Under the pieces are notes generated by a model. That model saw nothing but the letters and a program-made list of their open reading frames with translations, searched no databases and was not told the origin of the DNA. A DNA stretch of 64,000 nt. Source: Ricordea florida. Lineage: Eukaryota; Cnidaria; Anthozoa; Corallimorpharia; Ricordeidae. How positions within the stretch are numbered: position 1 is the stretch's first letter; every line of letters starts with the position of its first letter. The DNA lies in NCBI GenBank assembly GCA_949710005.1, contig OX453282.1:2997001-3061000 (forward strand). The letters are read 5' to 3'. The position numbers and the translations under genes were made by a program. This document shows, one piece after another, positions 1 through 64,000 of this stretch.

Positions 1-339
1 GATAGAAACACGGTACATGTTTTCTATTTCTTAAATATATACAACTGATCTGCTGGACAGATATGTACCAACGCAGCCACTTCAATCTTCCCCAAGGGGT
101 CATATGAAGGTTCCTCAGTCCAATACTAGGAATGGTGTCGCCTAAAACGCCCCATGCGCTAAGGTAAACGAGGACTGTAAACTTGCCAACCAACCACTTT
201 GATCACAAACATGTCGACCACGAGGTCGGTACAAGAGCCTTATCACGTGATTACATGATAGGTACACATTTCGTACAAAGTTAAAAAGTTCAGTCGCGAC
301 AAATGGTGACAGATCATTTTCCGTCTGTACACCGACACT

Positions 340-600
340 TTGGTATAGCCAACCCGATCATTCGAGACTTGCAGCTGACCTCTGTTCTTTTAACCGTGAT
401 CTCAAGACTTATTTGCTTTCAGATGTCGACTTGATTTTTAATTATTTTTTTTGTTATTTTTAGGGTAGTATTTTAGTTGATTTTTCTTTCAGTTTGGATT
501 TCAGTGAACTTGATGTGCAGCGTCTTAAAACTTTAGGATAATATTAAGTCTTATAGTATAAGTATTAATACTAATTATTATTATTATTTATTATTCCTGT
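340..600 (+). repeat. LINE 3' remnant
   Basis: A short frame (ADLCSFNRDLKTYLLSDVD) resembles the end of LINE reverse-transcriptase proteins and is followed by an AT-rich tail with ATT units. Bases 1-339 hold nothing I can name; the missing 5' exons of gene A are not recognisable there. Confidence 0.45.
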
Positions 601-640
601 TTGAGTAGCATTGCCATATATGATCTGTTTATTCACGCAG

Positions 641-945
641 GTCGTAACTCTCCAACGACCCTTGGGATGGAGAATGGAGAAATTTCAAACGATCAGATAA
701 ATGCCAGCACTTATATGCATGATCATGAACCTTATAGAGCCCGCCTCGGACACCTTAATTCATGGTGCGGCAGGCCGTCTGTGCCCCTTTATCTTCAAGT
801 CGATCTGCTGGCTACTTTTCATATAACCGCTATTGCCACCCAGGGAAACCATGATGAATGGAATAAATTTGTCCAGCAATACAAACTGGAATTTTCTCTT
901 GATGGATTCGAATGGGACTTTTACCAGGATGAGATGGGCGCCACG
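641..945 (+). CDS. Gene A exon: first F5/8C domain, N-terminal two thirds
   Basis: Follows acceptor TTCACGCAG. Starts in phase 1 and ends in phase 0 before a weak donor (GTTTGT). The peptide has discoidin landmarks: LGMENG near the start, then RLG, SWC and YLQVDL, then TQG, and YKLEFSLDG with a W near the end. Compared with the second F5/8C domain, the usual cysteine just before the LGMENG segment is missing. Confidence 0.82.
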
Positions 946-3900
946 GTTTGTAGAAATGAGAACAATTTCAGACGTTAAATACTATAAAAACGCAATAAAC
1001 GCCTTATCACCACTGCATTAACGAACGCTTTTCATTCCTGTAATTCACGTTCATTTAAAACGTTGCTGTGGCATCATCAATAACATAACTTATTTCAGGA
1101 GCCGATTTCTAAAAGTCCCCATCTCCCATACAAGCCCTTGGAGTCAACCCTTCCTGATGAAAAGCTATTTATAGAAATAGTTTTCGTGGAACATTTATCA
1201 CGCCCTAATGCGTAATAACCAATCAACCAATCAGAGCGCAGCTCAGTCATGCTCATTTACTTGTGTTTTTTGTGTTCTAAAGAACCTTTGACAACAATGG
1301 CGGAAAGCGTGGGGGGGGGGGGAAATGCAGTCGTCCTCGGAAACAATGTATTTTCGCGGGAAAGCCTGTTCTAAATATAATTCTTTACGGCAAGGGTTGG
1401 TTCAAGAGTGCAGCACATATGGAGGCTGCAAGTAATCGGTTCCTGCTAATTTACCACACTAACCCCGGAAACGTTAGCTTCCCATTAAATCTTACGGTGA
1501 TGTAACTTACATCACCAACCAGTTTGGTGAACCGTTTTTTGTGTTTCGATTTCCCACAGACGCAGCACCAGTTTCTTTAGAAACTCCTTTGTAATAACAA
1601 AACAAGTGGAACAGGCGCTACGTGCTAAGCGCATAATGAGTGATGAGTAATGATGATGATGATGGTGATGCTTATAATGGTGATGATGATTATAATGGTG
1701 ATAACTATGATGATGATAATAATAATAATGATGATGATAATGATGATGATGATGATGATGATGATAACAGGGTGTTCATTAGGTATCGGAGATCGGAGAA
1801 TTCTCCGGCTACTACGAAGAATTCTCCGGCCAAATTTAGATGGCCTGAGCTAGTTTTAAATTCAGACATGGAGCGCTTTCAGAATATTCTCCTGTTACTT
1901 TACACGATTCTCCTGCTACTACAATTCTTACTGAAAACCCTTTAACAATAGTAAGAATTCTTGCTTTGTTTCAGGAAATGATTCATAGCTAAATATTCTT
2001 AAAATTATCCACACCCTTAACTGCACCGAAGTGCCTCCCTTACTGTCCTTTCTTTTTCGCGATATATCGATTTCGACAACACATATTTTCTGTATTTTTA
2101 GAACTTTTCTGGGAATGTGGACGGCTACACGGTGACAAACAAATCGTTTTCTGAAAACGTTTACACCAGATATGTTCGTTTCTGGCCGACTTTCGTGTAT
2201 GCGGAACCATGTATGCGTGTTGAAATTTACGGACAAAGTCCTATTGACAGTGATGGTAAGTCAAAAAAGCATTGAAAACACGTCTAACTAGTTAAAGTCA
2301 CGTTAAAAACTTGAATAACTCGATAAAAACCTGATGAAACCTGCTTGACCTGCTACAGCCAGCTGAAAGCTAGTCTTGTAAAGGCTGTCTAAAACTATCA
2401 AAGACGAAGTATCTTTTTAAGCCATGTTGGTATTCAAAAATACAAAACTGATGGGCCATCGGAACATAGTCTCAAAACGGTCTGTAATAGTTTTAGTTCC
2501 CGTGTGACTTGTTTATTCAGCGTTGTTTTTGTTTTTGGCTTCCCCCTTGTTCTTTGTTAAGGTTTCTTCTCTCAACATTTATCATTTCATTTATTATATT
2601 ATTTTATTAACTTTTTACCATTTTCAATCTTGCGGCAGTGATGAGGCGCATAACGCAAAATAACGAAACGAGAAGTATAGCACAACACGACATTTTATGA
2701 CAAAGAACTCATCATGACATACGGCAACATGAAATGTCGTGACCTATAACGCAATATGAAATGTGGTGACCTATAACGCAACATGAAGTGTCGTGACCTA
2801 TAACGCAACATGAAATGTCGTGACCTATAACGCAACATGAAATGTCGTGACCTATAACGCAATATGAAATGTCGTGACCTATAACGCAACATGAAATGTC
2901 GTGACCTATAACGCAACATGAAATGTCGTGACCTATAACGCAACATGAAATGTCGTGACCTATAACGCAACATGAAATGTCGTGACCTATAACGCAACAT
3001 GAAGTGTCGTGACCTATAACGCAACATGAAACTTCGTGACAAACATCGGGAAGACACACTGGTCGTGACAATTACTTTGTGCACGCCTTCGTGGCACAAA
3101 CTTTCTTTGATAATATGATTTTTATGATTTATGTCACAGATCGCCCGACTTCCGTTTTGGATGTCACCGTGTACGACGTAGGACTTCATGAATTTAGCGT
3201 CAGGTGGAAACTTCCCCCTGTGTATTCTTCCGCTAAAAAAACGACGGGCTACAAAATAACATGTCAAAACGTTGCCGAAGAAAAAAATGTTACAGTAGAC
3301 GTGGGTGGCGATCATGCCAATTTCACTATGACAAACCTTAAAAGACAGACCCGCTACCATGTTGGCATATTGGCTTTTAACGACAATGGCGAAGGAAACA
3401 AAACATCCCTAGAAGTGACAACAAATACTGGTAAGTTGTTTCTCGACTACTTGGCCCAAGATATAGATAATAATAGCACCTCCGCTGTCGTAATATTCAA
3501 TCTTTTAACTAGAAATACGACTCCCGCAAAAACCTCGCGAAGCTAGTTTTTGAAGAAGTCACAATGCTTTTATATTTGATTTTATTGGTGCAAATTACAT
3601 GATCAGTATTACCGGTCAACACAGTGCTTAAAAATTGACCTTCACTTAGCTCTTTCACTGCCATTGAGATTGCACCAGAGGGAATAGAAGTAAAATTATT
3701 TATCTTGACAGGGAATACAGAGTCGATGAAGTACCACAACAATATTCACTTAACACAAATTGAAAATGATTGTAAATCTTTTGCAGGTGAAATCTTGAAG
3801 AGTTGATATGAATGCTTGTGTTTACTATGGTGTAAAAACCCGTTTTTTTTTTTTAGTTTTATTTTCTTGGTCTCTGCTGCTTTGTCTTCTTTGTTTTAAA

Positions 3901-6900
3901 TCCCTTTTAAACGCAATCTGCTCTTACACCAAGGATGAGTTGAATGCTCCAATTATTTTTTGTTTATGTTTTTTGGTTATAATTGCATGAGATTCATTGT
4001 AAGAAGAATCTTCTGATTAGATATTTCATTGTCTACTGCAGTCATTATTTCATTCCTAGGTAACCACAATTGAGAGCATTATGAATAGTGCATGTTTCAA
4101 TTTGTGTACTCTCTTCAGTTGCAATGGTACCCCCAGTGGTAGATAGAAAAATTCCTCTTCTCTCAAAAGAGATGCCATATCAACAGAAGTGTGAGATACA
4201 ATGTCGTTACATCCCAAAAAAATTGGGGGTAAAACAATTGGATTCTACAAAAACTTTGAATAAAGGTTTGGTAATAGTGAGTGCCGACTGTATAGTATGT
4301 GGTTGTGCTAATTTTAGGCCATATCATAAAATCAATACATGTAAGAAAGAGTTATTGAAATCTTAATATGTTGAAAAAGATTGCTGCACTATGTACTCCT
4401 GTAAAAAAATAATGTTAAATCAACATCAATCAGTCAAAAGTATATACCACATGAAAGTTTAATTGTGCTGTTACAGAAACAGGCAAAATATCCATACCCA
4501 GCAAGAGAAGATTATATTATTTTGAATAATTTCTATTGTAAAAACTGCAGAAGAAAGATTTAATGTAAGGATGGTATTTCATCGAAAAAGTCATGGCAGC
4601 CAGAGGTACTGAACTGTAACCAATATGTAACGAGAAGCACTATCATTATATTATTATCATTATTATTATTATTATTACTATTATTATTACTGGTTTGATA
4701 TTATTACTATTGTTATATTTTTTACGTTAAACATAATATATTTTTATGGGGTGGGATGCATGTCCTAATCTTTGTAAAGGTATTGTTACTTTACTACTAC
4801 AAGCTATACAAAAATCTTCTTAATAGGCTTTCCATCAGAGGTGGTAGTAATCAAAACAGCTCCAAACAATACCATTTCTTCTTAAAGGCTTGGAATCTAG
4901 TGCGGTCAATTGTCTATAAAGTTTGAGTGGAAAATCATTATTGAAAGCATAGGGCGTTTAGAAAACTTGAAACACTTGTTACTACATACAGCACACTTGC
5001 AATGAATATATGAAACAGATCATAAACATTTTGGCATTACAAAATTTATTTTCTTCTTTATATAGTTTTTCCAATGTAAAATGTTAACTGTATGGTGTGG
5101 TTGTTATGAAATATTGATATTTGACATCATAAAAATGAAGTAAACAGTAGAAAGTAACAAGGTTAATATGTTATGTCTAACTTTGCAAATTAAGGCTTGA
5201 ATTGACATTTCATTTGTGGGAAAAGGGCAAGGGTCCTAGATAGCAATATCATCTCGGAGGTGGGGGGGTCATTGCACTCTAAGGTAAAACTGACCCATAA
5301 TTTGTGAAAAGGCTATGAAACTTGCTGTCTCTATGTAATATTATTGAAGCCTTTCAATCAGAGCATACATATATATGTATAGAGAAATATTACTCAGAAG
5401 TCAGTTATAACATTTGCTTTATTTTCAAATGGTCGCATTGATCACTGATGATATTGCAGAACCAGTACTTTATAGTGACACTGGGTATATATTCTGTTGA
5501 AAATGCTAAACATAACTGCTTGATCAAGAAAATTTACAATATTTTCGCTGTTGCAATGATATCAGATCACATCGTTGTAAATGATTGTTATAACAACTAC
5601 AACTCTCTGTGCTGGGAATTTCTTCAAAATGGAAACGCTATCGTTTTATTATGAAAAATACCTACTTACATCCTCTTGTAATCTGTCGGTCGTCTTCCGA
5701 TTCCGTTTTTAGACTAATAGAATTATTTTCCAGAGGCATCTCCAATCGTTGAAGTTGTTTCTACTCGGTTTCCCTTCTAAGCCGTTTTGCTAAATTTAGT
5801 ACGCTAATATATTTCGTTATGTAATCGTTCACTCATGTTCTGTATTTCTATCAATAACACATTCAAATTCCAAACTAACTTGATTGAATTCCTGGTCCTT
5901 TTCCCTGCTGTTTCGTTTGCCTTTTTCTAGAGCGAGCAGTTTTTGTCTTTGCTGCGATGACGGATGTCTGTCGTTATTCTCCCCGCTGTCGTTTCTCTAT
6001 CCCTGCTTTGAGTCGTGCTTTCCTTGTGTTGATTTTCACGGTATTCGAACTTATTCGGCGACGATGTCGAGCTAATCTTTCTTGAATATCTCGGAGATCA
6101 TCTTGCTGGGATGTACTTCCAGGACGAGTGAAATCGGTTTCCACAAAATTTACATTTCTTTCAAAAAGGCATCACCGAATTCGAAATGGCGATTCAGCAG
6201 TTCTCAAGTACACTACTATTGCCAGGTAACCTGGCCTGCGAACGGACACCTTTAAAATATTTAACAATTATTCGCCGAAGGCGAAGTGATTATCGGTGAA
6301 TATTCACCGAGACGAAGTCGAGGTGAATATTCATCGATAATCACTGAGCCTGAGGCGAATAATTGTTTTAGTATAAATACATAGGTGATTATTTCAAAAA
6401 AAGAAAAAAATGCATTGTACATCACGAAAAAATATATTTCATCAAAAGCGCGCGAACGACTGGCAGCCATTTTGTTCGTCGAGGTGATTATCGGCTGATA
6501 ATCCGAGATAGCGAACCAATGAGAGCGCGCGGTTTTGTATAATCACCCGAGTATTTCTACTAAAGATATATATATATTTAGTATAATTTTAGAGCTGAAC
6601 ACAGTGTTTCCAGCAATCTGATTGGTTGAGTGTACTCGCCATATGACGTTATATTCACCGCGCTAGGCGGTGAATATAAAGCAAAACAAAATGGCTGCCA
6701 GCAGCCGGTTTGTAAATGTTTCCGACGAGGAAATCTCAGAAATTAAAAGTAGTGCAGTCCCGAAAACAACGCAAAATGCAACAAAATATGGTGTTAAACT
6801 TTTCAAAGGTATGTCAGCCTCTTCCGTTGGGCTTATTATTTTACTTTGAAACTTTACAAACAGAAACAGTACCGATAACAACGGCTGAAACAGCTAATTA

Positions 6901-8332
6901 ACTGTCGTAACTCTTAATTTACCTTACACAGAATGGTTCGCTTAACAAACCGAATTCGAAACAGAGTTTAAGTGCATGGAAATCAAAGAAATGAACAACT
7001 GCCTTTCAAAGTTTTATTTATCAGCAAGACGACAAGACGGAAGCCATTACAAGAAAACAAGTTTGTTGTCAATCAGAGCAGCCCTAGATCGACCCATGTG
7101 ACATTTATACCGGAAATAAAATGTGTTGAATCCCGATTTCTCTGTTGTTCAGCTCTGAAACTAGAAATACGACTCCCGCAAAACCTCGCGAAGCTAGTTT
7201 TTGAAGAAGTCACAATGCCTTTAGCTATTATCCTAATCCCCATTACTATATTCGTTATGCTTTGTTTGGTACACAATTATTGACACCCTGTGCAAATGAC
7301 ATGATCAGTATACCACTCAACACAGTGCTTAAAAAGTTAACTTCATTTAGCTCTGTCACTGCCACTGAGATTGCACCAGAAGGAATAGAAGTAACATTAT
7401 CCGTTATCCTTACACGGACTAGTATGACCATAATATTCACTTAAAACAAATTGAAAATTATTGTCAATCTTTTGCAAGTGAAATCTTGAAGAACTGATAT
7501 TAGTGCTTGTGTTTACCACAGCGTAAAAACCTGTTTTTTATTTTAGTTTTATTTTCTTAGTCTTTACTGCTTTGTCCGCTTTGTTGTACATCACTTTTAA
7601 AAGCAATATATTCTTACACCAAGGATGAGTTGAATGCTCCAATTATTTTTTGTTTATGCTCAATAATTTCTTATCATTGCATGAGATTCGTTGTAAGAAG
7701 AGTCTTCTGATTAGATATTTTATTGTCTACTGCAGTCATTATTTCATTCCTAGTGAATAGTGCACGTTTCAATTTGTTTACTCTCTTCAGTTGGAATGGT
7801 ACTCCCAGTGGTAGATAGAAAAATTCCTCTTCCCTCAAAAGAGATGCCATATCAACAGAAGTTAGAGATACAATGTCATTACATAAAAAAATTGAGGGTA
7901 AAATTATTGGATTCTACAAAAACTTTGAATAAAGGTTTGGTAATAGAGAGTGCCTACTGTATAGTATGTGGCTGTACTTTTTTTAGGTAATCATAAAAAC
8001 AATGTAAGAAAGAGTTATTGAAATCTTCATGTGTTGAAAAAAATGGCTGCACTACATACTCCTGTAAAAACATTAATGCAAAATCAACATCAAGCAGTCA
8101 ATAGTATATACCACATGAAAGTTTAATTGTGCTTTTACAGAAACAGCCAAAATATCCATACCCAACTAAAGAATAGTATATGATTTTGAATATATGAAAA
8201 TTTCAATTATAACAACTGCAGAAGAAAGATTTAATAGTAAGGTATTTCATAAAAAAAGTCAAAGCAGCTCGAGGTATTGAACTGTAACCAATGACATATA
8301 GTAACGAGAAGCACTATTATTATATTATTATC

Positions 8333-8374
<42 letters not shown>

Positions 8375-11300
8375 TACTGTTATTGATATTTTTATTATTA
8401 GTGTTATATGTTTTTATGTTTTTCTTAATCTATATTGTTATGGGATGGAATGTATGTCCTTATCTGGGTAAAGGTATTGTTCCTCTACTACTACAAGCAA
8501 TACAAAAATCCTCTTGATAGGCTTTCCATCAGAGGTGGTGGTAATCAAAACAGCTCTAAAGAATGTCATTTCTTCTTTAAGGCTTAGAATCTAGTGCAGT
8601 CATTTGTCCATAAAGTTAGTGTGGAAAATCATGATTGAAAGCATTGGGCATTTCTGAAACTTGAAACAATATGTTACTATATACAGCACACTTGCAATGA
8701 ATGTATGAGAAAGATCATAAACGTTTTGGCATTACATACTTTAGTTTCTTCTTTATAGTTTTTCCAGTGTAAAAGGTGAACTGTATGTTGTGGTTGTTAT
8801 TAAATATTGGTATTTGATATCATAAAAATGAACAGTAGTAAGTAACAAAGTTAATATGTTATGTATAATTTTGCAAATTAGGGCTTAAATTAACTTTTCG
8901 TTTGTGGGAAAAGGGCAGGGGTCCTAGATAGCAATTTTATCAAGGGCTCATAGAACTGTAAGGTAAAACTGACCCATTGTAAAAAGGCTATGAAACTTGT
9001 CTGTCCCCACACACTATTACTGAAACCTTTCAATCAGAGAATACAGTACTTAGTGACACTGGGCATCTATTCTGTTGAATATGCTTAACATAACTGCTAG
9101 ATCAAGATGATTAACAATATTTTCACTGTTGCAATGATATCAGATCACATAGTTATAAATGATTGCTATCACAACTGCAACTTTCTGTGTTGGGATTTTC
9201 TTCAAAATGGAAAGGCTATCGTTTTATTACGAAAAATACCTTCATACATTCTCCTGCAATATGTTGCTCGTCTTCCGATTCCGTTTTTAGAATAATAGAA
9301 TTGTTTTCCAGAGACATCTCTAATCGTTGAAGTCGTTCCTCCTCGGTTTCCCTTCGAAGTCGTTTTGCTAAATTTAGTTCGCCAGTATATTTCGTTATGT
9401 AATCGTTCGCTCATGTCCTGTATTTCTATCAATAACACATTCAATTTCAAAATTAACTTGGTTGAATTCCTGGTCCTTTTCCCTGCTGTTTCGTTTGCCT
9501 TTTTTGGGGCGAGCAGTTGTTGTCTTTGCTGGGATGTCTGTTGTAATTCTCCATACCATCGTATCTCTGGCTGTGCTTTGAGTCGTGCTTTCCTAGTGTT
9601 GATTTTCACGGTATTCGAACTTACTCGACTACGATTTCTTGCTGCTTTTTCTTGTATATCTCGGAGATCTTCTTGCTGGGATGTACTTCCAGGACGAGTG
9701 AAATCGGTTTCCACAAAATTTACATTATTTTCAAAAAGGCATCACCGAATACGCAATGGCGGAAATTCAGCAATTTGTCAAATGCGCTACTGTGGCCTGG
9801 TAACCACGCCTGCGAACGGACACCTTTAAAATATATATATATATATACATATATAAAAACTCTCGGCTCGATTTACTCGGGCTTGCGAGCCACGTGGTCT
9901 GACCGAAGGAGACACGATTAGTAACCTCGCTTCGCGAGGAATTATACTAAAACAATTATTCGCCTCAGGCTCAGTTAATATTGGCGAATATTTACCTCGC
10001 CTTCGGCTCGGTAAATATTCGCCAATATTAACTTCGCCTTCGGCGAATAATTGTTAAATATAAATATATATATATAAATATGTATATATATATACATATA
10101 TAAAAACTCTCGGCTCGATTTACTCGGGCTTGCGAGCCACGTGGTCTGACCGGAAGCGACACGATTAGTAACCTCGCTACGCTCGGCCTTCGGCCTCGCT
10201 TCGCGAGGAACAAAAACAGTAACTGCTGTAACCTATGTAATTCTTGCAGACTACCTCTTATACACCCATTGTTTTATTATACAATTTATACATGCAACAT
10301 ATTTTAATTGCATATACATTTTTAATATTATTCACCATTTTTCTTTTTTTGTGTCCTCAATTAGTTGTAAAAACGTAATACACTGACACATTAATAAAGC
10401 TCTTACTTTACTTACTTACTTAATTCCTTGCTGAATTCGCACAACTTTAAACGCATGCACTTTTGCCAGCAAAAAAAAAGAAAAAAGAAAAAGAAACAGG
10501 CTGGAATGGGATTCGAACCGGCGACCTCAAGAATGCCGGTCCGAGGCTCTATGAGGGTCTCCCAGGGGGGGTCCTTGTTCCCTTGTTCCCTTCCAAAATT
10601 GCCCTATGTTACCATGTTCCCACACATTTTAGTAAATTGTTCCCCTTTGTAATTTTTTAGAATTTTGTTCCCCTGTTCCCAAAAATTGGCTAATGTTCCC
10701 TTGTTCCCTTCGATATTTTGCCAATGTTCCCTTGTTCCCCAAAACCCCTGGGAGACCCTCCTCTATCAGTTGGGCTAAACCAGCCAATCACCTGTTCCCA
10801 AAGAGGACAACAGTGCATTTCAAGTGTAGGATTTGTTTCATAGAACGGAGTGGTTGATATACTATAAAATTGAAATAAAATTTGGTGTTTGACATCCTTG
10901 AGTCGATAGGTCTCTCCGTGATTTCGGAAACCATCATTTCTTTTCCTCAAAATGTCTCTGTATTGCAGGAAACTACAAATTGCTTAGTTCTGGGAGAGAA
11001 AGGGTCTCATATTTTGATGAGCATATTTTCCCAATAAAAACGAGGGTTGTTAAAACTTATCTCTTCTTCTAACACTTTTGCTGAAGGATTTTTGCTTCTT
11101 TCTTCATACTCAGCCTGTCTAAAAGGATGGACTCGATTTCAATGGAGATGTTATCTGCTCGTCCACAAAACTCCCAAAACATGGTCCGACGCTAGCATTA
11201 ATTGCCAAAATCTCAATTCACATCTGGTTTCAATCCAAAGCTTGGAAGAAGACCAGTTTCTCACGTCCCAAGTAACGTCCTTGGGCGGGGCCAGTGCGTT

Positions 11301-14300
11301 TATTGGTCTTGAGGGGCATTTCGAACCGGGAACCAACTGGACCGACGGTAGCGCAATCGGGTATACAAACTGGGCGCCACCATCACTGCCCACAGTTTCA
11401 CCTCTAGACGCATGCGTGTCAAAAAATGCTGATACTGGCCAGTGGTTAAACACCAGTTGCTTAGTAACAAAACCATACATATGCGAACGGAAAGGTGGGC
11501 TGAATTTTTTTAACATTTTACCGCAAATTAAAACTGTATATATTTGCTGAGTCGGCGCCGGAAATTCAGCGCGTCAATTCAACGACGCTAACCTTAAAAC
11601 TTTTTTATTTTCCACGCTGAATCAAGTCGGTTCGGCTTGCTCAAAAATGACGGTGAAAACTCATCAACACAATGACGATATCAAAATAAACGACACATAA
11701 AAACTGTTGTAACAACATAAGAATTGCAAAACATAAAACGCCGCGTTTTTCAGATACAGGTGGAAAACATGAGAGCCAATCACGATTAAAGTTTGGTTGT
11801 AACTGAATATGAAACTGGCGCGAGATTTCCTCGCCGATAAACCACGGTAGCTATGGAAACCAAACCATTCCTGAATTTATCCTTAACTGAAAAATTTGTG
11901 CATTCACGGTTCAGGAATCGAGAAATTCAAATTCTACATATTTCGGTAGAATGTAGAGATCTCCCAGATTTATCTAATACTGTTATCTATTTCCAACTAT
12001 AGGATTTTACTCAAATGGCACCGGTGATTGCAGAGAAATCTCCGTTGGCATGGAGACGGGCCTTATTTCAAATGAGAATATCACTGCCGCTTCTTCGATG
12101 TCACCCTATTCCAGTGCGGCGGCTCGACTGGGGAATCATATCGGTTGGTGCGACGCAGCCGTCATTAGTGCGTACATACAAGTTGATCTTGGCAATATGC
12201 ATTACATCTGCGCAGTAGCATCTCAAGGGGTACTCAGGAATGTACCCAGTTACGTCACAAAATACGCGGTTTTATTATCCCTGAACGGAACTTATTGGGT
12301 AGAATACGAAGAGGTGAGGATTACAAGTGCAAACTAGGGTGCCTATTGGTGGAAACAGTCAAGGATCTGTATATGTTATAAGACTATCTGCCTGTCAAAT
12401 TTGGAAATAACTGGACAGCCAAATTGTACAAGTCCGAAGGAGAAGGCCAATTTGGCTATCAGGTTTTTTTAATCGAATTATTTCCAAATCGGACAAGCAT
12501 GTAGGATGTAGTCCTGTTACCTGTTAATTATAAAGCATCCTAAAAGTACCCCATTTACTTTAAATTTGGACAGTTTGCAATTATTAATAAAAATATATAC
12601 TCTTGACAGTATTGGATTAACTGATAGCAGGAGCAGTATACTTAATCGTGGAATTCTGTCCGTAACATTTACGACTGTAGGAAACAGGAGTAATAAAACA
12701 AACTGGTTTCTCACTTGGCAAAGTAAACGGAAGAAATAACGAATTTTCATCAAAGCTACAACAAGGTGCAACAAGGTCCACCTGTTTGGAGTGTTAGTAA
12801 TTTTACAATGCCCTTATACATTAAAGTTCCCCCCCCTCTTATCAATGTTGCCACCAATGCAAAACCATGCTGAAAAGTGAAACATACAACATTGACAGGG
12901 GGAGAGCGAGGGGGAAGCTGGAAAATCAACAAACTTTGTGCTGGTAGTCGTTTAAAGGAAGAAGGCGTGCTTTAAACACTTAGTGTCTCAACACTTTTAG
13001 CTAAGTAGCTCGGGTTTATTGTTTTGGACAAAGATTAAATGGACATTAACTCAAAACAAGAAGAAATCAAGAACCCTTCCATGTTTGGAAATCGGATGAA
13101 ACGTGAACCGGTTTTGCATCGTTTATTTCTCTTTCTAAGAATTTTCGCGGGAGAGACTCTATCAAACACACGAAACGCGAATTAGAGCGCATATTAAAGG
13201 CCTCAAATTTGTTAAATCAATCCTGAAAGACGACTTTCTTTATCAACTCTCGTATCCTTGTTTGATGTGATGAAAAACTGCATCTCCCGTATTGAACACT
13301 GAATATAAACCTATTAAGAATATACCAAGTGAATAGCGCATTTCGCGCGTTCTGATTGGTTTCGGAAGAGAAACAAAATGGCCTCTCGTTTCGGTTTCCT
13401 AAGAGGAAATGATTTTAATAAAGGCTGGTTATTTTATTCACCTCAGTGTCAGTGAAAGTGGTGGATATTTACCTTGTTGCTTCGCGGCTCGGGAAATATC
13501 CACCACTATTCACCTCCATATCGGTGAACAATTGTTAAATGGTTTTCGTTGCAGCGATTCACTGGAAATAGAAACTATTATGGAGTCGTCCGAAACAAAT
13601 TTCGTGACGGAGTATTCGCCCGGTTTGTTCGCATTTCGCCCAAGGAATGGATTGCACTTCCCTGCATGAGATTAGAAATTTACGGGGTTCCTGCAGAACC
13701 TTTACCAGGTAACTTTTGGGTCAAATGTAAGTATCTGGTCAACTGTGAACCTACCCCTCCCCTAACACGACAAGTTAAGATAAAAGTTAAAAAGTTGGCG
13801 TTAATTTTGGGTTAGGGGAGGGATAGGTGCACTGTTGCCAAGATACAGCTGTACTTACATGGATTGAACGACTGAATATATTTGTTCACCCATCTATTCG
13901 TGGATGGAGGGGTCAGTTTCCTAAAGAACACACCAGAAATGAATTATCAAACGAGACGACTTTGTACAATCAAAGGGTACAAAATACGTTAATTACTATC
14001 TACACTGAATGTTTGAACTATGACAGTTTTCCTAAATATCTTAAAGATATGCATACTTTGCGTTAGCCTGAATACACCTTAAGAGATTCTAATATTTTAT
14101 CACTATGTAAACCTGTTACCACTACTTATGGCCTTAACTCTTTTCGTTACTTTGCATCTAAAACCTGGAACTCCCTACCTAATAATGTAAGATCTCAACA
14201 TACTTTAACTGGTTTTAGAAGACTTGTGAAAGAAATCTCCTTTTAGACAAGATATATTGAACATTTTAATATAATAGATGTAAATAGATTTTTAATGTAA

Positions 14301-17300
14301 TAGATTTTTTCATTTATTATGTTCTCGAAGATATTAGCCTCTTCAGGGCTACTCTGAAATTCGAGTTTTGAATAAAGTTTATGCATGCATGCATGCATGC
14401 AGGTACGTACGTACGTATGTCTGTCTGTCTGTCTGTCTGTATGTGTGTATGTAGACGAGAGAGTCAGTTTTGCCACCGTACGATTGAGGTGCTGACGTTA
14501 CGAGCGTTACCCCTCTCTTAAAGCGATCGGTCAAAGGAGAACTTAACAATCGGAGTCTATCCCTAACCTTTGTACATCTTGTTTCAGGTCCGACGATACC
14601 ACCCTTAATTCAAAATGCAGTGAATTCCAGTTCAACCTCCCTAATGTTTGATCTCTACCCCCCACGGGAATACTATGCCGCGCACGGTATCCTGGGATAC
14701 AAGGTGCATTACTGGAAACGAAGTGAGTCGGCAGTAAACGCGAGGGTAATGCAACTTCCTCCGGGTAACGTGACAGCAAATGCAACAGGACTCGAAGAGT
14801 ACGTGGAGTATTGTCTGTCAGCCCTAGTCTTCACAAGTCACGGAGATGGAAAACTGAGCGCTTGTGTTACCGCCTGGACCGCTGAAGATGGTAATCCATG
14901 AAATTTCCATTTCTAATTTCACTATATGGTATTTTACTATGGCACTGTTTAAAATGAGAGTAGTTCTAAATTGTAGATGAAACCATATGCTATCATTCTT
15001 TGGAAAGCTACTGAGCAGTACTGTACTGTGGTACTGTTTGTTTTACTGTACAGTGTGGTTCTAACTTTTTCATCTGTGGATCAAACCATGCAAAGTAACC
15101 ATTCTTTGTAAAGCTACTGAACAGTACTGTACTGTGGTACTGTTTGTTTTACTGTACAGTGTGGTTCTAACTTTTTCATCTGTGGATCAAACCATGCAGT
15201 GTCACCATTCTTTAAAATTTGCAATCATCTCTTTATTTTCCAGTTCCCGATGCCGCGCCCTCGAACGTTGTGGTCAGCACCTCTAGCCCTACCAGCGTTA
15301 CGGTTACCTGGCAACAACTTCCCGCTGATTTGCTCAATGGCAACCTACTTGGATATCGTATTGTTCTCCAAAAGTCAACTGTTCATCGGCAAAGGCGCAG
15401 TTTACCAGAAAACGTATTCACTGTAAATGAGACTACTTTATCCTGGACTTTGGAAGGACTGGAAATACACACCAACTACTGCGTTCAAGTTTTAGGTTTT
15501 ACCAGGATTGGCGATGGAGTTGCCAGTAACTGGACTTGCGTTTTGACAGAGGAAGACGGTACGATACCGCTAGTAGATTGTGTACTCCTCTTAAGCCAAA
15601 AATTATTATTAGTGTAGATGTCACCCTCTTTGACCAAAAATTATCATTATAATAATAATGATAATTATTATAGAATTAATTATAATAATTATGATTAAAG
15701 ACTTTATTTATACAGAGTAGCACATAATAGCCATAGGCTAATAAACTTGTAGCCCTGATTAAATTGATATAATATTCAAAGGTCGACCATACCACCGGGG
15801 TCTATGTCCTCTACTCTTTTCGAACAGTGTTGTGGGATCTTTAACGTTCCACAAGAACAGTGCTGTGAGACGCGGCCTTCGGGTTTTCGTCCTTACCCGA
15901 GATGAATAGAATGTCTAACCATTTGAAGGTGTCATAACAGCACATTCTCCTCAGTTATTTTAAGACCTTGAGTGTTGGACCGGCCGGGGTTTGAACTCAC
16001 GACTTCCCGCTCGACAGGCCGGCGCTCTACCAACTGAGCTAACCGAGCGGCGGTTATAATGTTATAATGTTATAAAGCCATGTTCAATCAAACGTTATCA
16101 ATCTCGGTATTCTAAAAGTTGTTTGAGTAGCTCTTTTGCCTATACATTCTGATAATACTTTGGAGGATGTAAAGTTTAGGATTTGTTTTTTTAGCTTCTT
16201 CGCAAGATTCAGTTTAATCCGCAAGCTATTACGGAACGCTTTTCCCTAGTTTAATTAACTTCTTGTTCATACGTTGTTATAGATGGAAGAGCTCTTTATT
16301 CCCTACAAAGATTGCATACAACCGATAATCATCTCATTAGCTCTGGCGGACGTTATCCCCCTTTTCACCTTACTACGGTACTAATAACTTTTCCACTCAC
16401 GGGCTCCATTGACAAATAAACCCTGTACTGCATACAACTTGAGAAGGAGTAATAACATAATCGTCCCGCGTTTTAACTCGCAGTTCCTAAAAAACTCAAT
16501 TAGCTATAGAGGCGCTATTCTTTGGAACGCTGTCTCGAGTCATTTTACAGACCAGTTTACTGTTTTTTATCACAAAGTGAAGGACTCTTATTTTAAGGAA
16601 CTTGATTTTAGTGCACAGTCGGTCCAGTCGCTGCCCAGGCACTACCAAGATTTTAAATGCTTTTAACTATAGTCAGTTTACTTAGAGGTAACTAATGTAA
16701 ATTCATTTTATTTTTTGGTTAAAATCTTACTGGGTATTTTTAGAGTTTCAATTGTAGTTGTATTTTTCAAGTGATGTTATTCTTATTTTTATACAGTTTT
16801 ATCCATTTGTAATCATTTTTTACACGACCCCACAAGCTTTGAGCTTTAAACCATATCGTGTTTAAATAAAGGATATATATGTATGTATGTATTGTATTAC
16901 GCGACGTTTTTGCTTGTAAAACTGTAAACGATTTGAGCCCAGGAGTCTCAGTGGTTCTTTGTTGAGTTTAATCGTTTCTACTTGTTTTCATCTCTTTTTC
17001 CTTAGCACCTAGCGCACCTCCGTCAAATATCACTGCGCACAGCGCAGGTCCCTTTTCAATCATGGTGACTTGGGAACCAGTACCACTAATCGACAGAAAT
17101 GGTTTGGTAATTGGATACAAAGTCATGTATGCAACCGACGCCGGTTCCCATCGAAGTTCAGCAACTACAGTTAATTCATCAACAACTTCGTACAAAGTCA
17201 CAGGTCTTTTTGCTTACACGAGCTACTGCATCCAAATGGTGGCATACACCAGTGCGGGTGATGGACCCGTCAGCGCATGCGTGATAGCAAGAACCAGAGA

Positions 17301-17827
17301 AGGGGGTAAGAAATTTAGTCAGTGTCTAGACAACTGTGCACCTACCCCTCCCCCAACCTAACATTAACTTTTTAACTTATTTATTTTTAACTTATTTATT
17401 CATATTTGGTTTGCGTTTCTTGAGTTTTGTATCGCATTGTCATAGTTTCTCGCTTAGTAATCACCGATTGTTTATCATTGGTTAATTTTTTCATTTTCAT
17501 GTGTTACCACGCCCTGTTATGTAATCATCTTTGTTATATTATGTCATCTTTTATACTGTAAACCTATTTAAGGACATTGTAATTTCTTATTCACTTGCAC
17601 TGCAACTGATGAAGGTCATTGACCGAAACGTCTATTTTTATTAAATTTTTAAACTTTTTTTAGATATTTTACTGTATATATATATATATATTTTTTTTTT
17701 TTCGCTCGAAGTTGTCCGTCCTCGTTTTCCACAATTGCCTACAAATTTCATTACTCGAGGTTTGGACTACGAATCCTTTTGGATCCTTCTGGCGTGTGGC
17801 ATCCCTGTTGGCTCGAAGCATCATAAC

Positions 17828-17867
<40 letters not shown>

Positions 17868-20800
17868 GTTATATATACTCAAGTATATAATACTTGAGCC
17901 CAAAACAATACCACGCACCTCTTTGAGACTTTTTATATCATTGTAACTTTAACCGGCCCCAGCTCTTTTGTTTTCAGGGTTAGAGGCATCATTTGCGTAG
18001 TTTGGTCTACATGTCTTAGAATGTTTTGTTGTCTTAAATAATGCAAAAGGTTGCTAGAGATGTACAACACCTCCATCTGTTAAGTAATTTTAGTTTTGAC
18101 TGAAAGAGAATTAAGAAGGAATCCACGACAGTTGATGTCCAAAAAGAGTGTGTCCTTTAGTATGATCCGGATCAGGAATTCTGATGCAGTGTTAGACGAA
18201 TCATGATGCAAAGGAGGAACCGATGAATCCTTGTCCAAAGTGGATTCAACGGTTCCCTTAATGCGCGCCATAAGCTGAGTCATCTTGGATCACATATCCT
18301 GATCCGGATCATACTCAAGGGAATGTACACCACGAGACACCATCTTGCCTGCATCCGTTTCCCTCTCCAATTCTTATTATAAAAAAAAGAAAACAAGAAG
18401 AACGAATTCTTCCATTATTCCATTACTAACTTGAAGCTCCACAAAGACGTTTACTGAACACCAATTTTGAGTATATTTGATGGTATAGCACTACGAAGCC
18501 GCAGTCCAGGAGATCTTTCCCTGTGAAAAGATATTGAAAAAAAAAACACATGAAGGCGAACAGTAGAGAGGAAGAGAAGGGAACTATAGCTAGGAATGTT
18601 GACATGGTTCCGAGGGGAATGAGGAGTGGACGCCATCTTGATTTCACAATTTGACGCGATATATTGTTTTCTCTGTTCCACCCCAGTCCCATCTGCGGCT
18701 CCTGGTAATATATTCGTTGACAGCAACGACCTTAAGACTGTCGATTTGCGCTGGAGTCCGATCCCTTCCGACAAGGTACAGGGAGAGTTAGTGGGATATG
18801 CTGTACTCATCCAAGAGTTGGATGTCCAGTTCCTTGTTTCTGCCTGTTACTTGTCACTCCAGTTTCAAAAGGAGAATTTGACCGAAGATTCTTGCATTCG
18901 GATAGCTGCTACGACGAGAGCGGGATTTGGGAATTTCACGGATTGCATATCGATAACCATCCGTGAGTACTGTATTGTGGTACTGTTTGTTTTACTATAC
19001 AGTGTGGTTCTAACGTTTTCATCTTAGTGGATCAAACCATACCGTGTGACCATTTCTTTGTAAAGCTACTGAACAGCACTGTACTATACAGCATGGTTCT
19101 AACCTTTTTATCTCTGGATCAAACCAAGCAATATAGTCATTCTATGGAAAGCTATTGAACAGTACTGTACTGTTGTACTGTTTGTTTAACTGTGTACTGT
19201 GAGTCTAACGTTTTCATTTGTGGATCAAACCACGCAGCGTAATAAATCTTTGTAAAGCTACTGAACAGTGCTGTATAGTGGACCTCTCAGTCTTTTACTA
19301 TACACTGTGACCTTAAAATTTTTGATTTCATGTGACCATCCTCTGCAATATTACAGAAGAGTACTGTGCTATGGTTTTGTTGGTGTTTTATGGAGTGCGG
19401 TATATTTATGATTGACCACAAGTACTATTCACTAGGTACATGTGAGACAGCGGTTTTTGTCATTTCCATACAACATCATGTTAGTCAAAATTCTGTGCAT
19501 TCGGGTGAGATTTTACTGGTGAGGACACTTCCTGGTTTCTTTCATGATGATCTTGATTCTTACAGCAAAAAGAAAAATGAAATTCAATTGCCACCACTTC
19601 TCCTGTTCTTCTTTCAGCTCTTTTGACCTTCACTACAAAACAGGTTTCAGCCAGCTTGTTTAGAGGAATATCTTCAGTAAAAGTCGCGTGGAACTTTGAA
19701 GATGAGGAGCAACAGACTGGAAGGGTGATTGGCTACTTCATCAAGTTTCAACCAACGGAAACCGGCGGAGAGCCGGTGCCAGACGACCAAGCTCATCCAG
19801 AATTCATGGCAGTGTGCAGTACGCTTTCAGAGATTATTCTCAGAAATCTTACGTCTTACACGAAGTATAAAATACAAGTAGCACCGCTCACTCTTGATGG
19901 TAAATTAAACTACAGCGACCCAGTTTATGGAGGTAACATTCTAACGCTGGGACGGGGTTGTTTGAAGCAGGGTTAAGGTAACCCAGGGCAAGTGCGAAAT
20001 TTAAATGCAGATATGAGAGCTTAAAAAGCACATTACTATAATTCTTTTTGAATAAAATTTGGTTGTTTAAAGCAGGGTTAAGGTAACCCAGGGCAAGTGC
20101 GAAAATTTAATACAGATATGCACACTCACTATAATTCTCTTTGAATAAAATTTGATGATTGTATGCTCTGACAAAAATAGAGAAAGTTATCGGAGAAAAT
20201 GGTTTTTAACAAGAGGAAAAGAAAACCGGGTTAAAATTTAACCCTGGCTTAGCGCTAATCGGCCTTAAAACAACCGGCTCCTGATGTAAAACAATTTTAC
20301 TGATTATCTTAGAGAAAACGCTGCTTGGAACTGTCTGTTAGGCCAATAGTAATGTGAAGATGCCCATCACATAACATCAAACTTACGTTTTCACCATTGA
20401 AGGGGAAGCGGCTTTTCTAATGTCACAGTATTCAACTTCAACTGCGCAGGAATACACTTTTCAGGATAACCGCTGCCGTATGGCATACGTACGCAAGGTT
20501 TGCTTGGCATTTCCGTCGCTTGGTAACATAACGATATGAAAACCTGTAAAACCTGCTTTGAAAACGTACCATGTTTGCACTATGGACCATGAATTGAAAT
20601 GGCGATGTAGAATTGAGCCTCGTGAAACAGTTTAAAAGCGAATACGTTTGGTCGAAAAATGCGAGCTTCAACGAGCCTTGCCCTCTGTTCTTTGGCGAAG
20701 TTGAAAGGTTCACGTCCGGTCAAGATCTTTCCTTTTTTAGCTCGTGGATCTCGTGTATTCACAAGGTATTGGGATGGTGGGTCAGAAATGTCACGGAAAA

Positions 20801-21124
20801 CGTGTAACAAAAGAAACATCGAAGTCAATAGTAACCTTGGATTTTCCATGTAATTGGTGATGCTCTTTTACTTTCTTAACTCGTGAGTCTCGTGGATTCA
20901 CGAGATATTGCCGGGGATGGTGGGTCAGAAATTTCATGGATAACGTATAACAAAAGAAACAGCAGAGCCAATAGTAACCTTGGATTTCCCACGTAGTTAA
21001 TTATCGTCTTGAATCTTCGTTCTGTCGTTTCGTTCTAGCTTATCACAATCCTCGTACTTACAATCCAAATTGTGTTGCATTAAACGCATGCCACTTGTGT
21101 GCTTAAGTACATACCATACAATTC

Positions 21125-21166
<42 letters not shown>

Positions 21167-24100
21167 TTTCTTAATATTGGTAACTCTTACTACTCTCTAA
21201 CTCATTCTCATCATTTTACCGTGTATAAAGTTTATGATGATATGATGATGGCCCATGGGGGCTCTTGAGGCCGGCTAGAAGATCACGTCACCCATCCCGG
21301 TCTGAGTCACTGGCCCTCCAGTTTGGGGGTTGGGCGTGCCGCTATTCCCCGCAGCCCATAAAAATACTTGATTACGGAAACCGAAAAGACTAGGATTGGT
21401 AACTTTTAAGTTAAAACATTTTATCCACGAGCTCACTATCGGGTACCTTTGATTTTAATAGCATTTCATTAACATTGAACACGACAAGGTCAAATCTTCA
21501 TCTTTTGCTTCGCTTCAATTGAAACTGTTGAAATAATTGCAGCTATTTCAAATGTTGCCTTGGCAAAGTTGCCAAGAGTGGCAGTCGGTCAATCAGAGGA
21601 ATACGGAAAAACTGTCCCAGTGACAGATTTTACGCAATAAAAAACGTTGCAATAAAAAGTGTCTTTAAACAGACTCCACACAATCATATCGTCTATAGCT
21701 CACACTCTGTTTTTAGCAGATAAAGTCCTATTGGAACTGCGATTCTACCGACGCTAAAGTTTCTTGTTTACGATTTTCTTTTGTTACCAGAAACTTGTCG
21801 TTGCACCAAATCTTTAAGGGTGTCATTGATACCAAGTCATCTAGATTCGAGCTCGAAAATTTCTGGGAGTCTGACCCCACTGATAACCTCCTTGATAACA
21901 GACACATGTGGTTATTGCGAAGAACATATCGCGACAGAGGTACAAGGAGTAAGCTCTGACAACGTTCTAGAAGAGGAGATCATCTTTCCCATGTCACGAA
22001 TCCAAGCCTTCGGGAACACCGCATACAGCAAGTTCATACCAGTTATATCAGTACCCGGGATGGTGCTAATTCAGAAGAAGGGAGTTGACAAAGGTTTTCT
22101 AACTAAAGTCATGGCAACATCTGTTTTGGACTCCTGGCCTGCTTTCTTCATCACTCTGATATTTGCAATATTGGCGGGAATAATTATCTGGTTCTTAGTA
22201 AGTATTTTACAAAGAGTTTGCTTTCACTACATGGTTTGATCCACAGATGAAAACGTTAGAACCACACTGTATAGTAAAACAAACAGTACCACTGTACAGT
22301 ACTGTTCAGTAGCTTTACAAAGAATAGTCACACTGTATAGTAAAACAAACAGTACCACAGTACAGTACTGTTCACTAGCTTTGTAAAGAATGGTCACACT
22401 GCATGGTTTGATTCACAGATGAAAACGTTAGAACCACACTGTATAATAAAACAAACAGTACAACAGTACAGTACTGTTCAGTAGCTTTACATAGAATGGT
22501 CACACTGCATGGTTTGATCAACAGACGAAAACGTTAGAACCACACTGTATAATAAAACAAACAGTACCACTGTACAGTACTGTTCAGTACCTTTACAAAG
22601 AATAGTCACACTGTATAGTAAAACAAACATTACCACAGTACAGTACTGTTCACTAGCTTTGTAAAGAATGGTCATACTGCATGGTTTGATCCACAGATGA
22701 AAACGTTAGAACCACACTGTATAACAAAACAAACAGTATCACTGTACAGTACTGTTCAGTAGCTTTTCAAAGAATAGTCACACTGTATAGCAAAACAAAC
22801 ATTACCACAGTACAGTACTGTTCACTAGCTTTGTAAAGAATGGTCACACTGCATGGTTTGATCCACAGATGAAAAAGTTAGAACCACACTGTATAGTAAA
22901 ACAAACAGTACCACAGTACAGTACTGTTCACTAGCTTTGTAAAGAATGGTCACACTGCATGGTTTGATCCACAGATGAAAAAGTAAGAAGACACTGTACA
23001 GTAAAGCAAAAAATACCACAGTACAGTACTGTTCAGTAGCTCTCCAAGGAATGGTCACACTGTATCAGTGGTTTGAGACAACCAGAACCACACTTAGTTA
23101 ATTTGTCAACACATACAAATGCAGCATTGCCCTTATCCTTGTTTTCTTCATTTTGCAGGATACTGGTCCAAACCAGGAGCAGTTTCCACGAAGATATATC
23201 AACGGTGCTGGCGAAGGTTTTTGGTGGGCTTTCATTACCATGACAACAGTTGGGTAAGTACAGTATTACCTTAAAGGAGTCTGTCCTGGAGAATTTAATA
23301 ACTTTTGGACAGTGCTGTTCCAAAAATGCGACTATACAGAGATAAAGACGGAAAGGAGTCCGTCGACATTTTTCTACTGTCAATTCCGCTGCCGTTAGCA
23401 GTATGCTATTTTCGGCTTAAAAAGAATTATTCCCGTCCTCATACGAAACGTAACAAGAATTTGATTTATTAATCATTGCCGTACACGGCAGTACTCTGCT
23501 GGCCATCGCTGTCGTTCGCCGTTAGCAGTTTATTGTTATGGTGACGCTTAACTTTCTTTTATAAAACCAGGAGCCTCGTAGGGAAGAGGATCGTTTCTGG
23601 TAATAAACCTCCTATTTAAAGACACATTGATACAAGAGAACCGAAGCATACTTAACACTGAACTTAATACTCAAATTAAACGAAACTTAACACTCGAAAG
23701 TTAACTTGACAAACGTAATTTAGATTCATTGCACTGTACACTTCATGTTAACAGATATGGTGATCGCTGTCCCCAGTCCGATCGAGGCAAGGTGTTTGGG
23801 ATGGCCTGGTCTCTAATCGGCCTCATTCTGTTCGGGATCTTCATGGGTTATCTGACAGCAGTTCTCACTGTCACTGTTATTAACATGGAGGATGCGCGTT
23901 ACAACCCTCAGAACAAAAAGGTAAAGTCAACTGCCAAGATTTTCTGAGTGACGGGAGCCAATCAGAACGCGCTAAAAGAAACTACTTACAAATTTGGTAA
24001 ATACTGTTAACAGATGTTCGTTTCATTCCCAGGTCGCGGTGGTCTTGGACTCGGCTGAACACCAGATGGCGGTTACTAAGTTCAGGAACAAGGTTCAAAT

Positions 24101-26258
24101 TGGTAGGGACCTTATTGGTAGGACCTTATTGGTAGGCACAACTGAATATGAGTCGAGGTGGCCTTCACATAACTGGCACCTCGCTGTCAACGCAAATTAT
24201 TCATGCTTTTAATTTGAAATTTCCGGGCTAGACAGACTTGCGCCCGCGAGTCTCCTATAGCTCAGTGGTAGAGCGTCCGAACTAGTAATTGGAAGGTCGT
24301 AGATTCGACTTCTATTGGATTTTTTTTTCTGAGTTTGCCTGTGACAGTGCCAAAAAGTACATCCTTCACACGATTAAAAGGAAACTTAAAGAAATTACCT
24401 CCAAGTACACAAAGCAATGACGTCATCATGAATGTATAACGTCACTTGTTACGTTTTCAGGTCTTAAATTCACGGATATGAGCACCATGATCCAGGCCCT
24501 TAGAGAGGGAAACGTGAGCTCCGCCCTGCTAGAGATGTACGTACCAGTGACAAGAAAAGACCTGTTTAATGAATCATGGTTTGAAATCTCTGATCTGTTA
24601 TTCGGCACGATAGAACATGGCGTCCTGCTGCAGGGGAACGGTGTAAAAATGGCCAAAGATCTCGAAAACTTGATCAAGAGTAACAACGTACAGTCTGCGT
24701 ATCTACAGCAGGGAGGGGAGAGAGTGGAGACCGAGGTACAGAACCAGCTATAAGCTAAGAGAGCATAAGGGACTGAGAGGGACACCCCCAGTCCGGCCCT
24801 TCGATATGAAACTTCAGGAAAGTTATTTTGGCATATAATTCATGGTAGGCCACCATATAGTCAGTTTACAGGGGTATACAAGGGTTTACAATGATATACC
24901 TTTGTAAACCCTTGTATACCCCTGTAAACTCTATATTTGATGACTATATAGTGGCCTACCATGAATTACATGCCGTTATTTTGGGACATTTTTTTTAAGT
25001 TTTCATATCCCGACCGACGCCCCTATTGTCCCTCTATGTCCTTTATGTTCTCTTGCTATCAGCGCAATTTTCAAAGAGTAGAGCCACACCAGGCCATTAC
25101 GGCGGGAACTGTAGCACGAAACATCGCGTCGATTTGCAGATTGTTTGAATCTTGGAATCACGGCAGTTATTTGTAGAACTAACCACGCAATTTTCCACTC
25201 CCATAGGTACGATCCATATTATGCTTACATGAATATAAACGCCACTCGATTGTTTTTTCTTCAGAAACTTCACTGAACAAACACAAGAGAAAATGAGGAA
25301 AGAGAACATAACTCCGTCTGATATGATAAGAATATATTTTTAGCGCGGAACCTATTTATATCTAGTTCCATGGCTGCGCGGTTTCCCCATGAAGCATTGA
25401 AATTACAGCCACGTGATGAGAAGAACATCAGCTATTGGTCAGTTAAAATAGTTTCCTGATCTGAAAATAGATTCTGTCCCCTTACCATAGTAAGAGAACC
25501 CAGTATGGAAGATACGTTCTCTTACCTCATTTTCTCTTGACAAACATTTATAAAATTTGTACCGCCTCCCTCCTTCAGCTAATAACCAGTCTATAAAATT
25601 CTATTTTCCACAGGAGGAGCAAATATCAATGGTGTTTTTTGAGCCCAGCAGTCCCTACTTTTTCAACACAATGGTTGTAGGAGTTTCTTTGCTCCTATTG
25701 GCTCTGATCTGCGGGTTGATTTACCAGGCCTCCTGTCTTAAACGAGCCAAAAACGAAGTCGACGGTAGGTTGCGCTCTAACTGGCGAACAATTCTCGAGA
25801 CCTCAGACGTACTCTTAACAAATTAACCACAAGTTCTTATAAAATCATATTTAAGCCATATTATAAAACAGAAACAAAAAGCATTTGGTTTCCATATAGC
25901 AGGGTTAGCAATTCCCAATCTAATTCAATAAAAAATGCTCTTTCACTTGCGCTTCTGAGTCAGGATATTGGGTATTTGACCATATGCCACTGACGTTAAA
26001 TGGTCTATGCTCATGCGTCAGCCGACGTCATGCGTGGTTGCAATGTAAAATCATCGTATTGCGATTCATTTGTTTGATGTTCCTTTACTGTTGACAGATG
26101 TACATTCGCAAGGAACATGCAAACGTGGAGTTTTGAAGAAAGAAGTCACTCTTGCAGTGGAAGAATTCCACGCTAACTTTTCTAAGAGTTACAAGAGGAT
26201 ACGAACGAAGCACATGGCAGAGCTTATGAAGTACGAGGCAGAAAGAAAACGAATTTGA
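641..26258 (+). CDS. Gene A: F5/8C-FN3-C-type lectin-FN3 ectodomain fused to a GluR0-like potassium channel (5' partial)
   Basis: Eighteen exons join in one frame (1475 codons plus stop; all splice phases agree): 641-945, 2102-2255, 3140-3430, 11114-11494, 12003-12313, 13555-13708, 14588-14890, 15244-15558, 17006-17305, 18687-18962, 19618-19932, 21791-22197, 23159-23253, 23755-23920, 24033-24102, 24461-24735, 25614-25764, 26098-26258. Domain order by residue: F5/8C 1-152, FN3 153-249, C-type lectin 250-376, F5/8C 377-531, five FN3 532-1034, S1-like half 1035-1148, TM1 about 1150-1170, pore loop with TVGYGD about 1198-1204, TM2 about 1213-1238, S2-like half 1257-1385, TM3 about 1387-1410, basic cytosolic tail. 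Known: TVGYGD is the potassium filter, and S1-M1-P-M3-S2-M4 is the iGluR/GluR0 plan. Inferred: a surface potassium channel gated by a ligand or contact. The first exon starts in phase 1, so signal peptide and start codon lie upstream. Confidence 0.85.
1645..1767 (+). repeat. GAT/AAT trinucleotide microsatellite
   Basis: Runs of TGATGATGA and AATAATAAT inside the 946-2101 intron of gene A. The apparent proteins here are microsatellite translations. Confidence 0.9.
2102..2255 (+). CDS. Gene A exon: first F5/8C domain, C-terminal third
   Basis: 154 bp, phase 0 in and phase 1 out. Encodes NVDGYTV, then YTRYVRFWP and the closing MRVEIYG strand typical of discoidin domains. Acceptor TATTTTTAG, donor GTAAGT. 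The 154-bp length and the phases equal those of the matching exon of the second F5/8C domain (13555-13708). Confidence 0.85.
2715..3036 (+). repeat. 27-bp minisatellite, 11 full units plus one degenerate
   Basis: Unit TGACCTATAACGCAACATGA followed by AATGTCG; eleven units at 2740-3036 differ by single bases. It ends about 100 bp before the FN3 exon at 3140. Because 27 is a multiple of three, long artificial reading frames arise on the minus strand. Confidence 0.95.
3140..3430 (+). CDS. Gene A exon: FN3 domain 1
   Basis: 291 bp, phase 1 at both ends. Starts RPTSVLDVTV and keeps FN3 landmarks: the core tryptophan in VRWKLPP, the GYKI strand, and the tyrosine-corner region YHVGILAFNDNGEG. It lies just after a 27-bp minisatellite in the preceding intron. 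Donor GTAAGT. Confidence 0.87.
3510..6257 (+). repeat. Direct duplication of 2.7 kb, copy 1
   Basis: Shares long stretches at roughly 90% identity with 7161-9833, starting CTAGAAATACGACTCCCGCA and ending GGACACCTTTAAAATAT. It holds a short frame at 4088-4366 (KIPLLSKEMPYQQK) that is also broken in copy 2, and a charged minus-strand frame near the right end. Likely an old mobile element; the family was not recognised. Confidence 0.85.
6257..6577 (-). mobile_element. Composite foldback element with a MAAS-type first exon
   Basis: A near-perfect hairpin (6257-6372; AACAATTATTCGCCGAAGGC and its inverse) is joined to about 200 bp holding, on the minus strand, ATGGCTGCCAG (MAASRSRAFDEI) at 6470 and an ATTGG box near 6520. 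A minus-strand relative lies at 30172-30440. Confidence 0.65.
6578..7160 (+). mobile_element. Crypton-like recombinase fragment, copy 1 (broken)
   Basis: ATG at 6691 begins MAASSRFVNVSDEEISEIKS and runs to a donor at about 6809 (AAAG|GTATGT). An acceptor at about 6930 leads to EWF, then a stop, then SKFYLSARRQDGSHYKKTSL and SIRAALDRP. This is the N-terminal pattern of DUF3504/Crypton-type tyrosine recombinases. In-frame stops and the missing catalytic part make it nonfunctional. An almost identical inverted copy lies at 54412-54996. Confidence 0.68.
7161..9833 (+). repeat. Direct duplication of 2.7 kb, copy 2
   Basis: Same order as copy 1. Its left end joins directly to the Crypton-like fragment at 6578-7160. 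The minus-strand frame at 9202-9714 is longer than in copy 1 and rich in R, K, E and Q (coiled-coil-like). Another frame of this stretch reads KRLRRETEEERLQRLEMSLE, so a frameshift is likely. Confidence 0.85.
8317..8372 (+). repeat. ATT microsatellite
   Basis: TATTATTATT run in copy 2 of the 2.7 kb duplication; copy 1 has a shorter one at 4646-4690. Confidence 0.9.
9842..10209 (+). repeat. Direct repeat split by a foldback MITE
   Basis: A stretch of about 100 bp (ATATATAAAAACTCTCGGCT ... CGCGAGGA) occurs at 9842-9940 and again at 10089-10209. Between them lies the hairpin 9943-10060 of the AACAATTATTCGCC family. Confidence 0.8.
10499..10785 (-). repeat. tRNA-like sequence interrupted by a MITE
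   Basis: On the minus strand GGCTGGTTTAGCCCAACTGA joins, after removal of the insert, to a complete tRNA-like body ending GGTTCGAATCCCATTCCAGC; acceptor ends GGCTGG and CCAGCC pair. Probably tRNA-derived (SINE or pseudogene). The anticodon loop is irregular. Confidence 0.6.
10553..10760 (+). mobile_element. MITE of 208 bp with perfect 16-bp inverted ends
   Basis: Ends GAGGGTCTCCCAGGGG and CCCCTGGGAGACCCTC are exact inverses, and CTCTAT flanks both sides (10547-10552, 10761-10766) as a 6-bp target duplication. The interior is rich in TTGTTCCC. It lies inside the tRNA-like sequence. Confidence 0.88.
11114..11494 (+). CDS. Gene A exon: C-type lectin-like domain
   Basis: 381 bp, phase 1 at both ends; a complete long-form CTLD in one exon. 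It opens with CLKGWTRF, has CYLL, then W..A...C before HLVSIQS, followed by FIGLEG and YTNWAPP, and closes with C...KPYICE. The usual calcium and sugar motifs (EPN or QPD, and WND) are replaced (APPS; WLN), so calcium-dependent sugar binding is doubtful. Confidence 0.88.
11495..12002 (+). other. Gene A intron without recognised features
   Basis: 508 bp between the lectin exon and the second F5/8C domain. Ordinary AT-rich sequence; no repeat or gene seen. Confidence 0.6.
12003..12313 (+). CDS. Gene A exon: second F5/8C domain, N-terminal part
   Basis: 311 bp, phase 1 in and phase 0 out. Encodes GDCREISVGMETG, then AARLGNHIGWCDAA, YIQVDLG, ASQGV and YAVLLSLNG with W. It keeps the opening cysteine that the first copy lacks. 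Donor GTGAGG. Confidence 0.87.
12314..13314 (+). other. Gene A intron, left part, no recognised features
   Basis: About 1 kb of the intron that splits the second F5/8C domain. A short inverted match around 12395-12470 (CTGTCAAATTTGGAAATAA and its partner) suggests a small foldback element, but the ends are unclear. Confidence 0.45.
13315..13541 (+). mobile_element. Composite foldback element with a short first exon
   Basis: CTGATTGG box near 13352, then ATGGCCTCTCG at 13378 (MASRFGFLRGNDFN), then a hairpin (TATTCACCTC ... ATTCACCTCC) ending GGTGAACAATTGTTAAAT. Same plan as the elements at 6257, 30172, 41735 and 54297. Confidence 0.62.
13555..13708 (+). CDS. Gene A exon: second F5/8C domain, C-terminal part
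   Basis: 154 bp, phase 0 in and phase 1 out. Encodes FTGNRNYYGVV, then FARFVRISP and CMRLEIYGV. A composite foldback element ends in AACAATTGTTAAATGG only about 14 bp before the acceptor CAG, so the 3' splice region may have been rebuilt by the insertion. Confidence 0.87.
13727..13858 (+). mobile_element. Foldback MITE, ACCTACCCCTCCCC family, copy 1
   Basis: Left arm GTAAGTATCTGG ... CCTACCCCTCCCCTAAC and right arm GGTTAGGGGAGGGATAGGTG ... GTACTTAC form a long hairpin. Further copies at 17320, 27351, 30627 and 63291. Confidence 0.82.
13870..14378 (+). pseudogene. LINE reverse-transcriptase C-terminus and 3' tail
   Basis: RVQNTLITIYTECLNYDSF, a stop, then TYGLNSFRYFASKTWNSLP and FRRLVKEISF: the standard end of many LINE polyproteins. 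The tail ends AATAAAGTTT and runs into the ATGC microsatellite. Confidence 0.78.
14381..14449 (+). repeat. Tetranucleotide microsatellite (GCAT, GTAC, CTGT)
   Basis: ATGC, GTAC and CTGT units follow each other directly after the LINE tail. Confidence 0.95.
14588..14890 (+). CDS. Gene A exon: FN3 domain 2
   Basis: 303 bp, phase 1 at both ends. Encodes GPTIPPLIQNAV, GYKVHYWKR and YCLSALVFTSHGDGKLS followed by CVTAWTAED. The core tryptophan position reads LMFDLYPP, so it is a phenylalanine variant. The two cysteines (EYCLS and SACVT) recur in the next FN3 units and may form a family-specific disulfide. Confidence 0.84.
14975..15213 (+). repeat. 106-bp repeat, array 1
   Basis: Two units (AGCTACTGAGCAGTACTGTA; GTTTTACTGTACAGTGTGG; ATCTGTGGATCAAACCATGC) starting about 85 bp after the FN3 exon that ends at 14890. 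Confidence 0.9.
15244..15558 (+). CDS. Gene A exon: FN3 domain 3
   Basis: 315 bp, phase 1 at both ends. Encodes VPDAAPSNVVVS, then VTVTWQQLP, LLGYRIVLQ, and NYCVQVLGFTRIGDG with WTCVLTEED. Clear FN3 with the core W and the paired cysteines. The preceding intron contains the 106-bp repeat. Donor GTACGA is weak. Confidence 0.88.
15700..16053 (-). repeat. tRNA-derived SINE, family 1
   Basis: Minus-strand A box (GCTCAGTTGGTAGAGCGCC) and B box (GAGTTCAAACC) at 15977-16053, then a body shared with the plus-strand copy at 58456-58860 (GTTCTTGTGG, GGGATCTTTAACGTTCC on the other strand). Confidence 0.85.
16300..16893 (+). pseudogene. LINE reverse-transcriptase C-terminus and 3' tail
   Basis: 16409-16666 encodes AYNLRRSNNIIVPRFNSQFL and SISYRGAILWNAVSSHF, a typical LINE end. 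The 3' tail contains ACCCCACAAGCTTTGAGC and AATAAAGG followed by TATG units. Confidence 0.82.
17006..17305 (+). CDS. Gene A exon: FN3 domain 4
   Basis: 300 bp, phase 1 at both ends. Encodes APSAPPSNITAHS, IMVTWEPVP, IGYKVMYATD, and SYCIQMVAYTSAGDGPVSAC; a textbook FN3 unit. Donor GTAAGA. Confidence 0.9.
17320..17375 (+). mobile_element. Foldback MITE, ACCTACCCCTCCCC family, half copy
   Basis: Only the left arm (CAACTGTGCACCTACCCCTC) is present, 15 bp after the FN3 exon ending at 17305. Confidence 0.65.
17831..17865 (+). repeat. TA microsatellite
   Basis: About 17 TA units; a shorter TA run and T run lie at 17674-17701. Confidence 0.95.
18687..18962 (+). CDS. Gene A exon: FN3 domain 5 (divergent)
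   Basis: 276 bp, phase 1 at both ends. Starts VPSAAPGNIFVDS, has the W in VDLRWSPIP and GYAVLIQ, and ends CIRIAATTRAGFGNFTDC. The middle is shortened and hydrophobic (LDVQFLVSACYLSLQF) compared with its neighbours. The donor GTGAGT sits exactly where the 106-bp repeat begins. Confidence 0.83.
18963..19345 (+). repeat. 106-bp repeat, array 2
   Basis: About three diverged units. The first begins at the exon end itself: the donor GTGAGTACTGTATTGTGG is part of the repeat. Confidence 0.85.
19618..19932 (+). CDS. Gene A exon: FN3 domain 6
   Basis: 315 bp, phase 1 at both ends. Encodes KVAWNFEDEE, VIGYFIKFQP, then ILRNLTSYTKYKIQVAPLT. It lacks the APP start of the other FN3 units but has the W, GY and Y..Y.I.V core. 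It is the last extracellular module before the channel part. Confidence 0.8.
19948..20281 (+). mobile_element. MITE, GGGCCGGTTGTTTGAAG family, copy 1
   Basis: Left end GGGACGGGGTTGTTTGAAGC and right end GCCTTAAAACAACCGGCTCC are imperfect inverses. An internal stretch (AGCAGGGTTAAGGTAACCCA) is duplicated. Relative at 52782-53023. Confidence 0.72.
20737..21000 (+). repeat. Imperfect tandem duplication of about 130 bp
   Basis: GTATAACAAAAGAAAC and CCAATAGTAACCTTGGATTT (or close variants) occur in both halves. Confidence 0.75.
21127..21167 (+). repeat. ATA microsatellite
   Basis: About 13 AAT units. Confidence 0.95.
21791..22197 (+). CDS. Gene A exon: S1-like half and TM1
   Basis: 407 bp, phase 1 in and phase 0 out. 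About 115 extracellular residues with cysteines (TCRC; DTCGYC) end in a segment like the end of an iGluR S1 lobe (KFIPVISVPGMVLIQKK). Then LDSWPAFF leads into one hydrophobic helix (ITLIFAILAGIIIWFL). The S1 part is shorter than in classical iGluRs. The assignment rests on order and topology, not on strong identity. Confidence 0.72.
22207..23066 (-). repeat. 106-bp repeat, array 3 (largest)
   Basis: Units begin CATGGTTTGATCCACAGATG at 22231, 22402, 22508, 22680, 22852 and 22958, giving periods of 106 and 172 bp (106 plus a 66-bp partial unit). The array starts about 10 bp after the TM1 exon ending at 22197 and is inverted relative to arrays 1 and 2. Confidence 0.95.
23159..23253 (+). CDS. Gene A exon: pore helix and first part of the selectivity filter
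   Basis: 95 bp, phase 0 in and phase 2 out. Encodes RRYINGAGEGFWWAFITMTTVG: the pore-helix pattern of potassium channels (FWWAFITMTTVG). The last glycine codon is split GG|A across the intron, so the signature TVGYGD is completed only after splicing. Donor GTAAGT. Confidence 0.9.
23755..23920 (+). CDS. Gene A exon: filter end (YGD) and TM2
   Basis: 166 bp. Completes the filter as GYGDRCPQSD, then GKVFGMAWSLIGLILFGIFM and GYLTAVLTVTVI, a pore-lining helix. The YLTAVLT stretch resembles the iGluR gate motif YTANLAA, which is a suggestion only. Ends in phase 0. Confidence 0.9.
24033..24102 (+). CDS. Gene A exon: start of the S2-like half
   Basis: 70 bp, phase 0 in and phase 1 out. Encodes VAVVLDSAEHQMAVTKFRNK, like the start of an S2 lobe of a periplasmic-binding-type domain. 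The donor stands at the first of three near-repeats of GGTAGGGACCTTATT, so alternative donors 15 and 29 bp downstream are possible. Confidence 0.72.
24246..24330 (+). repeat. tRNA-like element with anticodon loop CTAGTAA
   Basis: CTATAGCTCAGTGGTAGAGC and GTAGATTCGACTTC are A- and B-box matches; the acceptor arms pair at about 6 of 7 positions. The anticodon stem is poor, so a SINE or tRNA pseudogene is likelier than a working tRNA. A minus-strand relative lies at 45690-45870. Confidence 0.55.
24461..24735 (+). CDS. Gene A exon: S2-like half
   Basis: 275 bp, phase 1 in and phase 0 out. Encodes DMSTMIQALREGNVSSALLEM, the pattern 'index residues, ALREG, acidic' seen in S2 lobes, and later EHGVLLQGNGVKMAKDLENLI. 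Two N-glycosylation sequons (NVS, NES) support an extracellular side. Reading past the donor would add only VQNQL and a stop. Confidence 0.78.
24830..24974 (+). mobile_element. Hairpin MITE, TTCATGGTAGGCC family, copy 1
   Basis: Nearly the whole element folds back: GCATATAATTCATGGTAGGC to GCCTACCATGAATTACATGC, with GGGTATACAAGGGTTTACAA in the arm. Second copy 31181-31327. Confidence 0.88.
25284..25539 (+). mobile_element. MITE with CAAGAGAAAATGAGG ends, copy 1
   Basis: 15-bp inverted ends; flanked by ACAAACA on both sides (25277-25283 and 25540-25546), a perfect 7-bp target duplication. An inverted copy lies at 62850-63112. Confidence 0.88.
25614..25764 (+). CDS. Gene A exon: TM3 (M4-like)
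   Basis: 151 bp, phase 0 in and phase 1 out. EEQISMVFFEPSSPYFF leads into a strong helix (VVGVSLLLLALICGLIY) followed by basic residues (CLKRAKNE), which fits a cytosolic C-terminus. It matches the position of iGluR M4. Confidence 0.85.
26098..26258 (+). CDS. Gene A last exon: basic cytosolic tail
   Basis: 161 bp ending in TGA at 26256-26258. About 52 residues rich in K, R and E (CKRGVLKKEV; SYKRIRTKHMAEL), likely helical. No known domain recognised. Confidence 0.78.
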
Positions 26259-26264
26259 CTCTAA

Positions 26265-26270
26265 AATAAA
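26265..26270 (+). promoter_or_regulatory. Candidate polyadenylation signal of gene A
   Basis: AATAAA seven bases after the stop codon. If used it would give a very short 3' UTR, so a later site is also possible. Confidence 0.45.
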
Positions 26271-26291
26271 CAACACCAAAGTATGGTTCCG

Positions 26292-26516
26292 TTCAGTAGC
26301 TATGGTTTGATCTAGAGCTGAAAAGGCAGAACCACAATTTATAGTAAACCAAACAGTACCACAGTACAAAACTGTTCAGTAGCTTTACAAAGAATGGTCA
26401 CACTGCATGGTTTGATCCACAGATGAAAACGTTAGAACCACACTGTATAGTACAACAAACAGTACCACAGTACAGTACTGTTCAGTAGCTTTACAAAGAA
26501 TGGTCACACTGCATGT
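26292..26516 (-). repeat. 106-bp repeat, array 4
   Basis: Two units starting about 35 bp after the gene A stop codon, within or next to its 3' UTR. Confidence 0.88.
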
Positions 26517-27019
26517 AGTCTTTCCGGGTTTATCCTGAATTCCTTTTCAACTGATTTTCAAAGTGCAAGATAAAGGATAGATAATCCATGAATGGCACAA
26601 TGCAAAGTTGCACTTGTTGCGGCACCAAAAATCTATGACTGGATTTCAAACAAGATTATAAAAACTGTTGTTTAACAATCTCGGTTTTTCAGTGAAGGCC
26701 GAGTACTTTTATTATTTATTGAAGACTTGCATGAACTTTCAACAATTTAAATAAACACGTACATTCAAAGAATAAGTGCACTTTCCTATTCTTTGAAAAA
26801 TAGAAATTTTAGTTCACAAAAAATCCGTGAAGCTGACAGTAATGAGCTCTTTCGTTTTGTACAGTACAAAAAAATAAAATAAAGCAAACTTACAATGAGC
26901 TTTGGTGTCGAAATTTTCTCTGAATCTATAGTCAATCCATTGCCTGATTTCTCCTGCTGTCAGTCGGAATTTGTAGCTTTCCGAACTGTGAGTACTAAAT
27001 CAGCAAATATTTAGTCTCA

Positions 27020-27243
27020 TTTGGATCCCTTACCCTCTATCTTATAAGGAAATGCTTGGATGTCTTGTTACATGTCATTACAAAAATTATCAAGTTGTCC
27101 CTAAAAACGGGAAATGTTCCATGCCATTTTAAACAAGCAATGGTAAGACCCAAGGTCACAAAGCAATCCCTGGACTATGAGCTATTTCCTCACTTTAGAC
27201 CTATGTCTCTTACATCCGGACGATCAAACTCAACAAACAACTA
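27020..27243 (+). pseudogene. LINE reverse-transcriptase fragment
   Basis: VITKIIKLSLKTGNVPCHFK, then VRPKVTKQ and PHFRPMS: the conserved LINE RT block 'I...S L..G..P...K.A.V.P' with a broken 'NYRPVS' motif. Confidence 0.78.
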
Positions 27244-27350
27244 CTGACAGTCCTGGGTTCAAACCATTAACAGTTTTATACTATAAAAAGCATATACTCA
27301 CTTCTCACACGGGTATACCTTACATGGACCCACTATTAACCTGATCAATG

Positions 27351-27472
27351 TCAGTATCTGGCCAACTGTGCACCTACCCCTCCTCTAAACCAACATTAAC
27401 GCTGACTTTGTAACTTATTATAACTTGTTGGGTTAGGGGAGGAGTAGGTGCACAGTTGCCCAGACACTTACA
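27351..27472 (+). mobile_element. Foldback MITE, ACCTACCCCTCCCC family, copy 3
   Basis: GCACCTACCCCTCCTCTAAA and GGTTAGGGGAGGAGTAGGTG arms. Confidence 0.82.
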
Positions 27473-27479
27473 TTCATCG

Positions 27480-28946
27480 TATTAACCTGCTTCCCGCGTA
27501 GTCGGCTCGTTTATCTAAAGCTGGTAGAGCATCGCACCCGTATTCACGAAGTTGCATTGTCGTTAATGCTGATACACAAAGGTGCAAATTTTATAAAAAT
27601 ATTGAGTGTGCAGCGCTTACGTCATGTTAGACATAATCCTACAGGGAATTACTTTGCGCGGCTGATTGGATATTAAACACTATTATTTCAATTAAGTCAC
27701 TCAGCAATGCTATTAATTCATTTTCAGTTCAAATTCAATTTGTCTTTTAAAATAACCCAGGCTAATTAAAGATTAAAAACGAAAAAAACTTACATCTTAA
27801 GGTTTTTCGTCTATGATGACAAATTAGTGGTAATTGATCCCAACATTTCCTAATACCAGTCGAAAAACTGGCGTCAGGTTGTAAATTAGCAATTTCTATG
27901 TATTTAATTTTGGCGCAGGATCTCGCTGTTTTGGCGCAAATAAACGCATGGTTGCTTGTCACGGGACATGATAGTGTAAGCCACAATATCCGCGACACGA
28001 AAACGTTTCTCATCTTTGCACCGCCTTTACACCAAGGAATTTAACTGTACAAACATCTAAGGGTGCAATTACCAGCCGTTTCCAGTTTGGCAGCGCACTG
28101 TCACTAAATAATCCCACAAACATACACAAGACCTTAGAAGGTAACGTAAGAAAGTGCTAAATTTAACATAAATTTACTGAATTTGCCAATACTTTGTGTA
28201 GGTTTAGGAATGCTTCAGGTAGGTTGGAAAAACCTCGAGTAAATCAAGTAATACTTCTACTTCGCTTGGAAACACTTGGATTAAGTTAGAAAGACCTTGT
28301 AAGTTGCGGAACATTTTGAGAAATACTTTCATACCGTTTATGACTAGTATGAGATGATTTATGACGCTTTGGGTAAGTTTGGAAATAAGTTGAGTTAGTT
28401 AAGGGACTCTTAAGGTAATCAAAGAAATTTTTCCAGAAAATTTAAGACTTGAGTTAGTTAAGGAATACTTAAAGTAGGTTAGCAAACACTTGGAGTACGT
28501 AAAGAAATTCTCTTTGTTAAGTTTCGGATTCCCTCGGCAAACATAAGGAAAACTGTCGAAAACCGTTTGAAAAACACTGTTTGTAATTTAGTTCCTTCAT
28601 TTGTCTTAGGTTCTACACCAATTTCATTCCATAACTTTTTGCACTTAAATTATCACACCATAAATATATCCTTTCTCTAATTCAGTTTACATTATGCTAA
28701 TTTTCGTACATTTTCATACTGCCTTCAGTTTTGCTTCATTTCACAGTAACGCAATCTTTGATTTTCCGAATCACGAAGCATTGTTGTCATGACCCGCCGC
28801 TTTACTATAAAGTTTTGTTCTTGAGCATTTCAATACGTTCCCTTAACTGACAAAGCGGGACGCGATTGACTTAAGTGATTTTACAGAAAAAATTAAAGAC
28901 TGACTGTATTCAAATTAAGAGCATATGTTACCTTGGCATCTTCAGG
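27480..28946 (+). other. Spacer between genes A and B
   Basis: No gene seen. 28190-28560 has loosely repeated motifs (GTTAGTTAAGG; CACTTGGA) that look like a decayed tandem repeat. The promoter of gene B must lie in or near this stretch, but no clear TATA box or initiator can be pointed out. Confidence 0.4.
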
Positions 28947-29129
28947 ATGGATGCACAGGTGAACGGCTTAGTGCCTTCGGAGGAGCCTGAAAATGAGGAT
29001 TTACCTCTGATTCCTTTGAGTCCTGCAATGGATCGGAGCCAGCGCGCAAAAGCAATGAGTCAGCTGTCTCTCCACTCGGAAGGAAGTGACGTTCGTGATA
29101 CCACAGATGCTGAAGACGACGATAAGCCT
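28947..29129 (+). CDS. TRPA1: Gene B exon 1: acidic N-terminus
   Basis: 183 bp from ATG to donor GTAGGT. Rich in E, D and S (SEEPENEDLPLIPLSP; TTDAEDDDKP), no fold expected. An acceptor-like TTCAG lies just before the ATG, so a 5' UTR intron is possible. Confidence 0.75.
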
Positions 29130-32100
29130 GTAGGTTAAAACACTTCATCAGAATATAATTTACTTGTTTTAATACCAGTCAACGCCGCTGATTTGCCGGT
29201 AAGGAGCGCATTTCCCAGAGCGAACCAGGTTTTATTATATAAAAACCAATGAAACACCAGGTGAGCTTTGGCGCGAAAACATGACATGTTCACACGTGAA
29301 AATAACATGCTATCTTCACACGTGAAAAGGTCATCGTTGGTATGGTTACATAATAAATCGCGCCTTTCTCAACGACAACTTTGAGAGCGGCGCCTTTGTC
29401 TCGACAGAATTTCGTCAGAATGGCTGAAATACCTTTAAATAATAATAATAATAATGAACTTTATTTGAGTGTCAAGTGTATTTAGCACTGCTGTACTAAT
29501 TGGGGACACTGTAAAGCGCAAATGAAATAAATCAAATCAAATCAAATGTTACACCTCACTCGTGAGATATCGAGTTGAACACTCGACGATAAAATTCGTA
29601 TTTACGGGCAGGCATGTTACATCCTCTACATATCCTTGATTGAGTGTTTTCTCAGGAAAATGGGATAATCAAACGAATTGATAAAGTAAGTTATACCACC
29701 GTAATGTAAAATGGAGGTGTTCACGTTTCGAGTCCTAGCCTTTTCGCTCCGACGAAGGGCTAGCGCTCGAAACGTCAGCACCTCCCTTTTACCTTACAGT
29801 GGTATAACTTACTTTATCTATTCGTTTGATTATCCCAATTTCTTGTGTTTCAATTCCTCACCAACGCAGCACCAGTTTCAGTTAATAGTTAAAAGTTAAT
29901 AGTTGACAGAATTACTGGTAACCCAGTAGTTTACATTGTGGGCTATAAATATCAACATAAACTCTTTTACTAAGAATCCCAACTGGCGGAAGGCAGACCA
30001 ATTGGCTATTTACAAGCGTGGCCGATGATGTTAAGGAAATGAAACTCGGGATTACCGTATTACATATCCAGGTAGTGGTCAGGACGGGAATCGAACCCGG
30101 GACCTTGACCAGATTATGAGTCCGGCGCCCTAACCACTCGGCCAAGCGGCCTCCCTAAACAGTAGTTAATTGGGTTACTATAATAATTTTTAGCATAAAC
30201 ACGCAAGTGATTATACAAAATCGCGCGATCTGATTGGTTCGCTATATCGGATTATCAGCCGATAATCACCTCGACGAACAAAATGGCTGCCAGTCGTTCG
30301 CGCGCTTTTAATGAAATAAAGTTTTTTTAGTGTGTTGTACAATGCTTTTTCTTTTCTTTTTTTTTAAAATAATCGCCTGTGTGTTTATACTAAAACAATT
30401 ATTCGCCTCAGGCTCAGTGATTATCGGTGACAAAAGACAAAAATCCGTGTAAACTGCGTAGCGACGTGAAACACCAAAGACAAAGCAAATAATAGAACAA
30501 ATGACAACAATAGACACGGCATACATAAAACATAACCAAACCAATTAGACTATTAAATCTTAAAGTTTCGCTGCAACATACTTAATTGGTAAATATATAA
30601 ATAAAGGGAGGAGGAATGGAAACAATGTCAGTATCTAGGCAACTGTGCACCTACCCCTCCCCTAACCCAAAATTAACACTTGCCCAGATACTGACATTGA
30701 TCCGAGGAATGCTCCTGGTAGTGAGCTCCTGTTCAGAAAGAATATGACTACAGGTACGAGTTTTGCTGCATATTTTACCAGGTCACATTCTCTTGTGCGT
30801 TTGCTCTACAGAAAGACAAAAAAGGAGAAAAGCCCATTAAGCTTCACGCGGCGTGCTTAGCTGGCAACGAAGCAGAAGTGCAGAGCATCTTGTACAAAGG
30901 GCCTGGTAATGACCGTTCATATTACATGTCGCCAATGAGACCATTGGTTCCTTTAAATCTTCAATTAGAAAATATTTTTTGTCTAAAAACTCTTAGCTTA
31001 GTTCCTAGTTGCGCGTATTTAGATTTAGGATTTTAGCTGTATTCTTCTTTGTAATCTCTATTATCTTATAACTGTAAATATTTTTTAATTTTTTAAGCTT
31101 AGGATAGAGGGCCACTGGTTCGTCAGTTTTTTTTACTGTTATGTGTTACCCTCTGTAAATAAAGTTGTTTCTTACTTACTGGCATATAATTCATGGTAGG
31201 CCACCATATAGTCAGTTTACAGGGGTATACAAGGGTTTACAAGGATATACCTTTGTAAACCCTTGTATACCCCTGTAAACACTATATTTGGTGACTATAA
31301 TTATGGTGGCCTACCATGAATTATATGTCTACTTACTCACCAATTGCCTTAGCGGCGCACTTTCGTGCTCAGCGGTTTCTGTCTGATATTTGCCACAGAT
31401 TTAAACTCACTTGACAAGTCTGGCAGGACACCCCTCCATAATGCCATCCTGGGACGTCACGTAAGGATCGTGGAATGTCTCCTAGAGTCTGGTGCCGACC
31501 CATCTATCCTGGATGAGAGTCAGGATGCTCCGTTGCACACCGCGGTCAAAACTGGGGACGAGAATATTGTCAAGGTAAGATACCTGCGTTATTTACTAAG
31601 CAAAGTAAAACAAGAAAGAGGCCGATATCCAGCCAACCGGACCGAACAAGCTCATACTTGTCCAACACTCTAAAAAAATTTATACACAGCATTGTATTAA
31701 AATGCATTGTGTTGCATTGTGTCGTTTTAGAACGCACTGTTGAACTACTGTAAGTAAAGGTAATCATACGGTTTCGAGTTCAGTTTGGAATAGTACAATA
31801 CAATGCATTGCATAAATCTGTCCGAGTATTGAACAACCCTCAACAAGCTTGGTCAATGAAGGGTCATCACATGGCCATTTAGTTTTGTTTCGTAGGACAA
31901 AGCGCGGGAAGTCCCGAGTGGGCAGGATAAGCCCATCTTGCCCCGCGCTCGGATAACCAATCAGAATCCAGGATTTGCCTCATCTTACGCACGTGCGGAA
32001 CTAACCACGTGACAAAATAAGTTACTACTGAATTTCACTTAACTTATCCCAAACAAAAAAGGAAAGTGTAAGTTCGACTGATATTCGATCACAGACAGGC

Positions 32101-35100
32101 AGAGGGGTCCCAAAATATAAATGGTTTGAAGTAATAATGGGGCTCCTGTTTGAATCCAAGAATCTCAATAGGCAATAACATCACTGCTTACACGACCAAT
32201 CACAACGTTCAGTGGACAGAGACAAAAATACCACCACCTGACGATACCTAAATCACAAGACTCTGATGATGACTTCCGCTCAGGTTGTCAAAACGTCAGT
32301 CAACAACAGTTCTTCTCAGAATTACTTATAACCGGAACACGATAAACAACTAAAGCTGTGAGGTCACAAAAGTCAATTACCTGCAATGTCGAGTCTTCAA
32401 TCGCATACATGATCGTTAACAATCTGGATTGCAACACGTCTTACAGGTTTTTCTACAGCGGACTCAATGTGATGTTGACGTAAGAGGGCACGGTTCCATA
32501 ACTCCTCTACATATCGCCGCTGACAAGAACAAAGTAAATATCTGCAAATTACTGGTAAGTTGATGATAAATACGATGTGCAATATATCAATGAGCAGTCC
32601 ATGCAGCTCTCACATAGAACTCAAAAATGGCTTATAACAAGAGAGCATAAGAGACACGAGAGTCCTCTGTGTTCTCTTGCTTATAATTATATCATAAATA
32701 ATGTTATCAGGTGGTTTACATGGTCAGATAAATGTCTTGGTAAAGTACAATGGAGAGTTGAAAAAATCCAATAAAACATTTTCAATGATGATTCAATTAA
32801 CTTCTTTCACAATGATTTCCTTTTTCTGAATAATAATAATAGGCCACGGGTATCCTAAAATGCATTCTGGCAAGTGAAAGGTGATAAAATGTTCATGAAT
32901 AGATCTGATGGTGTAAGAAAATACAAACCAGCGCGACCTGTTATTTATTTATTCATTCATTTTTTGCCTTTTTATCAACAGATTGAACATGGTGCGTCGC
33001 CTGATTGTCGCAATGATGACAACATGACGCCCCTTACGAGTAGCGTTGAAAAAGGAGCAAAAAACGCCGCGGAATTTTTCTTTCATTACGGTAAGCAGCT
33101 TCATCATCATCATCATTATCATCGTCATCAATATCATCATTATCATTATCATCGCCATCGTCATCGTCATCACCATCATCACCATCATCATCGTCATCAC
33201 CATCTTCACCATCTTCACCATCATCGTCATTATCGTCATCATCATCATCACCATTATCATTCTCCATGCCACTAGGCACATGGTACGGAAGTGTTTTAGT
33301 TCTTTTCTTTCCTAACAAAATTGGAATTTGGAATAATTGACCACTATTTTTATTTTGTGTGTAAAACAGCCAATGAGAAACAATACGACATGAAGAGCAT
33401 TCTTTATGGTGTGGATAAAGAAGGAAGCACTTTACTTCACTTGGCTGTGGATAGTGGTAACTTGGCAGTAAGTGAAGCATTGCTTATTTATTGCTTAGAG
33501 CTCTCCTAATTTGAAAGATTTCTGAACAAGTTTCAAATGTGTTTTTGTTGTTTTCAGGTGGTGAAACTTTCTCTTGACAACGGCGCCCTCATTCGACAGC
33601 CGAAGGCGAGTAAAAGTAGTAGCAAGGCGAAGTTCTTACTATAATCGACAGGCTGTCTAGCTGCTTTGTTATCTCACTGATTGACCTGTCTGTCTACTTG
33701 ACTCAAACACTGACTTTTTTTAACTAAATGACTGACTGACTGACTGACTGATAGTTAGTGATTGACTGACTACCTTACTGACTGACTGACTGACTGACGT
33801 ATTGATTGACTGATTTAATTGTTGATTGAATGACTAACTTACTTACTGACTGACTCTGTAAGACAATAGCGAATGTTTGACAGTTAACGTTGATTGACAT
33901 ATCACATCTTATGTTACAACCTCGTGGTATTTTTCGGCTGGTCTACAGCACGTTTTATCGATAACCATCGTGTTCTTCCTTCGTCGTTTTCCTTTTATCG
34001 TCTCAGGAGTAGAGGTATGTAACGTGTTCATTGTACTTAGATTTCTCCGTTTAGTTTCCTTTGATTTATGCTTGTGTAATTCTGTGATCCGTTTTACTCG
34101 CGTTGTTATGCAATAGTTAGCCCACCAGTTACATGTCTTTTTACTTCTTATAAATTTCAGTTTTTACGCAAATTCAGTGATTCGTCTATTTACGTTACAA
34201 TACTACAATATCTCGTTCGCTGGATTTGTTGTGACTAACTCCCTCTACGCGGCTCAACAGGGACCATTATCGACAAAATATTAGTAAATTAACGACATCG
34301 TGGCCCCAGCCGCTACAGACTCATTAATCCATTGACTGAGTAAATGGCTGGTTGACTTATTTACTGACTGACTTATTGATCGATTGACTGAGTAAATGGC
34401 TGATTCACTTACTGACTGATTGACTTATTGATTGATTGAATGACTAGCTAACTGATTTAATTATTGACTGGTTGACTAAATTACTTACTGACTGACGTAT
34501 TGATCAACTGACTGAGTAAATGACTGGTTGACCTACTGACTGATTGACCTATTGATTGATTGAATGACTAGCTAACTGATTCAATTATTGATTGAATGAC
34601 TAAATTACTTACTGACTGACTTATTGATCAATTGACTGAGTAAATGACTGGTTGACTTACTTACTGACTGACGTATTGATCGATTGACTGAGTAAATGAC
34701 TCGTTCACTTACTGATTGACTTATTGATCAATTGACTGAGTGTATGACTGGTTGACTAACTGACTTATTGATTGATTGATTGATGGATTGATTGATGGAT
34801 TGTTAATTGATTCCTGATATATACTACAGGAATCTGACAAGACAACTGCATTCCACTTGGCTTGTTCTCAAGGGGAACTAGAGATAGTACAACTGTTTGC
34901 TTCTAAAGACCCAACAATCTGTCGAATCACCTTGATTGACAATGAAGGCCTTACACCTCTCCACAGAGCGGCGCTTAACAATCATTCAACTATAGTGCAG
35001 TATCTTATAGAACAGGTACAGCTTATTGTTTGTTTTATTAATTTATTACATCAATTTTGAAATCACAGGTGATCCTTGCAAGTTGATTGGCTCATAGCAG

Positions 35101-37529
35101 TGTAATTTATTCCCAAATTGCACCATTTTTTGCTCTAAATCGCATCATTTTAAAAAAAGTTACTCATCTTCAAAACCTGGGCTTCCTGAAGTGGATAAAT
35201 AAATAAGTAGTATTGACAAAAAACTGTGATTTCAAAATAAGTGTAATAAAGTGGTAATTGAACTGAGTGGAGTGCAATTTTGGTCTGAAATCACACTTGT
35301 GATTTCAAATCGAACTCGCGATATTTGAAATCACGCGTATTTCAGACCAAATTGCACTCCACTCAGTTCAATTACCATTATGAATTCGCTCTTGGAAAAG
35401 TGACGCGAAGAGCAGTTTAGTGACATGAAGATTTTGATTCTGTTTCTAGATGTTTAGAGTACTATATTTCTTGTAAGTTAGGATATGTATTTTTACCTTA
35501 TTACTATTATTATTACTATTATTATTATTAGTAGTAGTAGTAGTATTATTATAATATTGTTGCTATTATTAAGATTAGCCTGTATTGTCTTTGATTAGTG
35601 CTTTTTCTAGTGTAATGTGGATTTAGTGGTCCAAAATACTGTAGTTTGTAATCTGTTGTGCTAAGTAGTGTATTTATGCAGTGTGTCGTAGTATAGTGTG
35701 GACTACCTTTTACTAACCGAGTTCTTGGGCCATAAATCCGAGCGGGAAATAAAGGATCCGTAACCTACAGTAAGTACCGCGAAAACGAGGTTTGTAAGAT
35801 ATTTATTATATTTCTTTAGCAACCAATACAAACTTTTGAATTTAGCGGGCCGTACGGTGAAGTACGTCCCCCTAAATTGACCACTCACAGCGCGCGTACT
35901 AACTGAGAGATATAATAAGCACCTGTAGACAAAGCAAAGCAAAGAAACTACTCTTTCAATTCTGCGTGGCCTTACAGCACGTATTACTTTATCAGATTTT
36001 CGTTCACTTACATGATATTTCTAGGGAGCATCGGTGGATTCCCGTGACAAATTGTGCCGAACCCCACTCTTCTTAGCAGCAGGAGTAGGCGCCACAGAAA
36101 CTGTTCAACTGTTGATTGAAAACGGTGCTGATGTCACTATAAAGGACGTAGATCTGCGATCGTCTGTGCGAGTAGCGGTAGGACATACAGCCACCATGGA
36201 GGTGCTACTGCAGGTGAACAAGAAAACTTTATTTGTATTCTATTACAGAGTTATAAGCACAAAGCTTCCATGAGCCAGCGAGTCTTCCGGCATATTTTCA
36301 GCTGTACTTTCGTTCAGACAGTCAGTGACTTGAATAAATGTCGGTCTGTCAGTCACGTCAATTAACAATTAGACCCGTAGCCCGCAAGGGCTACGGGTCA
36401 ATAGCCCATGAGGCAAAGCCGAATGGGCTATTGACCTGTAGCCCTTGAGGGCGAAGGGTCTAATTGTTTTAGTATCACCCAACTAGTCGGACAGAAAAAA
36501 ACAATAAAGTTAGCAAATGCAAGTTGAAGAAAGATTTATTTGGGAATAAAACAAAAGAAAGCGCCACGAATTTCGCTACTCGAGGACTATCACTAATAGA
36601 CCTCTAGTAGCGTAGCCAATCAGATTGCGGCATTTGCATTAGTCCACTAGTTGGGTGATACTAATAACAATTAGTCAGTTAGTCAGAGAGTCAGTCACTC
36701 TGAGTTAGACAACAAATCAGTTACTCACTTTTTAAGGCATTCACTTCAATTCATCGGTCATTCAGTTGGTCGACCACAATTAGTCTAGCGAGTCTTCTAG
36801 TTTATCAGTGCCTCAGTAGGTAACATTTTGAAACAGTCAATCTGTGAATTGGAAAGGAGAGGGTATGGCGTTATTGTTAGCACTATCATCATCATTATTA
36901 ATATTATTATCATAAGAATTATTACTATTATTATTATCATCATTATCATTATTATTATCATTATCATTGTAACTATCATGAGTATCATTATTACTATCAT
37001 GAAACTTATTTCTATTATCGTTATCATTATAATTATTTTTATTATTGTTATTGTTATTATTATTGTTACTGTTTCGTTGTTGTTATTCATACCAGTTGTC
37101 AACGGTACAGTCAGTCTGTAATAAAAGTTAAATATCTGGCATGCTTCTGTTTCTACACAGAAACCCGAAGCTTGTCCTCTTATTGTTGATAAGGATATCA
37201 CGGGATTCGCCCCAGTCCACTACGCTGCTAAACACGGTCATCTTCAGGTATCCCAAGGGACATTCGTTTCTTAAACAGTTATTGGAAAAAAATAATGTTG
37301 CACAACGTTTACAATTCTGAATAAGATATGCATTTGAAGAAGCCATTTTTACAGTGTCAGGAGAGTTTAAAAGTGTTAAAGGACCACCTAGATCACGATG
37401 ACTTCTGTACCTTTAACAAAATCTTTACCATCCTTGGCATTAGAAGTTGTTCGAATGTGGTCGTATTTAAAAACTATCTCCCTTAAAAACTATCTCCCTT
37501 AACCCTTTCACTCCCAAGAGTGACTTTAC

Positions 37530-37561
<32 letters not shown>

Positions 37562-40500
37562 GCAAATCAAATGGAGGCCCCTTGAGAGTGAAAGGGTTAA
37601 CACCTATTCTTCCCACTTGCACTGGTAAAAATTATATCTTTGGCTTTTGATACAAGAAAGTTGACCATGGAATCCCTTAGAACATCCGTCTTGCCCCTTA
37701 TATTGCTTTACTATACATATAGATTTAGCTGAGGGATCGCTTGTATCCCAAAAATACAGGTGAAACTTGAGGTATTAAGACGGTGTCCTAATTGAGGGTA
37801 TTACTTAACTACAAGTATAAACACAAGTTGGTTAAATTTTAGTTGTAAACGGTCACCTCTGCAGTGTATGATTCAAGGGTTCCCCTGTCCATTCACCTTC
37901 CTTGTACTTCAGGAGGCTCTTCCGTTTTTCAAGTTCATCATCTGCGGCAAAAACAGTTAAGAAAGGTCTGTGAGAATTTTGAATTTTACTTTTATGTCTC
38001 TAGAACATCGTGTTGTTCATAGAACGAAACAAAGCCGCGACAAGCGTGAGATCAGATGGACTGGACACGACTCTTCACGGCGCTGCCAGGTAACAATATA
38101 TTGTAACGTGAATGTATATATATATATGAACATTTCATATGTGTGCTCTGCGGTTGAAAAATATTTGATAAATGAATCATCAACGCAGTTATGTAAGCAA
38201 CATAGTCAGTAGCAAAGATAAGAGCTGAAACTAACAATTCAGGTTTGAACGGGATTAGAACCCATGACCTTGCGAGAGCATTGCACCGATATCGCAAGGT
38301 CATGGGTTTGAATCCCATTCAAACCTGAATTTTTTCAGGTCTTATCTTGGCAACTGACTGTATTGCTTATATAACTGCGAGGATCTTTCATTCATTAAGT
38401 AACTTTCTAGCGCAGCGCACTGAAATATATGAAATTTTCTCATATAAACATTAATTTCTTCATCCCCTACGGATACAGTATGAACTCACAAATGAGCAGT
38501 TGGCTGATAGCTCAGTTGGTTAGAGCGTTTACTGGTATCGCAAGGTCATGATTTTGAATCACGTTCAGGCCTGAATTTTTTCAGGTATTATCTTGGCAAC
38601 TGACTGTGTTGCTTACATAACTGCGAGGATCTTTTATTTATTAAATGCATTGCAATCTCAACTGACTGAGTATTTAGTAAAAGGTTCCAACCGTTTGAAT
38701 CATTTATTCTTTTAGATATGGCTGGTCAGAAATAGCAGAAGTGTTGTTATCAGGCCGTAACATCCGCTCAGTCAATATGAAGAACAACCAAGGAAAGACC
38801 GCTTTACACTTCGCATGCGCAGAGGGGCATGACCGAGTGGTGGAACTTCTTTTGAGACTGGGCGCCACTGTTGAGAGGTGCGTATGAGAGTTTGCGCTGG
38901 ATGACGGTTTGCTGATATCCCATAATATGCTCTCCCCACGGTCCTTCCTAAAAGCGGACCATGTGACCATATAGAGAGCATGATTGTATCCACACTAGTT
39001 TGAAATACAAGCCGTGATCTAAAACTGGGACGAAATGATGAAAGAATAGCCGTTTAAGTGACGCTGTCAGTCACAAGTCATTGAGTTATATTAAGGTAAA
39101 TTTACCAGTGTTTTATGTTGGTTGGGTTCCAGAGATCATAATGACAGAACAGCACTACATATTGCTGCCATGAGAGGCTCCAAGACATGCATACGATGCA
39201 TTTTGCAACAACAACCGGAATGCATCAACCTGTTTGACAAGAATCAGGTAACGGATTCTAACGCTGCAATCATACCAACAAAAGAGGGAAGGAATCTTTG
39301 TCGTGCCAACTAATCCCTGATTAGCAGACCTAAAACTGCTTTGACAAAAACTTATCTGTGTGTTGCCATTTCAGAACACAGCTCTACACTTGGCTGCCAT
39401 TTACGATCAACCGGATGTGGTAACGATCCTGCTGTCCTATACTACACAGAAAATTCTTATGAACAGGAAAAATCAAAATGTCTTGGATGCTGCCATGAAG
39501 GCAGAGAGGAATAATGTGGCACTGGCGATAGCAAGCCACAACAGGTGAGAATCAAAATGTAAAATCGCGTGACAGCATCCACACTGTATAGTAAAACAAA
39601 CAGTACCACAGAACAGTACTGTTCAGTAGCTTTCCAAAAAATGATCACACTGCTTGGTTTGACCCACAGATGAAAACACTGTATAGTAAAACAAACAGTA
39701 CCACAGTACAGTACTGTTCAGTAGCCTTACAAAGAATGGTCACACTGTATGGTTTGATCCACAGATGAAAAAGTTAGAACCACATTGTATAGTAAAACAA
39801 GCAGTACCACAAGACAGTCCTGTTCAGTAGCCTTTTAGAGAATTCAAATGTAACCAAGCGTTTTGTCCGCTTGGGTGGTCAAGTAATAGGTACTGTGTCG
39901 TTTTTTCAAGATGGCGAGAAGTGATGACATCATGCAGTGCAGGACACACTGCGCAGATGCAAGCTTTTGTTATAAAAATGCCAGAGGTTGCAGTGGTAAG
40001 ATAACTTACAATAAAGAATGGAACAGGAAATACTCCTGATTTGTGAAGAACATCATTGTGACGAGATTAGAAAAACTAAGAAACAAATACTGAGGGAAAA
40101 TGCTTGAAGAAAAAATTAGAAAGAGTCTTTGGAACTTACATATTTGTAATGTTAATCACATGAAATTAATCACAAAGTGAACTGTTAAAAGAAGTGTGGT
40201 TTAACCCTTTACTCCCTGAGAGTGACCAACATGCATCTTCTCTTAAACATATTACTACAAAGGCAACTGTAGAGCTCATGAGAATATGCAATCTGAAAAC
40301 TCACATAGGTTTTTTTTGATATAACATCAAAATCTCCACATTGATGTAATGAAAGATGTTTTGAGATCAGTTAGAAGAATTAAGATTTTGATCTCAGGGG
40401 TTAAAGGGTTAAGTCTTTAAGGTTGTAGTGATAAGGTTGCCTCAATCGACCTGAAGACCCATTTAACGCTGGAAGCATCCTAATTTGAAACTTTTCGATC

Positions 40501-43500
40501 AAAGACTACGTGGCTCCCGTAATGGCTGAATTTATACCTAGACGAATTATCCGTCAGATGGATAATTCGCCTGAGTAAAAATCCGAAGACGAATTCTGAC
40601 GAATAACCGGACGCCATCTCGAAATAGGTATCCAAGGGAAACCTTGCAAAAATATAGAAACTAGTCCCTCTCACGTGGAAACATCGTCAAAAAATCTCCT
40701 TCGTTTCCGTCCAGATATAAATTTAGAGACGGATCATCCGCCTAAGACGAATTATCTGTCCATCCTTAGCACGTCTTGAAGACGTGCTAACAGATGAATC
40801 AGCCTCAGACGAATTTTGCTCCCTAATTCGTGTTAACACCGAATTTGTACTTAGACGAATTATCCGTCTCAGACGGGTAATTCGTCTAAGTATAAATTCG
40901 GCCATTTTGGTTTTTCTGTTTTTAGTTTCATCTCACAATTTGTGATTTGTTTTCCAGCGCATCATGGATCAGTGTATAACCAAAAAAGGAAATCCCGGCG
41001 ATAAGGATTACAAAGTACGATGTTTTAATAGTTGAAAGATCATCGCAGTTACTAGAAATGAGCATCTCAAGTATTTACAGAGATAAAACCTGAAAAATTC
41101 AGCCTTGAATTGGATTCGAACCCATGACCTTGCGAAATCGACGCAATGCTGAGCACATAACTACCACGATCTTTCAGTTATTAAATCTTTCTTCTAAAGT
41201 TCAAATATATGAAATTTTTATTTATTTACATTCAAAGTACGTTGTCTTGATATGTACCGACAACTACACCAACTGTCAAAATGTACAATCATCTTAGCCC
41301 TTCTTCCATAACTTGTGAAAACGTTAACAACGCTTTGTAGAGCAACGTTACCTTTGATACGAACCCCCTTCTATGACGCTAGCGGAAAATTTAGTGGAGA
41401 AACAATTGACAAAAGACAAACATGAGAAAAGGAGCTACAATAACCCAACTGCAATGTTCTTTTGTTCCCTTTTGGTAAGTCGGTGTGTTGTTTCCACACT
41501 CAGATTCGCTGCATGTTTCAATGAAGTAACACTTTCTTATCGTCTACAGATAACGTATGACCTCAGTGTCATTCAAGGGGAACAAAAGCCTGGGCAAGAC
41601 CCGCTTATTGTACTGAAGGTAACATTCACAATGCTCCTTGTTCCAGACCACTTCCAAAGGGGATGCATCCGGTCATACAAGCCAATGACACATTTAAGAA
41701 ATAGAAAACACGTATCGTGTTTCTATCGAAGTTTAGTATAAATCTACTGGCGTTCTATCACAAATGCCGCGCTCTGATTGGCTACGCTATCCACTATCTA
41801 TTCTGTGATAGATAGAAAGTAGCGTAATGGCGGCCGCTTCTTCACGTTTTCGAATTGTCCAGGAAGAAGATTTAGACAGTTTATTGGTCCAGGCTGTCCC
41901 AGAAAAGACAAAGTTTTACCAAAACAATTAGTTTTTTCGCTCTCGATTTCTATCGCGTGATAGTTGACTCGGGCTGCGCCCTCGTCAACTATCACGCGAT
42001 AGAAATCTCGAGCTCATAATCTAATTGTTTAATAGAAACATGAATTCTAACCAATCAGCGCGCGTATTTTCTTAGGACTGTTTTCTAAATACTAAATATT
42101 ACTTGCACTACTCATTAATAAAAATGCGTCTCCTTAGGCACCCCGTGTTTAAGTGGCCCACCAGCTCTATTGAGTGACTTGTTTTACCTACAAGTTGCTT
42201 CTCTTATTGGTATTTCCGTGTGGTTGCTTCACATGCGTATATCGAAGACCCCGGTGTAAGAAACGTTCTCCATCTGGCCGGTTATAGTAAAATATACGGA
42301 GAAATGGCGATAAGATGAATCAAGACATTTTTTAACCAGTTAATGCTTCGTTCATAAGTTCCAACTGTTTGCCTACCGTTATATTGGTGTAAAATTGTAT
42401 TAAGAACGAAGCAAGAGGCCACAAGGAAGGTGTGCGCGGGGGTATTGTGACGTTTCAAGATGACGCTGATGAACACGGGCATGCTGGGTTTTATTGTGAC
42501 GTTTAAAGATGGAGCAGATTTGAAAACGACAAACTCTTTCTCGATTTCTCCCGCTTATAGCATGCACAGGTAACCCAAAAGCACAAAGGACACCCAAGAC
42601 CGCATTAAGGAGCGTCTCCACCCTCGACGCAATTAGAGATGCTAAAGAAAACATTTGGATTTGCCTATATATCTAATTTTGTCGTTTGTGGAGCACGGAG
42701 TATACGTTAGAATTCTAGGACTGATATATGCATTCATGCACTTGCTATTAAGTGATCGATTGTACCGGCCTACCGATTACGACTGATTGACAGACCAACT
42801 AACCAACAAAATGACAGACCTGACTTACTGACTGATACAGACAGACAGATGGGATGACTGACCCATTCACTGTCTGTCTGTCTGTCTGTCTGACTGACTC
42901 ACTGAGCTATAAACTCAACAACTGACTGGCTGACCGACTCACTGACTGACTGAGAGTCCATATAAAAATCTCCGACCTTTATTGCAGACAATGCTGGAAC
43001 GACGGCGACTGAATTGCTTGACTCATCCCGTCTGCTTCATCATGATGAACACAAAATGGTACGACATTTTCTTCTGCTAAGTATAGTTTCCTTCTGTGGT
43101 TTTTCTTATTGTTAGTGTTACTTCAAGTAAAGTGCTGTGTTAACCGACCCAATTATGTAACTAATATGGCGATCACGAAATTTTTACTAACAGTGAATCG
43201 AAAACAGTTCGACGAACATTTATGTGTAAGTATTTGCCACATAAAGTTAGTATTGATAATATAAATTAGTTCTATGGTCTCACGACGGAGTCACTTGGAT
43301 GGTGGTCGCGACGTTTCGATTGCTTACTGCTAGTCTTCTTCAGGCAATGGGGTCCATCATTGAAGTTACCACGATGAATAACAATATTTTCCATAACAAA
43401 CTTAGTGTTGTAAGTGAGTTGCTGTAAATAATAAAAAGTTTGTGTCGTTGAATAAGAAAAAATCGAAAACCGTTTGAAGAGTCGAAACATAAAACATAAA

Positions 43501-46500
43501 GTCGCGTGATCTTTGCTGCGCGAACCCGAAGTTTGGCATATGTCTCACTTTGAACAATTTGACGATATATTTACCCACGGGACCTCTCTCGGCAGGCATA
43601 CGTTTGGATGGAAGTACTTGGCACTGAATCTGATTCTCTATCTGCTGCTTGTGATACCGCTGACTGCTCTTGGCATCTACTCGCGGGCAAACGAGAAGCG
43701 CCTTTGCCTCGTCAATGAGACGTTAACAAGAAAGGTGAGGAACTTTCTTATGAAGTTTCTTGTCAATGATAATTTTGTAAACAAAGACACACAATCAAAC
43801 ATTACAGTAAATTTATCAAGGTGCTTTGTGATGCGTGATAAAAGGCGTGAAACGGAAATCATTATGGGGATTTTATGCGTGGTTAGTATTTCCTTCCATG
43901 ACCGCTAGATGAATAATTGTTGTTGATGAGCGAGTGGGCGATACGAGAGAATTTTCTAATGACGATAGCACAGAGCTTTTCCATGCTGCTGTTTCTTCAC
44001 TTTATGGGTATTGAGTGTGTTAATGCCCGTTCGTTTACTCGAATTTAACCAGGAAATGTTCACACCAAAACCATACAGAAGGAACACGAATGATAAAACC
44101 TCGCTGGTGAAGAAATACTGTTCGTCTCGTCAGCTGAGAGAACGGTGAATTTCCACTTCGCGCAAAGGCATTCGCATAAGGATGTGTATTTCTACAATGA
44201 AAGAGACGCCAATTAACAGATAACGATAAAGTAAACTATTCCTCGTACATTGCGCTTCATTTTAATAATTTACCCACTACAATAAAAGAAGTAACATCGC
44301 TCCCCATTTTTAAAAATCTTCTTAGACTTTATTTTAGAGAGTAGTTTTTTATTTTTAATTTTTTAAAAATAATTATATTTCATTTGTATTTTTTAAGCGC
44401 TTTATATATAGAAATTTAATGTAGTCTTAATTTACGCAGGGCCCCTTTTGATACCAGCCAAGTGCTGATTGGGACACCCTACCTAAATAAAGTTGAACTT
44501 TACCTTTACTGTCCACTTATTCTCTTTTCATTGCGTCACCAGGAATACATAAACTTTGATGTTCCTTGTGCTCTGAATGACCTGGTAAGACAATACATGT
44601 ACAATCAATCGATAGGAAATTTAGATTTGAGGGATGGTAAAATAGATTCCTTGAATTTTACAATCAGTAGGACAATGATGCAAATGAATATAATTATGAA
44701 AGACCATATATTTGAACTGTGGAGTAATATGTAATGACATTAAATGATCATCGCAGTTATGTACACAACTTAAGCAGCTGTGAAATTTAAGCCTGAAAAA
44801 AAAAACCTCAGGCCTGAACGGGGTTCGAACCCATGACCTCCGCGATACCGGAGCAGTGCTCTTCCAACTGAGCTATCAAGCTAACTGGGAGCTGGTCATA
44901 TTGTGAGTTCGTAACAAACCCGTAGATGGAGAAGAATGATGCAAAATTAGTATATGAAAGACCATATATTTGAACTGCGGAGTAATATGCGATGATCAAT
45001 TAATGTCATTACATAAGTAGGACAGTTGTCAGCTTCAAATATTTTCACACAAGATGCAGCTTATCAAACACGTTATTTTACTATAATTGGTGATCGTGCT
45101 ATGATGTATTCTGGAACTAAATTATGCAACGACTATGTCTTTTCTACTAATTTATTCAGTGATAATTTACTCGGCGGTAATTTATGAAGCACATTCAACT
45201 GTTTATCTCTGTTAAAATAATTCAATAATTTATTCTCTTTTCCTCCATCAGATTGCGCTGTATCTACAATACGGCATTATAATTATCACAATATGTCTCA
45301 TATTAAAGGAACTGCTACAGCTACATAAGCAGGTTTGTTGGCTGAATTTAAATTTAACGCCTTCTCAAACTGTACTATATAATCTTTTGCTTCATGCCAC
45401 TGTAACTGTGAGCTGCGATTAATCCATTTTAAAGCAAAGTAAATGAAAGACAATCTTTTCTTTTCACAGAGACTGAAGTATCTATGTTCCCTGTCGCATT
45501 ACTGTGACTGGATATGCTATGGCTTTGCACTGTTTTACATTTTTCCACCCTGTGATTGTAAGCTGGGATTTAGAGAGCAAATTGGAGCCATCGCCCTGTT
45601 TATCGCCTGGATGAACCTAATTTTGTATCTTCGAAGGTAGGATAGTTTATGAAATATCTTGAGCCTGGAGAATTTGTCAAAGATGTACTTTTTGGTACAG
45701 TCACAAGCAAACTCGGAAATAGCAAATCCGAGTTCTCCCGATAAGGGTTGAACCTACGACCTTCCGATTACTAAAAAGAAAATCTGAGTTCTCCCAGTAG
45801 GAGTCTAACCTACGACCTACCGATTGATGGTTCGGACACTCTACCACTGAGCTATACAAGATTCGAGGGAGCAACGCCGTTATTAGTTTGAATAAGTGGA
45901 GTGGATTCGTCACGTTGTGCCTTAACTGTTAACAATACAACTCAACAGAGATCCCTTTATTTATCAAACGAGTTGATGAATGTAACTTGTACCATCATAC
46001 GATAAGAGGGAAGCTGATTTATTTCGTACTATGGCAATGTTCGCTCAACTTAACTATTCAAAGTAACGTAGTTGCTCTAAATATTGGTAAGAAATAGCCT
46101 AAGTATCTTCTTCTTATTGTTAATCTTGTTTCTTTAATTGTTCACATCTACTCCTAGTTTATTACTCGGGCTAACTGAAAGGTAGGCCGAGTCTAGGTTT
46201 CGGTTTTTTATCTATCAGTCTATCTATCGTCATGTCACGATTTTATATGCTGACGTAATGCATACAATTGAGACATTCACGAAAACGAGGTGACGCACGC
46301 CGGGTTCGCTGCTTTTTAACTCGCAAGTGCACGATTTCTGTGCCAACGTTCGCTAACTCGACATATTTCAAGCTTAAAATCATACGATTGATGAATGCTC
46401 GCCACAACACCGTGTCCCATGTACAAATGCTTCTTTCCCTTTATCTGCGTACGCAACGGTAGCCCGAGTATACGCCTATAGGCGTCTAGTTTTCATATTA

Positions 46501-48617
46501 GTTTCGTTTCTCGTGGTTTACCTGTTTAATATGGTAAGTATATTTTTCATTCTGCAAGGTTGAATTGTTGTGATTAGTTATGCGTCAAAGCCACTGCTCG
46601 CCTCGAATAGCAGTAGCTAACTGCGAGCAGTGGTTATTTTACTTAGTATATGTTTTTGAGTCTCTAATAAACTTGAAATTGTGCTGTTTCGATCGTTTGT
46701 CCTTCACCATTCCTTTCGACGAGGGGCTAACGCTTGAGGCGTCAGTTTCCCTTTAAGCCCCAATATCAATATTCATTTTCTCCTAACTGTTCTCATATAT
46801 TTCTTATGGTACTAGTGAGAAGAATTTGTTTATATATCAATGCAACTTTTTTTGGTGATCATTTTCTTTATTCTCATAACATGAATGGTTGATGAACAGT
46901 GAATATCGTAATGAGAAATTGGATGCTGGTCAGTGGTCACTACTGGGACTCAAAGGGTTAATTTTATGGTGCTACAATTTACATTCATCAAACTTGTTTT
47001 AGAGTGTGTTTCGAATTCCGAATGTCGCAGAACCAGTTTCTTAAGAAACTAACTCGTTTACAATAGATACACAGAGATGATCGATCGTGTATTGGTTTAC
47101 CCAAGAAATCGTTCCCCTCTCACGGTTCTAGTCTAAGCATTTTATGCCGTCAACTATTTTCAAGAAGAGAACAGACAACAGTAATAAGCGTAATATACTT
47201 GTTTTTCCGCGACACACTATTTCAAAAGTCCCTTTTTTCTCTCGTTTCTGCATCACTAACAATTTTATTGATATTTACTTTCACTGACACTAGCGAAACG
47301 TGAATTTGGAAATTTAAAGCGCCACTTCTCTTTGTTCCATTGACCGCGTGATAACTTTTTTACTTCTCAGGTTGTCTTCGTATGGACAGTACATCATCAT
47401 GCTTACGACCATGTTTGTTACTCTATTTAAGGTACGTAGTCCCTTTGCAAACTCCTGTAACATTATATAAAGTAAGGGGTAACGTAACACTGAACAATAA
47501 ACAGTAGTAATGACATTAATTGATCATCGCAGTTATGCACACAACTTAAGCAGCTGTGAAATTAAAGCCTGAAAAAAAAACTCAGGCCTGAACGGGATTC
47601 GAACCCATGACCTCTGCGATACCGGAGCAGTGCTCTACCAACTGAGCTATCAAGCCAACTGGGAGCTGGTCATATTATGAGTTCGTAATATGCCCGTAGA
47701 TGAAGAAGAATGATGCGAATGAATATATGAAAGACCATATATTTGAACTGCGGATTAATATGTAATGACATTAATTGATCATCCCAGTTATGCACACAAC
47801 TTAAGCAGCTGTGAAATTAAAGCCTGAAAAAAAAACTCAGGCCTGAACGGGATTCGAACCCATGACCTCTGCGATACCGGAGCAGTGCTCTACCAACTGA
47901 GCTATCAAGCCAACTGGGAGCTGGTCATATTATGAGTTCGTAATATGCCCGTAGATGAAGAAGAATGATGCGAATGAATATATGAAAGACCATATATTTG
48001 AACAGTAGTCTTGTGACAATAAATCAGTAATCTAGGACAAAACCTGGTATTACGAGCGGCGACATCATTGACAAAGATAAACAACAATAACACAGAACAC
48101 TTATATACAATAAAACGGTATAACAAAACAACAAAAAAGTAGTTTAAAAGTGGACATCATCCAACACTCTAATCCCACAACAATAACACAAAACACTTAT
48201 GTTATATTAAAACAATATAACAACACACAAACAAGTGGTTGTTCAGGCATCGTCCACAACTCTAATCCCACAACAATAACACAGAACACTTATGTACTTT
48301 AAAGCAGTACAACAAAACAACACACAAACAAGTGGTTTTTCAGGCATCACCCACAACTCTAATCCCACAACAATATAACACAGAACACCTCTGCAGGCAT
48401 TATCCACAACAATGCAAAGTAACTTTGAAGCCACAACCAAAAACACTTTTTTGAAACAAGCATTAGTCACGATAAAGAACCCTACATTTAAAACAATGAT
48501 GCAATTGATAAGACAAAATAGAGACCCTGTTTTGAGCATAAGGTGATACGTTTTTATGTGGGGTCGCTGTTACTCTTTTACAAATCGTCCTTATGGCCTT
48601 TTGTAATTGTCCACCAC

Positions 48618-48662
<45 letters not shown>

Positions 48663-51246
48663 TAATGAAAAATAGTAATATAATAATAATGAAAACAGTA
48701 AATCACACAGTAATCCTGGCAAAATGAAGACAGGGATAGACACATAACAGAGAATTTTAGTTCAAAGTAACTCGCATTATCAAATTAATTTCTAACTGAT
48801 GCGATTAAGCCCGAAAAAGAAGAGACCAGGGGCCCGTTTCCCGAAAGCTCCCGTAAATTCCGGGCCCGATAACTTACCGGGACGGTTAACGGGAAACTTT
48901 ACCGGGCAAGGAATAGTGTTTCTCGAAGCATCCGTAAACTTTCCCGGTACTTACCGGACCCGATAAAATAGTGGGTTGTTGTTACCAATCTCTAATTCTC
49001 AATCTCTCGCTAATCGCTAACTTGACATGTAGCTACAAACACTTATTTCAGCAGTTTGTACTGATACGAATTTCGCTTAATTAGGAGTAGAAAATATTGG
49101 AAAGAAGGAAGGATCATATGGAGTGAAAGCTATAGATCAACTGGCGTGATTAGGGAGTTTAAGATCTCCGAGGGCGACAGAAGAGGAAAACGTACCCCAA
49201 AATATAACTTGGCTCTATCATAAGTCTTTCGTGATTATTCAGTCTCGTTCACGTCCTACAAAATGGGCGAAGTATCTTAGAAATAAATTGGTACAAGCGG
49301 TTTCAGAATGAAAATAGAGAATAAAAGCGATTCTCTGTTACATGCTTACGTTGTCATCAAAACCTCAAATTTGGTGTTTTCAGGTAGTCCTCATGCAGAC
49401 GACCGCTAATTTGCTCGCTAAAATCCGTGCAGCACGTGCAGCACGTGCAGTACGATTATTTATACTCTTCTAACCAATGATTATTTTATTGTTTTGTGGG
49501 GCTGCCGTAGTCGTAGTCGTCGTCGTTTCTTAAACTCCCTGTTTACTCGTTTTCTAAAGATCCCAAATCGACTGTTCTAGCATAAAGCAATTTAAGATAA
49601 AGAGAAATGCGACTGAAACAATTTTGTGATTGGGGAGAATAATTTTAAAGCTCTTTATTCTCGTTTATCTATATCGTGAGTACAGTACGCTTCTCAGTCG
49701 TACGCGAATCTTTTCCCGATCGCTCTTTTATGGAATTACTTTTGTCTGTAGAATGTCCGTTTTCTTATTCCCTCCTCCTTTCCAAGAAGGTAAAAAAAGT
49801 CCGCAATTAACACGCAGGAAACAGGTTTGCCTTGCAGTCGGATCAGGTTTGCATGACGGGAACCATTGTTTACCATCATTTGGAAGTCATAACGCGCGGC
49901 GAGTGATCGGCGTTTTATGTATTCACTGATTTTTCCGCTGTTTGTTGGTTTTAATAAACAGTAAAATAGAACCTTACATTTATATAGCGCTTCCATACAA
50001 ATGCATTCCAACTGTAAAAAGTAAAACAACAAATATTTAACTACGTTTTCAAAGCCAGTGGACAGCTTCTCGCCGTGTTTCTTTCCAATTCTTCCTTCAG
50101 TTCCTCAACGACCAACTCTATTCTTGCTCGAGCGAGCCGAGATTGTTCAATGACCTCGCAGTCAGCCATGTCGGCTAGAAAGGGGCGTCTTTGATGAGAC
50201 CGTGGTCTTCGCGCTAAAGAAAAAAGTCCGCCTCTGGCCGCCATTTTGTTAGTTTTGCAACATTTGCGACTTCCCGGTAACTTTACTGACGGGAGGTCAC
50301 GATCTCCCGTAAATTACCGGACAAGTTACCGGACAAATTAACGGGATCGAAAATAACGGGAGCTTCGAGAAACACCTGAAATGTTTACGGGGACTTACCG
50401 GGTGACTTACCGGACCCGATAATTTACCGGGTCCTTCGAGAAACGGGCCCCAGAACGTCATTTCTAACAGCAGTGCAGATACATAATTTGTTTCAAATGT
50501 ACTCAAAGAGTTAATCCAAGGAATGCAGAGGCATAAGAGACGTTTTCTCTTTTTTGTCTATCAGGTTCTTCTGTTGTTCTTCTTGTTCGTTATGGCTTTT
50601 AGCAGCACGTTTTACTTGTTGCTGGATGAAGAAACGGTACGTATTCCTCTACGCTTTGTATGTGTAATCAAATGGTGAACTCGTGAAATTGGGGAATAAT
50701 TTCACTTGCGTTTTGTTTCACGAGTTCACCATTTGATTACCTATTAATACATAGTTAGTACTAACTATGATTAATATCATGGGTGACGAATTATGTTAGC
50801 AATCGTGGATTTTTGACATGTTTATCCTGGATCGTATCGATCGAGAACTCTATTCTCTCAAGTTCAGAATTTTTCAGACTTTTTTGGCAAAATACCTGTT
50901 AGATTCCTTCTTGATGTTCTCTTGTGTGTTCAGGTTTTCTAAAACGTCTTTTTGTGCCCTGACATCTTCATTCACGGCATTTTAAAACTTCGTCGCCATC
51001 TTGACACTGAGACGTACGGAAGGGTTGCTATGGCAATTTTGTAATTTCACATGTGAAATTACAAATTAACGCTGAAATTTCGCGCCAAAATTAAGGAGTA
51101 ATTCGTCACCTGTGATATTAGTATAGGCAATAGCATGGTTTAAAGTAATATTTGGTATAACTACCACGAGGGATATTTCAAAATTGTTGTACATAATTTC
51201 AAGAGCCGTTACGCGAGTGAAATTTGAGACAATTTTGAAATATCTT

Positions 51247-51277
<31 letters not shown>

Positions 51278-53372
51278 ATCACGCTATTATTTGCTTATAC
51301 TACTACTCGCAAAAGGTTTGTAATTTTCACTTGTAGGTATTTCAAATTAAGCAGACATACCACTGCTTTTAGCCAATCAAATTACAGAAAGTTCTCATGT
51401 AGTAGTATAACGCATGAAATACTAGGGAGCTTAAGCAGCAAGAACGAAGACGACACTTAGGACGCAACGTTCGAAAAAATGGATTTGCTTTTCTCCTGTA
51501 TAAATGGCGGCAGGCTTGTTTCATTTTCTTTCCATAACTTTTCAAACCGCCGATTTTTCCAGCTTTAAAAAAAATTTGTAGTGAAGTGTGAACGGATTTT
51601 TTTTCTTGGCAATTTTCTTGTTGTGCACTCGTGTCTTCCAGAAAACCTGAAAAATGATCATTTCCTATTGTTGTATTGCAGAGAACGGCAAAGAAATCTA
51701 CCACAATGTATTTTGCACGTGCCGTTTCATTGTTTCGTTCATCAACGCTATTGTTTCCTGCCGTTGTAGTCGACGTCGTCGTCGTGTTTTGCTTAAGGTC
51801 CCTACTAGTTTCAATGGCGAAACTTGGACTGGCCAAGAGGAAAACTCGAAAATATGGCGCGGATATACGCGCATTTTCCCGCGCTTGGCAAACGTCGTGG
51901 CCCGAGTTCTGATTGGTTTGTTTAGCAGAAGTCTATTGTGATTGGCCAGAGCTATTACTTTAAATTTGGATTGTTTGTAGAATCCTATAACTAAAAAAGG
52001 TCCGATCCAAATCACGGAAAGGATGTGTCAGGTCAAAATCAAGCCGCTTTTGATAAGGAATTTTAAGTCAGAGAGAAAAGGCGAAGAAGGTAGATCTAGA
52101 ATAGGGTTCGTCACAGAAAATTTGAACTTGATTTACTTTGCCAAACATCAGTCAGTCTTGTCGCAATTTTCTCCCCTCCCCTCCCCCCCACACACAAGCA
52201 CACACCCCTCCCCCTTGTCAAAATAATAACAAGAGCACTCCGAGAGCGCAGAACTCCGCCAGCGCCCACCATTTTGAAAGCGCTACAGCCTACCACTGGA
52301 GAATAATCCGGTTGAGTGATTATACCCAAGGGCAGTGAAAATCGTTTTTCCGTGACCTTGACCTTTGACCTAGATACCCCAAAATTACATCAGTTCTAAG
52401 TTAGACCATAGCCATTGTTTTGACCAAGTTTGGAGATGATTGGTTGAGCGATGTGGACGCTACGCTGCTAACATACAAACAAACAAACAAACGCCGGTGA
52501 AAACATAACCTCCGTCCAACTGCGTTGGCGGAGGTAATGACCTAACTGAGCAGGTCCCCAACTAGCCATGTTGTCCTTCTTATCAGGAGCCGTATGCCAC
52601 GTTTCCTTATTCTATGATGACAATTTTTGTTATGACGCTGGGTGAACTCAACTATGCCGACATCTTTATGCCGTGGGATAAACTGGAATACGCCACCATG
52701 ACTAATATACTGTTTTTCCTCTTTGTACTTGGAATGCCGATCATTCTTATGAATATGCTGGTGAGTAGCTATATAGCACAGGGCCGGGTTGTCCGAAGCA
52801 GGGTTAAGGTAACCCAGGGTTACTGCGAAATTTAATTGCAGATATGAGAGCTTAACAAGCACATTCAGTTCAATTCTTTTTTAATACAATTTGATGATTG
52901 TAAGCTCTGAATAAAATAGAGAAAGTTATCGGAGAAAACGTTTTTTAAAAAGAGGAAACGAAACCCGTGTTATGATTTAACCCTGGGTTAGCGCTAATCG
53001 GCCTTCGAACAACCGGCCCCAGGGCGTCAAATTGCGCCTAATACAGGCGCCAATGCGACTAAATTTTTCACTTTGGCGACCAAATCCTGAAAGTTAGTAA
53101 TGGTAATAGGACTGAGTGGAGTCCAATTCGGTCTGTAATCATACGAGTGATTAACAAAATCGGACGACCGCGTAGCGGGAGTCCGATTTGTTCAATCACG
53201 AGTATGATTGTAGACCAAATTGGACGACACGAAGTCTTATTACCAATTAATCATAACTTAAACAAAATTTTTGATATATAAACTTATTTTTTTCTTAATC
53301 AAAACACATGAAATTCCAAGATTTGTTTTGCTAGCAGTGAAAAAAAAAGCCATTTAAGCGCGCGCGTGATGG

Positions 53373-53407
<35 letters not shown>

Positions 53408-56400
53408 TGTCCTATTTGGCTGTCCTATTAAGGCTGAAATCAGGGCAGTTGATAACCAATCAGATTTGAGAATTTTGTTATAGTTATGATTAGTCGCCAA
53501 ATTGGCGACTAGAATTTCTAATCACATCTTACCTAGAGATCTAGTGATTGTTGAAGATTTGCAGAGATAAATCTACAGTAAAGTTCCTCATTAAACTCAT
53601 TTCCAAAACGCAGCACATGTACAAACGTAAATCCACTAGACGCCATCTTGTATTTAGGTAACCTTTCACGGTGTATGAACAATTCTAGTGTCCTCTTTGT
53701 AGCACGTGCAAATTGCGGGCTTATTTTTCATCGCGTTTGACCTGTCGACCATGTGAGCTCATTTAAACATAATGGCCACCAACTTGGTAAGATTTCGGCA
53801 CAGGTACCTACTTCATTATGCATGCTGAAGCTGTCTTGTCTGGTGTAATGCACGTGCAAATATTTCTTGTGTTTGAAGAACGAAATAGTATAGTTACAGA
53901 ATGCATAATGAAGTAGGGATCTGTGTGGAAATCTTACCGATAAATCTACAGCAAAGTTCCTCATTAAACTCATTTCCAAAACGCAGCACATGTACGAACG
54001 TAAACGTTAATCCACTAGCCGCCATCTTGTCTTTAGGTAACCTTTCACGTTGTATATGAACCATTGTAGTGTCCTCTTTGTAGCACGTGCAAATTGCATG
54101 CTCATTTTTCATCGCGTTTGACAACATGTTGACCATGTGAGGATGTGAGCTCATAAACATAATGGCCACCAACTTTTTGGAATTGGCTACCACTTTAAAA
54201 TATTTACGAGCCGAGTGGCTGCCGGGAAAAAAAAGTTAATTTTACGCCCTAAGCTATGAATAGCAATCGTTTCATCCGACAAGCTGAGCGAATGATATTT
54301 AACAATTATTCGCCGAAGGCGAAGTTAATATTGGCGAATATTTACCGAGCCGAAGGCGAGGTAAATATTCGCCAATATTAACTGAGCCTGACGCGAATAA
54401 TTGTTTTAGTATAATGTCAGAGCTGAACAACAGAGAAATCGGGATTCAACACATTTTATTTCCGGTATAAATGTCACATGGGTCGATCTAGGGCTGCTCT
54501 GATTGACAACAAACTTGTTTTCTTGTAATGGCTTCCGTCTTGTCGTCTTGCTGATAAATAAAACTTTGAAAGGCAGTTGTTCATTTCTTTGATTTCCATG
54601 CACTTAAACTCTGTTTCGAATTCGGTTTGTTAAGCGAACCATTCTGTGTAAGGTAAATTAAGAGTTACGACAGTTAATTAGCTGTTTCAGCCGTTGTTAT
54701 CGGTACTGTTTCTGTTTGTAAAGTTTCAAAGTAAAATAATAAGCCCAACGGAAGAGGCTGACATACCTTTGAAAAGTTTAACACCATATTTTGTTGCATT
54801 TTGCGTTGTTTTCGGGACTGCACTACTTTTAATTTCTGAGATTTCCTCGTCGGAAACATTTACAAACCGGCTGCTGGCAGCCATTTTGTTTTGCTTTATA
54901 TTCACCGCCTAGCGCGGTGAATATAACGTCATATGGCGAGTACACTCAACCAATCAGATTGCTGGAAACACTGTGTTCAGCTCTAAAATTATACTAATCA
55001 TTCTTATGAATATGCTGGTGGGTAGCATGAATAGCAATCGTCTCATTCGACAAACTGAGCAAATGATATTTACTGAAAGATTCCAGTAAGACTAATTATC
55101 AGTACAGAACTTAGGGTGCGCTCCGCATCTGCATTTGTTTCATCACTGAAAACATCATGAAGTGTATACATGTGTTTGTACTCATCGTTTATCGATTATC
55201 CAAGAGAATTTACACTTTAAAACAGGCAAAAGTAAGGGGAAAATTTACCTTCATTCCACAGCAATAACTCCAAGATTAAACTTCTGAGAAGACAGAAGAT
55301 TAATTTGTCTTCAAAACTGTTTTCCTCAATTCTCTGCAGCTTCCCACGAGTCGCCATCACTAGCTTAGTGACCGAGCCCCAAGGTACAAAACCTTGCTTC
55401 TAGGGGAAGGGAAAGACTAAACTTGTCTGTATGGAAACTAGTACGGGTACCCAAGGGCAAAGTGAATAACGCTAAATTGCCTACACAATTGCCAAACCAG
55501 TTTTCTTTGATATATTATTTCATAACTTAGGAAGTCAAGCAGCGCTAAACTGGGGCAAAATTACACTGACTCCCAGGCTGGTAACCATAGATTTTTAACT
55601 TTGTTTATCATTTTTCACTATTTTTTTTCATTTTTCACTGAGGTTGGTCTGGCTGTGGGAGACATTGACAAAATTCAAGTCAATGCTTTGCTGGATCGGT
55701 ATGTCATGCAGGTATTACTTTATTCTTTTGTCTTCTTCAATTGACTTTTGGCAATAAATTTATAATACAGGCACTGGAAAAATGTTTCGAACCAATGGGT
55801 TGATTGCATATCCAACCAGAATGTGTACACGTGGTTCAATTTTATCCTTAGGCTAGAATATATTTCGTTTTGTTTTAAACTCGTTATCATTCATTACCAA
55901 ATCAAAAAATAGGCAAGCATTTCATGCATGTGGCTACTGTATTAATTAAGTTTATTCGAACCTTTTTGCCATACCTATCGCCTTTCATCGATTTCATTAC
56001 TTTTACATATTCTCTTCTGAGTTTAAAAATAAATCGATATAAAAGCGAATTGTATTGTGCATTGTGATTGGCAAAATATTAGGCAGGCGCTGATTGGCTC
56101 CTTCACTCACTCACTCACTCGTGTTTCCTTTGACATAGTGGCTCCTGCATTATTTCATATGCAGCAGCCAAAAAAACAAAGGACAAAGGAACAACCAAGG
56201 ATTGAATTTGGACCACAACACACATAAGCGAACCAAATTAAAGTACAATCGTTGGTCAAAAATTGAATTTGATCAAAGCACAATATGATATTAGAATTCA
56301 TTCAACGTCTGTTTTTGACACTATTTGTCCAGGTTGAGCTAGTCCTTGATATGGAGGAAACACTTCCTTCTTGGCTCGCAAAGCGTGGACAAGTTAACAA

Positions 56401-57752
56401 ACACGTAGAATACCCAAACCTGAAGTCATCAAAGGTGAGATTTAATGGCTACAAAACTGAAAACTTAGTCATGTAGAATTCAAACGTGCGACCTTGGCAT
56501 TCCAGCACCGGTCAGATATTCCTGTTCTTAATTTTCACACGTCTTCCCCAGTTTAGCACCTAAGTTCATTTCAAACTCAGTTTTGGTTACAGTTAGTGCG
56601 TTTATTTCTAGCTTGGCAAGGGAAGCACTTGTAGGTACTTTTATGCATATCTTTCTGCTACCGTTATCTTCCTCTCATCCATATATTGATTTATTTTCCT
56701 AACCAACTCTTACCAATCAACTCACCTTAACCCTTAAACTCCTAAGGGGTCTCCCTGTGACGAGTAAAATCGACTGGCGTTAGCCAGAGTAAGATCTGTA
56801 AAGTCACTCTTAGAAGGTAAAGGGTTAACTCATTTCATCTACCAGTTTTCAACATCAGATTACAGGATCGATCTCAATAGCGATTTCTAAGAGTTGCGTT
56901 AGAAAGCTCCCAATAACGTACAAGAAACGTAATCCAATGTTCAGTCTTGTCAGTAACAAATCAAATAACGGGCAAATAACGGGCCTTAGGCCAGAAGGCG
57001 CAACTATAGTTACGTCGTGTTGGCGACTTTTATTCAATTTCTGTATGAGTTTTATGTGGAATTCATTGAGGGAAATTTAAAGCCGCTGTAAGTGTAAGAG
57101 TAAATATGTTTGTACTTTGTTTCCTTAGCTTTACGAACAGGTCTTGGGATTTAGCCGCCCCGAGGGGGAGGAGGAGGAAGACCGAAGCCCCCCTGCCCTC
57201 CCTCCAGCTTTTTATCCTCTGCTGGAACGAATAGAAGAACAAGAAAAAAAGTAAGTTAACATTATTTAAGAAGTGTAGACAAATGACTTGAAAACGCTAG
57301 AACAGAAAAAAGTTATATCCTTTTTTCAAGGCGTGATCTAGTCGATGGTGCCAAAGAAAACTTGCATACACCTGATAGAACCCCTTTTTTTAACTAACGG
57401 TAGTATAACTTGCTTTATCAATTTATCAACTTGTTTGCTTATCCCTTTATGAGATACTAAAGGAACAGACCGAACTACTGAGAATCAAGTCCCTTTTGGG
57501 AAACAATTGGTGAAGCCAACAAATGGAAGAAACTGGCAAGAGTTGGAATACAGCAATAACGCGCTTTTTACGCTTTTGTAATACGTCATAGTCTAACAGC
57601 GTTCTTTTTTCCGACACAGAATCGGTGGGATATATGAGATACTAAAGGAACAGACCGAACTACTGAGATCAATGAAATCTGGAGAGAGACCATCAGAGGA
57701 AAAGTCTCGTGCACAGAAAGGAATCAAAGAGATACTTCCATTCAAGTTTTAG
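28947..57752 (+). CDS. TRPA1: Gene B: TRPA1-like cation channel
   Basis: Twenty-nine exons join without a frame break into 1084 residues plus stop; human TRPA1 has 1119. Order: acidic N-terminus, about 15 ankyrin repeats (residues 65-600), a TRPA-type linker (RWREV, MPEV, IMDQC), S1 about 702-724, S2 about 759-780, S3 about 795-812, S4 about 820-838, S5 about 849-880, pore loop FVMTLGELNY about 894-903, S6 about 922-950, then VGLAVGDI and a C-terminal coiled coil. Known: TRPA channels are tetrameric, calcium-permeable sensors of temperature or chemicals in the plasma membrane. The linker, pore, S6 and post-S6 helix follow vertebrate TRPA1 closely. Three linker cysteines needed for electrophile sensing in human TRPA1 are absent, so ligand use may differ. 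Start codon at 28947 has A at -3 and G at +4. The exon at 44543-44584 is the least certain. Confidence 0.92.
29676..29822 (+). mobile_element. Hairpin element
   Basis: GATAAAGTAAGTTATACCAC and GTGGTATAACTTACTTTATC are inverses, with GGCTAGCGCTCGAAACGTCA in the loop side. A related fragment is at 57397. Confidence 0.78.
30070..30152 (-). repeat. tRNA-like sequence
   Basis: Minus strand has GGCCGAGTGGTTAGGGCGCC (A box, type as in tRNA-Leu or Ser) and GGGTTCGATTCCCG (B box), with a CTCATAA loop. It may be a SINE head; an anticodon assignment is not safe. Confidence 0.5.
30172..30440 (-). mobile_element. Composite foldback element, partial
   Basis: Reverse relative of 6366-6550: CTGATTGGTTCGCTATATCG box, ATGGCTGCCAGTCGTTCGCG (MAASRSRAFNEIK), then half of the AACAATTATTCGCC hairpin. 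Confidence 0.6.
30627..30697 (+). mobile_element. Foldback MITE, ACCTACCCCTCCCC family, internally deleted
   Basis: Left arm complete; right arm reduced to TGCCCAGATACTGACATTG. Confidence 0.72.
30812..30905 (+). CDS. TRPA1: Gene B exon 2: first ankyrin unit
   Basis: 94 bp, phase 0 in and phase 1 out. KDKKGEKPIKLHAACLAGNE opens the ankyrin array (LHAACLAGN). Confidence 0.85.
30925..31178 (+). repeat. LINE 3' end
   Basis: NETIGSFKSSIRKYFLSKNS followed by an AT-rich tail with GTAAATAAAGTTGTTTC. Ends at the hairpin MITE. Confidence 0.6.
31181..31327 (+). mobile_element. Hairpin MITE, TTCATGGTAGGCC family, copy 2
   Basis: Nearly identical to 24830-24974, in an intron of gene B; copy 1 is in gene A. 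Confidence 0.88.
31399..31574 (+). CDS. TRPA1: Gene B exon 3: ankyrin repeats
   Basis: 176 bp. Two repeats: GRTPLHNAILGRHVRIVECL and DAPLHTAVKTGDENIVK. Donor GTAAGA. Confidence 0.93.
32447..32554 (+). CDS. TRPA1: Gene B exon 4: ankyrin repeat
   Basis: 108 bp, phase 0 at both ends. Contains SITPLHIAADKNKVNICKLL. Confidence 0.9.
32982..33090 (+). CDS. TRPA1: Gene B exon 5: ankyrin repeat (divergent)
   Basis: 109 bp. IEHGASPDCRNDDNMTPLTS. The donor GTAAGC is followed within about 10 bp by a long CAT microsatellite. Confidence 0.88.
33100..33270 (+). repeat. CAT/CAC microsatellite
   Basis: Starts about 10 bp after the donor of gene B exon 5 and fills much of that intron. The long frames on both strands here are microsatellite translations. 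Confidence 0.95.
33370..33467 (+). CDS. TRPA1: Gene B exon 6: ankyrin repeat
   Basis: 98 bp. YGVDKEGSTLLHLAVDSGNL. Acceptor AAACAG, donor GTAAGT. Confidence 0.9.
33558..33605 (+). CDS. TRPA1: Gene B exon 7: short ankyrin exon with a probable GC donor
   Basis: 48 bp, VVKLSLDNGALIRQPK. No GT donor fits the phase of the next exon. AAG|GCGAGT does, and it gives normal ankyrin spacing into ESDKTTAFHLACSQG. Confidence 0.75.
33725..34803 (+). repeat. TGAC tetranucleotide-derived satellite
   Basis: ACTGACTGACTGACTG runs at 33725-33860 and degenerate 36-70 bp higher-order units (TGACTGAGTAAATGACTGGT) at 34316-34803. They fill most of the intron that starts with the GC donor. Confidence 0.9.
34830..35015 (+). 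CDS. TRPA1: Gene B exon 8: two ankyrin repeats
   Basis: 186 bp, phase 0 at both ends. TAFHLACSQGELEIVQLF and GLTPLHRAALNNHSTIVQYL. Confidence 0.93.
35253..35376 (+). mobile_element. Hairpin MITE, AACTGAGTGGAGTGC family, copy 1
   Basis: GGTAATTGAACTGAGTGGAG and CTCCACTCAGTTCAATTACC are inverses. A related copy is at 53101-53244. Confidence 0.88.
36025..36213 (+). CDS. TRPA1: Gene B exon 9: two ankyrin repeats
   Basis: 189 bp, phase 0. CRTPLFLAAGVGATETVQLL, then a degenerate unit RSSVRVAVGHTATMEVLL. Confidence 0.92.
36361..36661 (+). mobile_element. Composite foldback element
   Basis: Hairpin AACAATTAGACCCGTAGCCC ... CTAATTGTTTTAGTATCACC joined to a part bounded by AGTATCACCCAACTAGT and ACTAGTTGGGTGATACT, with a CCAATCAG box at 36615. 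No clear ATG exon here. Confidence 0.7.
36880..37075 (+). repeat. ATT/ATC microsatellite
   Basis: ATCATTATTATT-type units before gene B exon 10. Confidence 0.93.
37161..37247 (+). CDS. TRPA1: Gene B exon 10: ankyrin repeat
   Basis: 87 bp, phase 0. IVDKDITGFAPVHYAAKHGH. Donor GTATCC is weak. Confidence 0.88.
37499..37602 (+). mobile_element. Small foldback, TTAACCCTTTCACTCCC family, copy 1
   Basis: Left end TTAACCCTTTCACTCCCAAG, right end GAGAGTGAAAGGGTTAA. Relatives at 40200-40412 and 56738-56826. Confidence 0.75.
38004..38089 (+). CDS. TRPA1: Gene B exon 11: ankyrin repeat, first part
   Basis: 86 bp, phase 0 in and phase 2 out. NIVLFIERNKAAT, then GLDTTLHGAA joined to RYGW in the next exon. 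Confidence 0.85.
38225..38600 (-). repeat. tRNA-derived SINE copies (inverted pair plus one)
   Basis: 38239-38290 and 38290-38345 are inverted tRNA-like B-box regions (GACCTTGCGA; TCGCAAGGTCATGGGTTTGA). 38503-38580 has a plus-strand A box TAGCTCAGTTGGTTAGAGCG. All share the tail GAATTTTTTCAGG. Confidence 0.7.
38716..38877 (+). CDS. TRPA1: Gene B exon 12: ankyrin repeats
   Basis: 162 bp. YGWSEIAEVLLSGRNI and KTALHFACAEGHDRVVELLL. Donor GTGCGT. Confidence 0.92.
39133..39247 (+). CDS. TRPA1: Gene B exon 13: ankyrin repeat
   Basis: 115 bp. DHNDRTALHIAAMRGSKTCI. Donor GTAACG. Confidence 0.91.
39375..39544 (+). CDS. TRPA1: Gene B exon 14: last ankyrin repeats
   Basis: 170 bp, ends in phase 2. 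NTALHLAAIYDQPDVVTILL, then NQNVLDAAMKAERNNVALAI. A 106-bp repeat array starts about 30 bp after the donor. Confidence 0.92.
39577..39842 (-). repeat. 106-bp repeat, array 5
   Basis: About 2.5 units starting about 33 bp after the donor of gene B exon 14. Same orientation as arrays 3 and 4. Confidence 0.9.
39911..39995 (+). CDS. TRPA1: Gene B exon 15: linker (RWREV ... MPEV)
   Basis: 85 bp with no start codon of its own. It fits the required phases (2 in, 0 out), has acceptor TTTCAAG and donor GTAAGA, and encodes WREVMTSC and KMPEVAV. This aligns with the TRPA1 linker RWDEC ... LPEC, with valine at both cysteine positions. Confidence 0.85.
40200..40412 (+). mobile_element. Small foldback, TTAACCCTTT family, copy 2
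   Basis: TTTAACCCTTTACTCCCTGA at the left and GGGTTAAAGGGTTAA at the right. Confidence 0.6.
40521..40906 (+). mobile_element. MITE of 386 bp with AATGGCYGAATTTATAC ends
   Basis: Inverted ends AATGGCTGAATTTATACCTA and TAAGTATAAATTCGGCCATT, with several internal inverted GACGAATTATCCGTC motifs. It ends 51 bp before gene B exon 16. Confidence 0.85.
40958..41014 (+). CDS. TRPA1: Gene B exon 16: linker
   Basis: 57 bp, phase 0 at both ends. RIMDQCITKKGNPGDKDYK. The other two frames have stops. It matches the TRPA1 segment after LPEC; the cysteine of IMDQC is kept. Confidence 0.82.
41550..41618 (+). CDS. TRPA1: Gene B exon 17: linker
   Basis: 69 bp, phase 0. ITYDLSVIQGEQKPGQDPLI, at the place of the TRPA1 YN.KYLQ..EPL segment. 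Confidence 0.78.
41735..42033 (+). mobile_element. Composite foldback element with a Crypton-like first exon
   Basis: CTGATTGGCTACGCTATCC box, then ATG at 41827 opening a 34-residue frame (MAAASSRFRIVQEEDLDSLL) with stop at 41929-41931, then the hairpin CTATCGCGTGATAGTTGAC with ends AAAACAATTAG and CTAATTGTTTAATAG. The peptide resembles the fragment at 6691. Confidence 0.68.
42775..42955 (+). repeat. GACT/CTGT microsatellite
   Basis: GACTGACT and CTGTCTGTCTGT runs just before gene B exon 18. Confidence 0.92.
42988..43058 (+). CDS. TRPA1: Gene B exon 18: pre-S1 helix
   Basis: 71 bp, ends in phase 2. TMLERRRLNCLTHPVCFIMM, matching the conserved TRPA1 ELLNHPVC segment just before S1. Confidence 0.9.
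43596..43734 (+). CDS. TRPA1: Gene B exon 19: S1 and start of the S1-S2 loop
   Basis: 139 bp. Acceptor GGCAG completes TGG for W. FGWKYLALNLILYLLLVIPL is S1; the loop has an N-glycosylation sequon (NET). The open reading extends upstream, but no other acceptor keeps the frame. Confidence 0.88.
44235..44513 (+). repeat. LINE 3' end
   Basis: LPTTIKEVTSLPIFKNLLRL, the usual LINE polyprotein end, then a tail with GGGACACCCTACCTAAATAA. It stops 30 bp before the candidate micro-exon. Confidence 0.75.
44543..44584 (+). CDS. TRPA1: Gene B exon 20: candidate micro-exon in the S1-S2 loop
   Basis: 42 bp, EYINFDVPCALNDL, phase 0 at both ends, acceptor GTCACCAG and donor GTAAGA. It would join NETLTRK to IALYLQYG and give the loop a length close to that of TRPA1. 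The main frame holds with or without it, so it may be alternative. Confidence 0.55.
44736..45005 (-). repeat. tRNA-derived SINE, family 2, copy 1
   Basis: Minus strand TAGCTCAGTTGGAAGAGCAC (A box) and GGGTTCGAACCCCG (B box), with shared flanks (TGATCATCGCAGTTATG; AGACCATATATTTGAACTGC). Confidence 0.85.
45252..45332 (+). CDS. TRPA1: Gene B exon 21: S2
   Basis: 81 bp, phase 0. IALYLQYGIIIITICLILKE, a hydrophobic helix, then ELLQLHKQ, like the EAGQIFQQ stretch after TRPA1 S2. Confidence 0.88.
45470..45636 (+). CDS. TRPA1: Gene B exon 22: S3 and S4
   Basis: 167 bp, ends in phase 2. RLKYLCSLSHYCDWICYGFA (S3) and IGAIALFIAWMNLILYL (S4). As in TRPA1, S4 is poor in positive charges. Confidence 0.93.
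45690..45870 (-). repeat. tRNA-derived SINE, family 3
   Basis: Minus strand TAGCTCAGTGGTAGAGTGTC, with a B-box region partly duplicated (CCTACGACC; CCTACGACCTACC). Related to 24246-24330; both share a flank with GTCACAGGCAAACTC-type sequence. Confidence 0.68.
46000..47370 (+). other. Gene B intron without recognised features
   Basis: No exon fits here. Short repeat scraps only (CTAACGCTTGAGGCGTCAG near 46727; CAAAGGGTTAA near 46950). Confidence 0.45.
47371..47431 (+). CDS. TRPA1: Gene B exon 23: S4-S5 linker and start of S5
   Basis: 61 bp. RLSSYGQYIIMLTTMFVTLF, at the place of TRPA1 FENCGIFIVMLEVILKTLL. Confidence 0.86.
47508..48005 (-). repeat. tRNA-derived SINE, family 2, tandem copies 2 and 3
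   Basis: 47508-47766 and 47767-48005 are almost identical and repeat the tRNA-like head (GGGATTCGAACCCATGACCT) and the same flanks, so the SINE was duplicated with its flanking DNA. Confidence 0.88.
48084..48420 (+). repeat. Tandem repeat, period about 92-96 bp
   Basis: ACAATAACACAGAACAC recurs at about 48084, 48180, 48272 and 48368, with ACAACTCTAATCCCACAAC between. Confidence 0.85.
48619..48661 (+). repeat. AAT microsatellite
   Basis: About 13 TAA units. Confidence 0.95.
48832..50452 (-). mobile_element. DNA-transposon-like element of 1.6 kb with GGGGCCCGTTTC ends
   Basis: Left end GGGGCCCGTTTCCCGAAAGC and right end CTTCGAGAAACGGGCCCC, both followed inward by repeated CCGGTAA / TTACCGG motifs. 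On the minus strand 50244-50041 encodes MAARGGLFSLARRPRSHQRR and an E/R-rich helix, like a transposase first exon. No catalytic part seen; nonautonomous. Family not assigned. Confidence 0.72.
50565..50636 (+). CDS. TRPA1: Gene B exon 24: S5
   Basis: 72 bp, phase 0. VLLLFFLFVMAFSSTFYLLL. The TRPA1 counterpart is VVFIFLLLAFGLSFYILL. Confidence 0.92.
50664..50740 (+). mobile_element. Hairpin element
   Basis: GTAATCAAATGGTGAACTCG and CGAGTTCACCATTTGATTAC are exact inverses, 28 bp after gene B exon 24. Confidence 0.85.
52587..52760 (+). CDS. TRPA1: Gene B exon 25: pore loop and S6
   Basis: 174 bp, phase 0. FPYSMMTIFVMTLGELNYAD is the pore. The filter has GEL where human TRPA1 has GDI. S6 ends GMPIILMNML before donor GTGAGT. 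Confidence 0.95.
52782..53023 (+). mobile_element. MITE, GGGCCGGTTGTTTGAAG family, copy 2
   Basis: Ends GGGCCGGGTTGTCCGAAGC and CTTCGAACAACCGGCCCC. It starts 22 bp after the donor of the pore exon. Confidence 0.85.
53101..53244 (+). mobile_element. Hairpin MITE, ACTGAGTGGAGTCC family, copy 2
   Basis: GGTAATAGGACTGAGTGGAG at the left and GACGACACGAAGTCTTATTACC at the right, with TCGGACGACCGCGTAGCGGG at the centre. Confidence 0.82.
53570..54178 (+). repeat. Direct repeat of about 225 bp around a hairpin
   Basis: 53570-53790 and 53943-54178 share AAAGTTCCTCATTAAACTCA, GCAGCACATGTAC, CGCCATCTTGT and CATAATGGCCACCAACTT. Between them is a foldback (GTAAGATTTC ... ACTTCATTATGCAT and inverse). Confidence 0.85.
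54297..54996 (-). mobile_element. Composite foldback plus Crypton-like fragment, copy 2
   Basis: Hairpin 54297-54411 (AACAATTATTCGCCGAAGGC family) followed by 54412-54996, which is nearly identical to 6578-7160 in reverse. Ends GTATAATTTTAGAGCTGAAC and GTTCAGCTCTGACATTATAC are inverted repeats with two mismatches. The same broken MAASSRF exon and stops are present. Confidence 0.72.
54997..55026 (+). repeat. Intronic copy of the 3' end of the TRPA pore exon and its donor
   Basis: ATCATTCTTATGAATATGCT and GGTGGGTAGC match 52740-52769 at 29 of 30 bases. The donor reads GTGGGT instead of GTGAGT. The 45 bp after it repeat 54256-54300. Confidence 0.88.
55027..56332 (+). other. Gene B introns around exon 26
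   Basis: Apart from the exon at 55643-55711, no repeat family or gene recognised. A CACT run lies at 56105-56119. Confidence 0.45.
55643..55711 (+). CDS. TRPA1: Gene B exon 26: post-S6 helix
   Basis: 69 bp, phase 0. VGLAVGDIDKIQVNALLDRY continues MNML as in TRPA1 (LIGLAVGDI). Preceded by a T-rich tract ending TCACTGAG. Confidence 0.93.
56333..56434 (+). CDS. TRPA1: Gene B exon 27: C-terminal domain
   Basis: 102 bp, phase 0. VELVLDMEETLPSWLAKRGQ matches TRPA1 VELHTSLEKKLPLWFLRKV, and VEYPN matches its VYPN. Confidence 0.93.
56738..56826 (+). mobile_element. Small foldback, TTAACCCTTAAACTCC family, copy 3
   Basis: TTAACCCTTAAACTCCTAAG and AGAAGGTAAAGGGTTAA, with the internal CTGGCGTTAGCCAG hairpin. 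Confidence 0.72.
57129..57250 (+). CDS. TRPA1: Gene B exon 28: acidic and proline-rich segment
   Basis: 122 bp, ends in phase 2. GFSRPEGEEEEDRSPPALPP then FYPLLERIEEQEK. Confidence 0.88.
57449..57483 (+). repeat. Intronic 35-bp copy of last-exon sequence of gene B
   Basis: ATGAGATACTAAAGGAACAG and the next 15 bases are identical to 57634-57668 in the last exon. Confidence 0.92.
57620..57752 (+). CDS. TRPA1: Gene B last exon: C-terminal coiled coil
   Basis: 133 bp ending in TAG at 57750-57752. GIYEILKEQTELLRSMKSGE has heptad-like hydrophobic spacing, as in the TRPA1 C-terminal coiled coil that assembles the tetramer. A 35-bp copy of part of this exon lies in the intron before it. Confidence 0.9.
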
Positions 57753-58455
57753 TAATAATGTAGTGCTTTACAATGATCATTTGGAGAAATGAACTCTTCA
57801 GAAATGTTTGGAAGTCATCTGAGAGAGCGAACCTGCTAAACCTGTTTCCTCTTATACAAACACCGGTATATAATATCGTGGGTTGTGTGAAATATTTTAC
57901 GACTCTTTAGGTTAGCTCTCGATTGACCCTCCTATTTACTTCAACTTCAAAGAACTGAATAGCAATTCCCCTTGATGAGAACCATACACTTATCTATATA
58001 AAAGTTCAGAGAATATGACATTACATCAATTCAATACTTTAAAGGTGATAATTTTCTCGACCGCCATTATGTCTGCTTTACAATGTACAACTTGAAATGG
58101 GAACCGAAATGCAATATGAGTTTCTTGGTTTGCACGAGGATATTTTTTAATCTTTGGCTCTTTTTGGGAAGAGCCGAAGAGCAGTCAGCGGTGAGCTGTT
58201 AAGATGGGTAAGTACTTGGCGCAGGTACTCACATAGTGAGGACACTAAAGTAAGCATGGGCTGGGGATAATTAAGAACACTGAAGTACGGCTAAGGATGA
58301 GTACGGCTAGAGTACAGCTGAGATAAAGCTTGGCGACTACATTTATAACGCAGACCACTCTTTTAATGGGTGAACCTCTCAAACCACAGCCTGCATCAAG
58401 TAGTTACCGCAAGACGGAAGTTACTTGTAAATATTAGCCTAATGAATCTTTTTAC

Positions 58456-58860
58456 ACGGTTTGCTCAGTTGGTGGAGCGCCGGCCTGTCGAGCGAGAGGT
58501 CGTGAGTTCAAACCTCGGCCGGACCGACACTCAAGGTCTTAAAATAACTGAGGAGAATGTGCTGCCTTTGTTATGAAATCTGAAAATGGTTATACATTCT
58601 AGTCTTCTCGTATAAGGACGAAAACCTGTAGGCCCCGTCTCACAGCACTGTTCTTGTGGGATGTTAAAGATCCCACAACACTGTTCCAAAAGAGTAGGGG
58701 ACGTAGACCCTGGTGTTGTTGTCGACCTTTAATTAAGTTTGATTTAGTTTGATTGTAATTAATTAATTAATTAATTAATTAATAGGAGAATTGATGTAAG
58801 GCGCCTTTGACCATATCCATATGAAAAAGAGCGCTATACGAATTCATCATCATTAAATTC
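58456..58860 (+). repeat. tRNA-derived SINE, family 1, copy 2
   Basis: TTGCTCAGTTGGTGGAGCGC (A box), GTGAGTTCAAACCTC (B box), body GTTCTTGTGGGATGTTAAAG, and an AATT-rich tail. It fills the spacer between the convergent genes B and C. The opposite-strand copy is at 15700-16053. Confidence 0.85.
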
Positions 58861-59093
58861 ATTATCATTATTACACCAACCGCTTCGATTAGCTTTCGCT
58901 ATATATACCCGGGTAGTGTACGTTTGAGCTTTGTATGGTAATCGCTTATCAATACATAACTGAATGAAAGAGTGAATGGAAACCGCACAATATAGCTGCG
59001 AGTGCTATTTGTTTCTTCAACAATACTTGTCTGAAACAAATTTCAACTGCTGTTTAGAGAAAAGCTTTTTCAATCCCACAAGTCATGAGGAGC

Positions 59094-59885
59094 TTAGATA
59101 TCTGATCCCATCCACCACTGTGTTGTTGATGCGGAATTTCCAGTACATTTATGGTTTGGATTTATCACTTTGTAGAAACCAAAATTGTCTTCCCCGATGA
59201 CCGCGCCGGCGCTTGGATCCAAGTCACAACCATTCACAACACTCCAATAAGAGTCAGTATGCATGTGCTGCGAATCCTTTTGAACCAGCATGGCTTTACA
59301 GCTTGAGCAGCCTATACTGCGAGCAAAAATATACTCAAACCTTTGACACTTGTCCAAGTTTACGAACGTCAGTATGTCTGTATCCTGTAGCGACGCACGT
59401 GCGTAGTCTGTGAACGTAAGGCCTGACGGGAAGTTGCACGTCGCGCGCCAGTGAGTTGAATTGTCCCGGATGCGACTTGTGTCTTGCAACGAAAGCCGGA
59501 AGTTGTTCCAGTTAAAATTTCTTTCATTTTGTGGATAGTCGTGATAAAAGGGTTCAGCACTGTAAAGGTTTTTATTTGACAAAGAAAATGATTCGATTGC
59601 TGTCCACGCTTTGCCAGCTTCGGAATCAAAATCGCAATACGTTTGAAAGTTGTCAACAGCGCTCGTGTAAAAATTATAAACACCTGATGCTGCGGTCGGT
59701 TTAAGCTTTTTGTAAGCCTGGCATGAATTGACTCGTGGATGGAATAGTTCACACTCTTTTCCTACATAATGCATTGGGCATGCGCAGAGGTACGGTTCTG
59801 CGACGTCACTGCACCGTTCTACGCAGGTGCCGCCATTCAAACATGGCTGTGATTGACAGCATCCGTTTATGCATGTACCGTTACC
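59094..59885 (-). CDS. Gene C exon 2: EGF and fibrinogen-like region
   Basis: 792 bp from acceptor CTTTCAG to the stop at 59094-59096. The EGF domain is followed by about 205 residues with eight or more cysteines and WWMGSDI at the end. Confidence 0.83.
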   Translation of the reverse strand, partial: GNGTCINGCCQSQPCLNGGTCVERCSDVAEPYLCACPMHYVGKECELFHPRVNSCQAYKKLKPTAASGVYNFYTSAVDNFQTYCDFDSEAGKAWTAIESFSLSNKNLYSAEPFYHDYPQNERNFNWNNFRLSLQDTSRIRDNSTHWRATCNFPSGLTFTDYARASLQDTDILTFVNLDKCQRFEYIFARSIGCSSCKAMLVQKDSQHMHTDSYWSVVNGCDLDPSAGAVIGEDNFGFYKVINPNHKCTGNSASTTQWWMGSDI

Positions 59886-61536
59886 CTGAAAGTGAACAAG
59901 ACGAAAGTGTAAAACATGTTGAATAATCAGAGAGTTTGATATAATATATCAAACACGACATCAAACACGAGATATAGTGTTTGTCACTAATATCATGGGT
60001 GACAAATTACTCCTTTATTTTGGCGCGAATGGGAAATTACATGGCAAAATTACATGGCAACTTCTCCTACTTACGTTTTGTTCAATTTGAACAAAACGCG
60101 CGTGAAATTATTCCTTAATTTAACTTGTCATACATATCTAACACCGGGAAGAGAGCTGAAAGTTTTTTTTTAGCAAAAATGGAGGTGTTTGACATGCTAT
60201 GAAAGAAATGTATCGATTGTCTGATAAAGCTTCTCAAAGGAAATTATTTAGAAGGAGAAATCAACGATGCAAAAAACGAGACGTGTTTCATCAGATATCC
60301 AAACACATAACTGTGTCTGATTTCCTTTGTCTTTCCCTCATACGTTATTAATGAGTTTGAGAATGATTTTATCAAATCCGGATTGCTTTGGCATTTACAT
60401 AATCAGTAATAAAATACTGTTCTACTTTTTTAGCTTTTTTAACTTAAGAACAAGATTTAAGCTTTGGGTCATACAATGTGGCTGTACCGTTTCACCCTTT
60501 TACTCCAAGAGTCAAGTCTTGAGTCATACAACCAGGTTCCCACTTTTAACTCTTTCTCTCCCAGAGTCAAACTTTCAGTCATACTATGCGGTTCTTCTTT
60601 ACTATTCCCAGGTATTACTTTCTCAGTTTCAAACCTTGAGTTAGACAATGTGTTTCTGTCCCTTTCACCACTGTCGTAAAACCTTGAGATGTAGAACGTC
60701 TTTGTAACGTCTATACAATGTGATTTCTTACTCTTTTTACTGAACATTTATCAACAGCGTCACTTTTGGAAATTAGGGAAATAATTACCAATGAACTTAG
60801 CTTTTTTGTTAAGGTAGTCTAAATATCGTAACACTTGAGGTTTCTATTTAGACTGCCTTATCATCAGTGTATATAACTTGTCTTGCACATTTAACTTTTT
60901 TGTATATGTTGTCGTTCAATTTTATCCTTGGTTCAAATTTGGTTTTCTTTTGTTTTGGTTATCGTAATTTGATGATAATGAGTTTGAAACAACGAAAAAT
61001 GAAATTTGAATTAAGGATAAAATTGAACCACAACAGATGTATTTATTGTTTATATTTATTAATATAAAGATAAATTTACAATTAATAATATATGTAAAAT
61101 TGTAATATATACTGATGATTGTGGAATCAACGGAATGACTGAATGAATGAATGAATGAATGAATGAACGAATGAATGGAATACACTCAAAATAACTTTCT
61201 CTTACATACCTGTAAAGACTGTTGCATGGTGTATAGAAATGTGGAATACCTTGGAACAAGTTTCGTCGCTCCTCTTTTTCGTGTATTTAGTAGTTCACAG
61301 GTGTCACCAGTCACTTGAAAGGCTGCACAGCGGCATTCCTTTGCGCAGTGACGAAAACATTCCCATGGGCTTGTCACATTCACGGAGCGAATCGTGTGGT
61401 TCTCTAATGCAACGTTTCTCTCAAATGTGTTGTACACAAATATGAGTGATGTTTGAATAACGGTGGAACTTGTTGAATGGGTTGTCATGGTTAGAAGAGC
61501 AAAACAAGGGAACCAACAACAATCAAGTAAAAGCAT
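59094..61536 (-). CDS. Gene C: secreted PAN/apple-EGF-fibrinogen-like protein
   Basis: Two exons on the minus strand (61536-61210 and 59885-59094) give 372 residues. Order: a hydrophobic start that looks like a signal peptide (MLLLDCCWFPCFALLT); a PAN/apple domain about 45-105 with the C..HC..EC.C.AF....C.L pattern; an EGF domain about 110-160 (GTC, then LNGGTCVERC, CACP, GKECE); and a C-terminal region 165-372 that begins like a fibrinogen or fibrillar-collagen C domain (NSCQAYKK, SGVYNF, QTYCDFD, AWTAIESF) and then diverges. No membrane segment or GPI signal seen. Likely a secreted extracellular or matrix protein, possibly lectin-like. Convergent with gene B. A further upstream 5' UTR exon cannot be excluded. 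Confidence 0.8.
59886..61209 (-). other. Gene C intron
   Basis: 1.3 kb. A degenerate tandem repeat of about 65 bp lies at 60455-60715 (CTCAAGGTTTGA-, GACTCTGGGAG- and CATTGTATGAC-type motifs on the minus strand), and a GAAT microsatellite at 61138-61176. No exon recognised. Confidence 0.55.
61210..61536 (-). CDS. Gene C exon 1: signal peptide and PAN/apple domain
   Basis: 327 bp, 109 codons, ends in phase 0 before donor GTATGT. RSVNVTSPWECFRHCAKECR and then CAAFQVTGDTCELLN carry the six-cysteine PAN signature. Confidence 0.82.
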
Positions 61537-61595
61537 CTCGAGCTGATAAGGAAAGCAGTAACAAAGTTAATAACAGTAACGGCAACATGATCAAT

Positions 61596-61596
<1 letters not shown>

Positions 61597-61660
<64 letters not shown>
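61597..61660 (+). repeat. AAT microsatellite
   Basis: About 21 TAA units, directly before a MITE; TAATAAT also follows that MITE. Confidence 0.95.
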
Positions 61661-61661
<1 letters not shown>

Positions 61662-61662
<1 letters not shown>

Positions 61663-61951
61663 GGGACGGACCATTAGAAAAGTGAAGGGGGGGGGGGTGG
61701 GGAAAAAAAAACAAAAAAATTCATGCAAGGGAAAATGCCAGGAAAAAAATTCATGCAAAGAAGAAGGTAAAAAAAGTTCATGCAGAAGAAAGGTCCAATT
61801 GTGACTTTTTCATACGTATTAAAAAAAAAAATTCGTGCAGAGGGGTTCGCCTAAAAAAAAAATCCTGCACAAGCAGTGAGCGAAAAAAAAATTCGTGCAA
61901 GCTGAAAATTCCCCACCCCTCCCCCCATCACTTTTCTAATGGTCCGTCCCT
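61662..61951 (+). mobile_element. MITE with AGGGACGGACCATTAGAAAA ends, copy 1
   Basis: 290 bp, ends are near-perfect inverses; the interior repeats AAAAAAATTCATGCA-like units. It sits inside the AAT microsatellite. Confidence 0.88.
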
Positions 61952-61984
61952 AATAATAATGATAATACTGTGGTACCCTAGGGT

Positions 61985-62220
61985 GCGCATGAGAAGGAAG
62001 GCGAAAAGGCTGGGAAACATCAAGAGCCAAAAATTATTAAGAATGTATGGGACATGCAGAAGTGGTACCGATAGTTGTTGGTGCACCAGGAAGAGTCAGC
62101 AAAACGTTAGATGGATTGCTTCCAAAGTTAGGGATTGCTATCAAGACAGGACTCTTGCAAAAAACAGCCTTACTGGGAACAGCAAGGATCTTAAGAAAGG
62201 TTTTAGAAAACTAAACTTGA
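61985..62220 (+). pseudogene. LINE polyprotein C-terminus (frameshifted)
   Basis: KEGEKAGKHQEPKIIKNVWD, then, after a frame change, VVPIVVGAPGRVSKTL, GIAIKTGLLQKTALLGTARI and LRKVLEN before a stop. This 'PIVVGALG...LQKTALLGTARILRKVL' ending is characteristic of a cnidarian LINE group. A GATAATAAT tail follows. Confidence 0.8.
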
Positions 62221-62600
62221 AGGAGGAATGATCCAAATGACCTTTGGCCATTGGCTATGGATCGCTTCTTTGGTTTAAATGCGGCGTACCATCTGCCAGA
62301 GCGTAAGCGTCATGAGATGATAATAATAATGATAATGATAATAATAGTGATACCTAAAATAATGATTATGATGATAGTAACATTTATTATTTATTATACT
62401 GCTTTTTCTTTGAAAATAATCGAAAGTGTATTACAATTTGATTCCAATATTTGTTTCACTTGCTTTCCACCACCCCCGCTAACCCACTTCACTTCTCTCC
62501 AGACAAACACACTCACACACACCTTTCCGGGTCTTCGTGAGAGCTTGTTGCTGCAGAAGTATTATTGTTTTTCATATCGACTGAAATGAGCGTTTTATTA

Positions 62601-62832
62601 AGGGACGCTTACTGCTTGTGCAGGAATTTTTTTTTCAGGTGAACCCCTCTGCACGAATTTTTTTTTACTACGTGTGAAAAAGTCACAATTGGACCTTCCT
62701 TCTGCAAGAATTTTTTTTTTTTTACCTTCTTCTTTGCATGAATTTTTTTTCTTGGCATTTTTTCTTGCATGATTTTTTTGGGGTTTTTTCCCCACCCCCG
62801 CCCCCCCATCACTTTTCTAATGGTCCGTCCCT
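62601..62832 (+). mobile_element. MITE with AGGGACG ends, copy 2
   Basis: The right end matches copy 1 (TCACTTTTCTAATGGTCCGT); the left end is divergent (AGGGACGCTTACTGCTTGTG). The frames here are T-run artefacts. Confidence 0.78.
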
Positions 62833-62849
62833 AAGCTGTTAAGAATGAG

Positions 62850-63112
62850 CAAGAGAAAATGAGGTAAGAGAACGTATCTTCCATACTGGGTTCTCTTACT
62901 ATGATAAGGGGACAGAATCTATTTTTAGATCCGGAAACTATTTTAACTGACCAATGGCTGATGTCCTTCTCATCACCTGGTTGTAATTTCAATGCGCCAT
63001 GTGGAAACCGCGCAGCCATGGAACGAGATATAAATAGATTCCTCGCGAAAAATTGATTCTGTCCCCTTATCATATCAAATGGCGTTGTGTTCTATTTCCT
63101 CATTTTCTCTTG
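62850..63112 (-). mobile_element. MITE with CAAGAGAAAATGAGG ends, copy 2
   Basis: Inverted relative to 25284-25539 and about the same length. Flanks GAATGAG and GAAAGAG agree at 6 of 7 bases, as expected of a decayed 7-bp target duplication. Confidence 0.87.
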
Positions 63113-63290
63113 GAAAGAGAAATTCTCCCGATTAATAACAGAGAAAATATACGGACAAGAGTCATCGATTCGTTTTTGACTTAACACATTTGCCGAACTG
63201 AATATCACATCAGAAAGTTCTAAATCTTCGTCATGGTTCGACTGACGGAACTGATTTCGTTATTTCCTTCGATGACAATTTTTGGATCAA

Positions 63291-63413
63291 TGTAAGTAGC
63301 TGGGCAACTGTGCACCTACCCCTCCCCAAACCCAACAAGTTATAATAAGTTAAAAAGTTAGCGTTAATGTTGGGTTAGGGGAGGGGTAGGTGCACAGTCA
63401 CTCGGATACTTAC
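63291..63413 (+). mobile_element. Foldback MITE, ACCTACCCCTCCCC family, copy 5
   Basis: TGTAAGTAGCTGGGCAACTG and CACAGTCACTCGGATACTTA ends; the arms contain GTGCACCTACCCCTCCCC and its inverse. Confidence 0.83.
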
Positions 63414-64000
63414 AGTGATCCAGGAGCCCATGACTGAGTGATCCCAATTTTTGAAATTATTGTTTACAGCATATGTATTCCGTCAGATAGATCTTGGTTT
63501 CAGGAGAAGAAATCATATTAGATTAATTAGCTGCAAATATGCGGATTGTACCAAAATTTCCGAACAGATGTAATACTGAATAAATAAATTATAAAAATCA
63601 CTTGAGCATCAACAAATAGGGGCATCTTTCGTTCAACAGAAAAGGTTTTATTTTGGTACCTTTTACTGCCGATTGTGCACTTAACTTGGACCTAAAACAA
63701 AACCTTCAGTATGTGTCAATGATATGCATATTTTTTTAAAAAAGCTTTCATTTTGTCGTATTCTTCATCGTTCTGCGTTTTAAAATTGTCTGCGAAAAAA
63801 AGAAATGTCAAATAGCAGTTTTTTTTTGACAAGGGACAACAAGAAAGAAAAAAAAACGATCAATAAAAGACTGGGTTTTGCAAGTTGATGAACGAATATC
63901 AATTTATACAGGAAACTACCTTACAAGCTGATCCAGGTTAATAAGTTTGAGTAACAACTGAATTCGGGAAGAAATATTTTTCCATATATCACCCTCTGTC
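63414..64000 (+). other. Right end of the window, no features seen
   Basis: AT-rich sequence with A and T runs; no exon, repeat family or RNA gene recognised. Confidence 0.5.

Follow-up and report, generated by a model that had tools for sequence, protein, structure and literature searches.

The stretch of DNA analysed here, hereafter the window, comprises 64,000 nucleotides of the Ricordea florida genome and lies on a 29-Mb contig of the 538 Mb (48 contigs) that were searched. On its plus strand, 18 exons between positions 641 and 26258 join into one open frame of 1,475 amino acid residues, which contains no internal stops and is closed by a stop codon at 26256-26258. The borders are GT-AG and the phases are consistent at all 18 exons when re-derived from the genomic DNA, in agreement with an earlier note on this DNA that had claimed one frame with compatible splice phases. 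The domain order of the model is F5/8C, FN3, CTLD, F5/8C, five FN3, S1, TM1, TVGYGD, TM2, S2, TM3, and a tail. This is the order that the earlier note had given, and it is borne out by a domain search of the joined protein, in which Pfam identified F5/8C (6.7e-38, two stretches), fn3 (1.2e-53, with five stretches passing alone), Lectin_C (4e-16), and, as the best match in the channel part, Ion_trans_2 (6.1e-15). Six exons are marked as FN3 by a home-made profile that was itself built from these same exons. The exons are as follows, each with the evidence for its assignment.

641..945, plus strand, exon 1 of the model, first part of F5/8C domain 1 (phase-1 acceptor, Pfam); not the first exon of the gene
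2102..2255, plus strand, exon 2, second part of F5/8C domain 1 (splice borders, frame, Pfam)
3140..3430, plus strand, exon 3, FN3 (splice borders, frame, FN3 profile)
11114..11494, plus strand, exon 4, C-type lectin domain (Lectin_C, 4e-16)
12003..12313, plus strand, exon 5, first part of F5/8C domain 2 (Pfam; matches C16:124957-125280 of the C16 paralog at 2.5e-15)
13555..13708, plus strand, exon 6, second part of F5/8C domain 2 (splice borders, Pfam)
14588..14890, plus strand, exon 7, FN3 (splice borders, FN3 profile)
15244..15558, plus strand, exon 8, FN3 (splice borders, FN3 profile)
17006..17305, plus strand, exon 9, FN3 (splice borders, Pfam, FN3 profile)
18687..18962, plus strand, exon 10, FN3 (splice borders, FN3 profile)
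19618..19932, plus strand, exon 11, channel-adjacent FN3 (FN3 profile; inside the clade of channel-adjacent FN3s)
21791..22197, plus strand, exon 12, S1 lobe in a short form, and TM1 (phase-1 acceptor, S1 alignment, S1-TM1 tree)
23159..23253, plus strand, exon 13, pore helix and filter as far as TVG (frame, pore comparison)
23755..23920, plus strand, exon 14, YGD of the filter, and TM2 (frame, pore comparison)
24033..24102, plus strand, exon 15, start of S2 (frame; 3' end uncertain, repeated GTAGG donors)
24461..24735, plus strand, exon 16, S2 lobe (with two paralogs, aligns to the bacterial GluR0-type S2)
25614..25764, plus strand, exon 17, TM3, in the place of M4 in animal receptors (hydrophobic segment)
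26098..26258, plus strand, exon 18, basic tail and stop codon (frame)

The 3' end of exon 15 is uncertain by a few codons because alternative donors occur in a short repeat at 24099-24136. The modelled protein contains three hydrophobic segments (residues 1152-1170, 1226-1244, and 1391-1409), the third of which follows S2 and has a matching TM3 in the C16 paralog. It also has 25 N-glycosylation motifs and 31 cysteines, the majority of them before TM1. Two N-glycosylation motifs lie in S2, and the C-terminal tail is basic. Within the 1,151 modelled residues before TM1, no hydrophobic segment rises above the threshold, i.e., Kv-type voltage-sensor segments are absent, and Pfam found no bilobed amino-terminal domain of animal iGluRs in the modelled part, which carries F5/8C, fn3, and Lectin_C instead. 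The filter, TMTTVGYGD, spans exons 13 and 14 behind an intact pore helix, and all three membrane segments are kept.

Position 641 is an exon start rather than the start of the gene, and the module series extends to the left of the window on the same strand in the outward order CTLD, TSP1, FN3, FN3, weak F5/8C, and TSP1.

L044:8629-8988, same strand as the gene, CTLD
L044:7630-7863, same strand as the gene, TSP1
L044:6397-6693 and 5150-5437, same strand as the gene, two FN3
L044:3398-3769 (7.5e-7) and 4592-4774 (0.31), same strand as the gene, weak F5/8C
L044:2629-3036, same strand as the gene, outer TSP1

Pfam named no family in either of the weak F5/8C frames, and neither the first exon nor the signal peptide was located in the DNA examined left of 641. 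Further features were noted on this side and in the introns. Two frames (L044:122-478 and 1259-1516) appear PA14-like by eye, the joined pair giving only Pfam Carb_bind at 0.027, and two long open frames at L046:361-2139 are perhaps a mobile element. Intron 2 contains a 27-base tandem repeat of 11.7 copies (2724-3040), and in intron 3 one element seems by eye to be present as two long copies that resemble each other (approximately 3500-6250 and 7150-9830). Similar repeat units of 66 to 106 bases occur both in introns and outside the gene (22225-23062, 14994-15213, 26302-26515, and 39581-39771).

The adhesive and channel parts had been taken for one protein, and this view is sustained by the open frame, the module order of the C16 paralog, the splice pattern of S1, and the FN3 clade described below. 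The alternative is a pair of neighbouring genes, of which an adhesion protein would end at exon 11 and a channel would begin at exon 12. Read-through of exon 11 reaches a stop at 19974 with no membrane anchor, so that a short secreted isoform ending there is possible, and this stop, the existence of stand-alone genes in the same channel family, and the fact that the join of exons 11 and 12 is read from genomic DNA alone all speak for two genes. The junction (19932-21791), on the other hand, offers the channel no beginning of its own in the genomic DNA. It contains 10 ATG-led frames of at least 15 codons, only one of which has a phase-1 donor, this one not being signal-like, and the frame entering exon 12 comprises 22 codons and no Met; a separate channel start within 19933-21790 was therefore rejected. 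Exon 12, which has no usable start, opens in the same way as the S1 exons at 15 of the 15 loci examined, in all of which the first S1 codon is split behind an AG acceptor, although this test amounts to an A before the first codon because the loci were picked for an E/D-T/K-C start. A candidate phase-1 GT donor follows the neighbouring FN3 in 12 of 13 cases (L051 has none), with 6 of these 12 FN3s also having candidates in other phases. At nine stand-alone loci of the family (L033 and L058-L065), the Met and a signal-like hydrophobic stretch open the S1 exon itself, as judged by eye. Since FN3 and channel moreover seem to be co-inherited in the trees and the C16 paralog has nearly the same order, we consider two genes very improbable.

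The C16 paralog, on the plus strand, reads CTLD, F5/8C, FN3, CTLD, F5/8C, FN3, FN3, FN3, a gap of approximately 10 kb, FN3, S1-TM1, P, TM2, S2, and TM3. An additional CTLD, F5/8C, and FN3 precede this order, and a TSP1-like frame is seen by eye among the FN3s. It follows that the last F5/8C is succeeded by at least four FN3s in this paralog and by five in the window gene; in the 10 kb (L039) between the third FN3 of the run and the channel-adjacent FN3, no convincing module match was found. The S1-TM1 exon of the paralog is 44% identical to that of the window gene.

In separate genome-wide searches with the two parts of the protein, 7 of the 14 non-self clusters matching the ectodomain lie no more than 30 kb upstream, on the same strand, of a channel relative, for which the chance is approximately 3e-17 under the assumption of uniform, independent places. 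The channel side of this comparison used 49 of 93 matches (left out were 7 of the window gene, 24 judged Kv-like, and 13 further exons of listed loci), and the ectodomain side used 36 of 47 (11 of the window gene left out). An eighth cluster, C2:10124205, has an S1 at 8.3 kb downstream, as seen in a wider later search. Seven of the 14 clusters had no channel place within 30 kb in the comparison, which counts against a strict linkage of these modules to channels. The first-look candidates were scored in part (95 of 169 in the channel search, 44 of 691 in the ectodomain search, and 150 of 167 in the wider family search), so the cluster counts and the family counts given below are lower bounds. 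Two groups of ectodomain matches lack a channel place in the 30 kb downstream of them: 13 F5/8C and FN3 matches at C11:20138953-20600163 (plus strand), one of these seven clusters, and six FN3 matches at C11:2654104-2773442 (minus strand), approximately 220 to 340 kb left of the window.

Directly upstream of S1, an FN3 is found in 13 of the 14 testable loci of the headed branch, the window included. Ten further S1 loci were extracted with approximately 2.6 kb of upstream DNA, four of them having been picked with knowledge of a nearby FN3 match; at nine of them between one and three FN3 exons are present, and the tenth locus is masked. These nine, the window, C16 plus, C16 minus, and C11 minus make up the 13, and at C2:6384639 no FN3 was found within approximately 2.6 kb upstream. 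The count omits L048, whose upstream DNA is masked, and L027, L029, L031, and L038, which have too little upstream DNA; most members of a further set of loci were picked for long open frames. In the FN3 tree, the bootstrap of which is not quite settled, the 13 channel-adjacent FN3s form one clade (98/98) that includes one other FN3, of L052. Channel adjacency requires two changes on this tree, and none of 500 shuffles scored as low. The channel-adjacent FN3 of the window gene groups with those of L013, L015, and L019 (91/66), and in the S1-TM1 tree the channels closest to that of the window gene are likewise L013 and L015 (99/97). Chance joining was rejected on the strength of the paralog order, the linkage of ectodomain and channel, the split S1 codons, and the FN3 clade. 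The adhesion-channel fusion, known from genomic DNA alone, is thus very likely real.

The class of the channel required revision. The potassium filter and the fusion to the ectodomain stand as they had been described, as do the single gene and its domain order, but the comparisons point to a GluR0-type ionotropic glutamate receptor, in which S1 and S2 flank the pore, rather than to a Kv channel. A Kv- or 2TM-type potassium channel in the normal orientation with an added adhesion head would fit two observations, namely that Ion_trans_2 gives the best Pfam match and that, in PDB sequence searches with the channel, the 60 best matches listed, Kv channels among them, are potassium channels or unrelated proteins with a K+ filter. 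Pfam Lig_chan, on the other hand, is matched by all eight family pores (1.4e-5 to 2.2e-10), five of which exceed the cut-off, and the pore of the window gene falls just under it (3.2e-7, 30.7 bits versus 30.8); of eight Kv control pores from the same genome, two match, at about 0.1. The pore tree separates a family clade (100/100) from a Kv clade (100/100) and resolves only weakly whether the family branches off from within the bacterial pores. An extracellular head before TM1, in combination with only three membrane segments, would also imply a pore orientation opposite to that of Kv and 2TM channels.

The nearest prokaryotic relatives likewise have the receptor layout. When prokaryotic genomes were scanned with the TM1-P-TM2 of one paralog and the best 80 of 524 relatives were taken, 76 of these 80 were GluR0-like in layout, as judged from how far the longest frame extends before and after the filter, and the S1 of 59 of the 76 carries an R..DF-like motif. 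Among the remaining four, two are seen by eye to have an S1 of this kind, and in the other two the 5' side is short. SBP_bac_3, Lig_chan, and Ion_trans_2 were found together in all four prokaryotic relatives scanned, and the best PDB matches of the one relative searched include the GluR0-type chains 2pyy and 1iit. A scan of IMG/VR with the channel returned three pattern matches, with no relative among them.

The two lobes were aligned separately, and the values given for these alignments are pairwise E-values without database correction. Taken together with that of two paralogs, the S2 of the window gene aligns with the bacterial S2 at 9.3e-6 (local) and 2.6e-4 (global), versus 0.09 and 0.2 (local) for reversed decoys. 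For S1, 25 family rows align with the bacterial S1 at 4.4e-6 (local) and 1.1e-5 (global), versus 0.005 and 0.006 (local) for reversed decoys; the stand-alone branch by itself gives 9.1e-6 and the headed branch by itself 0.0065. Against animal S1 stretches, the stand-alone set gives 2.7e-5 (decoys, 0.015 or worse), all 25 rows give 0.034 by hhalign, and the headed branch alone gives 0.5 by hhalign, with reversed decoys scoring better. Any S1 kinship of the headed branch with glutamate receptors would thus run through the stand-alone branch. Pfam scans of sets of S1 sequences returned no ligand-binding domain, and PDB profile searches with S1 gave no informative match. Inspection by eye did not reveal the S1 arginine that binds the ligand carboxylate in the A5 rows, which are uncertainly aligned there; in L060, an R lies near its place.

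A Kv-type identity was rejected on the basis of the Lig_chan matches of the pores, the GluR0-like prokaryotic relatives, and the S2 alignment, and we regard a Kv or 2TM channel with an added head as having very little chance of being correct. The window gene is probably a GluR0-type ionotropic receptor with a very long adhesion head where animal receptors carry their amino-terminal domain. For the anatomy and kinship of the receptor taken by themselves, the sequence comparisons give still firmer grounds, and we hold these to be highly probable.

The family is large in this genome. The wider family search gave 56 clusters (126 of 148 matches were used, and 22 were left out as Kv-like by judgement), with at least 27 loci, counting the window gene, that have S1, P, and TM2 in order and at least 43 that have at least two of these; some of these loci may be fragments, and single module labels may be wrong because the modules were assigned by query position. 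The 5' side could be judged at 23 loci, 13 of which carry FN3, nine stand alone, and one shows neither arrangement. No FN3 was found in the limited upstream DNA examined at the nine stand-alone loci. Because some loci carry FN3 and nine have a signal-like S1 exon with its own Met, the family appears to consist of headed and stand-alone forms. In the S1-TM1 tree, one change separates the two, none of 500 shuffles scored as low, and the support of the dividing branch is 44/0. PF10613 has 41 matches in this genome, and inspection by eye places all of them at loci other than those of the family.

Four subunits would assemble, with the head and lobes facing the outside and, in the manner of GluR0, the pore loop entering from the cytoplasm. 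This inverted orientation is suggested by the head before TM1, the three membrane segments, the two N-glycosylation motifs of S2, and the basic tail. The canonical filter predicts potassium selectivity, and opening would pass potassium and thus hyperpolarise or shunt the cell. It is also conceivable that the protein is a non-conducting receptor or adhesion protein whose channel part serves as a membrane anchor or as a silent partner in heteromers. The shortness of S1 in the window gene and in two of its relatives would suit such a role, but the intact TMTTVGYGD filter and pore helix and the retention of three membrane segments argue for a conducting channel, and we judge a non-conducting protein improbable.

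Across most of the family, the gate would open when a small ligand closes the S1/S2 clamshell. A different S1 is found in the window gene, L013, and L015: it is 111 to 116 residues long, versus 127 to 137 in the other 13 aligned rows, and the PY motif near its start is not kept. In these three, the lobe may therefore no longer be closed by a small ligand, and gating may have passed to the head, which would drive or hold the gate. Binding to, or pulling on, the CTLD, F5/8C, and FN3 modules would then move the lobes and the gate. Such head-driven gating in the lineage of the window gene is the weakest step of the proposal, and we put it forward tentatively, as a rather unlikely reading. A slightly better, though still doubtful, case can be made for a short S1 that continues to bind a small ligand, with the head serving just to anchor or position the receptor. 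In favour of this reading, both S1 and S2 are retained, and the three closest copies share a conserved S2; S1 is nevertheless approximately 15 to 25 residues shorter than in most relatives, and the ligand arginine is missing to the eye from the uncertainly aligned A5 rows. The wider proposal is of a large family of potassium receptors in animals that are gated by contact and descend from an ancient GluR0-type channel, one branch having transferred the role of the clamshell to a diversified adhesion head; it is a speculative extension and marginally less probable than head-driven gating itself. If it were true, there would be many sensors converting touch among cells, matrix, microbes, or symbionts into hyperpolarisation.

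Several known systems resemble parts of this receptor. Adhesion GPCRs, receptor phosphatases, and polycystin-1 also carry a long adhesion ectodomain on a signalling membrane part, and the membrane part is different. Animal iGluRs (AMPA, kainate, NMDA, and epsilon) share the order S1-M1-P-M2-S2-M4 and would be oriented alike, but they differ from the window protein in the filter and in having a bilobed amino-terminal domain. GluR0 of Synechocystis (Slr1257) and the bacterial GluR0-type receptors share S1-TM1-P-TM2-S2 and the potassium filter. Among the best 80 of 524, the prokaryotic relatives nearest to a paralog's pore are GluR0-like proteins; the bacterial S2 aligns with that of the window gene, and the bacterial S1 aligns with that of the family as a whole. 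Compared with GluR0, the window protein adds a third membrane segment, introns, and animal adhesion modules, and its S1 has diverged. Passages of PMC12332018 and PMC13099474 describe GluR0 as having two membrane segments and no head, and the latter reports an orientation opposite to that of KcsA. AvGluR1 of the rotifer Adineta vaga, which according to passages of PMC12332018 and PMC12226733 has a potassium-filter signature and selects K+ over Na+, is, like the window gene, eukaryotic with such a signature; those passages mention no adhesion head. In the corresponding part of PMC12332018, potassium-filter glutamate receptors are the bacterial form and one rotifer example.

The sections considered of PMC12226733, PMC12332018, PMC6307864, PMC10236652, and PMC13099474 make no mention of such a channel bearing a head of fibronectin, discoidin, or lectin type, and the word fibronectin is absent from the main texts of PMC6307864, PMC12226733, and PMC10236652. 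Our searches of the open PMC literature brought up no description of the combination; it may be known or annotated in subscription papers or animal protein databases. With at least 27 loci that have S1, P, and TM2 in order, the bacterial-type receptor would exist in animals as a living and expanded family, in which it could be tested whether such a gate can respond to an adhesion module instead of a small ligand. The gene itself hints at a way of turning contact into an electrical signal.

The remainder of the window contains further features. At approximately 28947-33000 (plus strand), a Met-led frame followed by ankyrin-like frames, as judged by eye, seems to be the start of the next gene. 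Frames at 59097-61566 (minus strand) resemble, by eye, an apple/PAN and EGF- or fibrinogen-like protein. Two tRNA-Thr lie in a 255-base tandem repeat and a third lies nearby (47507-48003 and 44810-44882), with the anticodon ggt in all of them.
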